This document shows, one piece after another, positions 1 through 64,000 of a stretch of DNA of 64,000 nucleotides (positions are counted from its first letter, which is position 1; each line of letters opens with the position of its first letter). Source of the DNA: Antrihabitans stalactiti (lineage in GTDB: Bacteria > Actinomycetota > Actinomycetes > Mycobacteriales > Mycobacteriaceae); assembly GCF_012932915.1 (NCBI RefSeq), contig NZ_VCQU01000006.1:310001-374000 (forward strand). The letters are read 5' to 3'. The position numbers and the translations under genes were made by a program. Below the pieces are notes generated by a model. It searched no databases. It was given only the letters and a program-made list of their open reading frames with translations, and was not told where the DNA came from.

Positions 1-1086
1 GGTCCGGATTCATACAAGGTCTACATTCAGATGCCGAATGTGACGACGCTGACCCGGAATTCCCCAGTGCGCGTGAACGACGTGACGGTGGGGTCGGTGC
101 AAGGAATCGAAGTACAGGATTGGCATGCGCTAGTTACTGTTTCGATCAAGCACGGCGTCAAGTTGCCGGCCAACGCGACCGCGAAGGTCGGGCAAACCAG
201 TTTGCTCGGTTCGAATCACATCGAACTCGCACCGCCGACCAAGGTGAAACCCGAAGGCGAACTGCGCGACGGTGACACCATCCCGCTCGAAAGAGCCGGG
301 GCGTATCCGACCACCGAGCAGACCTTGTCTTCACTGTCCGTGGTCCTCAACGGTGGTGGTTTCGCGCAATTACAGGACGTCACGCGCGAACTCAACGCTG
401 CGCTCGACGGGCGCGAAGCCACGGTGCACGACCTGCTGCCGAGGCTGAACGAGTTGGTCGGTCAGCTCGATGAGCAGCGCGGCGACATCGTTTCTGCGCT
501 GGACGGATTGGACCGCGTTACAGGGACGCTCGCCAGCGAGAAGGACAAACTGGCCCGCGCGCTAGAGGGCGTCCCGCCTGCGCTCGAGGTCCTCAACGGT
601 CAGCGCGACAATCTCACCGACGCCTTGGTTTCGCTCGGTCGTTTCAGCGATGTCGCGAATCGCATCATCGACCAGAGCGGCGACGACCTGAAGGCCAACC
701 TGCACAGTCTCGTTCCGGTTCTGCGCTCGCTTGCGGACACGGGCAACCACCTCACCGATGTGCTGAGCCTGCTCCTGACGTTCCCGTTCTCGATGAAGAA
801 CATGGATCACTGGTTGAAGGGCGACTACGCCAACCTGATGATGATGTTGGACCTCACCGGGTCCCGGCTCGACTCGAACTTCCTGACTGGAACGCCGCTC
901 GGCGGCACGTTCGGTGGTGTCGAGGGTCTGCTCGGCAGCGTGGCCGGCGTCGCCGGCGATACGGGCAATCCGTTGGCGGTGCCGTCCGTCCCGTCGCAAC
1001 CAGTGGTTCCGGGGCTGCCGTCGATACCGGGGCTGCCCTCGATACCTGGAATCAATGCTCCGCTGCCGGGGGTGCCTACCCCATGA
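1..1086 (+). CDS. mceE: Mce family protein MceE (5' end outside window)
   Basis: This is the substrate-binding lipoprotein subunit of an Mce lipid/sterol import system, which works with YrbE permeases and an MceG ATPase at the cell envelope. The frame is open from base 1, so the signal peptide and lipobox lie upstream and 361 residues are visible. The start of the visible part carries the Mce/MlaD core (NSPVRVNDVTVG, then LPANATAKVGQTSLLGS, then HIELAPP). A long helical region follows. The C-terminus is a proline-rich tail with tandem GLPSIP units. The stop overlaps the mceF start by four bases. Subtype E is supported by this sequence pattern and by the position before mceF. Which numbered mce operon this is (1, 4 or other) cannot be settled here. 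Confidence 0.9.
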   Translation, partial: GPDSYKVYIQMPNVTTLTRNSPVRVNDVTVGSVQGIEVQDWHALVTVSIKHGVKLPANATAKVGQTSLLGSNHIELAPPTKVKPEGELRDGDTIPLERAGAYPTTEQTLSSLSVVLNGGGFAQLQDVTRELNAALDGREATVHDLLPRLNELVGQLDEQRGDIVSALDGLDRVTGTLASEKDKLARALEGVPPALEVLNGQRDNLTDALVSLGRFSDVANRIIDQSGDDLKANLHSLVPVLRSLADTGNHLTDVLSLLLTFPFSMKNMDHWLKGDYANLMMMLDLTGSRLDSNFLTGTPLGGTFGGVEGLLGSVAGVAGDTGNPLAVPSVPSQPVVPGLPSIPGLPSIPGINAPLPGVPTP

Positions 1087-2480
1087 TGCTATCCAGGTTC
1101 GTTCGTACGCAGCTGATCATCTTCTCGATCCTGACCGTGGTCGGCGTCGTCGTCATGGGTGTGGTGTACATCAACGTGCCTGCCATGTTCGGTATCGGCA
1201 CCTACGAGGTCACGGTCGATCTCGAGGCCACGGGCGGTCTCTACCAGCATTCGAACGTCACCTATCGCGGTACGAATGTCGGCAAGGTCGAAGAGGTTCG
1301 CCTGACCCCGACGGGTGTCGTAGCCAAGTTGTCGATCGATTCCGACTACAAGATCCCGGCCGACTCGGTGGCGTGGGTCAAGAGCGTATCGGCGGTCGGG
1401 GAACAGTACGTAGACCTCGTCCCGAACACCGCCGACGGACCCGACCTTGCCGATGGCGACGTGATTCCGGTCGATCGAACCAAGTTGCCGCAAGACGTTG
1501 GGCCGATGCTGGATCAAGCCGATCGCCTTCTTGCGAGCATCTCCGACACACGCCTACGCACCGTCGTAGACGAAGCGTTCAAGGCTTTCAACGGCACGGG
1601 TCCCGACCTGCAGAAACTGCTCGATTCGGCACGACTCCTCGTGCAAGAGGCAAAGGCAAATGTCGACCCGACCAAGATTCTGATCGATCAGATCGGACCA
1701 CTGCTCGACACGCAGATCGAATCCAGCGACGCCGTCCGTGGTTGGACGAGGGATCTCACGCGATTCGCTGATCAGCTACGCGCCAGTGATCCTCAGCTGC
1801 GGTCGATCCTCGAAAACGGGCCTGCTGCCGCCAACGAAGCGACCGCGCTCTTCCAGGATCTGCGGCCGACGTTGCCGCTGTTGCTCGCGAACCTGGTGAG
1901 TGTCGGCGAAGTCGGCGTCACCTACAACAAATCCATCGAGCAAGTGTTGGTCGTTTTCCCGCCGCTGGTCGCGGCACTACTCACTGCGGTGCGCGGTCCG
2001 ATGGAAGACGGTGCGATCGTGGACTTCCTGATCTCGGTCGAAGATCCGCCTTCTTGCACAACGGGATTCATCCCGCCTACGCAGTGGCGCTCGCCTGCGG
2101 ACATGTCGATACCGGATACACCGTCGAACACCTTCTGCAAGGTTCCGCAGGACAGCAAAATTGCGGTGAGAGGTGCGCGGAACTCTCCGTGCATGGACGC
2201 ACCGGGCCGCCGTGCGCCCACGGTCGAGATGTGCAAGAGCGGAGAACCTTATGTGCCGGAGGGCATCAATCCGCCTGTGACCCTGCCGGGCCAGGTGACG
2301 CCGAGCTCCTATGACAATGGCGGGACGGTCGCTAAGCCGAGAACGGCAGCTCGACAATACGATCCGGCGACAGGGACATTCATCGGTCCGGACGGCAAGG
2401 TGTACAGCCAGCCGCAGTTGAAAAATGGATCCGAATCCGAAGTTTCTTGGCAGACGATGATGGTGGAACAGCAAGGATGA
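1083..2480 (+). CDS. mceF: Mce family protein MceF
   Basis: This is the last Mce subunit of the importer and is anchored in the membrane. An N-terminal hydrophobic segment (about residues 8-30) is followed by the Mce domain: GIGTYEVTVDLEATGGLY, then SNVTYRGTNVGKVEEV, then SVSAVGEQYVDLVP at about residue 110. A long amphipathic region and a polar C-terminal tail complete the 465 residues, a normal length for MceF. The ATG overlaps the mceE stop (ATGA), and the stop overlaps the next gene in the same way, so the genes are translationally coupled. The wording of the Mce domain resembles the Mce1F-like group somewhat more than Mce4F from memory, so the substrate class stays open. Confidence 0.92.
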   Translation: MMLSRFVRTQLIIFSILTVVGVVVMGVVYINVPAMFGIGTYEVTVDLEATGGLYQHSNVTYRGTNVGKVEEVRLTPTGVVAKLSIDSDYKIPADSVAWVKSVSAVGEQYVDLVPNTADGPDLADGDVIPVDRTKLPQDVGPMLDQADRLLASISDTRLRTVVDEAFKAFNGTGPDLQKLLDSARLLVQEAKANVDPTKILIDQIGPLLDTQIESSDAVRGWTRDLTRFADQLRASDPQLRSILENGPAAANEATALFQDLRPTLPLLLANLVSVGEVGVTYNKSIEQVLVVFPPLVAALLTAVRGPMEDGAIVDFLISVEDPPSCTTGFIPPTQWRSPADMSIPDTPSNTFCKVPQDSKIAVRGARNSPCMDAPGRRAPTVEMCKSGEPYVPEGINPPVTLPGQVTPSSYDNGGTVAKPRTAARQYDPATGTFIGPDGKVYSQPQLKNGSESEVSWQTMMVEQQG

Positions 2481-3205
2481 GCGAAGAGAAGAAGGACAGC
2501 GAAGCGATAGACGCTGTGCAAGACCGCGGTACGGGTGTTCAGCGGCGGCGCAAAGCGGTTCGGCGAGCGGGCCCACCAGTCGGCGATGCGCCGGTCGCAC
2601 CGATCACGTTGCGCAAATCGAGCACCGAAAGTGCGTCCGCTCGGCCCGCTGCGCCAAAGCCGGTCGAGAAGAACGTGGATTCGAAAACGGCTGTGGCCGT
2701 GGATAAGCCAGTGCGTAAGCCGAATATGCGGCTGCGCGCCTTGGCTGCGGCGGCGGCGGTAGTTGTTGTCGCGCTAGCGGCGGCGGTCGTCTTCCTCACC
2801 CACGCGAACGATCAGACAGACCAACGCGACGCACAGCGACAGGAGTACATACAGGCGGCGCGACAGGTCGTCCTGGACCTGACCACCATCACTCCGGATA
2901 ACGCGAAGGCTGTCGTCGATCGGATACTCGAGAACGCGACCGGCGAATTCAAGACGGAGTTCGACGGCCGTATCGACCCGTTCGTGAGCATCGTCCGGGA
3001 GGCGAAGGTCTCGACGAACGGCGAGATCATCGACGCCGGGTTGGAGAGCGAAAGCGGCGACGGTGGTGTCGTTCTCGTTGCGGCCAAGACGATGGTCACC
3101 AACGCTGGGTCGGACACGCCGCAACCGCGGAACTTCCGCCTACGCGTCAGCATCACAGACGTCGACGGGCGTTTGGCAACATCTAAGGTGGAATTCGTTC
3201 CGTGA
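2477..3205 (+). CDS. Mce-associated membrane protein
   Basis: This 242-residue protein is of the kind that follows mceF in actinobacterial mce operons and is thought to stabilise or assist the Mce complex. The first 80 residues are polar and rich in Lys, Arg, Ala and Pro. One transmembrane helix follows (LAAAAAVVVVALAAAVVFL, about residues 85-103), and then an extracytoplasmic SnoaL/NTF2-like domain whose last strands read PRNFRLRVSITDVDGRLATSKVEFVP. I chose the ATG that overlaps the mceF stop (ATGA); an upstream in-frame ATG at 2447 would add ten residues inside mceF. Its own stop overlaps the next gene by four bases. Confidence 0.87.
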   Translation: MSEEKKDSEAIDAVQDRGTGVQRRRKAVRRAGPPVGDAPVAPITLRKSSTESASARPAAPKPVEKNVDSKTAVAVDKPVRKPNMRLRALAAAAAVVVVALAAAVVFLTHANDQTDQRDAQRQEYIQAARQVVLDLTTITPDNAKAVVDRILENATGEFKTEFDGRIDPFVSIVREAKVSTNGEIIDAGLESESGDGGVVLVAAKTMVTNAGSDTPQPRNFRLRVSITDVDGRLATSKVEFVP

Positions 3206-3786
3206 CAACTGCAACCGTCGAGAAATTGCGCGAGGACCACGAAATGCCCGAACCATCAGCGGTTTCCGGCAAACGCAACTTCCGCATATCGCCCGCGGTG
3301 CGACTTTGGGCCAAAATCGCATCGATAGCGCTGCTGTGCGTGCTTTTCGTCGTCGTACTTGTCGTGGGTTGGTTCCAGCTGTCGACCTACTTGGACGACC
3401 GACACACAGCCGACGCGCGCACTGCTGCCGTGGACGCGGCGTCCGTGCAGGTCGTCGACATGCTGAGCTACGACTACGAAAACGTCGACACCACACTGCC
3501 GAAAGCCGCTGACGGACTGACGGGCGACTTTCGAGACGAGTATCTGAAGCTCGTTAAGGACGCGATCGTCCCAGGTGCGAAAGAGAAGAAGCTCACCGTC
3601 AAGGTCAGCGTGCAAGGCGCGGCGGTCATTTCCGCGTCGCCGGACTCGGTGGACACCCTGATGTTCGTCAATCAGGTCACGACGAGCAGCGAGAACCCGC
3701 AAGCTGTGACGTCGGGGAGTCGCCTTCGCGTCAGCATGCACAAGGTCGATGGTCGCTGGCTCGTTTCTCAGCTGACGCCGATCTGA
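3202..3786 (+). CDS. Mce-associated membrane protein (second copy)
   Basis: This is a second Mce-associated protein of 194 residues with the same plan as its upstream neighbour. It has a short cytoplasmic N-terminus, one transmembrane helix (IASIALLCVLFVVVLVVGW, about residues 37-55) and an external domain ending in SRLRVSMHKVDGRWLVSQLTPI, which parallels the end of the previous protein. The GTG start overlaps the preceding stop (GTGA). The pair mas-mas after mceF is the usual end of an mce operon. No catalytic residues are apparent. Confidence 0.87.
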   Translation: MTTATVEKLREDHEMPEPSAVSGKRNFRISPAVRLWAKIASIALLCVLFVVVLVVGWFQLSTYLDDRHTADARTAAVDAASVQVVDMLSYDYENVDTTLPKAADGLTGDFRDEYLKLVKDAIVPGAKEKKLTVKVSVQGAAVISASPDSVDTLMFVNQVTTSSENPQAVTSGSRLRVSMHKVDGRWLVSQLTPI

Positions 3787-3807
3787 GTCGGGCGAAGGAA
3801 ATTGGCG

Positions 3808-4785
3808 ATGCGCGCTGCCGTAACGGGTGCTGCTGGCTTTCTCGGGTTCAACCTCGTCGAGGCGCTTGCGTCGCTCGGGCACGAGGTCGTGGCGATCGAT
3901 CGAGTGGTGCCACCTGCCCACATCGATGGCAATATCACCTGGCTGCGGGCAGACATCCTGGACCTCGACGACATGGTTCGGGCGCTGGCCGATGTCGAGG
4001 TTGTCTACCACTTGGTTGCGATGGTGACGCTCGCGCAGCACGACCCGATTGCGTGGCGCGTCAACACCGAAGGCGCACGGATTGTGGCGGAAGCTGCGCT
4101 GAAGGTGGGCGCGCGAAAGTTTGTGCATTGCAGTTCATTGCACGCGTACGACCAGTATCACCTCGCCGGGCCGCTCGATGAGGAGTCGCCGCGATCGACC
4201 CGCGAAGATCTGCCGGTCTACGACCGGTCCAAATGGTTCGGCGAGGTTGCGGTTCGGTCCGTCGTCGACCGCGGGCTGGATGCGGTTATTTGCAATCCGA
4301 CGGGAATATTCGGTCCTGTGGATTGGGGGCCGTCACGGCTCAACAGCATGCTGCGCATGGCTGCGAATGGTCGGATGCCGGTCGGGATCGCCGGACACTT
4401 CGACCTCATCGACGTCCGCGACGTTGCCGCCGGAATGATCGCTGCGGCCGAGAAGGGCCGGACCGGTGAGAACTACATACTCGCCGGGCATTCAGCCGAT
4501 CTCATCGACGTGTTCCGCATCGCTGCTCGCGCGGTAGGACGACGCGGACCGTTGTTCGCGATACCGCTCGGCGTTGTCGACTTCATCGTGCCGGTCGCCG
4601 AGCCGATCGGAGCGCGGTTCGGTTCGGATCTGATCTCGCGCGGCGCGATCGACACGGTGCTGACGTCACCGACCGTCGACGGATCCAAGGCGATCCGAGA
4701 ACTCGGTCACGCTCCCCGCCCGACCGACGAGAGCGTGCGCGACCTGATTGCATTCTTCGTCAGCGCAAGTCGTTTCACCAGCTGA
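3808..4785 (+). CDS. NAD(P)-dependent epimerase/dehydratase (extended SDR)
   Basis: This is an extended short-chain dehydrogenase of 325 residues, probably a sugar epimerase or 3-beta-hydroxysteroid dehydrogenase-like enzyme. The nucleotide-binding motif TGAAGFLG is at the N-terminus, an Asp after the second strand (VVAIDR) suggests NAD, and the catalytic pair is YDRSK at about residue 138. The ATG at 3808 was preferred over a TTG six bases upstream because GAAGGA ends eight bases before it. It sits 21 bases after the mce operon in the same direction and could be its last gene. A steroid role is suggested only by that context. Its 3' end overlaps the convergent hydrolase gene by 11 bases. Confidence 0.82.
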   Translation: MRAAVTGAAGFLGFNLVEALASLGHEVVAIDRVVPPAHIDGNITWLRADILDLDDMVRALADVEVVYHLVAMVTLAQHDPIAWRVNTEGARIVAEAALKVGARKFVHCSSLHAYDQYHLAGPLDEESPRSTREDLPVYDRSKWFGEVAVRSVVDRGLDAVICNPTGIFGPVDWGPSRLNSMLRMAANGRMPVGIAGHFDLIDVRDVAAGMIAAAEKGRTGENYILAGHSADLIDVFRIAARAVGRRGPLFAIPLGVVDFIVPVAEPIGARFGSDLISRGAIDTVLTSPTVDGSKAIRELGHAPRPTDESVRDLIAFFVSASRFTS

Positions 4786-6172
4786 CCAGATCGGGCTGCG
4801 CCTCCGCGAGCAGTTCGGCACGGTCGTCGGCGAGCACGAAGCCGGCCGCGATAGCAGCGTCGACGGCGGCGCGGTAGCGGGCAAGATACGCTGCCGCGCT
4901 TGCGTAGAGCGCTCGCAATCGTGCCTCGGGTAGCGGCGTGGTTGTGCCGAACAGTGCGCAGATCGGGGATGCGCCGGGTGCAGGCGCACCCGACAGGATC
5001 GTCGTCGGAGCATCGACTGCCGGCGTCCGAACGCCGCCCACAACATTTCCGTTGTCGTCCAGCGCAAACTCGGTCTCACCGGCGACGACCTGCATCCGTG
5101 GTGCTGAGGGCGGGCGCTGCCCATCGCTCGCCCACCTGTCGAGCGCGCGCAGGGCAGCGCGGACAACGAAACTCTGCTGTCCGCGATTCACTGGCAGCGG
5201 ACATTCCAAGATGCTTTCGAACGGGCCTATCTGGAACTTGTCAGCGTGTGCTGCCCCGGCGATCTCCCACAATCGGAAGTAGTCCGAATCTTCTTGCCGC
5301 GCCGGGTAATAGGCGAGGTGACCGAAGAGATCCGTCTCGGTCTGTACGACGATCGCCGGGACCGCTACGTCGTCGCGTAAGCGAGTGGGCGTGCCTTCGC
5401 GGAGGGCAGCGCGCAGGGCAATCCCAGTTCCGGCGGTGCCGAGCGGTGCCACGGCGCCGCCGCGGCTGTGGATCAGAAACCCGTCGAACGTGTTCGACAG
5501 AGGCTGAATTCCGTTGTAGTACATGGATAGTGCGATCGCTGCCTGCGATTCGCCCACCGCGAGCTTGCGTACGACGGTGAGTCCGGCTAGCGCAGGGGAC
5601 GTTTCGAGTCCGTGCGCGACCTGGCCGAAAATGTCATAGCAGAACGCATCGCCGGGATGGTGCAAGTCGCCGTATCTCTTCGGATCGATTCCCGCGAGGC
5701 CGGTGAGTGCTCGGTCTGCGCTGTTGGGCACTGCAATCGTCGGGTTGCCGCCCTCCACGCCGGCCCACTGCGCTGACACGCCTGCCCACGCATATCCGCT
5801 ACGGATAAGTTCACGTGCGAGGTAGGTGTAGTCGGGTGCAGCGTCGCGCCCACTGCTGACATTGAGCCATTCGACGACGAGTGTGCCGTTGAACGCGTCC
5901 GGATCGATCGGCCGTCGCACCACCACCCTTGTAGCGAATTCCGCTGTTTCGCCGCTGAGTTCGAGGTCGAAGCGACCTTCTGCGGTCAGCGGTCCAGCTG
6001 CGCGAAACGACGTTGCTGTGCCGGTGGCCAGGTACTCCTCTTCGGAGTATCCGTTCGCTGCGAGGTCTGGACCGGATACAGCGGCGAGTAGCAAGACGCC
6101 GCGTCCGCCGCGAAGCGGGGTGAGCGTCGCCGCGGTGGACTCGACCGATGACTGCTGACGGTTGTTCGGCAC
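4775..6172 (-). CDS. Alpha/beta hydrolase domain-containing protein
   Basis: This secretion-signal-free protein of 465 residues resembles the alpha/beta hydrolase domain family often annotated only as such (Abhydrolase_10 type). Visible features are an N-terminal GYSEEEYLATGTA block, LVVEWLNVSSG, and a nucleophile elbow GESQAA near the middle, with a late acidic/His segment EIAGAAHADKFQIG. The GTG at 6172 has GAGGAA just upstream; a TTG at 6199 would give nine more residues. It is transcribed away from the CYP123-like P450 gene, and a KstR-type operator (6212-6225) sits about 40 bases before the start, which suggests sterol-responsive expression. The substrate is unknown. Confidence 0.8.
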   Translation of the reverse strand: MPNNRQQSSVESTAATLTPLRGGRGVLLLAAVSGPDLAANGYSEEEYLATGTATSFRAAGPLTAEGRFDLELSGETAEFATRVVVRRPIDPDAFNGTLVVEWLNVSSGRDAAPDYTYLARELIRSGYAWAGVSAQWAGVEGGNPTIAVPNSADRALTGLAGIDPKRYGDLHHPGDAFCYDIFGQVAHGLETSPALAGLTVVRKLAVGESQAAIALSMYYNGIQPLSNTFDGFLIHSRGGAVAPLGTAGTGIALRAALREGTPTRLRDDVAVPAIVVQTETDLFGHLAYYPARQEDSDYFRLWEIAGAAHADKFQIGPFESILECPLPVNRGQQSFVVRAALRALDRWASDGQRPPSAPRMQVVAGETEFALDDNGNVVGGVRTPAVDAPTTILSGAPAPGASPICALFGTTTPLPEARLRALYASAAAYLARYRAAVDAAIAAGFVLADDRAELLAEAQPDLVSW

Positions 6173-6211
6173 GCCGTTCCTCGATTCAAATGGCTGCAAC
6201 CCGTTCTAGAC

Positions 6212-6225
6212 TGGAACACGTTCTA
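6212..6225. promoter_or_regulatory. KstR-type operator (candidate)
   Basis: The sequence TGGAACACGTTCTA fits every fixed position of the published KstR consensus TnnAACnnGTTnnA. KstR is the TetR repressor of cholesterol catabolism in mycobacteria and rhodococci. An extra direct repeat GTTCTAGA at 6203-6210 and 6220-6227 overlaps it. The site lies between divergent genes for the alpha/beta hydrolase and the CYP123-like P450, so it could control both. The match is read directly; the regulator is inferred. Confidence 0.65.
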
Positions 6226-6303
6226 GAAACTCATCCTAGCGAACGGAGCGGTGCATGGACCATGGCAGGCCTTGTCTCCAGCTAGGTGCTGTAGTAACGT
6301 CCA

Positions 6304-6313
6304 GACACGTGTC
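6304..6313. promoter_or_regulatory. Short perfect palindrome upstream of the CYP123-like gene
   Basis: GACACGTGTC is a 10-base perfect palindrome 33 bases before the P450 start codon. It may be an operator or part of the 5' leader. No known consensus is assigned. Confidence 0.3.
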
Positions 6314-6346
6314 CAGCTATATGTCTTTAAGACCGGAGGGCGCGCA

Positions 6347-7552
6347 GTGACCGCAGCTTCGATAGAGCCCCTTGTGTTCAATCCGTACGACTACGAGTTC
6401 CATGAGGATCCCTATCCGACGTACCGTCGCCTGCGCGAGGAAGAGCCCATCTATCGCAACGACGAGCTGGGGTTCTGGGCATTGTCACGGCACCTCGACG
6501 TCAATGCCGCATTTCGCGACGCCAAGCGCTTGTCCAGCGCGAACGGCGTATCGCTCGACCCCGCTGCGTACGGTCCGCATGCCCACAAGGTGATGTCGTT
6601 CCTTGCGATGGACGACCCACGACATCTGCGGATGCGCCAACTGGTCTCCAAGGGGTTCACTCCGCGTCGAGTCAACGAAATGCAGGGCCGAATAACCGAA
6701 TTGACGACGCAGCACCTCGAGCCCGCGCTTGCGTCGCGCAAGTTCGACTGGATCACCGAAGTCGCCGGAAAACTGCCTATGGATGTGGTCTCCGAGTTGA
6801 TGGGTGTTCCGCAGGAAGATCGCGCTGAGTTGCGGCGGCTGGCTGACCTGGTCGTGCATCGCGAGGAAGGTGTGCTCGACGTTCCGATCCCGGCGATGGA
6901 GGCGTCGATCCACCTCTTCACCTACTACGCGGACATGCTCGCCAAGCGGCGCAAGAGCCCAGGTGCGGACCTCGTCTCAGCGTTGCTCGACGCCGAGATC
7001 GACGGTGATCGCCTGAGCGACAACGAGATCATCGGTTTCATGTTCTTGATGGTTGTCGCCGGCAACGAGACAACCACGAAACTCCTTGGCAACGCGCTCT
7101 TCTGGGCTGCCCGCAACCCCGTTGAATACGCGAAGGTGGTGGCGAATCCCGACCTCGTACCCGAATGGGTCGAGGAGACGTTGCGATACGACACCTCGAG
7201 CCAGATAGTGGCTCGCACCGCCGCCGAAGACATCGACTACTACGGCCGGACAATCAGCTCCGGTGACAAGGTGCTCATTCTGATCGGATCCGCCAATCGC
7301 GACGACGCAGTCTTCGATAACGGGGACGAGTACACGATCGGACGAACAGGAACGAATGCATTGATCAGTTTCGGTTCGGGACCGCACTTCTGCCTCGGGG
7401 CCCACCTCGCTCGACTCGAAGCCATTATCGCGTTGCGCGAGTTCGTATCCCAGGTCCCGGAGTACAGCCTCGACGAGGCCGGAATCGTGCGGGTGCACTC
7501 GACCAATGTTCGCGGATTCGCAAACCTGCCGATCGAAGTGGAGAGCCGCTGA
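6347..7552 (+). CDS. Cytochrome P450 (CYP123-like)
   Basis: This 401-residue soluble P450 shows the oxygen-binding I-helix AGNETT, the K-helix ETLRYDT and the heme loop FGSGPHFCLGAHLAR with Cys349 as the thiolate ligand. I chose the GTG with GGAGGG ending six bases upstream; the frame is open further upstream but without initiation signals. It is the first gene of a run of overlapping genes (P450, SDR, CYP51, ferredoxin, SnoaL-like). That order matches M. tuberculosis cyp123-Rv0765c-cyp51-Rv0763c-Rv0762c as I recall it, and is the basis for the CYP123 label. Electrons probably come from the ferredoxin encoded in the same operon. The substrate is unknown. Confidence 0.85.
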   Translation: MTAASIEPLVFNPYDYEFHEDPYPTYRRLREEEPIYRNDELGFWALSRHLDVNAAFRDAKRLSSANGVSLDPAAYGPHAHKVMSFLAMDDPRHLRMRQLVSKGFTPRRVNEMQGRITELTTQHLEPALASRKFDWITEVAGKLPMDVVSELMGVPQEDRAELRRLADLVVHREEGVLDVPIPAMEASIHLFTYYADMLAKRRKSPGADLVSALLDAEIDGDRLSDNEIIGFMFLMVVAGNETTTKLLGNALFWAARNPVEYAKVVANPDLVPEWVEETLRYDTSSQIVARTAAEDIDYYGRTISSGDKVLILIGSANRDDAVFDNGDEYTIGRTGTNALISFGSGPHFCLGAHLARLEAIIALREFVSQVPEYSLDEAGIVRVHSTNVRGFANLPIEVESR

Positions 7553-8333
7553 TGCCGCGTTTCGAGCCGAATCCTGTTCGCAGACATGCCATTGTCAGCG
7601 GCGCGTCGTCGGGCATCGGTACCGCGACCGCGATCGCTCTCGCCGAACTCGGGCACCCGGTATCGCTCGGTGCGCGCAGAGTTGACGAATGCGAAGCAAT
7701 TGCCGAGAAGATCCGCGCCAACGGCGGTAGCGCATATGCGCACTTTCTCGATGTGACACAGTCGGATTCGGTCGACGAGTTCGTCACAGCCGCAGAAAAC
7801 GAGTTCGGCCCGACCGAGATCGTCGTATCCGGTGCAGGCGACCTCGAGTTTTCGCAGGTGCACGACATGGATCCAGATCGGTTCTCGGCTCAGGTGCAGG
7901 TGCACTTGGTCGGCGCACAGCGGCTCGTGCACCGCATTCTGCCGGGGATGCTGGAACGGCAGCGCGGTGACTTCGTGGTGATCGGTTCGGATTGTGCCGA
8001 CTCGCCCCGGCCACGAATGGGTGCCTACAACGCAGCGAAGACCGGCCTGGAGGCAATGGCCAGGCAGATGCGAATGGAACTGGAAGGCACAGGAATTCGG
8101 GCCTCCGTTGTCCGGCCCGGACCAACGCAGACCGCCATGGGTTGGAACGCTCCCCAGGAGGATGTCGGTGCCCTGCTGGCGGACTGGGCGAAGTGGGGAT
8201 TCGCGAGGCACCCGTATTTTCTCCGCGCCTCCAACATTGCCGCAGCCGTCGTCGCCGTGGTCTCTGCGCCACGGGGTGCGCATCTTGTGCTCGTCGAGGT
8301 TCAGCCCGAAGCCCCGCTCCGAAAGGATGACGA

Positions 8334-8337
<4 letters not shown>
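7552..8337 (+). CDS. SDR family oxidoreductase
   Basis: This is a classical short-chain dehydrogenase/reductase of 261 residues. It shows the cofactor motif SGASSGIG near residue 16, an Arg-rich turn (GARRVDE) suggesting NADP(H), the motif SGAG in place of NAG, a Ser in GSDCADS and the catalytic YNAAK. A PGPTQT segment follows the active site. The start overlaps the P450 stop by one base (TGATG) and its stop overlaps the cyp51 start by four bases, so it is part of the P450 operon. It probably oxidises or reduces a hydroxyl/keto group on the substrate handled by the neighbouring P450s; that is inference from position. Confidence 0.88.
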
Positions 8338-10457
<2,120 letters not shown>

Positions 10458-10461
<4 letters not shown>

Positions 10462-11702
10462 CCGGACACGATTCGTTCGCGCGACTGTCCCGGGAAGAAC
10501 TGGCAGTTCTCCTCCCGGAACTACTGCTGTGTGGGCATTTGATCGACCGATCGGGGATGGCCCACTCGATCGGCGCGTTCGGCCGCGAAGGAATGACCCA
10601 GGTTGCGATCGAGGAATGGCAGGTCGCCAGTCCCGTCTACACCAAGCGGATGCAGAAGGCGCTGGGCTTCGAGGGCGACAGCGTCGAAACGATCTTCAAG
10701 GGCCTGCAATTCGATATCGGCGCGCCGCCTCAGTTCATGGACTTCCGCTTCCGCGTCGACGATCACGACAGCGGTGAGTTCTGGCTCGATCACTGCGGTG
10801 CGTTGATGGACGTCGAACCGATGGGGGAGGAGTTCGTCGTGGCGATGTGCCACGACATCGAAGACCCGACCTTCGATGCCACGGCCTTGGCGACGAACAA
10901 GTTCGCTCAGGTCCGCCCGATCCACCGCCCGCCGCGGCTGCCTTCGGCACAGGGACCGCATTGCGCCTGGACCGTGAAGATCGACCCCAGCCATATCCCG
11001 CCGGACGTTCCGCCGAACTTCGACCGTGTGCTCGAATCTGCCGCTGCCACAGTCGAACTGCAACCGATCGATCCAGCGGACGAGGGCAACTCGAATTACT
11101 CGGGCACGCTGCTCAGCGACATCCGGTTCGCGGACTTCTCGCGGTCGACGCTGATCCGGCTGGCAGAGGAAGTGTGCCTGCAGCAGCATCTGCTCACGAT
11201 CGGGTTCTTGATCGCAGTGCGATCCCGGACCGACGAGAAGGCAACCCTCGCGATAGGTCGCAAGCAGTTCGCCGGCATCGCGGGTTTGACGTCGGAACGG
11301 ATTCGAAAGGCTTTAAGGCTCGGCGACGACCTCGAAGCGCTGGCGACCGTTCTCGAACTGCACCCGGCGTTGAACCCGCGGGCCTATGTCGCCGTGAGCA
11401 TCGAAAAGTCGAGTGTCCTGACATTGCGGATCGGTCGGGACTGTGGCGCATTCACCGACGGAACCTGGCCGACGATGATTTCGGGCGAAGACTTAGCTCC
11501 GCTGAATGCGCTTGTACGAGGGGTGAATCCGCAATTCGACACCCGGGTAGCCCAATCGGACAGTTCAGGAACGACCTTCGAGATTGCGCTCGCGGACAAG
11601 CCCTTCCGCGAGGCCGTCGAGGTTGCGATAACGCGATTCAGCACGGGGGCCGATTTCTCGTTCGTCGACAGAGGCAAGCCGCTACCGCTCATCGTGCTCT
11701 GA
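10458..11702 (+). CDS. Protein of unknown function in the cyp51 operon
   Basis: I do not recognise this 414-residue protein. It has no signal peptide or transmembrane helix. The first half is rich in conserved-looking acidic, His and Cys blocks (FWLDHCGALMDVEPMG, VAMCHDIEDPTFDA), which could bind metal. After a proline-rich linker (IHRPPRLPSAQGP) the second half is helical with a last domain around GRDCGAFTDGTWPTMI. The GTG at 10458 overlaps the previous stop (GTGA); another GTG lies one codon earlier. Its place between the SnoaL-like gene and an acyl-CoA ligase gene suggests a step in the same pathway. A distant link to ATC-hydrolase-like proteins was considered but not supported. Confidence 0.7.
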
Positions 11703-11729
11703 GAACAGCCCTGGAGGGAACGAAACATA

Positions 11730-13418
11730 GTGGCGCACAACTTCGCCGACCTTTACGAACACTCCGTCGACGCGATGCCCGACCGGGTCGCGTTGATTGC
11801 AGGTGGACGTCAGACCACCTACCTCGAACTCGAGCGGCGAGCGAACCGCCTTGCTCACCACCTCGAGTCGGTGGGATTCGGAAAGAATTCCCACATCGGC
11901 TTTCACATGCACAACTCGATCGAGACGATCGAAACTTTGATCGCCTGCTACAAGATTCGCGCGGTCCCGGTGAACATCAACTATCGGTACACCCGTGACG
12001 AGTTGCGGTATGTCTACGACAATGCGGACCTCGAAGGACTCGTCCATCATCGCAAGTACGCAGAGGCGATCGCCGAGGTGTTGCCGTTCGTACCGAAGCT
12101 GCGACATTGCATCGTGGTCGAGGACGATCTCGGCGGTGCGGGGCGGTTCAGCGATTCGGTTCCGTACGAGGAAGCGCTTCGCGCTAGTGACGAGAGCCGC
12201 GACTTCGGGCCGCGCGCCGCCGAGGACCTGTTCATCATGTACACCGGCGGCACCACAGGTCGCCCGAAAGGTGTGATGTGGCGACAGGAAGACATGTGGC
12301 GCGTCCTCGGCGGTGGCATCGACTTCTATACCAACGAGCCTGTCGCAGACGAGTATCAGCAGTCTCGCGTCGGAGCGGCCGGTGAGCCGACTCGTTGGTT
12401 CGCGCTACCCCCGCTCATGCACGCGTCGGCGATGATGCCAACCTTCACCGCGCTGTGGTCGGGCAACACCGTGATCTTCGATTCGAAGTTCGATCCCCAT
12501 CGCGTGTGGCAGATCGTCGAGCGCCATGGTGCGCAGATCATGATCATCACCGGGGACGCGATGGCGCGACCGCTGATCGACGCCTACCGGGAACGGCCGG
12601 TGAACAGGAGCAGCTTGTTCGTGATCGCCTCTGGCGCTGCGCTCTTCTCGCAACCGGTCAAGGAACTTCTGTTGGAGACACTGCCCAATCTGATGGTGTC
12701 GGATTCGATCGGATCGTCCGAAACGGGCTTCGGTGGAATAGGTTTCGCGCAAAAGGGTGCAGAGCCTGGGCGCGGCCCCCGAGTACAGACCGGGCGCGGT
12801 GCGGTCGTTGTCGACGACGATGGCCACCTGGTCGGCGTTGGGGATGAGGGCTGGATCGCAAAGACCGGATCGGTACCCATTGGCTACTACAAGGATGAAG
12901 CGAAGTCGGCAAAGCTGTTTCGAACAGTCGACGGCGTGCGAATGGTGATTACCGATGATCGCGCGAGGGTTGAAGAGGGCGGCGCACTGACCCTCCTCGG
13001 CCGCGGAAACATGGTGATCAACACCGGCGGTGAGAAGGTGTACGCCGAAGAGGTCGAGAGCATCGTCAAGGCACACCGCGACGTGTACGACGTGATAGTC
13101 ATTGGAACCAAGCACGAGCGTTGGGGCGAGCAGGTCGGCGCTGTCATCGAATCTGCCGGTTCGGCAGTCGATTTCGATGACCTCGAGCGACATGTCAGGG
13201 AGCATCTCGCCGGCTACAAAATCCCGCGTCGAATCTGGATCGCGGACCACGTATCGCGAACGCCGAGTGGTAAGCCTGACTATCGGTGGGCGAAAGAGTT
13301 TGCCGTAGACCATGACCCAGTCTGGGGAGCCAATTCGGGCGCTCGCTCAGCTCAGCGTGCGAACAGCGCGGAACGATTCGATGACGGGCGCGACCCACTT
13401 GCGCAGGAACGTTCGTAA
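11730..13418 (+). CDS. Acyl-CoA synthetase, FadD19-like
   Basis: This is an AMP-forming acyl-CoA ligase of 562 residues. It has the P-loop-like motif YTGGTTGRPKGVMWR near residue 175, the A5 region SDSIGSSETGFGG, and the C-terminal catalytic Lys in RTPSGKPDYRW. The wording MYTGGTTG..KGVMWRQED and FFTGDAMARPL-type blocks (here ITGDAMARPLIDA) closely recalls FadD19, which activates C24-branched steroid side chains. The GTG start follows GGAGGG by eleven bases, a slightly long spacing. The last 72 bases overlap the convergent TetR gene, and the C-terminal 30 residues after the catalytic Lys region look like unconserved extension. Steroid substrate is inferred from resemblance and the P450 neighbours. 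Confidence 0.87.
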   Translation: MAHNFADLYEHSVDAMPDRVALIAGGRQTTYLELERRANRLAHHLESVGFGKNSHIGFHMHNSIETIETLIACYKIRAVPVNINYRYTRDELRYVYDNADLEGLVHHRKYAEAIAEVLPFVPKLRHCIVVEDDLGGAGRFSDSVPYEEALRASDESRDFGPRAAEDLFIMYTGGTTGRPKGVMWRQEDMWRVLGGGIDFYTNEPVADEYQQSRVGAAGEPTRWFALPPLMHASAMMPTFTALWSGNTVIFDSKFDPHRVWQIVERHGAQIMIITGDAMARPLIDAYRERPVNRSSLFVIASGAALFSQPVKELLLETLPNLMVSDSIGSSETGFGGIGFAQKGAEPGRGPRVQTGRGAVVVDDDGHLVGVGDEGWIAKTGSVPIGYYKDEAKSAKLFRTVDGVRMVITDDRARVEEGGALTLLGRGNMVINTGGEKVYAEEVESIVKAHRDVYDVIVIGTKHERWGEQVGAVIESAGSAVDFDDLERHVREHLAGYKIPRRIWIADHVSRTPSGKPDYRWAKEFAVDHDPVWGANSGARSAQRANSAERFDDGRDPLAQERS

Positions 13419-13967
13419 CTCGTCCGGTGTCCGCGCTGGATCGCCTGGATCGAGGATGAGTGACTGCAGCGTTCTCAAGAGAATCTCGACGATCTCGTCG
13501 AGATCCGAATCGGTGAAACCGGCTCCCGCCCAATCGACATCGAGGCGCGTGAGCATGGAACGGCCGAAATGTCGCCCTGTCGGCGATGTGACTCGGACGG
13601 CGAAAGAACTCGTCGGATGCGTACGTAACAGGAGTCCGAGGTAGTGCTCATGCGGCAACCGCTCGAAGACGGTGACGATTCCCTCGACGATCGCCTCGGC
13701 AGGGTCGGTGATCGCCCGCAGGTCGTCGGCCAAGGAATCGAGGAAGGGTTCGGTCGATTGCAATGCAGCCGCCGAGAGCAGGTCCTCGGTGTTGCGAAAG
13801 TAGCGGTAGATCGTCTGCCGGGTGACGCCGAGCTGCCGTGCGACGTCGGCGATCCCCGCCTGTTCGCCTTTGCTGTCGATCGTCTGCCGGGTGGCTTCGA
13901 GGATCCGCAACACAGCCTCTTCGTCGTCGGCGGGAACGTCACCGCCCCACCCATGCGTGCGCATCAT
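13347..13967 (-). CDS. TetR family transcriptional regulator
   Basis: This 206-residue repressor has an N-terminal helix-turn-helix (GIADVARQLGVTRQTIYRYFRNTEDLL, about residues 38-63) and a helical ligand-binding C-terminal domain. Two consecutive ATG codons are available at the start; the first is used here. It is divergent from the CYP125-family P450 gene, and a 24-base palindrome (14002-14025) lies between them, so it probably represses both itself and the P450 in the absence of a lipid or steroid-like ligand. Its 3' end runs 72 bases into the FadD19-like gene on the other strand. Confidence 0.88.
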   Translation of the reverse strand: MMRTHGWGGDVPADDEEAVLRILEATRQTIDSKGEQAGIADVARQLGVTRQTIYRYFRNTEDLLSAAALQSTEPFLDSLADDLRAITDPAEAIVEGIVTVFERLPHEHYLGLLLRTHPTSSFAVRVTSPTGRHFGRSMLTRLDVDWAGAGFTDSDLDEIVEILLRTLQSLILDPGDPARTPDELRTFLRKWVAPVIESFRAVRTLS

Positions 13968-14001
13968 CGAAACATTACTCAGGATTGTCGGCGAGTGTGG
14001 T

Positions 14002-14025
14002 CATACAGATATCGATAGCTGTATG
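14002..14025. promoter_or_regulatory. Operator palindrome between TetR gene and CYP125-like gene
   Basis: CATACAG and CTGTATG form the outer arms around the centre ATCGAT. The 24-base unit is palindromic except for one mismatched pair. The position in a 108-base divergent intergenic region is typical of a TetR autoregulatory operator. Confidence 0.6.
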
Positions 14026-14036
14026 GTCGGAGTAAT

Positions 14037-14050
14037 TGGAACGTGTTCAG
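14037..14050. promoter_or_regulatory. Imperfect KstR-like site upstream of the CYP125-like gene
   Basis: TGGAACGTGTTCAG matches the KstR consensus TnnAACnnGTTnnA at all fixed positions but the last. It lies 26 bases before the chosen P450 start codon. It may be a weak or diverged site; the TetR-type palindrome next to it may be the true operator. Confidence 0.35.
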
Positions 14051-14075
14051 CCGTTCGATCGAAAGGTTGCCACCC

Positions 14076-15314
14076 ATGACTGCCAGCACCGTATGCCCCT
14101 TCGGTGAGGGGTTCGACTTCACAAGCCCTGATCTCCTGGAGCACGGCATGCCGATCGCGGAGTTCGCGGAACTACGAAGGACCGCACCGGTGTGGTGGAA
14201 CGCGCAGCCGATCGGTACGTCGGGATTCACCGACGGTGGATTCTGGGTGATCACGAAACACGAACACATCAAGGCGATCTCGAAAGACGGCGAGTTGTGG
14301 TCGACCAATGCGAACGGCGTGGTGATTCGCTTCTTCGATGGGATGGACGCGGAAAAGATCGAGCTGACAAAGGCTCTGTTGATCAATCACGATGCGCCCG
14401 AGCACACTCGGCTGCGCAGGGTGGTGTCGAAGTTGTTCACCCCGCGCGCCATCGCGGGAATGCGTGAGAAGTTGGCGGCGTCGGCGCGTGAGATCGTCGC
14501 AAATGCAGCCGAACGGAAGTCAGGCGACTTCGTCGACGACGTTGCGATGCGACTTCCGCTCCTCGCAATTGCCGATTTGATCGGTGTACCGGAAGTCGAC
14601 CGCGAAAGATTGTTCCACTGGACCAACTCGATGATGAACACCGATGATCCCGAATACGCCGCTGACAATCCCGAGACCGCGAACGCAGAATTACTCGGCT
14701 ACGCGTACAAGATGGCCGAAGACCGCAGGAAATGTCCGGCGGGAGATATCGTCACCACGTTGGTCCAGGCCGACGTCGACGGCCACAAACTCGACGACAT
14801 CGAATTCGGCTTCTTCGTGATTTTGCTTGCCGTCGCGGGCAACGAGACGACGCGAAACGCAATCTCGCACGGCATCAACGCTTTTCTCGACAATCCTGAG
14901 CAGTGGGACCTGTACAAGCGGACGCGGCCGATCACTGCGGTCGACGAGATCGTGCGGATGGCCACACCCGTCCACTGCTTCCAGCGCACGGCCACCATGG
15001 ACACCGAACTCGGCGGTGTTGCAATCGCCCAGGGCCAGCGAGTCGGTCTGTTCTACAGTTCCGCAAATTTCGACGAGGACGTATTCGACCGGCCGTTCGA
15101 GTTCGACATCATGCGCGACCCGAACCCGCATCTGAGTTTCGGCGGCAGCGGTGCGCACTTCTGCATCGGGGCGAACCTGGCTCGAATGGAGATCGACCTC
15201 ATGTTCAACGCGATCGCCGATGTGATGCCCGACATCTCGAAACTCGCTGAGCCCAAACGATTACGCTCGGGCTGGATCAACGGCATCAAACACCTGCCGG
15301 TGCGCTACAGCTGA
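14076..15314 (+). CDS. Cytochrome P450, CYP125 family
   Basis: This is a 412-residue P450. Its sequence strongly recalls CYP125, which oxidises the terminal side-chain carbon of cholesterol and cholestenone. Shared-looking blocks are CPFGEGFDFTSPDL, PVWWNAQP, DGGFWVITKHEHIK, NHDAPEHTRLRRVVSKLFTP, AVAGNETTRN (I-helix), ATPVHCFQRTA, YSSANFDEDVF and RSGWINGIKHLPV. Heme Cys363 lies in FGGSGAHFCIGANLAR. The ATG has GAAAGG ten bases upstream; a GTG at 14043 is in frame but has no such signal. It is divergent from a TetR gene with a palindromic operator between. It may be the main CYP125 or a paralogue; only a genome search would tell. Confidence 0.85.
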   Translation: MTASTVCPFGEGFDFTSPDLLEHGMPIAEFAELRRTAPVWWNAQPIGTSGFTDGGFWVITKHEHIKAISKDGELWSTNANGVVIRFFDGMDAEKIELTKALLINHDAPEHTRLRRVVSKLFTPRAIAGMREKLAASAREIVANAAERKSGDFVDDVAMRLPLLAIADLIGVPEVDRERLFHWTNSMMNTDDPEYAADNPETANAELLGYAYKMAEDRRKCPAGDIVTTLVQADVDGHKLDDIEFGFFVILLAVAGNETTRNAISHGINAFLDNPEQWDLYKRTRPITAVDEIVRMATPVHCFQRTATMDTELGGVAIAQGQRVGLFYSSANFDEDVFDRPFEFDIMRDPNPHLSFGGSGAHFCIGANLARMEIDLMFNAIADVMPDISKLAEPKRLRSGWINGIKHLPVRYS

Positions 15315-15317
15315 TTT

Positions 15318-16826
15318 CTAACTCGTTTCGGCCTCGTCGTCGGCGATCAACGCCGAGCCGGCGACGCCGCCCCCGCTCAACGCCGCGAGGAATGATTTCG
15401 CCCAGCGTTCGACGTCGTGGGTGAGGACTTGCCGTCGAAGGGCACGCATCCTCTTGCGGCCTTCGTCGCGGTCCTGTTCGAGCGCGGCGACGATCGAATC
15501 CTTGACGCCTTCGAGGTCGTGCGGATTGCACAGGTAGGCCTGCCGCAATTCGGCTGCCGCACCGGTGAATTCGCTCAGCACGAGTGCGCCACCGAGGTCG
15601 CTGCGGCACGCCACGTACTCCTTGGCGACGAGATTCATTCCGTCCCTGAACGGGGTGACGAGCATGACGTCGGCCGCGACGAAATAGGCGATCAGTTCGT
15701 CACGCGGAACCGGTCGATGCAAGTAGTTGACGACCGGATGCGCCATCTCCCCGTATTCGCCATTGATTCGGCCGACCTGGCGCTCGACCTGGCTGCGCAA
15801 CTGCACGTAGCTGTCGACACGTTCGCGGCTGGGCGTTGCGAGTTGCAGCATCGCGACCGATGCCGGGTCGACGCGCTTCTCCTCCAACAGCTCGAGCAAA
15901 GCGTTGAGCCGAACGTCGATGCCCTTCGTGTAATCGAGGCGGTCGACGCCGAGCATGATGTGCTTCGGATTGCCGAGGTCCTTGCGGATTTGCTTCGCGC
16001 GGTCGCGGATGCTTTTCAGCTTGGACCGCTCGTCGAGGTTGCCCGAGTCGATCGAAATCGGGAACGCACCTACGCGGACGGATCGGAAACCGACCTGCAC
16101 AACGCCGAGTTTCGACCGCACGCCGATGCTGCCTCGCGACGTCGGCTGGCCGGCGAGTCGACGAGCGAGGTACAGGAAATTCTGCGCACCACCCGGCAGG
16201 TGAAAGCCGATCAGGTCCGCGCCGAGCAATCCCTCGATGATTTCGGTCCGCCACGGCATCTGCATGAACAGCTCGATCGGCGGGAACGGAATGTGTAGGA
16301 AGAACCCGATCGTGAGGTCCGGGCGCAACATCCGCAGCATCTTCGGCACCAGTTGGAGCTGGTAGTCCTGAATCCACACCGTTGCACCCTGGGCAGCAAC
16401 CTTCGCTGCTGACTCGGCGAATCGCCTGTTGACCTCGACGTATGCACTCCACCACTTGCGGTCGTACACCGGCTTCACGATGACGTCGTGATAAAGCGGC
16501 CACAGAGTCGCGTTCGAAAAACCCTCGTAATAGTCTTCGACTTCAGCCGCGCTGAGCGGAACGGAGTGGAGTTCGACGCCATCTTCGATCAACGGATCGG
16601 GATCTGCGTCGGCGACGCCGGGCCAACCGACCCATGCGCCCTTGTTGCCACGCAGGATCGGCTCCAGCGCAGTAACCAGGCCGCCGGGGCTTCGTTTCCA
16701 GCGCGTTCCGCCGTCGGGTGCTGTGACGAGGTCGACGGGCAAGCGGTTGGCAACGACGACGAAATCGGACCCTTTGGTACTTGGACCCACTTCGTCTGCT
16801 GCGTTCTTGCCGTTCCGGTCACCCAC
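15318..16826 (-). CDS. otsA: Alpha,alpha-trehalose-phosphate synthase OtsA
   Basis: This is a GT20 family enzyme of 502 residues that joins UDP- or ADP-glucose with glucose 6-phosphate to give trehalose 6-phosphate, a precursor of trehalose and of mycolate carriers. Visible signatures are ANRLPVD and [13 protein letters not shown] at the N-terminus, [35 protein letters not shown] and [15 protein letters not shown]. The GTG start follows AAGGA by five bases. A small gene lies 65 bases upstream on the same strand. The gene points toward the mce operon as it does next to mce4 in M. tuberculosis from memory, although here about 11.5 kb of P450 and lipid genes lie between. Confidence 0.97.
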
Positions 16827-16891
16827 GCTGATCCTTAATGAATCGTTGTCGTTTTCGTCCCTTTACTAAGTCGGATTATGCGCTGTCGGCG

Positions 16892-17065
16892 TCAGTCCAG
16901 ACGGTTGTTCGGGGCAATACCCAGCATCGACAGCAACATTCGGCACTCGTCGGCATCTGCGGCATACGCTGCGACGACTCGCTGAGCTTGCCGTGCAGTT
17001 TCGTCGGCCAACGGCTCGAGGTCTTCGTCTGCGATATCGGTCGTGCTCGGCGTCTTGGTGGCCAT
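16892..17065 (-). CDS. Small conserved-type protein upstream of otsA
   Basis: This is a 57-residue acidic, mostly helical protein beginning MATKTPSTTDIADEDLEP and ending MLLSMLGIAPNNRLD. The ATG is preceded by GGAGGA (as GGGAGGAAGACC), a strong ribosome site; the frame continues upstream but lacks initiation signals. It has no membrane segment. It lies upstream of otsA on the same strand with 65 bases between. M. tuberculosis also has a very small gene (Rv3489) just upstream of otsA, and this may be its counterpart; that equivalence is from gene position only. The function is unknown. Confidence 0.72.
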   Translation of the reverse strand: MATKTPSTTDIADEDLEPLADETARQAQRVVAAYAADADECRMLLSMLGIAPNNRLD

Positions 17066-17223
17066 GGTCTTCCTCCCGCTCAGCTGTTCGTCGTCGAACA
17101 GGCCTTTTCTATTGCTCGACTCTAGGAGAACCGGTTGCCCCGACGCCACTTACGACTTGATTGCATTAACGTTGCCGTCGGCGACCACGCTTGCGTGGCG
17201 CGTGATCGACAGGAGGGGCAAGG

Positions 17224-18027
17224 ATGCCGTTAGCAGCGGTCAACGGGATTTCGCTGAACTACGACGTGAAGGGCTCCGGCCAGCTCGTCGTGCTCATCAT
17301 GGGTACGGGAAGTCCAGGTCGAGTGTGGGCATTGCACCAGGTGCCTGCTCTCGTGAAGGCGGGCTATCGGGTCTGCACGTTCGATAATCGCGGCATCGCT
17401 CCCTCGTCGGAGAGCGCCGCAGGCATGCAGATCGACGACCTCGTCGCCGACACTGCTGGACTGATCGAACTGCTCGGCGAAGGCCCTGTAATCGTGGTCG
17501 GCACATCGATGGGATCTCGTGTCGCCCAGGAACTGTGCTTGAAGCGCCCAGACCTGGTGCGAAAGGCCGTGTTCATGGCCGGTCATGGCCGTCTCGACCA
17601 GTTTCAGAAAACGCTGTCGGCAGGCGAGCACGACTTGGACGCGAGCGGCGTCCAGTTGCCTGCCAAGTACGAAGCCGCCGTCACCGCCGTGATGAACCTG
17701 TCGCCCGCCACCCTCGCCGACCCCAATTCCGCCCGCGACTGGCTCGACCTCTTCGAGTTCACCGGCGGACCGGTTACCCCTGGTATTCGTGCGCAACGCA
17801 AGATGGACCACGATTTCGATCGCGTGCAGGCCTATCGCCAGATCAAGGTGCCGTGTCTGTCGATCGGATTCGCCGACGATCGGATGATCCCGCCCTATCT
17901 GTCCCGCGAGATCGCCGACGCGATTCCCGGCGCCGTTTACCGCCAGATCCCGGACGCAGGTCATTTCGGCTACCTCGAACGGCCCGAAGTGGTCAACAAA
18001 GCATTGCTCGATTTCTTCGCGAGCTGA
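17224..18027 (+). CDS. Alpha/beta hydrolase
   Basis: This 267-residue alpha/beta hydrolase has the oxyanion region LIMGTG, FDNRGIAPSSE, the nucleophile elbow GTSMGS (Ser near residue 94), an acid around SIGFADDRMIPP and the catalytic His in PDAGHFGYLERPE. The ATG follows a good ribosome site (GGAGGGG). It is divergent from the small gene upstream of otsA. Related sequences are annotated as esterases, epoxide hydrolases or C-C bond hydrolases, so the substrate cannot be named. Confidence 0.88.
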   Translation: MPLAAVNGISLNYDVKGSGQLVVLIMGTGSPGRVWALHQVPALVKAGYRVCTFDNRGIAPSSESAAGMQIDDLVADTAGLIELLGEGPVIVVGTSMGSRVAQELCLKRPDLVRKAVFMAGHGRLDQFQKTLSAGEHDLDASGVQLPAKYEAAVTAVMNLSPATLADPNSARDWLDLFEFTGGPVTPGIRAQRKMDHDFDRVQAYRQIKVPCLSIGFADDRMIPPYLSREIADAIPGAVYRQIPDAGHFGYLERPEVVNKALLDFFAS

Positions 18028-18095
18028 CGCTTGCTAGGGTCGACGTCGCGGGGTGAATCAATTTCCGACTGTGCAGCTTCAACCAGAGAGGTCAG

Positions 18096-18344
18096 ATGAG
18101 CACCAATCCTTTCGACGACGAGGACGGCCGCTTCTACGTATTGGTCAACGACGAGGAGCAGCACTCTCTCTGGCCGACGTTCGCGGAGGTTCCTGCCGGC
18201 TGGCGCGTCGTATTCGGTGAAGAGAGTCGAGCAGCCTGCGTCGAATACGTCGAGCAGAACTGGACCGACATGCGACCGAAGAGCCTTCGCGACGCGATGG
18301 CAGCCGACGAAGCAGCCCGCGCGGCGAAGTCCTCCGAGAGCTGA
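18096..18344 (+). CDS. MbtH-like protein
   Basis: This 82-residue protein begins [24 protein letters not shown] and contains [39 protein letters not shown], the conserved core of MbtH proteins with its invariant Trp residues. MbtH proteins bind and activate adenylation domains of nonribosomal peptide synthetases. None is encoded within this window, so it must act on a synthetase elsewhere or be an orphan. A possible -10 element TAGGGT is at 18035-18040, and AGAGAGG precedes the ATG. A perfect hairpin follows 22 bases after the stop. Confidence 0.95.
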
Positions 18345-18366
18345 TCTTTTCGAACCAACGCTTGAC

Positions 18367-18396
18367 GTGACCTGGTCGTCTCGACGACCAGGTCAC
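18367..18396. terminator. Perfect hairpin downstream of the mbtH-like gene
   Basis: Two 14-base arms (GTGACCTGGTCGTC and its exact complement) are separated by two bases. There is no long T-run after it, only TTGTCA. It may terminate mbtH transcription before the tRNA gene, or act as an RNA-stabilising hairpin. Confidence 0.6.
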
Positions 18397-18442
18397 TTGT
18401 CATGAATCCTGGGCGCTGCCGGTATGATTGCACCGCCCTAAC

Positions 18443-18517
18443 GCCTCCTTAGCTCAGTGGTAGAGCACTCGCCTTGTAAGCGAAAGGTCGTCAGTTCAAT
18501 CCTGACAGGAGGCTCCA
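18443..18517 (+). tRNA. tRNA-Thr (anticodon TGT)
   Basis: The sequence folds as a full cloverleaf. The acceptor stem is GCCTCCT with AGGAGGC, the D-loop TAGCTCAGTGGTAGAGCA, the anticodon loop CTTGTAA (TGT reads ACA/ACN Thr codons) and the T-arm GTTCAATC. The CCA end is encoded (18515-18517). A TATGAT box lies at 18423-18428 with TTGTCA further upstream. A palindromic repeat begins nine bases after the tRNA, and a regulator/HD-domain module follows, so the 3' side of this tRNA is a possible insertion point. Confidence 0.97.
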
Positions 18518-18525
18518 CAAAGGTT

Positions 18526-18571
18526 CTCGTGAGTCTTTTAGGAGTCCCTGGACTCCTAAAAGACTCACGAG
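18526..18571. repeat. GAGTC palindromic repeat, copy 1
   Basis: Two perfect 22-base arms (CTCGTGAGTCTTTTAGGAGT plus CC) are separated by CT. It lies directly after tRNA-Thr. The TGA in the right arm, read on the minus strand, is the stop codon of the GlxA-type regulator gene. It belongs to the subtype with TTTTAGG. The inner stem is followed by an A-run, not a U-run, so it is not a standard intrinsic terminator. Confidence 0.93.
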
Positions 18572-19512
18572 CTGGTGGTGGTGGTCGTGGTGAAGCGGCG
18601 TTTGTATTCGGTCGGGGTGAGGCCGAGGTGGCGGGCGAAGGCGCGGCGCAGGGATTCGTCGCTGCCGAGTCCGCTGCGACTGGCGGCCGCAGTGATGGTG
18701 TGCCCGTTGAGGATCAGTTGTTGAGCCTGGTCGAGGCGGACGCGTTCGATCCATCGTCCGGGGGTGGTGCCGAGTTCGCTGTTGAACAGTCGAGTGACCT
18801 GGCGGGTGCTCAGAGCGGCAGCAGCAGCGAGCGATTCGGCGTTGTGGTTGCCAGCGGGGTCGGCGTGAACGGCGTCGATGATGGTGCGCAGGGCCAGATT
18901 TCGAGTTGGCGGAGTGCGCAGTGCGGCGGAGAACTGGGATTGTCCGCCGGGCCGTTGCATGTAGACGACCAGTTCGCGGGCGACCGCACGGGCGGCGTCG
19001 GGTCCGTCATCGTGCTCGACCAGCGCCAAGGCCATGTCGATGCCGGCACTGATACCTGCCGAGGTGAGGTAGCGGCCGTCGCTGACGTGCAGTGCGTCGG
19101 GCACGACGTCGATGCGTGGATAGCGGTGGGCGAGCGTGCGGGTGCGTCGCCAATGGGTGGTGGCGCGGTGGCCGTCGAGCAAGCCGAGCTCGGCCAGCAC
19201 GAATGCGCCCGTGCACACCGAGGCGACCCGAGTGGCATTGGCAGCCAATGTGTTTGCGGCGCCGAGTAGCGAGTCGTCGACGCCGTGGTCGACTAGATAG
19301 TCGCTGCCCGGGACGACGACGGTGTCGAACGGTCCGGCATCCGCTGCGGCAGTCGTGTCGAGGGTGATCTTCGACGAGGTCGTGATCGGGCCGCCGTGGG
19401 GTGAGACCAGCACCGATTCGTACGTGCCTGCGGTGTGGAGGACTTCGATCGGTCCGGTGACATCGAGGAGTGTGACGTCCTCGAAGGCGAGGACTCCGAC
19501 CCGACGAGTCAT
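18565..19512 (-). CDS. GlxA family transcriptional regulator (DJ-1/PfpI + AraC domains)
   Basis: This 315-residue regulator has an N-terminal DJ-1/PfpI-like domain (VGVLAFEDVTLLDVTGPIEVL, with the elbow VASVCTGAFVLAELGLL) and a C-terminal AraC double helix-turn-helix (SLAAAAALSTRQVTRLFNSELG, then SRSGLGSDESLRRAFARHLG and PTEYKRRF). The ATG before TRRVGVLAF gives the normal family start; the open frame extends far upstream without support. The stop codon is supplied by the palindromic repeat. It is divergent from the two HD-domain genes and probably activates them in response to a small amide or amine signal; that is inference from arrangement. Confidence 0.9.
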   Translation of the reverse strand: MTRRVGVLAFEDVTLLDVTGPIEVLHTAGTYESVLVSPHGGPITTSSKITLDTTAAADAGPFDTVVVPGSDYLVDHGVDDSLLGAANTLAANATRVASVCTGAFVLAELGLLDGHRATTHWRRTRTLAHRYPRIDVVPDALHVSDGRYLTSAGISAGIDMALALVEHDDGPDAARAVARELVVYMQRPGGQSQFSAALRTPPTRNLALRTIIDAVHADPAGNHNAESLAAAAALSTRQVTRLFNSELGTTPGRWIERVRLDQAQQLILNGHTITAAASRSGLGSDESLRRAFARHLGLTPTEYKRRFTTTTTTSS

Positions 19513-19583
19513 GTCTGAATCTGTGGTTTGTTTGTCGATAAAGACATGGTGTGAGCGTAGCCGATGTCGGCACAGTGGACGGT

Positions 19584-20219
19584 ATGGAAACGATTGCAGG
19601 GGTCGAGATCCCCGACAGCGTGTTGGCCCGAGAGGCGACCGAGCTGGTCCGGGAGGTGGCGTCGCCGTTGCTGTTTCACCATTCGCGGCGGGTGTTCGTC
19701 TTCGGGGCTTTGCGGGGCCGCGCAGCCGGCCTCGATTTCGACCCGGAACTGCTATACGTGGGGGCAATGTTCCACGACCTGGGGTTGACCGAGAAGTTCC
19801 GAACAACCGACCAGCGCTTCGAGATCGACGGTGCCGACGAAGCCCGCCGGTTTCTCCGCTCGCACGGCGTCGACGGCGACGCGGCGGACCGAGTGTGGAC
19901 TGCGATCGCGTTGCACACCACACCAGAGATCCCGCTGCACATGGCGGCGGAAATCGCCTTGGTGACGCGCGGTGTCGAGTTGGACGTGCTGGGCATCGGC
20001 TACGACGCAATCACTGACGACCAGCGGGCACAGGTCGTCGCCGCGCATCCGCGACCGAACTTCAAAGCCGAGATCCTCGCAGCGTTCACCGACGGGATCC
20101 GGCATCGTCCGCAGACGACGTTCGGCAACGTCAAAGCGGACGTCCTCGCCCATTTCGTGCCTGGTTTCGTGCGCGGAGATTTCGTGGACGTCATCGAGAA
20201 CTCGCCGTGGCCGGCATGA
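19584..20219 (+). CDS. HD domain-containing protein (cyanamide hydratase-like), first of pair
   Basis: This is a metal-dependent HD-domain protein of 211 residues. Metal ligands are probably supplied by LLFHHSRRVFVFG, AMFHDLGL (the HD pair) and ALHTTPEIP. The arrangement resembles cyanamide hydratase and related urea-forming or nucleotide-cleaving HD enzymes. The ATG at 19584 was chosen; a GTG at 19551 would add 11 residues without a better ribosome site. It overlaps its paralogue downstream by four bases (ATGA) and is divergent from the GlxA-type regulator. The substrate is not known. Confidence 0.82.
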   Translation: METIAGVEIPDSVLAREATELVREVASPLLFHHSRRVFVFGALRGRAAGLDFDPELLYVGAMFHDLGLTEKFRTTDQRFEIDGADEARRFLRSHGVDGDAADRVWTAIALHTTPEIPLHMAAEIALVTRGVELDVLGIGYDAITDDQRAQVVAAHPRPNFKAEILAAFTDGIRHRPQTTFGNVKADVLAHFVPGFVRGDFVDVIENSPWPA

Positions 20220-20806
20220 ATACACCAGATACGGCCACCGCACGGACCGCGCTCGAGGTCGCGCGTCGATACCTTTCGCCCGCACTCTTCAATCACTCGG
20301 TGCGTTCGTACTACTGGGCTGAGGCGCTGGCACGCGAGGAAGCGGTCACAATCGATAGCGAGTTGCTCTATGTCGCGGCGATCTTCCACGACATCGGGCT
20401 GGTCCCCGAATTCGACGCGCACGCCATCGATTTCGAATATGCGGGCGGTCATGTGGCGGCGGTATTCGCCGCAGGTGCGGGCTGGTCTCCAGAACGAGGA
20501 CAGCGCCTCAACGACATCATCGTCCGGCATATGTGGGCGGACGTCGACGTCGAGACCGATCCCGAAGGGCACCTTCTCGAACGAGCCACCGGCATCGACA
20601 TCTCCGGACGTGGCGTCGATCTCGTCCCCGCCGCCACCCGCAGGCAGGTGCTTTCGGCATGGCCACGCCTGGGTCTGGCCGAGGAGTTCAACAGCTGTTT
20701 CGAGAATCAAGCTGCCCGCAAACCTGGCAGCACGGCCGCCCGAGCAGTGCAGAACGGGGTTGCAGACAAACTCCGCAACAACCCCCTCGAACACCCACCC
20801 TTGTGA
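20216..20806 (+). CDS. HD domain-containing protein (cyanamide hydratase-like), second of pair
   Basis: This 196-residue paralogue of the preceding HD protein has matching blocks in the same order: LSPALFNHSVRSYYWAEAL, LLYVAAIFHDIGLVPEFD, a central RHMWADVD in place of ALHTTPE, and LSAWPRLGLAEEFNSCF near the end. The HD pair is intact. The ATG overlaps the stop of the first copy. The last three codons and the TGA stop lie inside the left arm of a palindromic repeat, so the present C-terminus may have been set by the insertion. The two proteins may form a heteromer or act on related substrates. Confidence 0.82.
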   Translation: MNTPDTATARTALEVARRYLSPALFNHSVRSYYWAEALAREEAVTIDSELLYVAAIFHDIGLVPEFDAHAIDFEYAGGHVAAVFAAGAGWSPERGQRLNDIIVRHMWADVDVETDPEGHLLERATGIDISGRGVDLVPAATRRQVLSAWPRLGLAEEFNSCFENQAARKPGSTAARAVQNGVADKLRNNPLEHPPL

Positions 20807-20850
20807 GTCTTTTAGGAGTCTCTGGACTCCTAAAAGACTCACAAGGGTGG
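20795..20850. repeat. GAGTC palindromic repeat, copy 2
   Basis: Two perfect 26-base arms are separated by TCTG. The core is TTGTGAGTCTTTTAGGAGTC, extended outward by CCACCC/GGGTGG. It supplies the stop codon of the second HD-domain gene. It has the same TTTTAGG subtype as copy 1, so these two equal copies bracket the regulator/HD module. Confidence 0.93.
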
Positions 20851-20856
20851 GGAAGT

Positions 20857-20874
20857 CGAGTAGTGAACTACTCG
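20857..20874. promoter_or_regulatory. Palindrome CGAGTAGT-GA-ACTACTCG
   Basis: Perfect 8-base arms are separated by GA, 66 bases upstream of a possible small coding sequence. It looks like an operator. Nothing else recognisable lies between copy 2 of the repeat and 20941. Confidence 0.4.
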
Positions 20875-20940
20875 CGCGGCTGCGCCGTGAACTCTCTAGC
20901 GTCGATGTGTATCGAGTATCAGCTAGGTCAGGAGATCGGC

Positions 20941-21090
20941 ATGAATGCGACTGCCTTCCCTGAATCGGAAGAGCGACTGGTCACCAATGCGGGTGAAATC
21001 GATCGGCTCCTGCGATGCGGGACAGATTCACGACCGAACCGCGGCGGAGAGGACACGACCTCGAACGAGAACCGGTCCGACCTGGACTGA
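20941..21090 (+). CDS. Possible small protein, 49 aa
   Basis: This is an acidic, polar peptide starting MNATAFPESEERLVTNAGEI and ending SNENRSDLD, with no membrane segment or known motif. The case for it is an AGGAGA ribosome site six bases before the ATG and a palindrome upstream. It fills most of a 400-base gap between the HD genes and the LemA gene. It could equally be a chance frame. The rest of the gap (21091-21208) shows nothing I can assign. Confidence 0.4.
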   Translation: MNATAFPESEERLVTNAGEIDRLLRCGTDSRPNRGGEDTTSNENRSDLD

Positions 21091-21208
21091 TCGACTCGAA
21101 CTCACACCTTGGGTTGGTGTTCTTCACCCTCGGGTACCTACTGTGCAGCGCGCGTGAACCCAACACTGTGTCTGGGCATGTTCAGGCGTGGGGTGAAAGC
21201 AGGTAGGT

Positions 21209-21799
21209 GTGAGCGTTGTGGTCTTGAGCGTGCTCGTCGTGGTCGGCGCCGCCGTCGGGGCAGTGACGGTCGGTAGTTACAACGGGCTCGTCAGGAAACG
21301 CAACGCTGTCGACAACTCGTGGACCCGGTTGGACCTGCAGCTGAGGAAGCGGCACAACCTCGTCCACAATCTGGTCCACGCCGTCCGCGCGCACGCGGGT
21401 ACGGACCGCATTCAGGCCTTCGACGAGGTCAGCGCCGCCGCCGATGTTGCGATCGAGTCGTCGACTCCACCTGAGAAGGCGAAGGCAGAGGACGCGCTCA
21501 CCGTCGCTGTTCGTGGCGTCCTTGCGTCGGTGGGTCGGAATCCAAAGCTGAAGCGGAGCAGGCGATTCTTCGATCTCGAACTGGACCTGAATGACAGCGA
21601 GAATCGCATCGCCTACGCACGGCAATACTTCAATCTCGCAGTGCGCGACTACAACAAGGCAGTTCAGCGGATGCCCGTGTCGCTGCTCGCCGGAGTTCTG
21701 CGCTTCAGCCCACAGGAACCGTTCAACCACTCGGAGTCTGCGATGCCGTTTACCGCATGCCGGTCGTCACCGTCTAGCGCAGAGAAGCTACATTCCTGA
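21209..21799 (+). CDS. LemA family protein
   Basis: This is a membrane-anchored LemA protein of 196 residues. An N-terminal hydrophobic helix (about residues 2-21) is followed by the family signature YNGLVRKRNAVDNSWTRLDLQLRKRHNLVHNLVHAV, then a helical-bundle region with LDLNDSENRIAYARQYFNLAVRDYNKAVQRMP. The last 30 residues after FSPQEPF are not typical of the family. GTG 21209 is given as the start, but GTG 21218 has better spacing from AGGTAGG. LemA proteins are of unknown function and often occur beside TPM or protease genes; none is adjacent here. Confidence 0.88.
   Translation: MSVVVLSVLVVVGAAVGAVTVGSYNGLVRKRNAVDNSWTRLDLQLRKRHNLVHNLVHAVRAHAGTDRIQAFDEVSAAADVAIESSTPPEKAKAEDALTVAVRGVLASVGRNPKLKRSRRFFDLELDLNDSENRIAYARQYFNLAVRDYNKAVQRMPVSLLAGVLRFSPQEPFNHSESAMPFTACRSSPSSAEKLHS
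21789..21794 (+). promoter_or_regulatory. Possible -10 element of a leaderless transcript (dienelactone hydrolase gene)
   Basis: TACATT lies eight bases before the GTG start, a spacing expected if transcription begins at or near the start codon. It overlaps the end of the LemA gene. Confidence 0.35.
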
Positions 21800-21802
21800 G
21801 TT

Positions 21803-22504
21803 GTGGCCGACATCGAAGTCGAAACAGCGAAAGACCGTATCGAGGCGCGCCTCGAAATCCCCACAGGGGACGGACCGTGGCCTGGTGTCGTCGTCGTTCA
21901 TGACATGACGGCGTTCAACCAGGACATCAAAAACATCACTCGCAAGATCGCGGACAACGGGTATATCGCGCTTGCGCCGAACCTGTATTCACGCGGTGGA
22001 CCTGTGCTGTGTGTGCGGCGCGTGATTACCGACCTGTTCGCCCACAAAGGCCGGGCGATCGACGACATCGTCGCCGCGCGCGAGACTCTTGCCGCGCGCG
22101 AGGACTGCACCGGATCGATCGGCATCGTCGGCTTCTGCATGGGCGGCGGCTTCGCGCTGGTCATGGCATCCCAGGGCTTCGACGCCTCGGCGCCGTTCTA
22201 CCCTTCGCTCTTGCAGGACTACAACAAAGTCGTCGACGACGACGCATGCCCGATCGTCGCCAGCTTCGGCAAGCGCGACCCGATCCTGCAGGGTAGAGGT
22301 CCGAAGCTCGAAAAGACGCTGGAGCGTAAGGGAATTCCCCACGACGTCAAGGTCTACGACGGCGTGGGGCACAGCTTCGCGAATGAGCTCCCCGCCCAAC
22401 CCCTGCTACGGATCACCGGATTCGGCTACGGAGCCGAACAATCGGACGACGCATGGCGGCGGGTATTCGGCTTCTTCGACACCCACCTCACTCCTCAGAC
22501 CTGA
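21803..22504 (+). CDS. Dienelactone hydrolase family protein
   Basis: This 233-residue alpha/beta hydrolase has the dienelactone hydrolase Cys nucleophile in GFCMGGG (Cys112), GVVVVHDMTAFNQDI at the oxyanion strand, and a distal acid/His pair in ASFGKRDPIL and YDGVGHSFANE. The GTG directly follows the LemA gene. Family members open cyclic ester or dienelactone rings or act as general carboxylesterases; the actual substrate is unknown. Its last ten bases overlap the convergent decapeptide-repeat gene. Confidence 0.88.
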   Translation: MADIEVETAKDRIEARLEIPTGDGPWPGVVVVHDMTAFNQDIKNITRKIADNGYIALAPNLYSRGGPVLCVRRVITDLFAHKGRAIDDIVAARETLAAREDCTGSIGIVGFCMGGGFALVMASQGFDASAPFYPSLLQDYNKVVDDDACPIVASFGKRDPILQGRGPKLEKTLERKGIPHDVKVYDGVGHSFANELPAQPLLRITGFGYGAEQSDDAWRRVFGFFDTHLTPQT

Positions 22505-23169
22505 GGTTCTGACGGCGACCGTCGCAACCAGCGTCCTGGCGGGAATCGAGCCGCCAGTTCGGTGAGTCGGGCGGTCTGTTCCTGCAGCGCGTCGACACTT
22601 CGGTTGAATCGATCGAGGTTCGGCGCCAGTGACGCCATCACGTTTGTCAGGCTCACCACTTGATCGGCGACCCCGACGACCCGCTCGATCGCGCCCTGCT
22701 CGGCGACCAAGGTCTCGATAATGCCGCCGCGAGCGGTGAGCCGCTCGAGTGTGCCGTTCGGCGCAACCAGTCGGTCGACGAATCCGCCCGGTTCGAGCGA
22801 ACGGTCGACGATGCCGCCCGGCTCGAAGAGCCGCTCGATCGGACCGTCCGGCGCGAGCAAGCGATCCAACGGTCCGTCCCTGGCTGTCAGCCGGTCGGCG
22901 ACCCCGCCGCGCTGGAGAAATCTATCCAGGGGCCCGCCTGGGCGCAGTGATTGGCCCAGCGCGCGGTCCTCCGCCATCAGGGTCGACATGCGACCGGCGA
23001 ACCCGATCTGCGCGCCGACCGAGGTATCGGTGTTCACCTTCAACAGCGCCGCCTGAGCGCTGATCACCGATCGCGTCATCGCGAGGGAGCCCTCGGCGAC
23101 CATCAACGCAGAATCAGCGGTCACGAACGCAGCCCTCACTGGAAACAGCACCACAGTCGTTACGTCCAC
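22495..23169 (-). CDS. Protein with tandem decapeptide repeats
   Basis: I do not recognise a named family for this 224-residue protein. The N-terminal third is helical and weakly hydrophobic (VVLFPVRAAFVTADSALMVA). From about residue 80 to 166 there are eight or nine tandem ten-residue units of the form [LIV]-[DE]-R-L-x-x-x-G-G-x, for example LDRLLAPDGP, IERLFEPGGI, VDRLVAPNGT and LERLTARGGI. A C-terminal helix follows with a heptad-like LNVMASLAPNLDRFNRSVDALQEQ pattern and a basic tail. Such units can form a regular solenoid or amphipathic surface. The start codon is GTG, and the gene is divergent from phoP. Confidence 0.75.
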   Translation of the reverse strand: MDVTTVVLFPVRAAFVTADSALMVAEGSLAMTRSVISAQAALLKVNTDTSVGAQIGFAGRMSTLMAEDRALGQSLRPGGPLDRFLQRGGVADRLTARDGPLDRLLAPDGPIERLFEPGGIVDRSLEPGGFVDRLVAPNGTLERLTARGGIIETLVAEQGAIERVVGVADQVVSLTNVMASLAPNLDRFNRSVDALQEQTARLTELAARFPPGRWLRRSPSEPQV

Positions 23170-23277
23170 CCCGAAACTGTATGTGGCACTCCGCGTAACT
23201 GGGTTGCGTGATCGCTCACAGGAAACTTCCAGGAATTGCCCAGCTGATGCATAGCCGGTTGCGCAATGCTGTAGTCC

Positions 23278-23982
23278 GTGACCGTGTCGACTCCAGAAGC
23301 CCGCATCCTCGTGATCGATGACGAGGCGATGATCGTCGAGCTCCTAGCAGTCAGTTTGCGCTTCCAAGGCTTCGAAGTGTCGACCGCCAGCAACGGCGCC
23401 GAAGGCTTGGACAGGGCGCGAAACTTCCGCCCCGACGCGATGATCGTCGATGTGATGATGCCGGGAATGGACGGATTCGGCCTGCTGCGACGGCTTCGCG
23501 CGGACGGTGTGGATGCACCTGTGTTGTTTCTCACCGCCCGCGACGAGATCGAGGACAAGATCACAGGCTTGACACTCGGCGCAGACGACTACGTCACCAA
23601 GCCGTTCAGCCTCGAGGAAGTCGTCGCACGGCTGCGCGTCATCCTGCGTCGTTCCGGCAAAGTCGGCGAAGAGGTGCGCTCGCCGCGGCTCTCGTTCGCC
23701 GACATCGAGCTCGACGACGACACCCACGAAGTGTGGAAAGCCGGCGAAGCGGTTGCGCTCTCACCGACCGAATTCACGTTGTTGCGCTACTTCATGGTCA
23801 ACGCGGGCACTGTCTTGTCCAAACCGAGGATTCTGGACCACGTGTGGCGCTACGACTTCGGCGGCGAAGTGGGTGTGGTCGAGTCCTACGTCTCGTATCT
23901 GCGACGCAAGGTCGATACCGGCGACAAGCGGCTCATCCACACGCTGCGCGGAGTCGGGTACGTCATGCGTGAGCCTCGGTGA
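23278..23982 (+). CDS. phoP: Response regulator PhoP
   Basis: This is an OmpR-family response regulator of 234 residues. It reads very close to M. tuberculosis PhoP through its length: VDVMMPGMDGFGLLRRLRADG, TLGADDYVTKPFSLEEVVARLRVILRR, EVWKAGEAVALSPTEFTLLRYF, NAGTVLSKPRILDHVWRYDFGG and HTLRGVGYVMREPR. The phosphoacceptor is Asp58. In mycobacteria PhoP controls cell-envelope lipids, acid response and secretion. The GTG start leaves the full receiver domain. The stop overlaps the phoR start by four bases. Confidence 0.93.
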   Translation: MTVSTPEARILVIDDEAMIVELLAVSLRFQGFEVSTASNGAEGLDRARNFRPDAMIVDVMMPGMDGFGLLRRLRADGVDAPVLFLTARDEIEDKITGLTLGADDYVTKPFSLEEVVARLRVILRRSGKVGEEVRSPRLSFADIELDDDTHEVWKAGEAVALSPTEFTLLRYFMVNAGTVLSKPRILDHVWRYDFGGEVGVVESYVSYLRRKVDTGDKRLIHTLRGVGYVMREPR

Positions 23983-25388
23983 GGAGGCTGCAGGCTGTTC
24001 CATTGCGGGTGACGCTCGTCGCCGCCCTCGTATTGATGGCAGCGCTCGGCCTCGTCGCGTCGGGGGTCGCGGTGAAGTCGGTGTTCGAGCGGTCGTTGCT
24101 GCAAAGGACCGATCAACAACTCGTCGAGGCCGTGCACACCTGGGCGAAGCCCCGAATGAATCGGCCGCCGCCGGTGCGGGCACCCGGTCCGGACAACCCG
24201 CCGACCGACTTCTATGTGCGGATGGAGAATTCCAACGGCCAATTGGTCCTTGCATCCAGCAGGACCGATGCTGTGCCGGACTTCCCGGCGTCCATCGGCG
24301 ACTCACCTGTCACCATCGGATCTCAAGGCGATTCCGGTGTGGAATGGCGTGCGCTCAAAACCACGACGTCGGACGGAAAGACCGAGATCGCCATCAACCT
24401 GGGCGAGAACCAGGAAACTGTCGACCGTTTGGTTGCGCTGCAATTGGGGATCGGTCTAGTGGTGTTGTCCGTGCTCGGCTTGGCCGCCTACTTCGTCATT
24501 CGGCGCAGTCTTCGTCCGCTCGTCGAAGTCGAAGGCACTGCCGCAGCCATTGCGGCGGGCGATTTGAAACGTCGAGTTCCCGTGCGGGGTAACAAGACCG
24601 AGATCGATCGCCTATCGATGGCGCTCAACGGCATGCTCTCGCAGATTCAGCGCGCGTTCGCGGCATCCGAGGACTCGGAGGCGGCAGCAAAGCGTTCCGA
24701 GCAGAAAATGCGTCGATTCGTTGCCGACGCGAGCCATGAATTACGGACGCCTTTGACGACGATCCGTGGATTCGCCGAACTGTATCGACAGGGTGCGGCG
24801 ACCGATGTGTCGACGGTGATGAAACGCATCGAAGGCGAGGCGTCGCGGATGGGGCTGCTCGTCGAGGACCTGCTCATGCTTGCGCGACTCGACGCGCAAC
24901 GGCCGTTGGAACGAAAACCCGTCGACCTGCTGGGCTTGGCGAGCGACGCGGTCCACGGCGCGCGTGCTGTTGCACCGGAGCGAAAAGTCGATCTGGAAGT
25001 CGTCGACGGACCGGGAACGATGGAGGTCCTCGGGGACGAAGCGCGGCTGCGCCAAGTGCTGTCGAACCTGGTGGGCAATGCCTTGACGCACACACCGCCC
25101 GACGCAAACGTCTGTATCCGGCTGTCGACGACAACCGAGAATGTCCTGGTCCAGGTCATCGACACGGGCCCTGGGCTGCCCGAACACGATGCGGCGAAGG
25201 TGTTCGAACGCTTCTACCGAACCGACACGTCCCGAACCCGGGAGAGCGGTGGCACCGGGCTCGGCCTGTCGATCGTGTCGGCCATCGTTGCATCCCACGA
25301 CGGCACGGTGACCGTCGAAAGTGTCCCTGGGAAGGGCTCGACCTTCACGGTCGCCCTACCGCATCAGTCGGGGACAGTCTCGCCGTAG
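23979..25388 (+). CDS. phoR: Sensor histidine kinase PhoR
   Basis: This is a membrane histidine kinase of 469 residues. It has two transmembrane helices (about residues 10-32 and 155-174) flanking an extracytoplasmic sensor domain, a HAMP linker, and a dimerisation domain with phospho-His253 in ADASHELRTPLTTIRGF. A HATPase domain follows with the N-box NLVGNAL, the G1 box DTGPGLP and the G2 box GGTGLGLSIV. The GTG start overlaps the phoP stop (GTGA). The gene order phoP-phoR-HIT matches that of M. tuberculosis. The last 25 bases overlap the convergent HIT gene. Confidence 0.93.
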   Translation: MRRLQAVPLRVTLVAALVLMAALGLVASGVAVKSVFERSLLQRTDQQLVEAVHTWAKPRMNRPPPVRAPGPDNPPTDFYVRMENSNGQLVLASSRTDAVPDFPASIGDSPVTIGSQGDSGVEWRALKTTTSDGKTEIAINLGENQETVDRLVALQLGIGLVVLSVLGLAAYFVIRRSLRPLVEVEGTAAAIAAGDLKRRVPVRGNKTEIDRLSMALNGMLSQIQRAFAASEDSEAAAKRSEQKMRRFVADASHELRTPLTTIRGFAELYRQGAATDVSTVMKRIEGEASRMGLLVEDLLMLARLDAQRPLERKPVDLLGLASDAVHGARAVAPERKVDLEVVDGPGTMEVLGDEARLRQVLSNLVGNALTHTPPDANVCIRLSTTTENVLVQVIDTGPGLPEHDAAKVFERFYRTDTSRTRESGGTGLGLSIVSAIVASHDGTVTVESVPGKGSTFTVALPHQSGTVSP

Positions 25389-25789
25389 CCGAGGTCGCGC
25401 AACGCCGTCTTCAGCGTCGCCGCGGCCTCGTCGAGCGACTCCGCCGATGCGTCCGGGCTGGCGGTGGAGATGTCGAAGTTGACAAGCTCCCAGGCGGGGA
25501 ACACGTGCAGGTGCAGATGGGGGACCTCGAGGCCCGCGATCAGCAGCCCTGCGCGCGGCGCGTCCCAGCCTTTACGGACCGCTTGGCCGATGGCCTGCGC
25601 CACCGCGGTCAGTTTGCCGAACGTCGCACCGTCGACGTCCTGCCATTGGTCGATTTCCTTGCGCGGCACCACAAGTGTGTGCCCGGGGGTGATGGGAGCG
25701 ATGGTGAGGAAAGCGACGACATCGTCGTCGCTCCAGACGAACCGGCCCGGAATCTGACCGGCGATGATCGCGCTGAAGACGGAAGGCAT
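25364..25789 (-). CDS. HIT family protein (phoR-linked)
   Basis: This 141-residue HIT (histidine triad) protein has the nucleotide-binding motif HLHLHVFPAWE near residue 103. HIT proteins hydrolyse or transfer AMP from adenylated compounds. The start MPSVFSAIIAGQIPG is typical of the family; the frame extends 16 codons upstream without need. It is convergent with phoR, overlapping by 25 bases, the same arrangement as phoR-Rv0759c in M. tuberculosis from memory. Confidence 0.92.
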   Translation of the reverse strand: MPSVFSAIIAGQIPGRFVWSDDDVVAFLTIAPITPGHTLVVPRKEIDQWQDVDGATFGKLTAVAQAIGQAVRKGWDAPRAGLLIAGLEVPHLHLHVFPAWELVNFDISTASPDASAESLDEAAATLKTALRDLGYGETVPD

Positions 25790-25889
25790 GGTCCCAACAT
25801 ATGCCGTCGCACACGGCGGCGCGGCACTGCCAGCCAACTGTCAGCTTTGGCCCAGGATCGCCGGAGGTTGCCACAGCAAAGTCGACCCC

Positions 25890-27116
25890 ATGATCAAAGC
25901 AGCGACGGCGCCCGAGCGCGGGGGAGTCGGCATCGTGTCCGGCCCGACCCTCGACATTGTCATTCCCGTCTACAACGAGGAAGCCGATCTTGACGAGTGC
26001 GTGCGCAGACTGCACCGCTTTCTCAGCTCCGAGGTGCCCTACTCTGCCCGAATCACCATCGCGGACAACGCGAGTACGGACGCGACGCTCGCGGTAGCGT
26101 ACAAGGTCGCATTGGAGCTCGATGGGATTCGGGTGCTCCACCTCGACGAGAAAGGCCGAGGGCGGGCGTTGCGGTCGGCGTGGTGCGCATCCGACGCGGC
26201 CGTCGTCGCCTACATGGACGTCGACCTGTCGACGGACCTCAATGCCCTGATGCCGTTGGTCGCACCGTTGGTTTCCGGGCACTCCGACGTTGCGATCGGT
26301 TCGCGATTGAGCCGGACCTCTCGTGTCGTCCGCGGTCCGAAGCGCGAATTCATCTCGCGCAGTTACAACCTCATCCTCCACGCGTCGTTGCAGACCAAGT
26401 TCTCCGACGCGCAGTGCGGCTTCAAAGCGATGCGGACGTCCGTCGCACGTCAACTGCTTCCCGTCGTCGAAGACAGCGAGTGGTTCTTCGACACCGAGAT
26501 GCTCGTGCTCGCCGAGCGGATCGGGTTGCGAATTCACGAGGTGCCTGTCGACTGGATCGACGACCCCGACTCACGGGTCGACATCGTCGACACCGTCCGT
26601 AAGGACTTGCTCGGCGTGTGGCGGTTGGGCCGCGCGCTGGCGCTCGGCACGTTGCCGCTCGACGAACTGCGGCGCAGCCTCGGACGTGAGCCGCTGGTTC
26701 CCGGTGTGCCGCGAGGAATGATCGGGCAGCTGGTCCGGTTCGGAATCGTCGGCGTGGCAAGCACACTCGCATACGCGCTGCTCTATCTCACCCTGCACGC
26801 GGCGATCGGTGCACAGGCTGCGAACTTCGTCGCACTGCTGGTCACGGCGATCCTGAATACTGCGGCCAACCGCGCGTTTACCTTCGGAGTCCGCGGATCC
26901 GCGCATGCTGCCAAGCATCAGATGCAGGGACTGCTGATCTTCGGTGTCGGGTTGGCCCTGACGAGTGGATCGCTGCTGGTGTTGCACCAATGGGCACCGT
27001 CGACGACGAAGCATGTGGAGTTGGCGGTCCTGGTTACGGCGAACCTGGTCGCGACGATCATTCGATTCGTCGGACTGCGTTGGGTGTTCCGCAACAACGA
27101 GTCGGTGGTCCGATGA
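25890..27116 (+). CDS. GT2 glycosyltransferase fused to GtrA-like membrane domain
   Basis: This 408-residue protein is a fusion. The N-terminal 250 residues are a dolichol-phosphate-mannose synthase-like GT2 domain (DIVIPVYNEEADL, TIADNASTDAT, AYMDVDLSTDL as the metal-binding DxD, and FSDAQCGFKAM). A C-terminal GtrA-like domain has four transmembrane helices beginning LVRFGIVGVASTLAYALLYL. It probably makes a polyprenyl-phosphate sugar and moves it across the membrane. The ATG chosen has no clear ribosome site; GGAGG is 22 bases upstream, so the start is uncertain. The next gene overlaps by four bases and encodes the GT39 enzyme that would use the lipid-linked sugar. Confidence 0.88.
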   Translation: MIKAATAPERGGVGIVSGPTLDIVIPVYNEEADLDECVRRLHRFLSSEVPYSARITIADNASTDATLAVAYKVALELDGIRVLHLDEKGRGRALRSAWCASDAAVVAYMDVDLSTDLNALMPLVAPLVSGHSDVAIGSRLSRTSRVVRGPKREFISRSYNLILHASLQTKFSDAQCGFKAMRTSVARQLLPVVEDSEWFFDTEMLVLAERIGLRIHEVPVDWIDDPDSRVDIVDTVRKDLLGVWRLGRALALGTLPLDELRRSLGREPLVPGVPRGMIGQLVRFGIVGVASTLAYALLYLTLHAAIGAQAANFVALLVTAILNTAANRAFTFGVRGSAHAAKHQMQGLLIFGVGLALTSGSLLVLHQWAPSTTKHVELAVLVTANLVATIIRFVGLRWVFRNNESVVR

Positions 27117-29107
27117 GTGCGACGATGACCGCGCCGCTGCCCGTAGCCGCACCGGAACCGAGGCACCGCCGAAGACAGTGGGAGCGTTACGCTCTCGCGG
27201 CCCTACTCATCGCCACGGCTGTGGCGTACGTGTGGGGCCTCGGTGCTGCGGGATGGGCAAACTCGTTCTATTCGGCCGCAGCACAAGCTGGTTCGGTCTC
27301 GTGGAAAGCCTTCCTGTTCGGCTCCTCGGATGCGGCGAACTCCATCACCGTCGACAAACCACCTGCGTCGCTGTGGCTCATGGCCCTGTCGGTCCGGGTG
27401 TTCGGTCTGAGCAGTTGGAGCATTCTGATTCCCCAAGCGTTGCTCGGCGTCGGCTCAGTTGCGTTGCTGTGGGCGACTGTGCGCCGGTACTTCGGCGCTG
27501 CGGCCGGTCTGCTGTCCGGCTTGGTCCTCGCGTTGACGCCCGTCGCGGTCTTGATGTTCCGTTTCAACAATCCCGATGCGCTGCTTGTGTTTCTGATGAT
27601 CGGCGCGGCGTGGGCGATGCTCCGCGGCGTCGAGGACGGTCGCACGAGGTGGCTGGTCGTCACCGGCGTCTTCGTCGGCTTCGGTTTCCTCACCAAGCAG
27701 CTGGCGGTGATGCTTGTGGTCCCGCCGCTCGCGCTGACGTACCTGCTCGCAGGTCCGCCGAAACTCGGCAAGCGAGTGCTGCAGCTGTTGGCCGCCGGCG
27801 TCGCGATGGCGGTGTCTGCGGGATGGTGGCTCCTCATGGTCGAGCTCTGGCCGACGTCGTCGCGACCGTGGATCGGTGGCTCGCAACATAATTCGATTCT
27901 GGAACTCACCATCGGTTACAACGGGCTCGGCCGCCTCGACGGCAACGAGCGTGGCAGTGTGGTGCCGAGCGGTGGCGAAATGCCAGCGGCATTCGCAGAT
28001 TTTGGCAACCGAGGCAACAGCATGTGGGGCTCGTCGGGAATCACGCGAATGTTCGACCCTGCGCAAGGCGGTCAGATCGCGTGGTTGATTCCAGCTGCGC
28101 TCGTCCTGATGCTGGTCGGAATTACTCTGCGTGGCAGGGCGTCTCGCACGGACCTGCGTCGCGCCTCGTTCGTGCTGTGGGGCGGCTGGCTGCTCGTCAC
28201 CGGGCTTGTCTTCAGCTTCATGGCGGGAATCTTCCACTCGTACTACACAGTTGCGCTCGCGCCTGCGGTCGCCGCACTCGTCGGATCCGGGTCCGTGCTG
28301 GCATGGCAACGGCGCGAACAGATCTGGGTGCGCGTCGTCTTCGCCGCGACCCTGGTGCTCACTGGTGTGACGTCGTGGATTCTGCTGAACCGCAGCCCCG
28401 ATTTCGTGCCCTGGCTTCGCTGGGTCGTCGCAGGGTTTACCTTGGTCGGCGTCATCCTCATTGCTTGTGAGTCTTTTTGGAGTCTATGGACTCCAAAAAG
28501 ACTCACGACGGCAGTTGTTCTGGCGGCGCTGTTCGTCGGCCTCGCTGGCCCAACCGCGTACGCCGCGGAGACCGTCGGACGGGCACGGCAAGGCGCCATC
28601 GTGTCGGCGGGACCCAACGTCGATTCCGGCTTCGGCTTCCCAGGCGGTCGCGATCTGCCGGGTATGCCAGGTGATGGGGCGCCGAGGCCGAACGGGCGGG
28701 CGGGAATGCCGGAAATGATGGAGCAAATGTTCGGGGGAGCAGGCAACTTGCTGATGGGCAGTAAGCCGAGCGACCGCATGATCGAGCTGCTCGAACAGAA
28801 CAGCGGCGCCTATACGTGGGTCGCGGCGACGGTGGGCGCAAACAGTGCGGCCGGGTACCAACTGGCGACTGAACTGCCCGTGATGCCGATCGGCGGCTTC
28901 AACGGAACCGATCCGTCGCCCACGCTCGACCAGTTCAAGCAGTACGTTTCGGAAGGCAAGGTGCACTACTTCATCGCCAGCGGGATGGGTCGAATGGGCG
29001 GAGACGAGGCCCGCGGATCGTCGACGATCACGCGATGGGTCGAAGCCAACTTCACCGTGACGGACGTCGACGGCGTGCAGCTCTATGACCTCACGGCTCC
29101 GAAATGA
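27113..29107 (+). CDS. GT39-family membrane glycosyltransferase (YkcB-like) with an in-frame palindromic insert
   Basis: This polytopic membrane glycosyltransferase of 664 residues belongs to the ArnT/PMT clan and would transfer a sugar from polyprenyl phosphate to an envelope acceptor. The first external loop carries the expected acidic/aromatic segment (WANSFYSAAAQAGSVSW, VDKPPASLW). About ten membrane helices follow. A Gly/Pro/Met-rich linker and a C-terminal soluble domain (from about 565: SDRMIELLEQNSGAYTWVAATVG) close the protein. Residues 452-465 (CESFWSLWTPKRLT), between two membrane helices, are encoded by copy 3 of the palindromic repeat and look inserted. The ATG overlaps the GT2-GtrA stop. 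Confidence 0.9.
   Translation: MSATMTAPLPVAAPEPRHRRRQWERYALAALLIATAVAYVWGLGAAGWANSFYSAAAQAGSVSWKAFLFGSSDAANSITVDKPPASLWLMALSVRVFGLSSWSILIPQALLGVGSVALLWATVRRYFGAAAGLLSGLVLALTPVAVLMFRFNNPDALLVFLMIGAAWAMLRGVEDGRTRWLVVTGVFVGFGFLTKQLAVMLVVPPLALTYLLAGPPKLGKRVLQLLAAGVAMAVSAGWWLLMVELWPTSSRPWIGGSQHNSILELTIGYNGLGRLDGNERGSVVPSGGEMPAAFADFGNRGNSMWGSSGITRMFDPAQGGQIAWLIPAALVLMLVGITLRGRASRTDLRRASFVLWGGWLLVTGLVFSFMAGIFHSYYTVALAPAVAALVGSGSVLAWQRREQIWVRVVFAATLVLTGVTSWILLNRSPDFVPWLRWVVAGFTLVGVILIACESFWSLWTPKRLTTAVVLAALFVGLAGPTAYAAETVGRARQGAIVSAGPNVDSGFGFPGGRDLPGMPGDGAPRPNGRAGMPEMMEQMFGGAGNLLMGSKPSDRMIELLEQNSGAYTWVAATVGANSAAGYQLATELPVMPIGGFNGTDPSPTLDQFKQYVSEGKVHYFIASGMGRMGGDEARGSSTITRWVEANFTVTDVDGVQLYDLTAPK
28467..28506. 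repeat. GAGTC palindromic repeat, copy 3 (inside a coding sequence)
   Basis: Arms of 18 bases (GTGAGTCTTTTTGGAGTC and its complement) surround TATG. It lies wholly inside the GT39 glycosyltransferase gene and is read through in frame as CESFWSLWTPKRLT. It has the TTTTTGG subtype, as does copy 4. Confidence 0.93.
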
Positions 29108-29118
29108 GCGACACGCCC

Positions 29119-29124
29119 TAGGCT
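29119..29124 (+). promoter_or_regulatory. -10 element of purD, leaderless type
   Basis: TAGGCT ends seven bases before the GTG of purD. The distance fits transcription starting at the start codon, common in this bacterial order. There is no ribosome site between them. Confidence 0.5.
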
Positions 29125-29131
29125 CGACGGC

Positions 29132-30388
29132 GTGCGCGTACTCGTGATCGGCTCTGGAGCCCGTGAACATGCTCTCGTCCTGGCGTTGACCCGCGACCCC
29201 GCGGTCTCGGCCGCGTTGTGCGCTCCCGGCAACGCCGGAATCGCCAACCTGGTGGAGACGCACTCGGTCGACCCGTCGTCGAGCGACCAGGTCGTCGCGC
29301 TGGCGAAGAAGGTCGGCGCCGATCTCGTCGTCATCGGTCCAGAGGTGCCGCTGGTGCTCGGTGTCGCCGACGCTGTGCGTGCTGCGGGCATCGATTGCTT
29401 CGGTCCGTCGGCGGCGGCCGCGCGAATCGAAGGCTCGAAGGCGTTCGCCAAGGACGTGATGGCTGCGGCCGGTGTACGGACCGCACGGACCGAAATCGTC
29501 GACAGTCCAGCGCAACTCGACGCGGCGCTGGACCGGTTCGGTCCGACGTGGGTGGTCAAGGACGACGGTCTCGCGGCCGGCAAGGGCGTCGTCGTGACGC
29601 CTGATCGCTCCGCAGCACGCGATCATGCCGCCGACCTGCTGGAGCGTGGTCATCCGGTTCTCATCGAGTCGTTCCTGGACGGACCCGAGGTGTCGCTGTT
29701 CTGCCTGGTCGACGGCGACACTGTCGTCCCGCTGCTGCCCGCGCAGGACCACAAGCGAGTGGGCGACGGTGACAGCGGTCCGAACACCGGCGGCATGGGT
29801 GCGTACACACCGCTGTCGTGGCTGCCCGACGATGCCGTCGAGCGGATCGTCGAAGACACCGTGCGACCGGTCGCTGCGGAACTTGTCGCGCGCGGCTGTC
29901 CGTTCTCGGGGTTGCTGTACGCGGGCCTGGCCATGGGCGCCGACGGACCTGCGGTCGTCGAGTTCAACTGCCGTTTCGGTGATCCGGAGACCCAAGCGGT
30001 CCTCGCTTTGCTGGACAGTCCATTCGCCGAACTCCTGCGCGCGACCGCTACCGGCACCCTTGCGTCCGTTCCTGCGCTTCGGTGGCGCGACGGCGCTGCT
30101 GTCACGGTCGTGCTGGCTGCCGAGAACTATCCGGGACGCCCACGCACGGGCGACGTGATCACGGGCGCGGATGCCGAAGGTGTTCTCCATGCAGGCACGG
30201 AACGGCGTCCGGACGGCGCGGTCGTATCCGCAGGCGGGCGCGTGTTGAGCGTTGTGGGCGTCGGCGCAGACCTCGGCAGCGCACGGACCGACGCCTACGC
30301 GAAGCTCGGCAAGGTCAAACTCGCAGGCGGCCATTTCCGGACCGATATCGGTCTGGCCGCTGCCGAGGGGCGCATCCAACTTCCGTAG
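29132..30388 (+). CDS. purD: Phosphoribosylamine-glycine ligase PurD
   Basis: This is GAR synthetase, step 2 of purine biosynthesis: it joins glycine to 5-phosphoribosylamine with ATP. The 418 residues show the N-terminal [20 protein letters not shown], the ATP-grasp segments [16 protein letters not shown] and [21 protein letters not shown], the metal-binding [14 protein letters not shown] and [12 protein letters not shown]. The GTG is placed by the first codon of the conserved N-terminus and by a -10 element seven bases upstream. It is the first of seven purine genes scattered in this window and is convergent with an M23 peptidase gene. Confidence 0.97.
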
Positions 30389-30415
30389 CTCCGGACGCGT
30401 TGCGCCGACGCCTGG

Positions 30416-31216
30416 TCAGCCGACCTGTATGCCGTGCAGGGCGAGCCAGCTTTGTGGGTCCACATGCTGGCCCGCCAAAATGACCTCGAAATGCAGGTGC
30501 GGGCCCGTCGAATCGCCTCGGTTGCCCATCCGGGCGATTTGCAATCCTGCTGGGACTCGCTCGCCGACCGACACGAAGAAGTCGTAGAGATGGCCGTAGA
30601 CGGTGATCGCGCCGTCGTCGTGCTTGATTCGGACCCACAGCCCGAATCCGCTGGCGGGACCCGCGTCGATGACCGTGCCGCTCGACACTGCATAGATCGG
30701 TGTGCCGATCGGCCCCGCGATATCGATGCCCGCGTGCAAGACGCCCCAGCGCTGACCGAACCCCGACGTGAATGCGCCTTTGGCCGGCAGCGAGTAGCCG
30801 CCGATTCCCGCAAGTGTCCCGTTTGCACCCGCGCCGGCGAGCCACGGCTGCCATTCCCCGGCAATCGCGGCCGCAGCCTCGGCCTTTGCGCGGGCAAGGG
30901 TCGCCCGTGCCGCAGCTTCGACGACCTTCTGCTCGCGCATTCGCTCGCCCTTGTCGATCTGCTTCAAGTACGAGTGATTCGACCTCGGCTGAATATGGAC
31001 CTGTAAGTCGTGGTCGAGGTCGAGAGGCTCGACGTCGGCGGAGCGCGCGAATGCAGCCGGTGCGACGCCGGGCACGGTCGCGGTCGCGGGACCGGTCCGG
31101 ATGTGTGAGGTGTCGGAGGCAGCGAGGACTGCCGCGGCAGCGATTACCACGAGCATTACTCGGGTTCGGCCTAGCAAGCCATGCCCTTCGATCGAAACGT
31201 GCCTGCCTGCAGGCAT
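30416..31216 (-). CDS. M23 family metallopeptidase (secreted)
   Basis: This is a peptidoglycan-directed zinc endopeptidase of the LytM/M23 type, 266 residues. The N-terminus has a basic stretch and a hydrophobic signal or anchor (VMLVVIAAAAVLAAS). A coiled, Ala/Glu-rich segment follows (MREQKVVEAAARATLARAKAEAAAA). The C-terminal M23 domain has its metal ligands in HAGIDIAG and the catalytic HLHFEV. Other landmarks are FTSGFGQRWG and GFGLWVRIKHDDGAITVYGHL. The ATG at 31216 was chosen; the frame is open to 31276. It probably acts on the cell wall, or regulates an amidase if inactive, though both metal motifs are intact. Confidence 0.9.
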   Translation of the reverse strand: MPAGRHVSIEGHGLLGRTRVMLVVIAAAAVLAASDTSHIRTGPATATVPGVAPAAFARSADVEPLDLDHDLQVHIQPRSNHSYLKQIDKGERMREQKVVEAAARATLARAKAEAAAAIAGEWQPWLAGAGANGTLAGIGGYSLPAKGAFTSGFGQRWGVLHAGIDIAGPIGTPIYAVSSGTVIDAGPASGFGLWVRIKHDDGAITVYGHLYDFFVSVGERVPAGLQIARMGNRGDSTGPHLHFEVILAGQHVDPQSWLALHGIQVG

Positions 31217-31304
31217 ACGTTGCCGACGATAACAGGACCCAAATGACAGGAACGTCATACTGCCGAACTGATACACGGTTGCTACCCGACGGGTGCGCAG
31301 CCGC

Positions 31305-31310
31305 TAGCGT
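31305..31310 (+). promoter_or_regulatory. -10 element of the aminotransferase gene, leaderless type
   Basis: TAGCGT ends six bases before the GTG start codon. This matches the pattern seen before purD, purC, the oligopeptidase gene and the M18 peptidase gene. Confidence 0.45.
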
Positions 31311-31316
31311 CGCAGT

Positions 31317-32474
31317 GTGCGCTCAGAATCCATTCGATCCCAAGTCGAACCGTTCCACGTCATGGACGTGTGGAAGGCGGCGACCGAACGCGCACGAACG
31401 CATGGCGACCTGTTGTCGCTGGCAGCCGGTCAGCCGTCTACGCCAGCTCCGGCTCCGGTATTGCGCGCAACCAGGGAGGCACTCGACCACGAACTGCTCG
31501 GCTATACCGAGACGTTCGGGATCGAACCGCTACGGGCCGCGATCGCCGAACACCACCGTTCGGTGTCCGGCGTGGTTGTCGATGCCGACGACGTCGTCGT
31601 CACCACCGGATCGTCGGGCGCCTTCACGCTGATCTTTCTCGCGGCGTTCGATGTGGGCGACACGGTGGTCGTCGCGCGCCCGGGATACCCGGCCTATCGC
31701 AATACCCTTGCCGCACTTGGGTGCAACGTGATCGAGATCGATTGCGGTGCGGAGACCAGGTTCCAGCCGACCGTCGCGATGCTCGACAATCTGCCCGCGC
31801 CGCCCGCAGGGCTCGTCGTCGCCAGTCCGGCAAACCCGACGGGCACCGTCATCGACCCGGCCGAGCTCGCCGCGATTGCTCGATGGTGCGACGACCATGG
31901 GACCCTTCTTATTTCGGACGAGATCTACCACGGCATCACCTACAACGATGCGGCGACGACGTCGTGTGCCTGGGAAACATCGCGCGAATCCGTCGTCATC
32001 GGTTCGGTTTCCAAGTACTTCTCCATGACCGGCTGGCGGCTCGGCTGGATGTTGGTGCCGACCGGACTCCGGCGTGCGCTGCAGCGGTTGGCGTCGAACA
32101 TGACGGTGTGTCCGCCTGCAATCTCGCAGCATGCCGCGATCGCGGCTTTCACCGCAGAATCGAAAGCCGAACTGGATTCGCACGTTCGGCGGTACGCGAC
32201 GAACCGGGCCCTGTTGCTGAACGGGCTGCCCGAATTGGGAATTTCGGAGCTGGCACCCGCAGACGGCGCGTTCTACGTCTACGCCGATATCGGCCACCTC
32301 ACCGCCGACTCGACCGGTTGGTGTCGCCAGGTCCTCGCCGACACCGGCATTGCGCTCGCCCCGGGCGTGGACTTCGACACGGCGAGAGGTTCACGGACCG
32401 TTCGGTTTTCGTTTGCCGGCGCGACCGTCGAGATCGAAGAAGCGCTGGAAAGATTGCAACACGTTCGGTCATAA
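31317..32474 (+). CDS. PLP-dependent aminotransferase, class I/II
   Basis: This fold-type I aminotransferase of 385 residues has LSLAAGQPSTPAP near the N-terminus, the cofactor-binding GSSGAFTLIF, SPANPTGTVID, SDEIYHGITY, and the Schiff-base Lys233 in GSVSKYFSMTGWRLGW. The C-terminal substrate Arg is likely in SRTVRFSFAG. The family includes aspartate, aromatic and N-succinyldiaminopimelate transaminases, and no precise substrate can be given. It is transcribed alone, divergent from the M23 peptidase gene and followed by a TetR gene in the same direction. Confidence 0.9.
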   Translation: MRSESIRSQVEPFHVMDVWKAATERARTHGDLLSLAAGQPSTPAPAPVLRATREALDHELLGYTETFGIEPLRAAIAEHHRSVSGVVVDADDVVVTTGSSGAFTLIFLAAFDVGDTVVVARPGYPAYRNTLAALGCNVIEIDCGAETRFQPTVAMLDNLPAPPAGLVVASPANPTGTVIDPAELAAIARWCDDHGTLLISDEIYHGITYNDAATTSCAWETSRESVVIGSVSKYFSMTGWRLGWMLVPTGLRRALQRLASNMTVCPPAISQHAAIAAFTAESKAELDSHVRRYATNRALLLNGLPELGISELAPADGAFYVYADIGHLTADSTGWCRQVLADTGIALAPGVDFDTARGSRTVRFSFAGATVEIEEALERLQHVRS

Positions 32475-32564
32475 GCGGGGCCGATTCTTCGATCGCTTTA
32501 CAAAGTCGGTGTGGCCTTCGCCATTCCACCCAGGTAGTCCCGGTTCGACTGGCACCATTGCTGG

Positions 32565-33176
32565 GTGACCACAGCGACGACCCCCAAGGGCGAACGGCGT
32601 CGTCAAGCGTTGGTTGCAGCGGCGGCCGAACTCTTGCTCGAAGGTGGATTCGATGCGATCCGGCATCGATCGGTAGCTACTCGCGCGGAATTGCCCCTGG
32701 CGTCGACGACCTATTACTTCGAGTCGCTCGACGACTTGATCGCTCGCGCAGTCGAGTTCACCGGTACCGCGGAGTTGGAGCTGATGCGCGACCGCATCAG
32801 CGTCGTCAGTCACCGCCGTCGAGGCGCCGAAGCGACAGTCGACCTCATCGTCGACCTGTTGGTCGGACCAAACGGCGCCGATGTGAACTCACGCGAGCAA
32901 CTGATCGTCCGATACGAGCGATTTGTCGCGTCTGCCCGTCATCCGGAGCTACGCGACGTCCAACTCAGGATGCGCGCCCAACTCGACGACCTCCTCGCGG
33001 ATGTTTTGCGCCGGTCCGGACGCGCAGTCCGGCAGGAGCAACTTCGTCGGCTCGTCGCGATCGTGGACGGTGCGGTGGTCGGCGCGCTCAGCGAAGTGGA
33101 TCCGGACCCGCGCCGTATCGCCAAAGGCGCGCTGCTCGAGGTAATCGACATCGTCGCCCCGCAGGTAAGCCGGTAG
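32565..33176 (+). CDS. TetR family transcriptional regulator (upstream of purB)
   Basis: This 203-residue regulator begins MTTATTPKGERRRQALVAAAAELL and carries a helix-turn-helix in IRHRSVATRAELPLASTTYYFESLDDLI. The ligand domain is all-helical, with a DPDPRRIAKGALLEVIDIV end. It precedes purB by 25 bases in the same direction, and the same arrangement of a TetR gene before purB exists in M. tuberculosis (Rv0775-Rv0777 region, from memory). No clear operator was found near it. The target is unknown; a purine role should not be assumed from position. Confidence 0.88.
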   Translation: MTTATTPKGERRRQALVAAAAELLLEGGFDAIRHRSVATRAELPLASTTYYFESLDDLIARAVEFTGTAELELMRDRISVVSHRRRGAEATVDLIVDLLVGPNGADVNSREQLIVRYERFVASARHPELRDVQLRMRAQLDDLLADVLRRSGRAVRQEQLRRLVAIVDGAVVGALSEVDPDPRRIAKGALLEVIDIVAPQVSR

Positions 33177-33200
33177 CCGCAAGCAGGGCAAAATAGCTCT

Positions 33201-34619
33201 GTGCCTGTTCCTAATGTTCTTGCTACCCGCTACGCCAGCCCCGAGTTGGTGGCCCTGTGGTCTCCCGAATACAAGATCGTGCTCGAGCGGCAGCTGTGGC
33301 TCGAGGTGTTGCGGGCGCAGAGCGAACTCGGTGTCGCGGTGCCCGCCGAGGCGGTGGCGGATTACGAGCGTGTGCTCGAACAGGTCGACCTCGCGTCGAT
33401 CGCCGAACGCGAACGCGTCACGCGCCACGATGTGAAGGCCCGGATCGAGGAGTTCAACGCTCTCGCCGGTCATGAACACGTTCACAAGGGCATGACCAGC
33501 CGCGACCTCACCGAGAACGTCGAGCAGCTGCAGATCAAGCGCTCGCTCGAGCATGTTCATGCGCACGGCGTTGCTATCGCGGCGCGCTTGGCCGAGCGGG
33601 CGACCGAGTATCAGATGCTCGTCATGGCCGGGCGGTCACACAACGTCGCAGCTCAGGCGACGACCCTCGGCAAGCGCTTCGCGTCGGCCGCTGACGAACT
33701 GCTCGTGGCGCTGACGCGGGTGCGGGAGCTGATCGACCGCTACCCACTGCGTGGCATCAAGGGGCCGATGGGGACGGCGCAAGACATGCTCGACCTGCTC
33801 GACGGCGACCCCGCGAAGCTCGATGCCCTGGAGCGCAAGGTCGCTACCCATCTCGGGTTTGCGAACGTGCTGACCAGTGTCGGCCAGGTCTATCCACGTT
33901 CGCTCGACCACGAGGTCGTCTCGGCACTCGTGCAAGTTGCGGCTGGTCCGTCGTCGTTTGCGCACACGGTCCGGCTGATGGCAGGCCACGAACTCGTCAC
34001 CGAGGGCTTCCAGCCAGGCCAGGTCGGTTCTTCCGCGATGCCGCACAAGATGAATACGCGCTCGTGTGAGCGGGTGAACGGTCTGCAGGTGGTGCTGCGC
34101 GGTTATGGCTCGATGGCAGCCGAACTTGCAGGCGCGCAGTGGAACGAAGGTGATGTCTTCTGCTCCGTTGTGCGTCGAGTTGCCTTGCCGGACGCCTTCT
34201 TTGCCATCGACGGTTTGATGGAGACGTTCCTCACGGTCCTCGCCGAATTCGGGGCATACCCGGCCGTCATCGCCCGCGAGTTGGACCGCTACTTGCCGTT
34301 CCTCGCCACCACCCGGATGTTGATTGCTGCAGTACGGGCAGGCGTCGGACGTGAAACGGCGCACGAGGTCATCAAGGAGCACGCGGTCGCGGTCGCCTTG
34401 GCGATGCGCGAGCAAGGTCGCGAGCCCGACCTGCTGGACCGGCTCGCTGCCGACGATCGCTTCCCGCTCGACCGCGCCCAGCTCGACGCGGCGCTTGCCG
34501 ATCGGTCCGCGTTCATCGGCGCCGCGGAGGCGCAGGTGACGGCTGTCGTCGCAGCTGTGCAAAAGCTTGCCGACGAATACCCCGACGCAGCCCGCTACGT
34601 CCCCTCGCCGATTCTTTAG
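33201..34619 (+). CDS. purB: Adenylosuccinate lyase PurB
   Basis: This enzyme acts twice in purine synthesis, splitting fumarate from SAICAR and from adenylosuccinate. The 472 residues show RYASPELVALWSPEYKIVLERQLWLEVL at the N-terminus, HEHVHKGMTSRDLTENVEQLQ, AGRSHNVAAQATTLGKRFA and the superfamily signature GSSAMPHKMNTRSCERVNGL with the catalytic Ser. The GTG follows CAAAAT by six bases, consistent with a leaderless transcript. A palindromic repeat begins ten bases after the stop, before a HIT-family gene. Confidence 0.97.
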   Translation: MPVPNVLATRYASPELVALWSPEYKIVLERQLWLEVLRAQSELGVAVPAEAVADYERVLEQVDLASIAERERVTRHDVKARIEEFNALAGHEHVHKGMTSRDLTENVEQLQIKRSLEHVHAHGVAIAARLAERATEYQMLVMAGRSHNVAAQATTLGKRFASAADELLVALTRVRELIDRYPLRGIKGPMGTAQDMLDLLDGDPAKLDALERKVATHLGFANVLTSVGQVYPRSLDHEVVSALVQVAAGPSSFAHTVRLMAGHELVTEGFQPGQVGSSAMPHKMNTRSCERVNGLQVVLRGYGSMAAELAGAQWNEGDVFCSVVRRVALPDAFFAIDGLMETFLTVLAEFGAYPAVIARELDRYLPFLATTRMLIAAVRAGVGRETAHEVIKEHAVAVALAMREQGREPDLLDRLAADDRFPLDRAQLDAALADRSAFIGAAEAQVTAVVAAVQKLADEYPDAARYVPSPIL

Positions 34620-34628
34620 CTCATACCC

Positions 34629-34672
34629 TTGTGAGTCTTTTTGGAGTCCCTGGACTCCAAAAAGACTCACAA
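34629..34672. repeat. GAGTC palindromic repeat, copy 4
   Basis: Two perfect 21-base arms (TTGTGAGTCTTTTTGGAGTC plus C) are separated by CT. It lies between purB and the HIT gene and is fully intergenic. The four GAGTC/GACTC units start at 34633, 34644, 34653 and 34664, that is 11, 9 and 11 bases apart. Confidence 0.93.
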
Positions 34673-34688
34673 TGACCGGAGGTCCGTT

Positions 34689-35117
34689 GTGACGATTTTC
34701 GCTGAGATCATCGCCGGTCGCGCGCCGGCGAGCCGGGTGTACGAGGACGACGACGTCCTGGCTTTCATGGATATCCGGCCGTTCACGCCGGGCCACCTCC
34801 TCGTGATTCCGAAGGTCCCGGCGAGCAGCCTCGCCGAGCTCGACCCGGCGATCGGCGGCAGGCTGTTCCAAGTCGGTCAGCTGCTCGCCGCGGCCTTGCG
34901 TGAGAGCGAGGTCGGCTGTGACGGGGTCAACTTCTTCCTGGCCGACGGCGTCACGGCCGGTCAAGAGGTTTTTCACGTCCATTTGCACGTGATTCCGCGG
35001 AAAGCTGGCGACGGCTTCGGGCTCCGCGGGCGACCGACGAGCCCGCGCCGACCGGACCTCGATTACCTGGCGTCGTCGATCAAGCGCGCTCTGCCCGGCG
35101 ACTCCTCCCGCGCCTGA
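34689..35117 (+). CDS. HIT family protein (second, downstream of purB)
   Basis: This 142-residue histidine triad protein begins MTIFAEIIAGRAPASRVYEDDDVLAFMDI, has the nucleotide-binding PFTPGHLLVIPK, and the triad VFHVHLHVIPRK. It is related to, but not the same subtype as, the phoR-linked HIT protein. GTG 34689 is chosen because CCGGAGG lies six bases upstream; an in-frame ATG at 34641 lies inside the palindromic repeat and would add a repeat-derived peptide. It probably hydrolyses adenylated metabolites. The last 38 bases overlap the convergent DUF2330 gene. Confidence 0.92.
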   Translation: MTIFAEIIAGRAPASRVYEDDDVLAFMDIRPFTPGHLLVIPKVPASSLAELDPAIGGRLFQVGQLLAAALRESEVGCDGVNFFLADGVTAGQEVFHVHLHVIPRKAGDGFGLRGRPTSPRRPDLDYLASSIKRALPGDSSRA

Positions 35118-36147
35118 TCACCCACGAGAGCACGAACAGGTCGACAAGGACGAACAGTGCAACGCCGGTCAGGAACGGTCCGGCCATGATGCCGAGGATG
35201 CGGACTTCGTGCCGCACGTATGTCACTTGCTGGTAGTCGTCACCATTCTTCGCGGGGCCGAGCAAGAAGTCGGACGTGATCTTCGACGGTTCGCCGATGT
35301 AGGTGGTGAACGAGGTGAGGTAGGTGCCGTCGCCGACCAGCGCGGCGAGGTCGGGGTCCTCGACGTGTGCGATCGGGCCGGCGAACGTGGTCCGTACCTG
35401 CTGGTTCTGTGCGTCGACGTCACGGCGCTCGACTCGGCGATCCGCCAGTGCGTAGATCCGCACCGACTGGGGTTTCGTTGCCGCTGCCGACATCCGCATC
35501 GGGTAGACGAAGTGGTCCGACGCAAAAGTGAGCTGGACCGGATCCAGGTCACCGTTCAGCGGTTTCGTGCTGGTCAGCCGCATCGCCACGAATGCCCAGC
35601 CCTCGGAGACGTATGGCGCGAGCGATTGCGTGACCTCGGGCTTCATTGCATAGCCGTTGGTCGACAGCCAGGTCTGCAATCCGGTGAGGTCGCCGCCGGC
35701 CAGCGTGGTCGCCTCCAGAGGTCCGAGCTGGACCTGCGCGAGCACGTGGGGTGCACTTCCCAGGGGTGCGGCTGCCGTGGCGCCGTCCGAATCCGGGGAC
35801 GACGTCCCGATGGCTTCCCACCATTCGTTCTTCGTCTCGACCCGCGGAGCAGTGAGTCGTTGTAGTTCGTCGAAGGTGGCGGTCTTGCCTGCCGCAACCC
35901 GCGCCGGTGTCGGCGTCGGCACGACCAACGCTGCGTTGTCGGCGTCGGATTCGAGCCCGAGCTTCAGCACAATCGTTTCTTCGTAACCGTTCCACCGAAC
36001 CAACGCGGTTTCGTCCGCGACGCTCGCGCTGGCATCGGGGCTGACCACACCACCGCACGCGCACGCCTGAGCGGGCGATGCAAGCCCGATCATGGGAGCG
36101 GCGGCGAGCGCGGCAACGACGAGGACATGTCTGATGCGCGAGGACAT
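35080..36147 (-). CDS. DUF2330 domain-containing membrane protein
   Basis: This 355-residue exported protein has a signal peptide (HVLVVAALAAAPMIGLASPAQA), a Cys-rich start to the mature part (CACGGVVSP), and the DUF2330 body with ETIVLKLGLESDADNAALVVPTPTPA. A single C-terminal membrane helix (GIMAGPFLTGVALFVLVDLFVLSWVI) and a short basic tail RRGRSRRAERA close it. It is thus anchored by its C-terminus with the domain outside. The function of the family is unknown. A possible transmembrane protein gene occupies the same place between purB and purC in M. tuberculosis from memory. Confidence 0.87.
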   Translation of the reverse strand: MSSRIRHVLVVAALAAAPMIGLASPAQACACGGVVSPDASASVADETALVRWNGYEETIVLKLGLESDADNAALVVPTPTPARVAAGKTATFDELQRLTAPRVETKNEWWEAIGTSSPDSDGATAAAPLGSAPHVLAQVQLGPLEATTLAGGDLTGLQTWLSTNGYAMKPEVTQSLAPYVSEGWAFVAMRLTSTKPLNGDLDPVQLTFASDHFVYPMRMSAAATKPQSVRIYALADRRVERRDVDAQNQQVRTTFAGPIAHVEDPDLAALVGDGTYLTSFTTYIGEPSKITSDFLLGPAKNGDDYQQVTYVRHEVRILGIMAGPFLTGVALFVLVDLFVLSWVIRRGRSRRAERA

Positions 36148-36249
36148 GAGCAGACATTACTTCGGCCACGCCCGCGACCCGCACGCCGCGACTCACCGGC
36201 ATTGCGCTGCGGATGTGATGACAATTGCGCGTCGCCGACCCCGGACCGA

Positions 36250-36255
36250 TAGGGT
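36250..36255 (+). promoter_or_regulatory. -10 element of purC, leaderless type
   Basis: TAGGGT ends seven bases before the GTG of purC, with no ribosome site between. Confidence 0.5.
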
Positions 36256-36262
36256 GCCTTGA

Positions 36263-37147
36263 GTGCGCCCCACTTTGTCTTCGTACCCGTACCTCGCCGG
36301 TGGAAAGATCCGTGATCTGTACGCGATCGACGACGAACACATGCTGCTCGTCGCGAGCGACCGCATTTCTGCGTACGACCACGTCTTGAGCACCCCGATC
36401 CCTGACAAGGGTCGAGTCTTGACCGCGATGAGCTTTTTCTTCTTCGACGTCCTCGGTGGGACGAACCATCTTGCTGGCGAACCTGACGACGCCCGCATCC
36501 CGGACGAGGTCCGCGGCCGAGCGATGGTGGTCAAGCGCCTCAAGATGATCCCCATCGAATGCGTCGCGCGTGGCTACCTCGTCGGGTCCGGGCTGCGCGA
36601 TTACCAGAAGACCGGCGCGGTGTGCGGCATCAAACTGCCCGCCGGCCTGGTCGAGGGCAGCAAACTGGTCGATCCGATCTTTACGCCCGCGACCAAGGCG
36701 GATATCGGCGAACACGATCTGAACATCGACTTTCAGGCGGTCGTCGACCAACTCGGCCCGGAACTGGCGGTCAAGCTTCGCGAGGACACTCTCGACATCT
36801 ACTTCCGTGCGTCGAGTTACGCCGAGGCGCGGGGTGTCATTCTGGCGGACACGAAGTTCGAATTCGGTCTCGACAAGAACAACAACCTCGTTCTCGCCGA
36901 CGAGGTGTTGACGCCGGACTCGTCGCGCTACTGGCCCGCCGACAGCTACAAGGTCGGAGCGCCGCAGCCCAGCTTCGACAAGCAGTACGTTCGCGACTGG
37001 CTCACCGGACCCGATTCGGGCTGGGACCGTGATGCCGACGGACCGCCACCGCCGTTGCCGGACGAGGTCGTCGCTGCGACGCGTGCTCGCTACATCGAGG
37101 CGTACGAGACAATCTCAGGACTGTCGTTCGCCGACTGGGTGCGTTAG
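36263..37147 (+). CDS. purC: Phosphoribosylaminoimidazole-succinocarboxamide synthase PurC
   Basis: This is SAICAR synthetase, which joins aspartate to CAIR with ATP. The 294 residues contain [50 protein letters not shown] and the substrate loop DTKFEFGLD with [13 protein letters not shown]. The GTG fits the conserved N-terminus and the -10 element seven bases upstream. The oligopeptidase gene follows after 23 bases and has its own -10 element. Confidence 0.97.
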
Positions 37148-37157
37148 GCCCGTCCGC

Positions 37158-37163
37158 TACGGT
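37158..37163 (+). promoter_or_regulatory. -10 element of the oligopeptidase gene, leaderless type
   Basis: TACGGT ends seven bases before ATG 37171. This spacing supports that ATG over the GTG at 37162, which lies inside the element. Confidence 0.45.
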
Positions 37164-37170
37164 GGACGGC

Positions 37171-39297
37171 ATGTCTGCTGACGCTCCGATCGCGAAGAAG
37201 GTTCCATTCGCCCGTACGCACCATGGCGATACCTTCGTCGACGAGTACGAGTGGCTTCGCGACAAGGACGATGCCGAGGTCGTCGCCTATCTGGAGGCTG
37301 AGAACGCCTACACCGACGAGCAGACGAAGCATTTGCAGCCGCTGCGCGAGCAGATCTTCGCCGAGATCAAGGCGCGCACGCAGGAAACCGATCTGTCGGT
37401 GCCGACCCGGATGGGCGAGTTCTGGTACTACTCCCGTAGTTTCGAGGGCAAGCAATACGGTGTGCATTGCCGGTGCCCGATCAGCGGTCCGGAGGACTGG
37501 ACGCCACCGGAACTGACCGCTTCGCTGGCGGTACCGAACGAGCAAATTCTGCTCGACAGCAATGTGCTGGCCGACGGTCACGAATTCTTCGCACTCGGCG
37601 CTTTCTCGCTGAGCCATGACGGCACGATGCTCGCGTACTCGGTCGACGTCGTCGGCGACGAGCGCTATACGTTGCGATTCAAGGATCTGCGGACGGGGGA
37701 GTTGCTCCCGGACGAAGTTGCGGGGACATCCGCCGGTGTCACTTGGTCGCTCGATGGGTCGCACGTCTTCTATCTGACGGTCGACGACTCCTGGCGGCCC
37801 GACACTGTGTGGCGGCACAAGCTCGGCACTGCCAAGGACGACGACGTCAAGGTGTTCTACGAGCCGGACGAGCGGTACTGGGTGGGCGTCGGCTCCACGC
37901 GCAGCGAGAAGTACCTCATGATCTGGATCGGCTCCAAGATCACGACCGAGGGACGGATGCTCGAAAGCTCCGATCCCGAAGGCGAATTCAGGGTGATCCT
38001 CCCGCGCCGCGAAGGTGTCGAATACAGCGTCGAACATGCGGTCGTCGGTGGTGAGGATCGGTTTCTGATCCTGCACAACGACGTCGTCGACGGTGTGAAA
38101 GCCGAGAACTTCGTGCTCGCCGACGCGCCTGTTTCCGATCCGTCGAACACGACGACGCTCATCGAGCACCGCGACGATGTGCGAATCGAGGAGGTCGACG
38201 CGTTCGCGACCCACCTGGTACTGAGCTACCGACGGGAAGCGCTGACGCGATTGGCAATCTGGCCGCTGACCGAGACCGGTTACGGCGAGCGGGCCGAACT
38301 GGACTTCGACCTGGAGCTGTACTCGGTCGGGATGTCGGCGAACCCCGAATGGGAGCAGCGAACGGTCCGTATCGGTCTGACGTCGTTCATCACGCCGACC
38401 CAGGTGTTCGATTACGTGCTCGATACCGGTGAACTCCTGCTTCGCAAGCAGCAGCCGGTGCTCGGTGGATACGACGCGAAAGACTACGAGCAGCAACGTG
38501 ATTGGGCGACGGCGTCGGATGGCACCAAGATCCCGGTCTCTCTGGTCGCGCGCAAGGGCGTGTTGGGCGGCGGACCCGCGCCGGTGATTCTCAGCGGCTA
38601 CGGCTCGTACGAGGCGAGCCAGGATCCGGGTTTCTCGGTTGCCCGGCTCTCGCTGTTGGACCGCGGCATGATCTTGGCTGTCGCTCACGTTCGCGGCGGC
38701 GGCGAAATGGGCCGCCTCTGGTACGAGCACGGCAAGACGCTGACGAAGAAGAACACGTTTACCGACTTCGTCGATGTCGCCCGCCACCTCGTCGACGCCG
38801 GAATCACAACCCCGGAACACATGGTCGCCTCAGGTGGCAGTGCCGGTGGTCTGCTGATGGGTGCGGTCGCCAACATTGCGCCGGAGATGTTTGCGGGCAT
38901 CATCGCGAACGTGCCCTTCGTCGACCCGCTGACGTCGATTCTCGATCCGTCGCTACCCCTCACCGTCATCGAATGGGACGAGTGGGGTAATCCCTTGGCG
39001 GACAAGGAAGTCTACGAATACATGAAGTCCTACTCGCCGTACGAGAACGTCGCGGCGATGGACTATCCGGCGATTCTGGCGATCACCAGCATCAACGACA
39101 CGCGCGTGCTCTACGTCGAGCCTGCGAAATGGGTGGCGAAGCTGCGTGCCACGAAGACCGGCGACTCGCCGCTGCTGCTCAAGACCGAGATGACTGCCGG
39201 GCATGGTGGCGTGAGCGGACGCTACGCGCGGTGGAAGGAAGCCGCATTCGAATTCGCTTGGGTGCTCACAACGTCCGGCGCCGTCACAGGGGATTGA
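37171..39297 (+). CDS. ptrB: Oligopeptidase B / prolyl oligopeptidase family (S9A)
   Basis: This is a cytosolic serine peptidase of 708 residues. An N-terminal beta-propeller (starting RTHHGDTFVDEYEWLRDKDDAEV) covers an alpha/beta hydrolase domain with catalytic Ser557 in SGGSAGGLLMG, an Asp in the ITSINDTRV region and a His in AGHGGVSGR. The acidic pocket typical of oligopeptidase B would favour cleavage after Lys or Arg. M. tuberculosis has two adjacent genes (ptrBa, ptrBb) at this place after purC; here there is one intact gene. Its end overlaps the convergent TetR gene by 14 bases. Confidence 0.93.
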   Translation: MSADAPIAKKVPFARTHHGDTFVDEYEWLRDKDDAEVVAYLEAENAYTDEQTKHLQPLREQIFAEIKARTQETDLSVPTRMGEFWYYSRSFEGKQYGVHCRCPISGPEDWTPPELTASLAVPNEQILLDSNVLADGHEFFALGAFSLSHDGTMLAYSVDVVGDERYTLRFKDLRTGELLPDEVAGTSAGVTWSLDGSHVFYLTVDDSWRPDTVWRHKLGTAKDDDVKVFYEPDERYWVGVGSTRSEKYLMIWIGSKITTEGRMLESSDPEGEFRVILPRREGVEYSVEHAVVGGEDRFLILHNDVVDGVKAENFVLADAPVSDPSNTTTLIEHRDDVRIEEVDAFATHLVLSYRREALTRLAIWPLTETGYGERAELDFDLELYSVGMSANPEWEQRTVRIGLTSFITPTQVFDYVLDTGELLLRKQQPVLGGYDAKDYEQQRDWATASDGTKIPVSLVARKGVLGGGPAPVILSGYGSYEASQDPGFSVARLSLLDRGMILAVAHVRGGGEMGRLWYEHGKTLTKKNTFTDFVDVARHLVDAGITTPEHMVASGGSAGGLLMGAVANIAPEMFAGIIANVPFVDPLTSILDPSLPLTVIEWDEWGNPLADKEVYEYMKSYSPYENVAAMDYPAILAITSINDTRVLYVEPAKWVAKLRATKTGDSPLLLKTEMTAGHGGVSGRYARWKEAAFEFAWVLTTSGAVTGD

Positions 39298-39850
39298 CTA
39301 TCCGGGGGAGCCTGGCCGCCACCGCGGCCGCGTTCTCGCCGGAAAGCAACAGCCGGACGATCATGCTGGAGCCGATGATCAGGACCATCGTCGCCTGCGC
39401 GTCCAGCGCGGCCTCGGAACCAGCGCCTTCGCCCTGCAACGTCTCGCCGAGCATGTCGATCCCCGGTGCGCCGAACTCGCGCCACAGGCTCGACTGCAGG
39501 TCCGGGTTGTCGTGCAGGGCGGCGAGTAGTCCTGGTAGCGCTGCTTGGACCTCAGGGCGTGCGAACAGGTCCAGGGTGTAGGCGAACGATCGTTGGATCC
39601 ACTCCGTGGAGTCCGGGGCGTCGGCGACGGCTACCGGTTCCGTCATCCAGTTGAAGACCGCCTCGAAGATCAGTTGCGTTTTCGAAGGCCACCTGCGATA
39701 CAACGCGGGCTTACCTACTCCCGCCCGCTCGGCGATGGCGACCATAGTCGTTTGCTCCCAACCGACTTCGGCGAGGAGTTCCCGGGCAGCGGCCAGCGCG
39801 GCATCGTCGATGCCGGGGTCTCGCGGTCTACCGGGCAGTTTTTCGGTCAT
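39284..39850 (-). CDS. TetR family transcriptional regulator
   Basis: This 188-residue repressor starts MTEKLPGRPRDPGIDDAAL and has the helix-turn-helix in TTMVAIAERAGVGKPALYRRWPSKTQLIFEA. I chose the ATG at 39850; a TTG two codons earlier is in frame. It is divergent from the SDR operon, with 55 bases between the two start codons that contain an almost continuous perfect palindrome. The repressor therefore probably controls both itself and the operon SDR / DapB-like reductase / epimerase. Confidence 0.9.
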   Translation of the reverse strand: MTEKLPGRPRDPGIDDAALAAARELLAEVGWEQTTMVAIAERAGVGKPALYRRWPSKTQLIFEAVFNWMTEPVAVADAPDSTEWIQRSFAYTLDLFARPEVQAALPGLLAALHDNPDLQSSLWREFGAPGIDMLGETLQGEGAGSEAALDAQATMVLIIGSSMIVRLLLSGENAAAVAARLPRIVNPL

Positions 39851-39859
39851 CGGCAAAAT

Positions 39860-39903
39860 CGTAACGCGGCGTAACGTTGAATAAATCGTTACGCCGCGTT
39901 ACG
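39860..39903. promoter_or_regulatory. Perfect operator palindrome between TetR gene and SDR operon
   Basis: Two exact 17-base arms (CGTAACGCGGCGTAACG and its complement) surround the ten-base AT-rich centre TTGAATAAAT. Each arm itself contains GTAACG twice, so the site may bind two repressor dimers. The right arm ends two bases before the first ATG of the SDR gene. Confidence 0.75.
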
Positions 39904-39905
39904 TT

Positions 39906-40694
39906 ATGAAAATGGCAAAGTTGCTCGACGGGAAGACCGTCGTCGTATCAGGCGTCGGCACCGGGTTGGGTCGCGAGGTGGCGTTGGCTGCCAGTCGAGA
40001 CGGCGCGAACGTCGTGCTCGGTGCTCGGAGCGAATCGAACTTGCAGAAGGTGGCCGACGAGATCGACCCGTCGGGGGAGCGAGTCGCTTACGCCGTTACC
40101 GATATCGTCGACAAGACGTCTTGCACAGGGTTGATCGCCACTGCAGCAACAAAATTCGGTCAGGTCGATGCATTGGTCAACGTCGCTGCCAAGGAAGACG
40201 TGTTCGGTGGGCTGGCTGGTGGCGATCTCGAACAATGGCGAGCGATGTTGGATACCAACGTCATCGGCACGCTGCAGTTGACCCAGGCGGCGCTGCCCGA
40301 ACTCGAGAAACAGGGCGGGTCTGTGGTGTTCATCGGCACCCAGTCGTCGTTCCACCCGCAGTTGCCGCAAGCGGCGTACTCGACGTCGAAAGGCGCATTG
40401 CACTCGGCGATGTTCTCCCTTGCGCGCGAGCTGGGCCCGAAGAAGATTCGCGTCAATATGGTTGTGCCGACGTGGATGTGGGGACCGAACGTCGAGCTGT
40501 ACGTATCAATGACCGCGAAGCAGCGCAACGTGCCGGAGGACGCGATCAAAGCCAAGATCACGCGGAACATGCCACTCGGCGAGATTCCCGAGGACGGCGA
40601 TGTCGCGAACGCCGTCGTTTTCTTCTCCTCCGACTATGCCCGGATGCTCACTGGGCAAACACTTTTCGTAAATGCCGGTGAATACTTCCGCTGA
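39906..40694 (+). CDS. SDR family oxidoreductase
   Basis: This is a classical short-chain dehydrogenase of 262 residues. It has the cofactor motif SGVGTGLG, an Arg in GARSESN that favours NADP(H), NVAAKED in place of NNAG, a Ser in GTQSSFHPQ and the catalytic YSTSK. It lacks membrane segments. The first ATG lies two bases after the operator, so either the mRNA is leaderless or the second ATG (39912) is used. It is the first gene of a three-gene set under the divergent TetR regulator; the substrate is unknown. Confidence 0.9.
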   Translation: MKMAKLLDGKTVVVSGVGTGLGREVALAASRDGANVVLGARSESNLQKVADEIDPSGERVAYAVTDIVDKTSCTGLIATAATKFGQVDALVNVAAKEDVFGGLAGGDLEQWRAMLDTNVIGTLQLTQAALPELEKQGGSVVFIGTQSSFHPQLPQAAYSTSKGALHSAMFSLARELGPKKIRVNMVVPTWMWGPNVELYVSMTAKQRNVPEDAIKAKITRNMPLGEIPEDGDVANAVVFFSSDYARMLTGQTLFVNAGEYFR

Positions 40695-40708
40695 GAGGGT
40701 GTAAAAGC

Positions 40709-41782
40709 GTGTCGCACAAGGTGATCGTGTGGGGAACCGGCGTGGTCGGGAAGCTTGTCATCCGTGAGTTGCTCGATCACCCGACGTTCGAGCTGGCCGG
40801 GGTGATCGTCCACGATCCGGAAAAGGACGGCCGCGATGTCGGCGACCTCGTGGGTGGTGAGCCGGTCGGTCTGGCGGCGACGACAGACGTCGACGCAGCA
40901 TTGGCAGTCGATGCCGACGCGGTCGCATACTTCGGCCCCACCGCGGCGTATGCCGACGTGAACATCGCGAACATGTCGAAGGCGCTGCGCGCGGGAAAGC
41001 ATGTCGTGTCGACGGCCATGACGCCGTTCGTCTATCCGAAAGCGTGCATACCTGCGCTGATCGAGCCACTGGAACAGGCCTGCCGAGATGGCGGAAAGTC
41101 GTGCTTCACAACGGGTATCGACCCGGGCTTCGCCAACGACCTCTTCCCGATGACGCTGCTCGGGCTGTGCGGACGCGTCGACAGCGTGCGCGTCCAAGAA
41201 CTGCTGGACTACGCGACTTACGCAGGTGATTACAGCTCGACGATGGGCTTCGGTGTCCCCGTCGACAAGAAGGCCATTCTCGAAGTTCCGGAGATTCTGG
41301 TGTTCGCGTGGGGCCATACGATTCCGATGATCGCGGACGCGGTCGGCGTCGAGTTGGACCGCATCGACACCGTGTACGAGAAATGGCCTGCAACCGAGCC
41401 GATCGTCTATCCGTTCGGCGTCATAGAACCGGGCCAGTGCGCGGCGGTCCGTTTCGAGATCCGCGGGTGGGTCGGCGACGAGGCGAAGATCATCATCGAA
41501 CACGTCAACCGCATCACGAATGCTGCGGCGCCACATTGGCCGACGGCGACTTCGGTCGAGAACGACGCCTACCGCGTCGAGATCAAGGGCAGCCCGAACA
41601 TCACACAGGAGACCGTGTTTCGCGGCGAACTCGACGGCGACCCGATCACCGGTGGCTGCCTTGCGACCGGTATGCGAGCGGTCAACGCGATCCCCGCACT
41701 CGACGACCTAGCGCCCGGAGTGGTGTCCGCACTGGACATTCCGTTGGTTGCCGGGCGCGGCACGATCCGCCAGCACAAGTGA
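40709..41782 (+). CDS. Dihydrodipicolinate reductase-like (DapB-like) oxidoreductase
   Basis: This 357-residue protein has an N-terminal Rossmann domain (VIVWGTGVVGKLVIRELLDHP, FELAGVIVHDPEKDGRDVG) of the DapB N-terminal type. A longer C-terminal domain includes TTGIDPGFANDLFPMTLLGLCGRVDSVRVQE and a long beta-rich part. It resembles proteins annotated as 2,4-diaminopentanoate dehydrogenase-like or dihydrodipicolinate reductase-like, which are not lysine biosynthesis enzymes. The GTG follows the SDR gene by 14 bases, and the next gene overlaps its stop (GTGA). It probably works in one catabolic route with its neighbours. Confidence 0.8.
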   Translation: MSHKVIVWGTGVVGKLVIRELLDHPTFELAGVIVHDPEKDGRDVGDLVGGEPVGLAATTDVDAALAVDADAVAYFGPTAAYADVNIANMSKALRAGKHVVSTAMTPFVYPKACIPALIEPLEQACRDGGKSCFTTGIDPGFANDLFPMTLLGLCGRVDSVRVQELLDYATYAGDYSSTMGFGVPVDKKAILEVPEILVFAWGHTIPMIADAVGVELDRIDTVYEKWPATEPIVYPFGVIEPGQCAAVRFEIRGWVGDEAKIIIEHVNRITNAAAPHWPTATSVENDAYRVEIKGSPNITQETVFRGELDGDPITGGCLATGMRAVNAIPALDDLAPGVVSALDIPLVAGRGTIRQHK

Positions 41783-42723
41783 AGCTTCTCCTCACCGGCG
41801 CCTTTGGCAACATCGGTTCGCACACGCTGACCGAGTTGCTTCGGCGCGGTCACGACGTGCGGTGCTTCTCGTTGGAAACACCGACAGAGGTCCGGCGGGC
41901 ACGAGAATTTCGGTCCGTACGCGATATTCGTTGGGCGGATATCCGCGATCCGGTTGCGGTCAACCGCGCAGTGGCCGGCGTCGAGGTGGTGCTGCACTTT
42001 GCCGCCATGATTCCGCCCGGGAGCGAGGAACGCCCCGCGGTCGCGAAGCAGGTGAACGTCGACGGCACGGCGAATGTGATTGCGGCATGCGAAATGCAAC
42101 CCATCCCGCCAAAGTTGGTCTTCGCGTCGACCTTCGATGTCCACGGCAACACTCTCGACAAGCCGCCGCCCCGGCACGTCGACGATCCGTTGGCTGCGAT
42201 CGACCATTACAGCCAGCACAAGATCGATGGCGAGGCGATGGTCCGCAAGTCCGCGCTGACGTGGTTCATTCCGCGTTTCGCCGACGTGCCGATCATGGGG
42301 GCGCGTCGCGCCGAGCCGATCATGTTCGAGATCGGCCTCGACAACCGGATCGAGGTGCTTCATCCCGACGACGCGGCCGTGGCGATGGCGAATGCCCTCG
42401 AAACCGACGAGATCTGGGGTAAGACGCTGTTCATCGGCGGTGGCGACGGTTGCCAGGTGACCTACCGGGAGTTCATGACGAAGATGCTCGGCGCGCTCGG
42501 GCTCCGACCGCTACCGGACTCCGCGTTCAGCGAAAAGCCCTATGCCACAGACTGGGTCGACACCGCAGAAAGCCAGCGGCTGCTGCGCTACCAGCGCTAC
42601 GACTTCGACAAGATCACCGCCGACATCGCAGCGACCTTGGGATGGAAGCGCCACGCGATGCCGTTGCTCGGTCCGTTGGTGGCACGGTCGATGCTGCGGC
42701 TGTCGCCCTACTACCGTGCGTGA
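41779..42723 (+). CDS. NAD(P)-dependent epimerase/reductase (extended or atypical SDR)
   Basis: This 314-residue protein begins MKLLLTGAFGNIGSHTLTELLRRGHDVRCFSLE, with an Asp-poor second strand suggesting NADP. It contains VVLHFAAMIPPGSE, ASTFDVHG and the possible catalytic YSQHK near residue 145. The GTG overlaps the preceding stop (GTGA); the frame is open far upstream but within another gene. It is the last gene of the TetR-controlled operon and ends before the convergent response regulator gene with 36 bases between. Confidence 0.83.
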   Translation: MKLLLTGAFGNIGSHTLTELLRRGHDVRCFSLETPTEVRRAREFRSVRDIRWADIRDPVAVNRAVAGVEVVLHFAAMIPPGSEERPAVAKQVNVDGTANVIAACEMQPIPPKLVFASTFDVHGNTLDKPPPRHVDDPLAAIDHYSQHKIDGEAMVRKSALTWFIPRFADVPIMGARRAEPIMFEIGLDNRIEVLHPDDAAVAMANALETDEIWGKTLFIGGGDGCQVTYREFMTKMLGALGLRPLPDSAFSEKPYATDWVDTAESQRLLRYQRYDFDKITADIAATLGWKRHAMPLLGPLVARSMLRLSPYYRA

Positions 42724-42759
42724 ATTTCACCCCGGGGTGGGTGAGACGCGCGCACAGGG

Positions 42760-43449
42760 TTAGCGCCAGACGTACAGGACCTGCGGCCGACCAGCCTTCC
42801 CGTATTCGGTCCGTCGCTGGAGGATTCCGTCGTCAGCCAATTTCTCCAGATAGCGCCACGCCGTCACGCGTGAAACGCCGACCGACTTGCCGACTTCTGT
42901 TGCGCCCAAACCATTCGGGGCGGCGCGCACTACCCGCGCGATCTCGTCCGACGTCTGCGGCGCAATGCCTTTCGGGGAAGCAGTGCGTTCTTCCGGGGTG
43001 CGAAGCACGCCCATCGCACGGTCGATATCGCGCTGGCTGACCGCTGATTCCCCTTCGGGCAACGCATTTCGAAATTCGAGGTAGCGCTCGAGCTTGTCGC
43101 GGAAGGCGGCGAAGGTGAAGGGCTTCAGCAGATAGAGCATCACTCCGTGCGCCACCGCGGACCGCACCATGGCGAGATCGCGCGCCGAGGTGATCGCGAT
43201 GACGTCCGGACTTGGGCGAACGCCCCCGAGCGCCGCCGCGACGTCGAGACCGCTGGCGTCTGGTAGCCCGATGTCCATGAGTACCAAGTCGATCGGCGTA
43301 CCCGCTGCGGCGGCCGTGGTCGCTGCGCGCATCGCGTCGCGCCCGGTGTGCACCACGGCGGCGACCTCGAACCCCGACATCCGCTCGACGTAGGTCTGAT
43401 GCGCCGTCGCGATGAGCTTCTCGTCTTCGACGATCATCACCCGGATCAT
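42760..43449 (-). CDS. Response regulator, DcuR/CitB type
   Basis: This 229-residue regulator has a receiver domain (MIRVMIVEDEKLIATAHQTYV, phospho-Asp in LVLMDIGLPDASG, KPFTF) and a C-terminal winged helix-turn-helix with GLGATEVGKSVGVSRVTAWRYLEKLADDG. This is the layout of regulators that answer external di- or tricarboxylates. The ATG is used once the upstream kinase stop is considered: the two genes overlap by four bases. The dicarboxylate transporter gene beyond the kinase is the likely target. Confidence 0.9.
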   Translation of the reverse strand: MIRVMIVEDEKLIATAHQTYVERMSGFEVAAVVHTGRDAMRAATTAAAAGTPIDLVLMDIGLPDASGLDVAAALGGVRPSPDVIAITSARDLAMVRSAVAHGVMLYLLKPFTFAAFRDKLERYLEFRNALPEGESAVSQRDIDRAMGVLRTPEERTASPKGIAPQTSDEIARVVRAAPNGLGATEVGKSVGVSRVTAWRYLEKLADDGILQRRTEYGKAGRPQVLYVWR

Positions 43450-44999
43450 GATGCGGTCCGGGGGATCGTCACGACCACTTCCGCAGCGGGTTTTCTTTCC
43501 GCAGTGATGGTTCCGCGATAGCGGGCGACGAGTTGGCTGACCAGGGCAAGGCCGAGCCCGCGATGATTGTCTTTCGTCGAATAGCCGCGACTCCTCGCCC
43601 GTGCGAGGTCGTCGGCCGACATCCCAGGACCGCTGTCGGCCACCTTGACGACGAGCTGTGAATCGACCTCTTGCACAGTCACTTCGACCCACGCATCGGG
43701 TGAGGATAACGCCGCGTCGATGGCGTTGTCAGCAAGGTTGCCGATCAGCGTGACAGCCTCGTGCGTGGTGAGCGGGGCAGGGGAGTCGAGTGCGGTGTCG
43801 TCGCTGATGGTCAGCTCGACACCGCGTTCCGACGCCTGCCCGACCTTGCCGAGCAGCAGTGCCGCCAACGCCGGTTCCTGGACCGATCCCATCAAGCGGT
43901 CGATCAGATGCTGGGAGAGTTCGAGTTCGGCGGTGGCGAATTGGACTGCCTCGTCGTATCGGCCGAGTTCGACCATCGTGATCACTGTGTGCAGCCGATT
44001 CGCGGACTCGTGGGCCTGCGATCGTAGCGACTCCGCGAAGCCGCGGACCGAGTCGAGTTCACCGATGACGCCTTCCAGTTCGGTGTGATCGCGGATCGTC
44101 AGCACCGTTCCGATGGTGCGGCCCTCCCATTCGACGGGGTCTCGGTTGACCACCAACACCCGATTCGGTGTCACATGCATCTCGTCCCGCACGACGACCG
44201 GCGTCAGGACCTGCATCGATTCGGGTAGGTCCGTACGCCGGACCGCTCCCTCGGGCAGATCGAGGAGCCTTCTGGCTTCGTCGTTGACGACTTCGGCGAC
44301 GTCGGGTGAGCGCGAAGGAAACACCAACAGGCCTTCCCGGATCGAATGCAGTACTGCGTCGTGGTGCTCGTACATGGTCCGCAGCTCGGCGGGGGCCATG
44401 CCGAGGGTCTGGCGGCGAAGCCGTCGACTGAGGAGGACGGATCCGATCGTTGCCAAAGCAAGTCCGGCGGCGGTGATTCCGAGGATGACGGGAATTCCGT
44501 GCTTGACCTGTTCGCTGATCTTGGCTCGCGTCACGCCGGCTGACACGAGGCCGATGATGGCGCCGTTGTCGTAGATCGGTGTGACCGACCGGATCGACGG
44601 ACCGAGCGATCCCGTATATGTCTCGGTGAAGGTTTCACCCCGCAGTGCTCGGTCGATGTTGCCGCTGAACGGTTTTCCGATCTGGTCGACGTTCGTATGG
44701 GTGAAGCGGGTCCGGTCCGGTGCCATCACGACGATGAAATCCATGCCGGTCGCGATCCGGATTCGTTCGGTCTGTGGTTGCAGAATCGCAGTGGGATCGG
44801 GCGAGTGCAGCGCCTCGGCGGTCGATTTGGCCTGCGCGAGGCTGACGGCGATGCCGAGCACCTCCTGGCGGGTGGCGTCGTCGCTGTCGCGGCGGGCGTC
44901 GAACACGGCCAGTATCGCGCCCGCGGCGATAACGACCGTCAGGACGGCTAGCTGCAGGATCAGGACTTGCCGCGCGAGCGATACCCGACCCCTGGCCAC
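43446..44999 (-). CDS. Sensor histidine kinase, DcuS/CitA type
   Basis: This membrane kinase of 517 residues has two transmembrane helices (about 10-35 and 174-196) around a periplasmic-type PAS sensor (TGMDFIVVMAPDRTRFTHTNVDQIGKPF, ITPIY-like SVTPIYDNGAIIGLVSAGV). A cytoplasmic PAS follows, then the phospho-His box LRSQAHESANRLHTV, NLADNAID (N-box) and SGPGMS plus GLGLALVSQ (G-boxes). The GTG with AAGGAGG seven bases upstream was chosen; the frame is open 23 codons further. It is divergent from the dctA-type gene, and senses C4-dicarboxylates or citrate by family analogy. Confidence 0.9.
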   Translation of the reverse strand: MARGRVSLARQVLILQLAVLTVVIAAGAILAVFDARRDSDDATRQEVLGIAVSLAQAKSTAEALHSPDPTAILQPQTERIRIATGMDFIVVMAPDRTRFTHTNVDQIGKPFSGNIDRALRGETFTETYTGSLGPSIRSVTPIYDNGAIIGLVSAGVTRAKISEQVKHGIPVILGITAAGLALATIGSVLLSRRLRRQTLGMAPAELRTMYEHHDAVLHSIREGLLVFPSRSPDVAEVVNDEARRLLDLPEGAVRRTDLPESMQVLTPVVVRDEMHVTPNRVLVVNRDPVEWEGRTIGTVLTIRDHTELEGVIGELDSVRGFAESLRSQAHESANRLHTVITMVELGRYDEAVQFATAELELSQHLIDRLMGSVQEPALAALLLGKVGQASERGVELTISDDTALDSPAPLTTHEAVTLIGNLADNAIDAALSSPDAWVEVTVQEVDSQLVVKVADSGPGMSADDLARARSRGYSTKDNHRGLGLALVSQLVARYRGTITAERKPAAEVVVTIPRTAS

Positions 45000-45072
45000 G
45001 TCGCCTCCTTGAAAGTAATGAACGCAATCGTGACTAGCGTCACGTCCCACGGGGAACATTCTCCTCATGAGG

Positions 45073-45094
45073 CGAAGTGATTCACCTCACTTCG
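45073..45094. promoter_or_regulatory. Inverted repeat in the dctA/dcuS-like intergenic region
   Basis: CGAAGTGA and TCACTTCG surround TTCACC, 26 bases before the transporter ATG. A second short inverted repeat GTGAC-TAGC-GTCAC is at 45030-45043. Either could bind the DcuR-type regulator. Confidence 0.4.
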
Positions 45095-45119
45095 TACCCG
45101 GCTCGCGAGAGGAAACGCA

Positions 45120-46490
45120 ATGAGCGCCCCGACCACCCCGAAAGAACAAGGTCAAAAGAAGCATGACCGCACACACTGGCTCTACATGTCGGTGATCGTT
45201 GCGGTGTTCGCCGGGATACTCGTCGGCTGGCTCGCGCCAGGCGTCGGCAAGTCGGTGGGCGTGCTCGGCACGATGTTCATCAGCTTGATCAAGATGATGA
45301 TCAGCCCCGTCATCTTCTGCACGATCGTGCTCGGCATCGGCTCGGTGAAAGCCGCCGCGAGCGTCGGCAAGGTCGGTGGCATCGCACTCGCCTACTTCGT
45401 GTCGATGTCGACTGTCGCATTGGGAATCGGCCTGGTGGTCGGCAACATCATCCAACCGGGCAGTGGCCTCGACATCTCGGCGCATGCCAGCGCAGGCGAG
45501 AAATATGCCGAAACGGCGCATGGCGCAGGCGGCACGATGGAGTTCCTCCAGAGCATCATCCCAACGTCGCTGCTGTCGTCGCTGACCGCAGGAAGCGTGC
45601 TGCAGACGTTGTTCGTCGCGCTTCTCGTCGGGTTCGGGATCCAAGCGCTCGGCAAGACCGGTGAACCGATCCTTCGGGGTATCGGTTCGATCCAGAAACT
45701 CGTCTTCCGAATCCTGTCGATGATTCTGTGGCTCGCCCCGATCGGCGCATTCGGCGCCATCGCGAACGTGGTCGGACAGACCGGCCTCAACGCGGTCGTC
45801 CAGCTCGGCACCCTGATGCTGGCCTTCTACCTGACCTGCGCAATCTTCGTCTTCGGCGTCCTCGGCCTCATCCTCAAGTGGGTCTCCGGATTCTCGATCT
45901 TCCGCCTGGTCCGCTACTTGGCCAGGGAGTACCTGCTCATCGTCGCGACGTCGTCGTCCGAGTCGGCCCTGCCGCGGTTGATCGCAAAGATGGAGCACCT
46001 CGGCGTCCAGCGGACCACCGTCGGAGTCGTTGTACCGACCGGCTACTCGTTCAACCTCGACGGCACCGCGATCTACCTGACCATGGCATCGATCTTCATC
46101 GCCGACGCGATGGGCCAGCCGCTCGCTCTCGCCGAGCAGTTCTCGCTGCTCGCCTTCATGATCATCGCCTCCAAGGGCGCAGCAGGAGTCAGCGGTGCAG
46201 GCCTGGCAACGCTGGCAGGCGGACTGCAGAGCCACCGGCCCGAACTGCTCGACGGAGTCGGCTTGATCGTCGGCATCGACCGGTTCATGTCCGAAGCCCG
46301 CGCGGTCACCAACTTCTCCGGCAATGCCGTCGCCACCGTCCTCGTCGGTACCTGGACCAAGACGATCGACAACGCTCAGGTGAAGGCTGTCCTCGCAGGC
46401 AAGTTGCCCTTCGACGAGGAACTGATGGTCGACGACCATCTCCCCGAAGACAAGGCTCCCGCCGAAAAGAAGGAGCTCGTCAGCGCCTAG
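45120..46490 (+). CDS. dctA: C4-dicarboxylate transporter DctA (DAACS family)
   Basis: This is a cation-coupled symporter of 456 residues with eight membrane helices and two re-entrant loops. Family landmarks are FISLIKMMISPVIFCTIVLGIG, the Ser-rich re-entrant loop ATSSSESALPRLI, PTGYSFNLDGTAIYLTMASIFIADA and a GAAGVSGAGLATLAG loop, then GIDRFMSEARAVTNFSGNAVATV. It would import succinate, fumarate or malate. It is divergent from the DcuS-type kinase, which probably controls it through the inverted repeats between them. A good intrinsic terminator follows. Confidence 0.92.
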   Translation: MSAPTTPKEQGQKKHDRTHWLYMSVIVAVFAGILVGWLAPGVGKSVGVLGTMFISLIKMMISPVIFCTIVLGIGSVKAAASVGKVGGIALAYFVSMSTVALGIGLVVGNIIQPGSGLDISAHASAGEKYAETAHGAGGTMEFLQSIIPTSLLSSLTAGSVLQTLFVALLVGFGIQALGKTGEPILRGIGSIQKLVFRILSMILWLAPIGAFGAIANVVGQTGLNAVVQLGTLMLAFYLTCAIFVFGVLGLILKWVSGFSIFRLVRYLAREYLLIVATSSSESALPRLIAKMEHLGVQRTTVGVVVPTGYSFNLDGTAIYLTMASIFIADAMGQPLALAEQFSLLAFMIIASKGAAGVSGAGLATLAGGLQSHRPELLDGVGLIVGIDRFMSEARAVTNFSGNAVATVLVGTWTKTIDNAQVKAVLAGKLPFDEELMVDDHLPEDKAPAEKKELVSA

Positions 46491-46505
46491 CGGAGCGGTA
46501 GAAGA

Positions 46506-46535
46506 GGGAGTCGCATGCGAATGCGGCTCCCTTTT
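46506..46535 (+). terminator. Intrinsic terminator of dctA
   Basis: An 11-base stem (GGGAGTCGCAT with ATGCGGCTCCC, one G-T wobble) and a GCGA loop are followed by TTTT. It begins 15 bases after the dctA stop and ends just before the -10 element of the glutathione peroxidase gene. Confidence 0.8.
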
Positions 46536-46546
46536 CGCATGCGCGC

Positions 46547-46552
46547 TAGCCT
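46547..46552 (+). promoter_or_regulatory. -10 element of the glutathione peroxidase gene, leaderless type
   Basis: TAGCCT ends six bases before the ATG, with no ribosome site. Confidence 0.45.
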
Positions 46553-46558
46553 GAATTC

Positions 46559-47047
46559 ATGGACCTGACCAATATTGCAGTAAACACACTCGGCGGCGTG
46601 CCGACCTCGCTCGGCGAATACAGCGGTCGGGCTGTCCTTCTCGTGAACGTTGCGTCGAAATGTGGCCTCACGCCACAGTATTCGGCGTTGGAGAAGCTCG
46701 CGACCGAGTATGCCGACCGCGGCCTCACCGTGATCGGAGCGCCGTGCAATCAGTTCATGGGGCAGGAACCTGGTACGGCAGAAGAGATTCAGACGTTCTG
46801 CTCGTCCACCTACGGGGTGACGTTTCCGTTGCTGGAGAAGCTCGAAGTCAACGGTGCCCAGCGCCACCCGATCTACGCCGAGCTCACACAAACGCCTGAT
46901 GCAGACGGCAAGAGCGGCGACATCCAGTGGAACTTCGAAAAGTTCTTGATCGCACCTGACGGGACCGTGGCGAATCGCTTCCGCCCGCGGACGACACCCG
47001 ATTCGCCCGAGGTGATCGCAGCGATCGAAGCAATCCTGCCGAACTGA
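46559..47047 (+). CDS. Glutathione peroxidase family thiol peroxidase
   Basis: This is a GPx-type peroxidase of 162 residues with the peroxidatic Cys35 in NVASKCGLTPQY, the motif APCNQFMGQEPG that carries the active-site Gln, and the Trp/Asn motif WNFEKFLI. A resolving Cys may be in FCSSTYGV. The selenocysteine of animal enzymes is replaced by Cys as in most bacteria. Actinobacteria of this group lack glutathione, so the reductant is probably thioredoxin or mycothiol-linked. It is transcribed alone. Confidence 0.95.
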   Translation: MDLTNIAVNTLGGVPTSLGEYSGRAVLLVNVASKCGLTPQYSALEKLATEYADRGLTVIGAPCNQFMGQEPGTAEEIQTFCSSTYGVTFPLLEKLEVNGAQRHPIYAELTQTPDADGKSGDIQWNFEKFLIAPDGTVANRFRPRTTPDSPEVIAAIEAILPN

Positions 47048-47124
47048 GCGGTTTTCCACCGAATTCGTCCGACAGTCACGCTGCAGGAACTGCGTGTACA
47101 CCTGCGGATGCGACTGTGAAACCC

Positions 47125-47826
47125 ATGAGCGGTGAACTGATCGTTTCGATTTCGGGGATCAGGGACGAGACCCTTGGGGCAGCGAAGAAATTTGCCGGCG
47201 AGATGGATCGGCGCGGCGTACCGCTGTCGCTGCTCGTCGCGCCCCGGCTGAAGGACAAGTACCGCCTCGTCCGCGACGAGCCGACGCAGGAATGGCTGCG
47301 CCGACGGCGTGACGACGGCGACTCGATCGTCCTGCACGGCTACGACCAGGCAGCGACGGGCAGGCGAAAGGCGGAGTTCGCCGGCCTGCCCGAGCACGAG
47401 GCCAGGTTGCGACTGACTGCGGCCGACCGCGTGATGGAGCAGACCGGCTTGCGGACCAGGCTCTTTGCGGCTCCGCAATGGTCTGCATCGGACGGCGCCA
47501 TGGCTGTTCTCCCCGACCTCGGCTTCCGGCTCGTCGCCGGGCTGACCGCAGTCCACGACCTCGAACGGTCCACCTCGGTCCGCGCGCGGGTGATCGGCAT
47601 CGGCGAAGGTTTCCGCGCCGAACCGTGGTGGTGTCGGGCATTGGTCATGGGCTCGGGCCGCATCGCCCGCCGCGGTGGCACATTGCGGCTCGCCGTTTCG
47701 GCGAAGCAACTTGGCAGGTCCGGACCGCGCCAAGCGATGCTCGACGCGGTCGACCTCGCGCTGTATCACGGTGCTCACCCGAGCATTTACCGTTGGAGCC
47801 CGCTGGCAGCGACCCGCGCTGCGTAA
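47125..47826 (+). CDS. DUF2334 / polysaccharide deacetylase-like protein
   Basis: This 233-residue protein resembles the DUF2334 group of deacetylase-fold proteins: VSISGIRDETLGAAKKFAGEMDRRGVPLSLLVAPRL, then SIVLHGYDQ (a possible metal-binding His), FAAPQWSASDGAM and LYHGAHPSIYRWS. The usual deacetylase Asp-Asp start motif reads GIRDET here. A GTG three codons upstream (47116) is the alternative start. A protein of similar place occurs before purS in M. tuberculosis (Rv0787, from memory). It may act on cell-wall sugars, though no signal peptide is seen. Confidence 0.75.
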   Translation: MSGELIVSISGIRDETLGAAKKFAGEMDRRGVPLSLLVAPRLKDKYRLVRDEPTQEWLRRRRDDGDSIVLHGYDQAATGRRKAEFAGLPEHEARLRLTAADRVMEQTGLRTRLFAAPQWSASDGAMAVLPDLGFRLVAGLTAVHDLERSTSVRARVIGIGEGFRAEPWWCRALVMGSGRIARRGGTLRLAVSAKQLGRSGPRQAMLDAVDLALYHGAHPSIYRWSPLAATRAA

Positions 47827-47847
47827 GCCTCACGACGGATGTTCAGC

Positions 47848-48495
47848 TCAGCGGAGCTGGAGCGATTCCTCTTCTGGCAGCACCTTGAATTCGGTTCCCT
47901 CAGGCGCCATTTCGGCTAGCCGCGCGTAGTAGATCCCGCGCCCCGCATCCGAGACCACCTCTTGGTGGATCGGAAAGGCGAAGCGTGGCTTGACCGCTCG
48001 TAGATAGTCGACGGTCTCACTGAGCTTCATCCACGGCGCTGCAGCGGGGAGCGCGAGGATGTCGACCGGATACGACGGCACGAACAGCGAGTCGCCGGGA
48101 TGAAGTAGTTGAGCGGGCTCCTCGGCGGTGCCCACCAGGTAGACGGTGTTGTCGATCACTGGAAGGTCTGGGTGGATGACCGCGTGCCGCCCACCGGCGC
48201 CTGTGATTCGCGTCTGCCCGAGTTCGACGACCTGTCCGGAGGCCACGGGGGTCCAGGCGTCACCGAACTGCGCGGCCGACTGCGGATCGGCGAACAGCTT
48301 CGCACCGGGATTCGCCTCTATCAATGCAGGTAGGCGTGCTGGGTCGGCATGGTCCGGGTGCTGATGGGTGATGAAGATTGCGTCGAGCCCGTCGATTCCC
48401 TCGAAGCCGTGGGAGAAGTTGCCGGGGTCGAAAAGGATCTTCGAATCGTTGGTCTCGACCAGGATGCAGGAGTGTCTGAAATGGCTGACGCGCAT
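47848..48495 (-). CDS. MBL fold metallo-hydrolase
   Basis: This is a beta-lactamase-fold hydrolase of 215 residues. The metal motif is THQHPDHAD, with further ligands in HAVIHPDLP and LLHPGDSLFVPSYPVDILALPAAAP, and a last His in FPIHQEVVSD. It looks like the L-ascorbate lactonase-like branch (UlaG type). It is divergent from purS, with 69 bases between the two start codons, and convergent with the deacetylase-like gene. M. tuberculosis has a similar gene (Rv0786c) next to purS. The substrate is unknown. Confidence 0.9.
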   Translation of the reverse strand: MRVSHFRHSCILVETNDSKILFDPGNFSHGFEGIDGLDAIFITHQHPDHADPARLPALIEANPGAKLFADPQSAAQFGDAWTPVASGQVVELGQTRITGAGGRHAVIHPDLPVIDNTVYLVGTAEEPAQLLHPGDSLFVPSYPVDILALPAAAPWMKLSETVDYLRAVKPRFAFPIHQEVVSDAGRGIYYARLAEMAPEGTEFKVLPEEESLQLR

Positions 48496-48564
48496 GTCTC
48501 CACCTTAGGGCCGGTAAACTGCCCGCGTCGGGAGTCTCCACAGCAAAACAACGAGGAGCAGCAC

Positions 48565-48801
48565 GTGGCGCGTGTCGTGGTCGATGTCATGCCGAAGGCC
48601 GAGATCTTGGATCCGCAGGGGCAGGCCATCGTCGGCGCGCTACCGCGCCTGGGGTTCGCCGGTGTCTCGGACGTACGGCAGGGAAAGCGGTTCGAGCTCG
48701 AGGTCGACGATGCAGTCGACGATGCCGAGCTGGCGAAGATCGCTGAATCACTGCTGTGCAACACGGTGATCGAAGAGTGGAAAGTGACCCGCCTGTCATG
48801 A
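48565..48801 (+). CDS. purS: Phosphoribosylformylglycinamidine synthase subunit PurS
   Basis: This is the small structural subunit (78 residues) that links PurQ and PurL in FGAM synthesis. It reads [20 protein letters not shown], then [19 protein letters not shown], a typical PurS. The GTG was chosen because GAGGAG lies six bases upstream and the protein then has normal length. The stop overlaps the purQ start by four bases, as expected for a one-to-one complex. Confidence 0.95.
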
Positions 48802-49475
48802 CTGCCCGGGTAGGGGTCATCACGTTCCCAGGGACGCTCGATGACGTCGATGCAGCACGTGCGGTCCGGCTCTCGGGCGCCGAGGCGGTCAGCTTGTGGC
48901 ATGCCGACGCGGATCTCAAAGGCGTCGACGCCGTCATCGTCCCGGGCGGATTCTCGTACGGCGACTACTTGCGGGCCGGCGCGATCGCCCGCTTCGCACC
49001 CGTGATGGGCGAAGTGATTCGCGGCGCGCAAGGCGGTTTGCCGGTCCTCGGAATCTGCAACGGCTTCCAGGTGCTGTGCGAATCCGGTTTGCTGCCGGGC
49101 GCTTTGACCCGCAACGAAAATCTGCACTTCATCTGCCGTGATCAGTGGCTGACGGTCGCGTCCAACGCGACAGCGTGGTCGTCGCGGTACGAGCCGAATG
49201 CGGAGATCCTTGTGCCGCTGAAGTCCGGCGAGGGCCGTTTCCAGGCGCCACAGAAAGTGTTGGACGAACTCGAAGGCGAAGGCCGCGTGGTGTTCCGCTA
49301 CTCGGGTGAGAATCCGAACGGCTCGCAAAACAGCATCGCCGGAATCACCTCCGCGAACGGCCGTGTCGTGGGGCTGATGCCGCATCCCGAGCACGCGACC
49401 GAGGCACTGACCGGGCCGAGCGACGACGGTCTCGGCATGTTCCTCTCGTTGCTCGATTCGCTGGTGTCGGCTTAA
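48798..49475 (+). CDS. purQ: Phosphoribosylformylglycinamidine synthase subunit PurQ
   Basis: This is the glutaminase subunit of FGAM synthase, 225 residues. It is a class I amidotransferase with nucleophile Cys87 in [10 protein letters not shown] and the His/Glu pair in MPHPEHA. Other landmarks are [14 protein letters not shown] and [17 protein letters not shown]. The ATG overlaps the purS stop (ATGA). The ammonia it releases is used by PurL, encoded about 3 kb downstream after three unrelated genes. Confidence 0.97.
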
Positions 49476-49482
49476 TCCACGA

Positions 49483-50682
49483 ATGAGTCGGCGTCGCTCA
49501 CTGCTTCGCCGTAGTGCTCGGTTTCGCATCCTATGGACGTCGCGCGCGACCTCCTACCTCGGCGAATCGCTGGGCTTGGTGGCGTTGCTGGTCCACCTCC
49601 AAGGTGCGGCGGCGGCTGCGATCGCCGCAGCGATGCTGTTGTTCGCTGTCGATTTCGTGCCGGGATTGTTCGGTCCGCTCGCAGGCGCGATCGCTGACCG
49701 GTTCGACCTGCGCAAGGTGCTGATCGGCTGCGAACTGACCCAAGCCGCGTTCACCGCGATCATCGCCGCCACGCTGCCGCCGCTACCTGTGCTCCTAGTG
49801 CTCGTTGTGGTCCGGGGCTTGGCGGCCCAGATCTATCTGCCCGCGTCGCGCAGCGCCGTCCCGTCGATCGTCGACGACAGTGACGTCGAGGCTGCGAATT
49901 CGACCCTCGGCGCCGGGACCTACGGAATGGAAGCCGCCGGACCGCTCGGTGCCGCGGCGCTGTTCACCTTTCTCGGAGTGCAGGGACTACTCGTTCTCAC
50001 CAGCGTCAGCTTCGCGATTGCAGCGTTGGTCCTGCTGGGATTACCTGCACTCGAGCCGGCCGTCGCCGGCCCACACGAGGGGATCATTTCCGCCACCCGC
50101 GCGGGCATCGGGTTCTTGTGGTCGACGCCGACGGTCCGAGTTGTCGCGATCGGCTTCTTCGTGGTCGTTGCGCTGACCGGCGTCGACGACGTCGCGCTCG
50201 TCTTCTTGGCGAAGGACGCCCTACACAGCTCCGACGCTGCTGCTGCCGCGCTGTACGCGGGTGTCGGAATCGGGCTCGCCATCGGATATCCGTTGCTGGC
50301 TCGATACGCCTCGCGCACGTCTGCGCTGGTCCTGCTGATCGTCGGGTTCGCAGTCAGCAGCGCAGGCAACCTGTTGACCGGGCTAGCCGGCGCGGTGGTC
50401 GCGGCGCTGCTGATTCAGGTGATCCGCGGGCTCGGGCTCGCCGCGCTCGACGTCGGCGTCAACACCTACCTACAACGGACCGTGCCGAGAGAAGTACTCG
50501 GCCGCGTGTTCGGCACCGTCTACGGCCTCGTCGGCGTCGCGGCAGGCGCGTCGTATCTGCTGGGTGGAGTGCTGCTGTCGCTCACCGACGCGCCGACGAC
50601 TCTCGTCGTATCCGGAGCCAGCGCGTTGCTCGCGACCGCGATCACGGCACTCGCGCTGCGGCGCGTCACGCAGCCGTCTTGA
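49483..50682 (+). CDS. MFS transporter
   Basis: This 399-residue major facilitator protein has about twelve hydrophobic helices. The signature loop between helices 2 and 3 is PLAGAIADRFDLRKVLIG, and the N-terminus is basic (MSRRRSLLRRSARFRILW). It resembles the drug/antibiotic-type exporters of actinobacteria with IQVIRGLGLAALDVGVNTYLQRTVP in the second half. It follows purQ by seven bases but has no evident purine role. Its 3' end overlaps the convergent YiaAB gene by 17 bases. Confidence 0.88.
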   Translation: MSRRRSLLRRSARFRILWTSRATSYLGESLGLVALLVHLQGAAAAAIAAAMLLFAVDFVPGLFGPLAGAIADRFDLRKVLIGCELTQAAFTAIIAATLPPLPVLLVLVVVRGLAAQIYLPASRSAVPSIVDDSDVEAANSTLGAGTYGMEAAGPLGAAALFTFLGVQGLLVLTSVSFAIAALVLLGLPALEPAVAGPHEGIISATRAGIGFLWSTPTVRVVAIGFFVVVALTGVDDVALVFLAKDALHSSDAAAAALYAGVGIGLAIGYPLLARYASRTSALVLLIVGFAVSSAGNLLTGLAGAVVAALLIQVIRGLGLAALDVGVNTYLQRTVPREVLGRVFGTVYGLVGVAAGASYLLGGVLLSLTDAPTTLVVSGASALLATAITALALRRVTQPS

Positions 50683-50956
50683 ACGGATCGTGATCGGCCA
50701 GAAGCTTTTCCAGTCGCGCCTCGTCGATTCGCTCACGCACCGTGTCGCGCTCGGTCTGGTCGCGAATCACCTTGGCGAGGGTGAAGCAGCTCGTCACGAG
50801 GAACAATGCGGACATGATGAGGAAGCTCTTCTGCCACGCGTCGATCGGCAGGTAATAGATCCCACCGATGGTGCCGGTGAGGCTGACTCCGAACGCGAGA
50901 ATGGCTTGTAGATAAAAGGCAGCGGTGTTGGTGGACTTCGGTTTCGGTGTGGTCAT
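50666..50956 (-). CDS. YiaA/YiaB-type two-helix membrane protein
   Basis: This small protein of 96 residues has two membrane helices ([22 protein letters not shown] and [21 protein letters not shown]) in the YiaAB arrangement, with the conserved lead-in [13 protein letters not shown] and the polar end [15 protein letters not shown]. The ATG before TTPKPKS gives the normal length. The function of the family is unknown. It is divergent from the M18 aminopeptidase gene. Confidence 0.85.
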
Positions 50957-51036
50957 GCGCGAATTCTGCCGATCGCCGATGAGGGACAACTGAGTACGAC
51001 TACTCGAGTGGCCCTGGGTACTTTGCTCCTATTGCC

Positions 51037-51042
51037 TAGGAT
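51037..51042 (+). promoter_or_regulatory. -10 element of the M18 aminopeptidase gene, leaderless type
   Basis: TAGGAT ends seven bases before ATG 51050 and supports that start over the upstream in-frame GTG at 51008. Confidence 0.5.
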
Positions 51043-51049
51043 CGCAGTC

Positions 51050-52318
51050 ATGCCAGCCACGCTCGCCAGTGCAAATGGATTGTGCGCGTTCGTCGACGCG
51101 TCCCCGTCGCCGTTCCACGTCTGCGAAACCGCCGCCGCCGAGTTGGTGCGTCACGACTTCGTCGAACTCGCGGAAGCCGACGCCTGGCCGACCGAGGCAG
51201 GCCGCTACTACGTCATCCGCGGCGGATCGTTGGTCGCGTGGAGCACCGACAGCTCCGCGCAGGGATTTCGGATCGTCGGCGGCCATACCGACAGCCCCAA
51301 TCTGCGCGTCAAGCAGCATCCCGACCTGACGTCCGCGGGATGGCAGCTCGTCGGACTGGAGCCGTACGGCGGCGCGTGGCTCAACTCGTGGCTCGATCGC
51401 GAACTCGGGTTGTCCGGACGATTGGCAGTACGGACGGGCAATGGCGTCGAGCAGAAACTCGTCCGCATCGACCGCGCGGTCCTGCGGGTGCCGCAGCTCG
51501 CCATTCACCTCAGCGAGGACCGCAAGGGCGTGCACCTCGACCCACAACGCCACCTCAACGGGATCTGGGGGACCGGCAGCTCGCCTTCCCTGATCGAGTT
51601 CGTCAGTGCCGAAGCCGGCGTGGCGGCCGACTCGGTACTGGGGTGGGAGTTGATGACGCACGATCTGGCGCCCAGTTGCGTGACCGGTGTCGAATCGGAG
51701 CTGGTCAGCGCGCCACGGCTGGACAATCAGGGAACCTGCTACGCCGGACTGCATGCGCTGCTGGCCGCGGCCGACAATCCTGGTCCGTCGACGCCGGTGC
51801 TCGCGTTGTTCGACCACGAGGAGGTCGGCAGTGGTTCGGACCGAGGCGCCCAGTCGGACCTGCTCGGCACCGTTCTCGAGCGCATCGTGCTGAATCGTGG
51901 CGGCGATCGCCAAGACTTCATGCGGGCGATGGCGGCGTCGATCTGTGCCTCCGGCGACATGGCCCATGCAACACATCCGAACTACCCGGAGCGCCACGAG
52001 CCTGCACACCGGATATCGATCAACGGCGGTCCGGTGCTGAAGGTGAATCAGAACCTGCGGTACGCGACGGACGCGGTCGGGGCCGGCGCTTTCGCCCTCG
52101 CGTGCGAGCAAGCCGGGGTGCCGTTGCAGCGGTACGTCCATCGCGCGGATCTGCCGTGCGGCTCCACGATCGGACCGATCACGGCTGCGCGGACCGGACT
52201 GTCCACGGTCGACGTCGGTGCAGCTCAGCTCGCCATGCACAGCGCCCGCGAGCTGATGGGCGCCGACGACGTCAAGGCCTACTCCGACGCGCTGGGGGCG
52301 TTTCTGGCGCCTGGGTAG
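51050..52318 (+). CDS. pepC: M18 family aminopeptidase
   Basis: This is a cytosolic dinuclear zinc aminopeptidase of 422 residues. Metal and catalytic motifs are [32 protein letters not shown] and [19 protein letters not shown]-like [12 protein letters not shown], with the C-terminal [17 protein letters not shown]. These belong to the aspartyl/leucyl-preferring M18 peptidases. The same gene lies near purL in M. tuberculosis (pepC), which is the source of the symbol. It is a single transcription unit, preceded by a leaderless-type promoter. Confidence 0.93.
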
Positions 52319-52372
52319 TGGTCGGTGGTGCGTGGAAGCCCTCACGGCCCGGTGACCTGGAAAGTGGCCGAC

Positions 52373-52378
52373 TAGACT
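52373..52378 (+). promoter_or_regulatory. -10 element upstream of purL
   Basis: TAGACT lies 46 bases before the purL GTG, giving a short leader with AAAGGA near its end. The same hexamer TAGACT is found upstream of purF. Confidence 0.4.
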
Positions 52379-52424
52379 CTCTTCGAGGCTCCACGCCCGC
52401 AGGACCGAAAGGACGCCACTCTCC

Positions 52425-54719
52425 GTGACTACGCAGGTCGATACCGTCAGCGCAGCCGCAGCATCTCCCGACAACCCGCAGCCGTACAAAGAGCTCGGTC
52501 TCAAGGACGACGAGTATGTGCGGATCAAGGAGATCCTCGGTCGCCGGCCGACTGATGCCGAGCTCGCGATGTACTCGGTGATGTGGAGCGAGCACTGCTC
52601 GTACAAGTCGTCGAAGGTGCATCTGCGCTACTTCGGTGAAACCACGACCGACGAGATGCGGGCCTCGATGCTCGCGGGCATCGGCGAGAACGCGGGCGTC
52701 GTCGACGTCGGCGACGGCTGGGCAGTCACGTTCAAGGTCGAAAGCCACAATCACCCGTCCTATGTCGAGCCCTATCAGGGTGCGGCGACCGGAGTCGGCG
52801 GCATCGTGCGCGACATCATGGCGATGGGCGCGCGGCCGATCGCGGTCATGGATCAGCTTCGCTTCGGTGCCGCGGATGCTCCCGATACCCGTCGCGTGGT
52901 CGACGGTGTCGTGCGCGGTGTCGGCGGCTACGGCAACTCGCTCGGGCTGCCGAATGTCGGCGGCGAGACCGTCTTCGACGAATCCTATGCAGGAAACCCG
53001 CTGGTGAATGCGCTGTGCGCAGGCGTCATGCGAGTCGAGGACCTGCATCTTGCATTCGCGTCCGGAGCGGGCAACAAGATCATTCTGTTCGGCGCGCGGA
53101 CTGGCCTCGACGGAATCGGTGGCGTATCGGTCCTGGCGAGCGACACGTTCTCCGGTGACGAGTCCGGCACAGGTCGCAAGAAGCTGCCTGCGGTTCAGGT
53201 CGGCGACCCGTTCACCGAGAAGGTGCTGATCGAGTGTTGCCTCGATCTGTATGCCGCCAAGCTGGTCGTCGGTATTCAGGATCTCGGTGGCGCTGGATTG
53301 TCTTGCGCCACTTCTGAACTGGCTGCTGCTGGTGACGGTGGTATGCATATCGATCTGGACAAGGTGCCGCTGCGGGCGACGAATATGACGCCGGCCGAGG
53401 TGCTGTCGAGCGAGTCGCAAGAGCGCATGTGCGCCGTCGTCACACCGGAGAACGTGGATGCGTTCATGGCGGTCTGCAAGAAGTGGGACGTGCTGGCCAC
53501 GGTCATCGGCGAGGTCACCGACGGCGACCATCTTGTCATTTCCTGGAATGGCGAGACCGTCGTGGACGTGCCGCCGCGCACGGTCGCGCACGAGGGTCCC
53601 GTCTACACCCGGCCCGTCGAACGGCCGGCCGATCAGGACGATCTGATTGCCGCATCGCCGGATTCGCTGCCCCGCCCGTCAACTCCTGACGAACTGCGCG
53701 CGACCCTGCTGCAGATGCTCGGCAGTCCGCAATTATGCAGTCGCCGTTGGATAGTCGAGCAGTACGACCGCTACGTCCGGGGTAACACGGTCCTCGCCGA
53801 GCACGCCGATGCGGGCGTGATCCGGATCGACGAGGAAACCGGTCGGGGTATTGCCTTGGCAACGGATGCGTCCGGCCGCTATACGAAGCTCGACCCGTAC
53901 ACCGGTGCGCAGTTGGCGCTGGCCGAGGCGTTCCGCAACGTCGCCACCACAGGCGCCACCCCGAAAGCAGTGACCAACTGCCTCAACTTCGGCTCGCCCG
54001 AAGATCCCGGCGTGATGTGGCAGTTCCAGCAAGCTGTGCGTGGTCTCGCGGATGGCTGTGCGACGCTTGGCATTCCGGTGACGGGCGGCAACGTCAGTTT
54101 CTACAACCAGACCGGTCGGACGCCGATCCTGCCGACGCCAGTCGTCGGTGTGCTCGGTGTCATCGACGACGTGCACCGGCGCATTCCGACCGGCATCGGC
54201 CACGAGTTGGGGGAGACCCTGATTCTGCTCGGCGATACCCACGACGAATTCGGCGGATCGATCTGGGCCCAGGTCGCGCACGATCACCTCGGTGGCGTAC
54301 CGCCGAAGGTCGACTTCGCTCGTGAGCAACTGCTCGCCGAGATTCTGCTTGCGGGTTCGCGCGACGGCATGATCAGCGCTGCGCACGACCTGTCGGAAGG
54401 TGGTCTCGCGCAGACCGTCGTCGAAGCAGCCCTCGCGGGCGAAACTGGTTGCCGGATAATCCTTCCCGAGGGTGCCGACCCATTTGTCGCGTTGTTCTCC
54501 GAATCGGCTGGCCGCGTGTTGGTCGCCGTTCCGCGCACGGAGGAAACGCGGTTCACGAAGATGTGTGACGCACGGTCGATGCCGTGGGTGCGCATCGGCG
54601 TGGTCGACCAAGGCTCCGACTCCGTGGAGGTCCAGGGCGTGTTCGACGTGCCCCTCACCGAATTGCGCACGACGTTCGAGGCAACGCTGCCCGCGTTGTT
54701 CGGGACGCACGCGGATTGA
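52425..54719 (+). CDS. purL: Phosphoribosylformylglycinamidine synthase subunit PurL
   Basis: This is the ATP-dependent synthetase subunit of FGAM synthase, 764 residues, of the small (PurLQS) type. Landmarks are [51 protein letters not shown] and [12 protein letters not shown] in the first half. The second half repeats the fold with [28 protein letters not shown] and [11 protein letters not shown]. The GTG follows AAAGGA. Its stop overlaps the TTG start of the next gene (TTGA). PurS and PurQ are encoded 3 kb upstream. Confidence 0.97.
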
Positions 54720-56446
54720 CCATCGCTACCGTCGAACAGAGCCCCGCGCGCCGCGTCGCGCGGCGGCTCTCGCGGGTCGGGCGTGCGATAGATCTGAACT
54801 TCGTCGGACTTGTCGTTGCCGGCATCTTCTTCGCGTGGTCGGTGACTCCATCACTGCTGCCGCGGGATTGGATGTTTCAAGGGCTGATCAGCGGGATCAA
54901 CGCTGCGCTGGGTTATGGCCTCGGGTGTGTGTTGGAATGGCTGTTCCGCAGGCTGATTCGGCCGCGATTGCGCATATCGGCGCCGCCGCAATGGGTTTCG
55001 TTCAGTCTGAAGGTAGCGATCCTGGTGACCGTGCTCGGCGGCGCTGCCTACATGCTGGTGCTGGCTGCGCAATGGCAACGGCACCAATCGACGCTCATGG
55101 GCATGGTCGGCACGACGACACCTGCGTACTTTCGTACGGGCGCACTGAGTTTCGTCGTCATCACTGCTATTGTCGCGGCGTTTCGCATGGTCCGCAGGAT
55201 TGTGCGGTGGAATGCGAAGCTGTTGAATCGATGGATTCGCATTCCGAGATCGGTTGCGCCGACCGTAGGTTCGTTCGTCGTCGTCGTAGTTGCCGTGACG
55301 TTGTTCAACGGTGTTCTCGCGCGCGGGTTCTTCGCCGCAGCCAACTCGTTGTTCAGCATTCGCAACGATCAGACGTCGCCTGCCGCTGTGCAGCCCCAAG
55401 GGCCTGAGCGGTCCGGGAGTCCGTCTTCGCTGATTCCGTGGAAGACGCTCGGTTCCGAAGGTCGCTGGTTCGTATCGCAGGGCCTGGACGCAGGGCTGAT
55501 CGGACTCACGACAGGTAAGGCAGCGAAGGAGCCGATTCGGGTGTACTCGGGCCTCGAGTCCGCGAATGGCCCAGCGGCACAGGCGGATCTCGCGGTCGCC
55601 GAGCTGGAGCGGACGCACGCCTTCGACCGAAAAGTGCTCGTCGTCATCACAACGACGGGTACCGGGTGGGTGAACTCGACGGCGGCGTCGGCGATAGAGC
55701 TGATGTACGGCGGCGACACGGCGATTGTCGCGACGCAGTATTCGTATCTGCCGAGCGTGCTGTCGTTTCTTGCCGACCGCACGAAGGTTGCAGAGGCAGG
55801 CGCGATCTTGTTCGACAAGGTCTACGAACACTGGGCGCAACGCCCGGAGGAACTTCGGCCGAAGTTGCTCGTGTACGGGGAGAGCCTCGGGTCGCAGGGT
55901 TCCGAGGCTGCGTTCGACGGGATCGGGGAATTGCGGTCCAAGGTCGACGGTGCGCTGTGGGTGGGCCCGCCGAACTCGAATCGTATTTGGGGGCAATTCG
56001 TTTCGCGCCGCGACCCAGGAAGTCCCGAGGTCGAGCCGGTCTACGCCGACGGCTTGGTCGTGCGATTCGGCGGCGATGAGGAAGACCTGGAACAGCCGCC
56101 GAGACCGTGGCTGATGCCACGCGTGGCGTATCTGCAGCATCCGTCGGATCCGATTGTGTGGTGGTCGCCGGACCTGCTGTTCTCGCGCCCGGACTGGTTG
56201 TCCGAGCCACGCGGCGCCGACGTGACCAACGAGGTCACCTGGCGGCCCGTCGTCACCTTCTGGCAGGTGGCTGCCGACCTGACCAATGCAACCTCGGTGC
56301 CCGCCGGTCACGGTCACCGGTACGGGACGTTGGTACTCGACGCGTGGGTCGCGTTGTTGCCGCCGCCGGATTGGACGCAGGCCGACACCGAACGAGTCCG
56401 CGCCGTGCTCGATGCGTTGGACGAGCAAGAGCAAGAAGCGAAATGA
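54716..56446 (+). CDS. Membrane alpha/beta-hydrolase family protein (Abhydrolase_9 type)
   Basis: This 576-residue protein has a membrane N-terminal half with about five hydrophobic helices ([26 protein letters not shown] is typical) and a C-terminal hydrolase-like domain with the elbow [14 protein letters not shown] and [24 protein letters not shown]. This is the architecture of the actinobacterial Abhydrolase_9 family. The TTG start overlaps the purL stop (TTGA); no other start fits better. It forms an overlapping run with the CPBP protease and SCP-like genes. The substrate is unknown; an envelope lipid is likely from its membrane location. Confidence 0.85.
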
Positions 56447-57048
56447 CTGGTCGCGTCGTGGCGTGTGCAGCAATCGCCGTTCCGCTGCTGTGGAGCAACT
56501 GGGCCTTGCCCGCCGCCGGGCTCGGTCCGCGCGGCCGCACGTTCGCGAACGCCTGCTTCGCCACGGGCTACGGGCTCGCGCTGGGCAGGCGGGTGCCGTG
56601 GCTGACGCGGGACGGCCTGGTCGTCGGGGCTGCAGCGGCCGTAGCGCCGCTGGCGGGCTATGGGGTCGTCGCATCGCTGCCTGCTGCTCGGGCGGCCGTC
56701 GGCGAGGCGCCGCGTGACGACCTTGCCGAGTGGACGCTGGTGCACATTCCGATCGGCACGGTCTATGCCGAGGAGCTGATCTTCCGTGGCACCTTGGATC
56801 CATTGCTGGAGAACGTGTTCGGGCCGCAGGTCGGTGGTGTGCTCGGTGCGGCGACGTTCGGCCTGTGGCACATCCAGCCTGCGCGGGTAGCGGAGCAGAA
56901 TGTGGTCGGGACCGTTGTCGCCACCAGCCTCGCGGGCCTGGTGTTCGGCTGGCTGCGGCATCGAGGTGGCAGCGTCGTCGCACCGGCTTTGCTCCATTTC
57001 GCCCTCAATGTGGGTGGGGCAGTGCTGGCGTCGAAGGTCCAGTCGTGA
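56443..57048 (+). CDS. CPBP family intramembrane metalloprotease
   Basis: This 201-residue polytopic protein is of the CAAX protease/bacteriocin-processing (CPBP) family. The active-site motifs are present: YAEELIFRG (EExxxR), GLWHIQP and LLHFALN. About six hydrophobic segments can be seen. The ATG overlaps the preceding stop (ATGA) and its stop overlaps the next start (GTGA). The family includes prenyl-protein proteases and bacterial immunity or processing proteins; here the partner is unknown. Confidence 0.9.
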   Translation: MTGRVVACAAIAVPLLWSNWALPAAGLGPRGRTFANACFATGYGLALGRRVPWLTRDGLVVGAAAAVAPLAGYGVVASLPAARAAVGEAPRDDLAEWTLVHIPIGTVYAEELIFRGTLDPLLENVFGPQVGGVLGAATFGLWHIQPARVAEQNVVGTVVATSLAGLVFGWLRHRGGSVVAPALLHFALNVGGAVLASKVQS

Positions 57049-57407
57049 GCGATCTTCGCGCTGACCTTCTCGCCGTGGCGGAGTGGCTGCGCGACGAAGC
57101 GACCCCCGCCCCGGACCGGAAAGTGCTGGCAGCTGCTGTACGCACCAGCGCCCGTGCGTTGGCAAAAGACGCGCCGGGCAAGTCGGTGGAGGTCCGAGTC
57201 CCGCCTTTCGTTGCAGTGCAATGCATTTCCGGACCGCGGCACACCAGAGGAACGCCACCCAATGTTGTCGAGACCGACGCCCGGACCTGGTTGCTCCTCG
57301 CCACCGGTCTCCTGACCTTCGAGAAAGCAGTCGAGGAAACCAGGGTCATGGCATCGGGGAGCCGGGCGAGCGAGGTCGCGCAGTGGCTCCCGCTCCTACC
57401 CTTGTGA
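57045..57407 (+). CDS. Sterol carrier-like (SCP orthologue) family protein
   Basis: This 120-residue protein has the sequence VEVRVPPFVAVQCISGPRHTRGTPPNVVETDARTWLLLATG, typical of the small actinobacterial proteins related to sterol carrier and maleylpyruvate isomerase-like domains, usually encoded just before purF (Rv0807 in M. tuberculosis, from memory). The GTG overlaps the CPBP gene. The final codons and the TGA stop lie in the left arm of palindromic repeat copy 5. The ligand is unknown. Confidence 0.85.
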   Translation: MSDLRADLLAVAEWLRDEATPAPDRKVLAAAVRTSARALAKDAPGKSVEVRVPPFVAVQCISGPRHTRGTPPNVVETDARTWLLLATGLLTFEKAVEETRVMASGSRASEVAQWLPLLPL

Positions 57408-57448
57408 GTCTTTTTGGAGTCCAGGGACTCCTAAAAGACTCACGAGGG
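57399..57448. repeat. GAGTC palindromic repeat, copy 5 (hybrid)
   Basis: Arms of 24 bases around AG differ at two positions. The left arm has the TTTTTGG subtype and the right arm the TTTTAGG subtype (read on the minus strand), so it looks like a recombinant of the two. It supplies the stop codons of both convergent neighbours, the SCP-like gene and the YhgE/Pip-like gene. Confidence 0.93.
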
Positions 57449-58762
57449 TTGGTTTAGGGGTTCGCCGGTCGTGCCGCGGTGGAAGCCTTTGCGGTCGTAG
57501 ATGCGGGTGGCGATAATTCCGATGGCCATGCCGAAGATCAGGCCTGCCAATGTTTTCCAGAAGGCGTTCAGCAAGCCGGAGTCGTAGCGCGCGTCGTAGA
57601 ACAGAATTGCTCGCGTGCCGATGAACACCTGATGCAGCGGTTCGAAGTTCGCGAGCCAACCGAAGAACGGTGGTTGGCCCTCCAGCGGGACCGTACCGCC
57701 CGACGACGGGACGCCGAGAATGATGAACACGATCAGGTTGACGATCAGCCCTGCGGAGCCCAGAGCGGCCATGACGGCGGTCGCCGAAATTCCGACCGCG
57801 GTGATCGCGAAGGCCCCATAAGCGAACAGGGCTCCAGGCCGCGACATCGGCATGTCGAGCAGAGCGCCGATGCCGACGTAGATACCTGAGACCACGATCC
57901 CGAGCACAAGCATGAGCGCCCACTTCACCATCAAGGTGTGGAAGCGCGACACTCGGACCGACGGGTTGTAGATGTACCAGGGACCCATCTCGGCGGGTGC
58001 GAAGCCCAGCTGGGCATCGACCAGTTGGCTGACGATCATCGACCCGGTGAAACCGGCCAAGAGCAGCAGCAACGCGTAGTAGAACGGCGCGAGCCCGTTG
58101 CCGGTGCCATCGGGTAGAGCGTTGTAAGCGACGGTGTCGACCGCGATGGGCTCGGTCAACACCAGCTTGCTTGCACCGGAGATCGGGGTGCCCTTCAGCT
58201 CGGCCAGCACCGACTCGGTCAATTGCTTGCCGACGGTCTCGTTCACCTTGGTCGTCGCCTGGTCGAAGATCTGGGTGACGATTCCAACGGCGAACGGGCC
58301 TGCACGGGGATTGGTATTGATCGTCACGGCCGGTTTCTGAATGTCTTCGCCCGGCGCAACGCTCGTGATTCCGAGGATGTGCAGTCGCTTGCTGAAGTCG
58401 CTCGGAATGATCAGTGCGCCGTAGACCTCACCCTTGCGCATCAAGGACTGGGCTTCGCCGATCCCGACATGGCGAATATCGATCTGATTTTTGTCGACGC
58501 CGTTGACGAGCGCGTCGGTGATCTGGTCGCCGAAGTTCTCGCGTTTGTCGCCCGCAACGGAGGTGAACGTCTCGCCGTCGTCCTGGTTGACGACCGCGAT
58601 CGGAAAGTCGTGCAGGTTCTTCTTCGGGTCCAGGATGCTGTCCAGATAGAGCACGCCGAGCAGCGCCATCACGAAGCTGACCACCAATATTGGGGCCAAC
58701 CACAGCTTGGGTTCGCGCAATGCTCGAAGAGTCTCGGACCCCGCCGTATCCTCGCTCGTCAC
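57440..58762 (-). CDS. YhgE/Pip-like membrane protein (ABC-2 type)
   Basis: This 440-residue membrane protein has the layout of the YhgE/Pip and ABC-2 permease-like families. A first membrane helix (LWLAPILVVSFVMALLGVLYL) is followed by a large external domain (LHDFPIAVVNQDDGETFTS, YGALIIPSDFSKRL) and then five to six helices in the C-terminal half. No ATPase gene is adjacent. GTG 58762 was chosen because the conserved-looking part begins soon after; the frame is open to 58984 but would cover the purF promoter. Its stop codon is in palindromic repeat copy 5. The transported substance is unknown. Confidence 0.83.
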   Translation of the reverse strand: MTSEDTAGSETLRALREPKLWLAPILVVSFVMALLGVLYLDSILDPKKNLHDFPIAVVNQDDGETFTSVAGDKRENFGDQITDALVNGVDKNQIDIRHVGIGEAQSLMRKGEVYGALIIPSDFSKRLHILGITSVAPGEDIQKPAVTINTNPRAGPFAVGIVTQIFDQATTKVNETVGKQLTESVLAELKGTPISGASKLVLTEPIAVDTVAYNALPDGTGNGLAPFYYALLLLLAGFTGSMIVSQLVDAQLGFAPAEMGPWYIYNPSVRVSRFHTLMVKWALMLVLGIVVSGIYVGIGALLDMPMSRPGALFAYGAFAITAVGISATAVMAALGSAGLIVNLIVFIILGVPSSGGTVPLEGQPPFFGWLANFEPLHQVFIGTRAILFYDARYDSGLLNAFWKTLAGLIFGMAIGIIATRIYDRKGFHRGTTGEPLNQPS

Positions 58763-58911
58763 AGTGCGAGACGGTAGCAAGGAATCCGACGCGGACGCCG
58801 ATCTTCGGCAACACGCCGCAGGAACGTGATTTGCCTGACATTCGCTCGGCAAACCCGCAGGTGCCGCACGTTGAGCAGGCGTGCTTGGCTGGCGGAGATA
58901 CAGATCACCCG

Positions 58912-58917
58912 TAGACT
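58912..58917 (+). promoter_or_regulatory. -10 element upstream of purF
   Basis: TAGACT lies 41 bases before the purF GTG, a leader length like that of purL with the same hexamer. The leader also holds AAAGGGAG just before the start. Confidence 0.4.
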
Positions 58918-58958
58918 CGCTGGTGCCCCCCTCGTCCAGCCGCCAAAGGGAGCGCAAG

Positions 58959-60488
58959 GTGACTTCAGCCGATCCATCGGTCAACAGTCCAGCCCGCCAA
59001 CTCGATCAGCCTGAAAATGAGCCGCGCGAAGAATGCGGAGTTTTCGGCGTCTGGGCGCCTGGCGAGGACGTCGCAAAGCTCACGTACTACGGCCTCTACG
59101 CGCTGCAGCACCGTGGGCAGGAGGCTGCTGGAATCGCGGTCGCCGACGGCTCACAAGTGCTGGTGTTCAAGGATCTGGGCCTGGTCAGTCAGGTCTTCGA
59201 TGAGCAGACGCTCGCCGCAATGCCCGGGCACGTCGCGATCGGCCACTGCAGGTACTCGACGACGGGCTCCACGAACTGGGAGAACGCGCAGCCGGTCTTC
59301 AGGACGACGGCGGTCGGCACCGGTTTGGCGCTCGGCCACAACGGAAACCTCGTCAACACTGCTGAGCTGGCGAGCAAGGCGCGCGAAGCGGGCCTCATCA
59401 ACGAACGTCGAGCGATCGCCGCCTCGTCCGACTCGGACATCATGGGTGCGCTGCTGGCGTTCGCCGCCGCTGACAGCACCATCGAGCAGGCCGCGCTGCA
59501 GCTGCTCCCCACATTCCGTGGTGCTTTCTGTTTGACCTTCATGGACGAAAACACCTTGTATGCCGCACGCGATCCTTACGGCGTGCGGCCTTTGTGTCTC
59601 GGGCGGCTGGACCGTGGTTGGGTCGTCGCCAGCGAGACCGCAGCGCTGGACATCGTCGGAGCCTCGTTCGTCCGCGAGATCGAGCCGGGTGAGCTGCTGG
59701 CGATCGACGCAGACGGCGTGCGCTCCTCACGGTTCGCCAACCCGGAGCCCAAGGGTTGCGTCTTCGAATACGTCTACCTCGCGCGTCCCGACAGCGTGAT
59801 CGCGGGACGGTCCGTGCATGGCGCCCGCGTCGACATCGGTCGTCGCCTCGCCAAAGAGCATCCTGCCGACGGCGACCTGGTCATCCCCGTTCCGGAGTCC
59901 GGCACCCCGGCCGCCGTTGGGTACGCGCAAGCTTCGGGCATTCCGTACGGCCAAGGTTTGATGAAGAACGCCTATGTCGGGCGCACGTTCATTCAGCCGT
60001 CGCAGACCATCCGTCAGCTCGGCATCAGGCTCAAGCTCAACCCGCTCAAGGAAGTGATCCGCGGTAAGCGCTTGGTTGTCGTCGACGACTCCATCGTTCG
60101 CGGCAACACCCAACGTGCGTTGATCCGCATGCTGCGGGAGGCCGGCGCACTGGAGATCCACGTGCGGATTGCGTCGCCGCCGGTGAAATGGCCCTGCTTC
60201 TACGGGATCGACTTCGCCTCGCCGGCCGAATTGATTGCCAACAGCGCGGACACGATGGCTGAAATGCTCGAAGGCGTCCGCCGCTCCATCGGCGCGGACA
60301 CCCTCGGCTACATCTCGATCGACGGGATGATCGCCGCCACCGAGCAGCCGAAGAGCCGGTTGTGCTCGGCGTGCTTCGACGGCGAGTACCCGATCGCCCT
60401 TCCGAAGGAAATGATCAGCAAGAATCTGCTCGAAGGCATCGGCGCAGGGACCACCGACGCGAACGTGAGCGCACTGAGCAGGCCCTGA
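58959..60488 (+). CDS. purF: Amidophosphoribosyltransferase PurF
   Basis: This is the first committed enzyme of purine synthesis, transferring glutamine ammonia to PRPP. The 509 residues start with a 25-residue propeptide before the catalytic Cys26 in REECGVFGVW. The class II glutaminase domain follows (YALQHRGQEAAGIAV, GHCRYSTTGS, LGHNGNLVN), then the PRPP-binding motif VVVDDSIVRGNT. Cys residues in WPCFYGID and SRLCSACFDGEYP may ligate an Fe-S cluster as in Bacillus. The GTG with GGGAG upstream gives the normal propeptide. purM, which often follows, is not the next gene here. Confidence 0.97.
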   Translation: MTSADPSVNSPARQLDQPENEPREECGVFGVWAPGEDVAKLTYYGLYALQHRGQEAAGIAVADGSQVLVFKDLGLVSQVFDEQTLAAMPGHVAIGHCRYSTTGSTNWENAQPVFRTTAVGTGLALGHNGNLVNTAELASKAREAGLINERRAIAASSDSDIMGALLAFAAADSTIEQAALQLLPTFRGAFCLTFMDENTLYAARDPYGVRPLCLGRLDRGWVVASETAALDIVGASFVREIEPGELLAIDADGVRSSRFANPEPKGCVFEYVYLARPDSVIAGRSVHGARVDIGRRLAKEHPADGDLVIPVPESGTPAAVGYAQASGIPYGQGLMKNAYVGRTFIQPSQTIRQLGIRLKLNPLKEVIRGKRLVVVDDSIVRGNTQRALIRMLREAGALEIHVRIASPPVKWPCFYGIDFASPAELIANSADTMAEMLEGVRRSIGADTLGYISIDGMIAATEQPKSRLCSACFDGEYPIALPKEMISKNLLEGIGAGTTDANVSALSRP

Positions 60489-60543
60489 GCTGAAGCCGTG
60501 GAATTGCCGTCGGATACCGACGGATAATCCACACAAACGGGCG

Positions 60544-60549
60544 TACCGT
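60544..60549 (+). promoter_or_regulatory. -10 element of the peptide ABC transporter operon
   Basis: TACCGT ends eight bases before the ATG of the binding-protein gene, consistent with a leaderless transcript. Confidence 0.4.
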
Positions 60550-60557
60550 CGCCTGTC

Positions 60558-62150
60558 ATGCGAACGACAACTCTCGAAGCGGTCGGCCTCATCGCGAGCT
60601 TGACCCTGTTCTCGGCTGCCTGTGGCAGCGGCCGGACCGACGAAGACGCGTCCGGTCCGGCGCCGATGGTGGTGGGAACGACCGACAAGATCGTCACCCT
60701 CGACCCCGCGGGCGCGTACGACAACGGATCGTTCACGCCGATGAACCAGATCTACCCGTACTTGATGAATTCCGTTCCGGGAGATGCGGGTCTCAAGCCT
60801 GACGTCGCGGAGAAATGCGAGTTCACGCAGCCCGTCGTCTACACCTGCACACTCAAACCGGGGTTGAAGTTCGCCAACGGTCATCCGTTGACCGCCGCGA
60901 GCGTGAAGCACTCCTACGACCGGATCGTGAAGATCAACGACCCCAACGGCCCGATTTCGCTGCTCACCCAGCTCGACCACACCGACGCCGTCAACGAGAC
61001 GACCGTGGCGTTCACCCTGAAGAACCCCAACGATCAGACGTTCCCACAAGTCCTCGCCACGAATGCGGGTCCGATCGTCGACGAGCAGGTTTTTCCCGCC
61101 GACAAATTGCTCGACGACAACGAGATCGTGAAGGCCAAGCCGTTCGCCGGTCCGTTCACGATCGAGACGTACAAGAAGAATCAGCTCGTCGACTACAAGG
61201 CCAACCCGGACTACGCGGGCGTACTCGGTAAGCCCAGGTCCGAGAACGTCATCGCCAAGTACTACGCGAGCGCGCAGTCTCTGAAAGAGGATGTGCAGAA
61301 GAACACGGTCGACGTCGGATTCCGGTCGTTCACGCCGACCGACATCGACTCCCTGCGGGGGAGCGACAAGGTCACTGTGTACGAGGGCCCCGGTGGCGAG
61401 CTGCGCTACATCGTGTTCAACCTCAACACGATGCCCGGCGCCACCCCGGAACAGAAGTTGGCCGTTCGCAAAGCGATCGCGTCGTCGGTCGACCGAGATG
61501 CGTTGTCGCGCAACGTCTACAAGGGCACGTACACGCCGGCGTACTCGTCGGTTCCGCCCGGCGTTCCAGGCTCCGTCGAGTCGTACAAAGACGTCTACGG
61601 AGCAACGCCGAACAAGGATGCCGCGGCGAAGTTCCTGGCCGATGCCGGTATGCCGTTGCCGGTCGAGATCAATCTGCAGTACAACATGGATCACTACGGC
61701 AGCAGCAGCGACGAGGAGTACGCCGCGGTCAAGTCGCAGCTCGAGGGCACTGGACTGTTCAAGGTCAATCTGCAGCAGACGGAATGGGTGACCTACCAGA
61801 AGGAGCGGACCCAGGACGCCTACCCCGTGTACCAACTCGGGTGGTTCCCCGACTTCCCGGATGCGGACAACTATCTGACGCCGTTCTTCGCGCCGAACAA
61901 CTTCCTGCAATCGCATTTCGACGACAAGTTCATCGCCGATCTGATCGTGAAAGAAACGACCGAGCCGGATTTCGCGAAGCGCACGGACCTGCTGCGGCAA
62001 ATTCAGGACGTGCTCGCCCGAGACCACATTCCGATGCTTCCCCTGTTGTCCGGCAAGCAGATTGCAGTCGCGGCCAAGAATGTCGAAGGAGTCCCCGAGA
62101 CGTTGGACGCGTCGTTCAAGTTCCGGTACACGGTGCTGTCCAAGCACTGA
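60558..62150 (+). CDS. ABC transporter substrate-binding lipoprotein (SBP family 5, peptide type)
   Basis: This 530-residue extracellular binding protein for peptides, nickel or related solutes has the lipobox LFSAACGSG with the lipidated Cys near residue 22. The body is of the DppA/OppA type: VVGTTDKIVTLDPAGAYDNGS, YTCTLKPGLKFANGHPLTAASVKHSYDRI, ELRYIVFNLNTMPG and YQLGWFPDFPDADNYLTPFF. The last is common to dipeptide/oligopeptide-binding proteins. It is the first gene of an operon with two permeases; ATPase genes are expected beyond the window. Confidence 0.93.
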   Translation: MRTTTLEAVGLIASLTLFSAACGSGRTDEDASGPAPMVVGTTDKIVTLDPAGAYDNGSFTPMNQIYPYLMNSVPGDAGLKPDVAEKCEFTQPVVYTCTLKPGLKFANGHPLTAASVKHSYDRIVKINDPNGPISLLTQLDHTDAVNETTVAFTLKNPNDQTFPQVLATNAGPIVDEQVFPADKLLDDNEIVKAKPFAGPFTIETYKKNQLVDYKANPDYAGVLGKPRSENVIAKYYASAQSLKEDVQKNTVDVGFRSFTPTDIDSLRGSDKVTVYEGPGGELRYIVFNLNTMPGATPEQKLAVRKAIASSVDRDALSRNVYKGTYTPAYSSVPPGVPGSVESYKDVYGATPNKDAAAKFLADAGMPLPVEINLQYNMDHYGSSSDEEYAAVKSQLEGTGLFKVNLQQTEWVTYQKERTQDAYPVYQLGWFPDFPDADNYLTPFFAPNNFLQSHFDDKFIADLIVKETTEPDFAKRTDLLRQIQDVLARDHIPMLPLLSGKQIAVAAKNVEGVPETLDASFKFRYTVLSKH

Positions 62151-62159
62151 CCCGTCGTC

Positions 62160-63209
62160 GTGACTACTCGCGTCGGTGAGCGCTCGCGCAGGGCGGCGCT
62201 CGCTCGCTATCTTGCGGTGCGGTTCTGCTTGATCATTCCGACCGCGTGGATCCTCGTGACCGTTGTGTTCTTCCTCATGCGCGTCGTCGGTGACCCGATC
62301 AGCGCCAGCATGGGTGGGCGCCTCACGGCCGAGCAGATCAACGAGCGCAAGGAAGCAGCCGGACTCAATCGTCCACTGCTGTCTCAGTATTGGGAATATC
62401 TGGCCGGCCTGTTGCGTGGTGATTTCGGCCGGTCGGCGGACAACCGCGAGATCAGCGACGTGATTCGGGTCGACGGCGCAGCCACCTTGGAACTGGTCTT
62501 CTGGGCGCTGCTCGTCGCGTTCGCGGTCGGGATTCCGTTGGGGCGCTACGCAGCAAGTCACCGTGACAAAGCCGCCGACGTGGCGCTGCGGCTCTTCGCG
62601 ATTCTGGCGTATGTAGCGCCGGTGTTCTTCGTCGGCCTGTTGCTGAAATTGCTGTTTGCGGTCGAGCTGGGTTGGCTCCCTGCCGGGGGGCGGGCGAGCG
62701 CACCGGTCGAACTTGCGCTGCAACATGTTTCGCCGAAAACCAACATTATGATCGTCGACGCCATCCTGTACGGCAACCTCGATTACATCGGCGACGTCTT
62801 GAAACATGCGGTCCTGCCTGCGCTTGCGCTCGGTCTGCTCACAGCGGGCGTGTTCCTGCGGCTGGTGCGCGTGAACCTGCTGCAGACTCTGCGAAGCGGC
62901 TACGTCGAAGCTGCGCGGGCGCGCGGCCTGTCGCAGCGCGTGGTCACCGGTCGCCATGCGTTCAGGAACGCGATGATTCCCGTCGTGACCGTCATGGGTC
63001 TCTACATCGCCATGCACCTGGGTGGGGCGGTGCTGACCGAGACGACCTTCGAATGGAAGGGCCTCGGTTATCAGCTTGCCGAGTATTTGAAAGCCCGCGA
63101 TTTCATTGCTGTGCAAGGGATTGTCGCGTTCATCGCGCTAGTGGTGGCATTCATGAGCTTCTTCGTCGATGTTGTGGTTGCCCTGATCGATCCGCGGGTG
63201 CGGTTCTGA
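62160..63209 (+). CDS. ABC transporter permease, DppB type
   Basis: This inner-membrane permease of 349 residues has about six helices, the N-terminal segment typical of DppB/OppB (FCLIIPTAWILVTVVFFLMRVVGDPI) and the EAA loop YVEAARARGLSQRVVTGRHAFRNAMIP that contacts the ATPase. The GTG lies nine bases after the binding-protein stop. Its stop overlaps the next permease start by one base (TGATG). Confidence 0.93.
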   Translation: MTTRVGERSRRAALARYLAVRFCLIIPTAWILVTVVFFLMRVVGDPISASMGGRLTAEQINERKEAAGLNRPLLSQYWEYLAGLLRGDFGRSADNREISDVIRVDGAATLELVFWALLVAFAVGIPLGRYAASHRDKAADVALRLFAILAYVAPVFFVGLLLKLLFAVELGWLPAGGRASAPVELALQHVSPKTNIMIVDAILYGNLDYIGDVLKHAVLPALALGLLTAGVFLRLVRVNLLQTLRSGYVEAARARGLSQRVVTGRHAFRNAMIPVVTVMGLYIAMHLGGAVLTETTFEWKGLGYQLAEYLKARDFIAVQGIVAFIALVVAFMSFFVDVVVALIDPRVRF

Positions 63210-64000
63210 TGCAAGCGCGCGGGCTGCGGCTGTTCTCGATGACCTCCGGTCTGCAGCGGGTGACGCTGCTCGTCGGCCTTGGCCTGATCGCTCTCTTCGT
63301 GTTGTCCGCAGTGTTCGCCCCGCTCCTGGCACCGTACGGACTGTCGCAAAATTCCTCCGACGGTGTGGATTTCGTCCGGCAACAGGCTCCGTCGGCCGAG
63401 CATTGGTTCGGGACCTCGGTGCGCGGGGAGGACGTGTTCTCGCGAGTTCTCTTCGGCGCTCGGACCGCCTTGCTCGTCATCGCGCTCTCGCTCGTCCTGT
63501 CGATCGTCGTCGGCGTGCCTTTGGGTTTGGCGTCGGGCTACATCGGGCGCTGGCCTGATCGGGTGTTGTCGCTGTTCATGGATGCGATGTACGCCTTTCC
63601 GTCGTTGTTGCTCGCGATCGTGGTGTCGATCGTCGTCGCGGGAGGCAATTCGAGTGCGTTCGGCGGCGTGCTCTCCGCGGCAATAGCGGTCACCGCAGTC
63701 TTTGTCCCGCAATACTTTCGGGTTGTTCGAAATGCAACGGTCGCGGTCAAGCAGGAACCGTTCGTCGATGCGGCGCGAGTGATCGGCGCATCGAACAGCC
63801 GAATCATGTTCCGCCACATCCTCGCCAACGTGACCCAGTCGCTTCCGGTTGTCGCCACGCTCAACGGCGCGGAGGCGATCCTGACTCTGGCCGGCCTTGG
63901 CTTCCTCGGCTTCGGGATCGAGCCGACCGCTGCGGCAGAGTGGGGCTACGACTTGAACAAGGCGCTGGCCGACGTATCCAACGGAATCTGGTGGACAGGA
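63209..64000 (+). CDS. ABC transporter permease, DppC type (3' end outside window)
   Basis: This is the second permease of the peptide transporter. The open frame runs 264 codons to the end of the window without a stop. It has an N-terminal helix (LLVGLGLIALFVLSAVFAPLLAPYG), HWFGTSVRGEDVFSRVLFGARTALLV typical of DppC, and the EAA loop FVDAARVIGASNSRIMFRHILANV. Only the last part (by family length some 20-60 residues) is likely missing. Confidence 0.92.
   Translation, partial: MQARGLRLFSMTSGLQRVTLLVGLGLIALFVLSAVFAPLLAPYGLSQNSSDGVDFVRQQAPSAEHWFGTSVRGEDVFSRVLFGARTALLVIALSLVLSIVVGVPLGLASGYIGRWPDRVLSLFMDAMYAFPSLLLAIVVSIVVAGGNSSAFGGVLSAAIAVTAVFVPQYFRVVRNATVAVKQEPFVDAARVIGASNSRIMFRHILANVTQSLPVVATLNGAEAILTLAGLGFLGFGIEPTAAAEWGYDLNKALADVSNGIWWTG

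What the first reader, a model, noticed from the sequence alone, without database searches (positions are those of the whole stretch)
18526..57448. A family of five GAGTC palindromic repeats in 39 kb
Five copies (18526-18571, 20795-20850, 28467-28506, 34629-34672, 57399-57448) share GTGAGTCTTTTWGGAGTCC and its complement around a 2-4 base centre. Arms are 18-26 bases and are perfect in four copies. Four GAGTC/GACTC units in each copy are spaced about one helical turn apart (11, 9, 11 bases in copy 4). The T-run lies before the inner stem and the A-run after it on both strands, so standard intrinsic termination does not explain them. I do not know a described family with this sequence; a REP-like or MITE-like element is the best reading.
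Basis: partly seen in the sequence, partly recalled or inferred. Interest (0 to 1): 0.85.

Follow-up and report, generated by a model that had tools for sequence, protein, structure and literature searches.

The report
REP-like hairpin repeats ending actinobacterial genes
The five palindromes belong to a family of roughly 200 short hairpin repeats scattered through this bacterial genome, mostly just after the ends of genes, that appear to move like small mobile DNA and are the landing site of a particular transposon, although the usual enzyme for spreading such repeats was not found.

Summary
The five copies are part of a genome-wide family: 217/218 arm matches against 2/0 for a reversed-pattern control. 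Sampled copies sit just behind stop codons: 58 of 69 have a stop within 60 nt of the centre (random intergenic points 23%), 25 of 69 on both sides (2.7%). A congener (G001) has a diverged version with the same outer arm and flanking mini-hairpins; another genus has a few copies with a different inner stem. Of ten orthologous sites compared, 7 are occupied in one species only, 2 shared, 1 ambiguous. One insertion splits a sufS-like from a sufU-like gene, and window copy 3 lies in frame inside a mannosyltransferase-like gene. An insertion sequence in both species abuts the half palindrome at one fixed position at all 28 inspected ends. No Y1 (RAYT-type) transposase was found in 11 genomes. Best reading: a REP-like, non-autonomous dispersed palindrome whose spread does not use a RAYT, acting in RNA as a 3'-end hairpin, not as a U-tract terminator. 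It works like REP/BIME elements but fails two features used to define them (GTAG/CGTC tag, RAYT).

The parts
18526..18571 (.). Palindrome copy 1, perfect arms; 8 bases after tRNA-Thr (18443-18517); its TCA/TGA is the stop of the reverse-strand gene 18565-19512 (DJ-1/PfpI + AraC-type HTH)
20795..20850 (.). Palindrome copy 2, longest arms (26 bp); its TGA is the stop of the HD-domain gene 20216-20806 (+)
28467..28506 (.). Palindrome copy 3, in frame inside the ORF 26990-29107, encoding CESFWSLWTPKRLT where the G001 and G003 proteins are 4 and 3 residues shorter (about 10 residues replaced)
26990..29107 (+). Mannosyltransferase-like membrane protein ORF (PMT_2, YkcB_C) that holds copy 3; my gene caller missed it
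34629..34672 (.). Palindrome copy 4, between an adenylosuccinate lyase-like gene (33249-34619, +) and a HIT-domain gene (34689-35117, +); the orthologous junction is only a few bases in G001 and G003
57399..57448 (.). Palindrome copy 5, two mismatched positions; its TGA triplets coincide with the end of the reverse-strand gene 57440-58684 (DUF3533/ABC2 membrane) and of the mechanical + ORF 56730-57407, which my gene caller did not choose

Best explanation
These are copies of a REP-like, non-autonomous dispersed palindrome. The unit is a 40-56 bp inverted repeat with an outer arm (TCGTGAGTCTTTT in G000), a more variable inner stem and a 2-4 base centre; in G001 it is flanked by two mini-hairpins and often bounded by TAG/CTA. 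Copies enter gene ends and tight gene junctions, are kept where they do little harm (behind stop codons, often bringing their own stop codon), and are occasionally tolerated in frame in a gene. Once transcribed, either strand gives a long, nearly perfect hairpin (18-26 bp in the window) directly behind the reading frame. This most likely acts as a 3'-end barrier or double-strand-RNase processing site that sets mRNA stability, not as a U-tract terminator. The palindrome centre is in turn the target of a dedicated insertion sequence. Shown here: sequence, copy number, position, filled, empty and shared sites, the IS junctions. Inferred: mobility as the cause of spread, and the RNA role. Unknown: the spreading machinery; the usual Y1 (RAYT) enzyme was not found.
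For: Copy number 217/218, control 2/0. 58 of 69 sampled copies have a stop codon within 60 nt of the centre and 25 on both sides, against 23% and 2.7% of random intergenic points; G001 24 of 28 and 8 of 28, against 25% and 2.8%. Convergent gaps: median 56 bp with a copy (n=32), 3 bp without (n=94). Window copy 4 is missing at the orthologous junction of G001 and G003; a sufS/sufU-like junction is tight in G001, G002 and G003; G001 copies are missing in G000. Pairing: the variable T-run position covaries in G000 (44 of 64 paired, 24 expected, p 0.001); the two shared sites differ between species but stay paired. IS junctions: 14 of 15 G000 ends and 14 of 14 G001 ends inspected abut the half palindrome at the equivalent base; the 15th matched the GACTC junction. 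Stable RNA hairpins, -29 to -49 kcal/mol.
Against: No spreading enzyme was found. A target-site duplication of the palindrome itself could not be read, because relatives are only about 70-82% identical; for most one-species sites gain and loss cannot be told apart. Copy 3 replaces about 10 codons instead of being a clean insertion. In G001 the variable inner-stem positions do not covary beyond chance; of 36 positions tested one does (p 0.011). The invariance of most arm positions in G000 could mean selection for a bound protein, and is overstated because stretches were picked around exact matches. No expression data support the RNA role.
Confidence: 0.68

Rival explanations
1. Bidirectional transcription terminators of a non-U-tract kind, kept by selection at convergent gene ends and copied as convenient modules.
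For: 31 of 69 sampled copies lie between convergent genes, stops on both sides in 25 of 69, very stable hairpins, copy 1 sits 8 bases after a tRNA gene.
Against: T-run and A-run are in the wrong order; no enriched upstream hairpin before the T-run; no T enrichment after the hairpin. Copies separate a sufS-like from a sufU-like gene, and a lyase from a HIT gene, in co-directional pairs that are tight in relatives, where a strong terminator would be costly; one copy is inside a coding region.
Confidence: 0.15
2. Binding sites of a DNA-binding (nucleoid or segregation) protein; palindromy reflects a dimeric protein on DNA, with half-sites about one helical turn apart.
For: Most outer-arm positions are the same in 63 or 64 of 64 copies (stretches were picked around exact matches); copies with that arm occur in another genus, four by an open palindrome scan of 400 kb of G167; 11-9-11 spacing of GAGTC.
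Against: The inner GAGTC pair is lost in G001 and genus g21 while a long hairpin remains; the 3'-end bias is unexplained; sites are mostly not shared between congeners.
Confidence: 0.1
3. A MITE derived from a DDE transposon whose ends became the palindrome.
For: Short, palindromic, non-coding, high copy, empty sites.
Against: No full-length element with these ends was seen in the stretches fetched; the IS found in the palindrome has different ends (TGTCCAG.., TGTGCTG..) and uses the palindrome as target; no target-site duplication of the palindrome could be shown.
Confidence: 0.07

Closest known systems
REP / BIME elements (GTAG- and CGTC-tagged palindromic repeats; PMC3733652, passages read)
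   Same: High copy number; stem-loops; mostly between convergent and co-directional genes, convergent ones within 20 bp of 3' ends; ends often provide the TAG stop codon; some lie inside ORFs; the two mini-hairpins of G001 copies recall REP dimers.
   Different: Longer palindromic unit (40-56 bp in the window); no GTAG/CGTC tag in G000 and a variable base before TAG in G001; no RAYT found in 11 genomes; Actinobacteria are not among the phyla that the passages I read list for GTAG or CGTC repeats.
Generic REP predictions across phyla (RepRanger, PMC12306157, outline and one passage read)
   Same: Its table lists three Actinomycetota genomes among those with predicted palindromic elements, so REP-like palindromes in this phylum are not new as such.
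   Different: The names Rhodococcus, Mycobacterium, Nocardia, Gordonia do not occur in its main text; I saw no sequence family there to compare with.
REP-targeting insertion sequences (IS1397, IS621, ISKpn1, ISPpu9/10, ISPa11, ISRm22; PMC1525189, passages read)
   Same: Copies of an IS sit at one position of a repeated palindrome; for ISRm22 the insertion point is on the palindrome axis.
   Different: Here both IS end types carry the whole 14-bp centre, consistent with a 14-bp duplication; the transposase is not assembled and its 96-residue C-terminal piece has no Pfam hit and only a non-credible NCBIfam hit.
Rickettsia palindromic elements (recalled, no call)
   Same: A palindromic repeat in frame in a coding region, as in window copy 3.
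   Different: Here coding copies are the exception (2 flagged by the gene caller, unchecked, plus window copy 3, of 69).
Abundant spaced palindromic motifs near 3' ends in other genomes (PMC5217627, passages read)
   Same: Intergenic motif pairs, frequent between convergent genes, function unknown.
   Different: Different organisms and sequences; no IS targeting in the passages read.

Membership tests
REP (repetitive extragenic palindrome) | High number (over 100) of short intergenic palindromes per genome | tested here: met
   217/218 arm hits, 191 palindromes by the relaxed pattern; of 69 sampled, 2 flagged inside genes by my gene caller plus window copy 3
REP (repetitive extragenic palindrome) | Placement behind 3' ends, between convergent or co-directional genes | tested here: met
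   31 convergent, 26 tandem, 5 divergent (one of them window copy 3, really inside an ORF), 5 edge, 2 inside of 69; 58 of 69 with a stop within 60 nt
REP (repetitive extragenic palindrome) | 20-40 bp stem-loop tagged with GTAG or CGTC | tested here: not met
   40-56 bp, no tag in the window copies or the G000 position profile; in G001 TAG is frequent but the base before it varies (by eye)
REP (repetitive extragenic palindrome) | Associated RAYT (Y1 tyrosine transposase) | tested here: not met
   PF01797: 0 of 4 and 0 of 7 genomes, drafts; controls positive in 5 of 14. 8 of these 11 carry one of the palindrome patterns
MITE | Terminal inverted repeats shared with an autonomous transposon | not tested
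   No systematic search for a transposase flanked by these arms; none noticed in the stretches fetched
MITE | Target-site duplication at empty versus filled sites | tested here: inconclusive
   Empty sites found but flanks too diverged to define a duplication
Intrinsic terminator | Stem followed directly by a U-run | tested here: not met
   U-run lies in the 5' arm; no downstream T enrichment; no excess of an upstream hairpin before the T-run
Rfam RNA families | Match above gathering score | tested here: not met
   Only tRNA-Thr matched in the window

The most novel reading that the evidence does not exclude
A RAYT-independent REP system in Actinobacteria: a three-hairpin element (two mini-hairpins, mostly with TNC triloops, around a long palindrome, often with stop codons at its ends) spreads by an undescribed mechanism, keeps its outer arm while its inner stem changes between species, and together with an insertion sequence whose inspected ends all lie in its centre forms a matched element-and-target pair in two species.
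Probability: 0.4. Interest if true: 0.75.

Novelty: new variant of a known kind. Interest (0 to 1): 0.55.

Why it matters
REP elements are best understood where a RAYT transposase maintains them. A family of about 200 copies in which that enzyme was looked for and not found asks how such repeats spread and keep their arms alike. The paired insertion sequence and the copies inside recognisable operons make mobility and RNA effect directly testable.

Tried and rejected
Insertion into the loop of a pre-existing hairpin: single copies looked like it (L081:10422, L091:7551), but left and right flanks are no more complementary than shuffled pairs (G000, 64 copies: 4.72 against 4.74, z -0.16; G001, 28 copies: 5.11 against 5.92, z -1.83). 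Rejected.

Canonical terminator count: a first count gave 10 of 32 convergent gaps with a copy against 5 of 94 without, and 3 of 26 against 7 of 160 tandem gaps over 40 bp. The rule was permissive (wobble pairs, one mismatch) and can read the element's own T-run; the direct test with shuffled flanks showed no excess. Not taken as evidence for termination.

REP transposase: PF01797 searched in 11 genomes, none.

I printed all 34 and by eye saw no palindrome in any; records near the window's genome may be left out there. Plasmid and phage searches with copy 4 gave one 20-base match at E 3 and none. Order-wide relaxed pattern: only G000 of 150 genomes (neither G001 nor a genus g21 genome was in that set).

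Orthologous sites: one search listed 17 rows; one site appears twice, and 7 rows were dropped as unresolved (one-sided anchor or different gene content: window copy 1, L121:8213, L123:123, L123:5990, L123:10015, L131:8856, L113:9348). L083:12842 was added; the other two L083 copies could not be resolved. The G002 protein is a wrong ORF and is ignored.

Literature: seven searches showed no description of this sequence in the open library; subscription papers are not held.

Naming the insertion sequence: the 96-residue C-terminal fragment had no Pfam hit, one NCBIfam hit at E 0.077 that is not credible, and no plasmid match; an IS481-like resemblance is from recall only.
Full report
Observation. 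The five copies are exactly where stated, and the four GAGTC/GACTC units are spaced 11-9-11 in all five. A search of the window's own assembly (6.76 Mb, 26 contigs) with the 18-base arm and up to 3 mismatches gave 217 and 218 hits on the two strands, against 2 and 0 for the same pattern read backwards. The strict palindrome gave 147 and 148. The relaxed palindrome GTGAGTCNTTTN{6,34}AAANGACTCAC gave 191. No Rfam family other than tRNA matches the window.

Position relative to genes. I fetched 40 stretches of the assembly, 38 picked around exact arm matches and 2 beside the window, and called genes with a codon-usage script. In these and the window I found 69 copies, 64 with both arms and full flanks: 31 convergent, 26 tandem, 5 divergent, 5 at stretch edges, 2 flagged inside genes. 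Window copy 3 was counted as divergent by the script but lies inside an ORF with Pfam domains; the two flagged copies were not checked further. A stop codon lies within 60 nt of the centre for 58 of 69 copies and on both sides for 25; random intergenic points give 23% and 2.7%. 17 stop codons, in 16 copies by the rows, are the TGA inside a GTGAGTC arm (offset 16). Convergent gaps holding a copy have a median of 56 bp, those without a copy 3 bp (32 and 94 gaps), so the element is nearly the whole gap.

Sequence and structure. Across the 64 copies most arm positions are the same in 63 or 64; variation is concentrated in the fifth base of the T-run, the centre and the outer edge. Picking stretches around exact matches overstates this. 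The T-run position varies in step with its partner: 44 of 64 paired against 24 expected (p 0.001); the outer C/T position does so weakly (53 against 46.4, p 0.011); the other variable positions do not (36 positions). In G001 (28 copies) only one position does (23 against 18.4, p 0.011), and the variable inner-stem positions do not. The window copies fold as RNA hairpins of -29 to -49 kcal/mol.

Relatives. With the strict pattern none of 150 relatives matched, including three congeners. But the congener G001 (about 70-82% identical DNA) has its own version, typically CTCGTGAGTCTTTTCGGAGG..., found by similarity and by a palindrome scan of the stretches fetched around those hits: 113 palindromes by the relaxed pattern. 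In 401 family genomes that pattern hit 7: G000, G001 and five of six genomes of genus g21, with 1 to 3 each. The pattern itself demands the GTGAGTC arm, so the arm in g21 is partly by construction; however, an open palindrome scan of 400 kb of G167 also showed four such hairpins (L196:1926, L199:253, L201:4348, L202:2378), two of them already known from the pattern. Their inner stems differ and are mostly paired. G002 and G003 had none by pattern; in 200 kb of each the scan gave one related-looking hairpin each by eye (L166:1159, L177:2866); the latter has the centre GAGTCTATGGACTC of window copy 3. In G001, 23 of 31 left and 25 of 31 right flanks form a mini-hairpin of 4 or more pairs against about 3 expected, with several different stems and mostly TNC loops; in g21, 4 of 12 on each side (0.9 and 1.9 expected; two of the 12 rows are repeats); in G000 3 of 64 on each side (4.7 expected). 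In G001, 15 of 32 nearby stops fall at offsets 35-36 from the centre and 20 of 32 are TAG (background 31%), so the element boundary often supplies the stop.

Filled and empty sites. Ten sites could be compared between G000 and congeners. Occupied in one species only, 7: window copy 4 (a few bases at the junction in G001 and G003); window copy 3 (missing in G001 and G003); L083:12842 (tight junction in G001, G002 and G003); and G001 copies L101:18797, L102:6660, L110:18231 and L117:3884, missing in G000. Shared, 2: L123:14514 with L110:1292, and a shortened palindrome at L129:3908 with L111:7334, both with sequence differences that leave the arms paired. Ambiguous, 1: L110:2451, where G000 keeps only a half-arm-like remnant. 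The L083 copy lies between sufS-like and sufU-like genes of a SUF cluster (Pfam Aminotran_5, NifU_N; neighbours ABC_tran, FeS_assembly_P). Copy 3 lies in frame in a PMT_2/YkcB_C protein and replaces about ten residues.

The insertion sequence. Ends of an insertion sequence (TGTCCAG... and TGTGCTG...), searched without requiring the palindrome, match exactly 15 times in G000; all 15 follow GACTC and 14 lie close to contig ends. I inspected 14 of the 15 flanks and all are half palindromes broken at the same base. Nine further hits with 3 mismatches in G000 are eight internal repeats of one end and one place (C20:263946) that I did not inspect. In G001 the related sequence has 8 right ends and 6 left ends (the latter found through their internal repeat), all inspected, all in that species' own palindrome at the equivalent position. 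G002 and G003 had one 3-mismatch hit each, equal to their control. Since both end types carry the whole 14-bp centre, a 14-bp target duplication is the simplest reading; left and right ends could not be paired because the body is not assembled. Separately, an IS30-family transposase gene (NF033563, 3.1e-90) interrupts another G001 copy (L116:3653-4894).

How it most likely works. The data fit a REP-like dispersed element: many copies, 3'-end placement, own stop codons, coding copies as exceptions, empty sites, and an insertion sequence specialised on it. These parallels are described for REPs in PMC3733652 and PMC1525189 (passages read). It works like REP/BIME; it is not filed as a member, because the tag and the RAYT were tested and not met. 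As RNA the hairpin follows stop codons on one or both strands; I judge 3'-end protection or RNase III-type processing more likely than termination, because the U-run is in the wrong place and copies sit inside co-directional gene pairs that are tight in relatives. This step is inference.

Taxonomy.

Noticed in passing
L082:3457-3502, L100:14677-14728, L126:8144-8187, L128:16876-16915, L140:16123-16168 (all G000): A second palindrome family, variants of CTGTGCGCGAGTTTCACCCC..GGGGTGAGACTCGCGCACAG. Pattern GTGCGCGNGTTN{8,34}AACNCGCGCAC: 8 in G000, 4 in G064, 3 in G048, 2 in G027, none in the other 117 of 121 genomes; similar hairpins also in G167 L191 and L196.
   Followed up: partly
L086:3557-3592 and L133:18981-19018 (G000): A third near-identical inverted repeat, AGGCTCTGCATCGGTT..CCGATGCAGAGCCT, seen twice.
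   Followed up: no
L116:3653-4894 (G001): IS30-family transposase gene interrupting a palindrome copy.
   Followed up: partly
L087:19503-19550 (G000): Hybrid-looking palindrome GCACTGTGAGCTTTCAGGAGTCCAAAGACTCCTGAAAGCTCACAGTGC, sharing the inner GGAGTC and a GTGAG arm.
   Followed up: no
contig ends of G000 (C3, C4, C7, C9, C10, C13, C20, C21, C22, C23, C25): Several breaks of this draft assembly fall in the palindrome-targeting insertion sequence, so a long-read assembly should recover it.
   Followed up: partly
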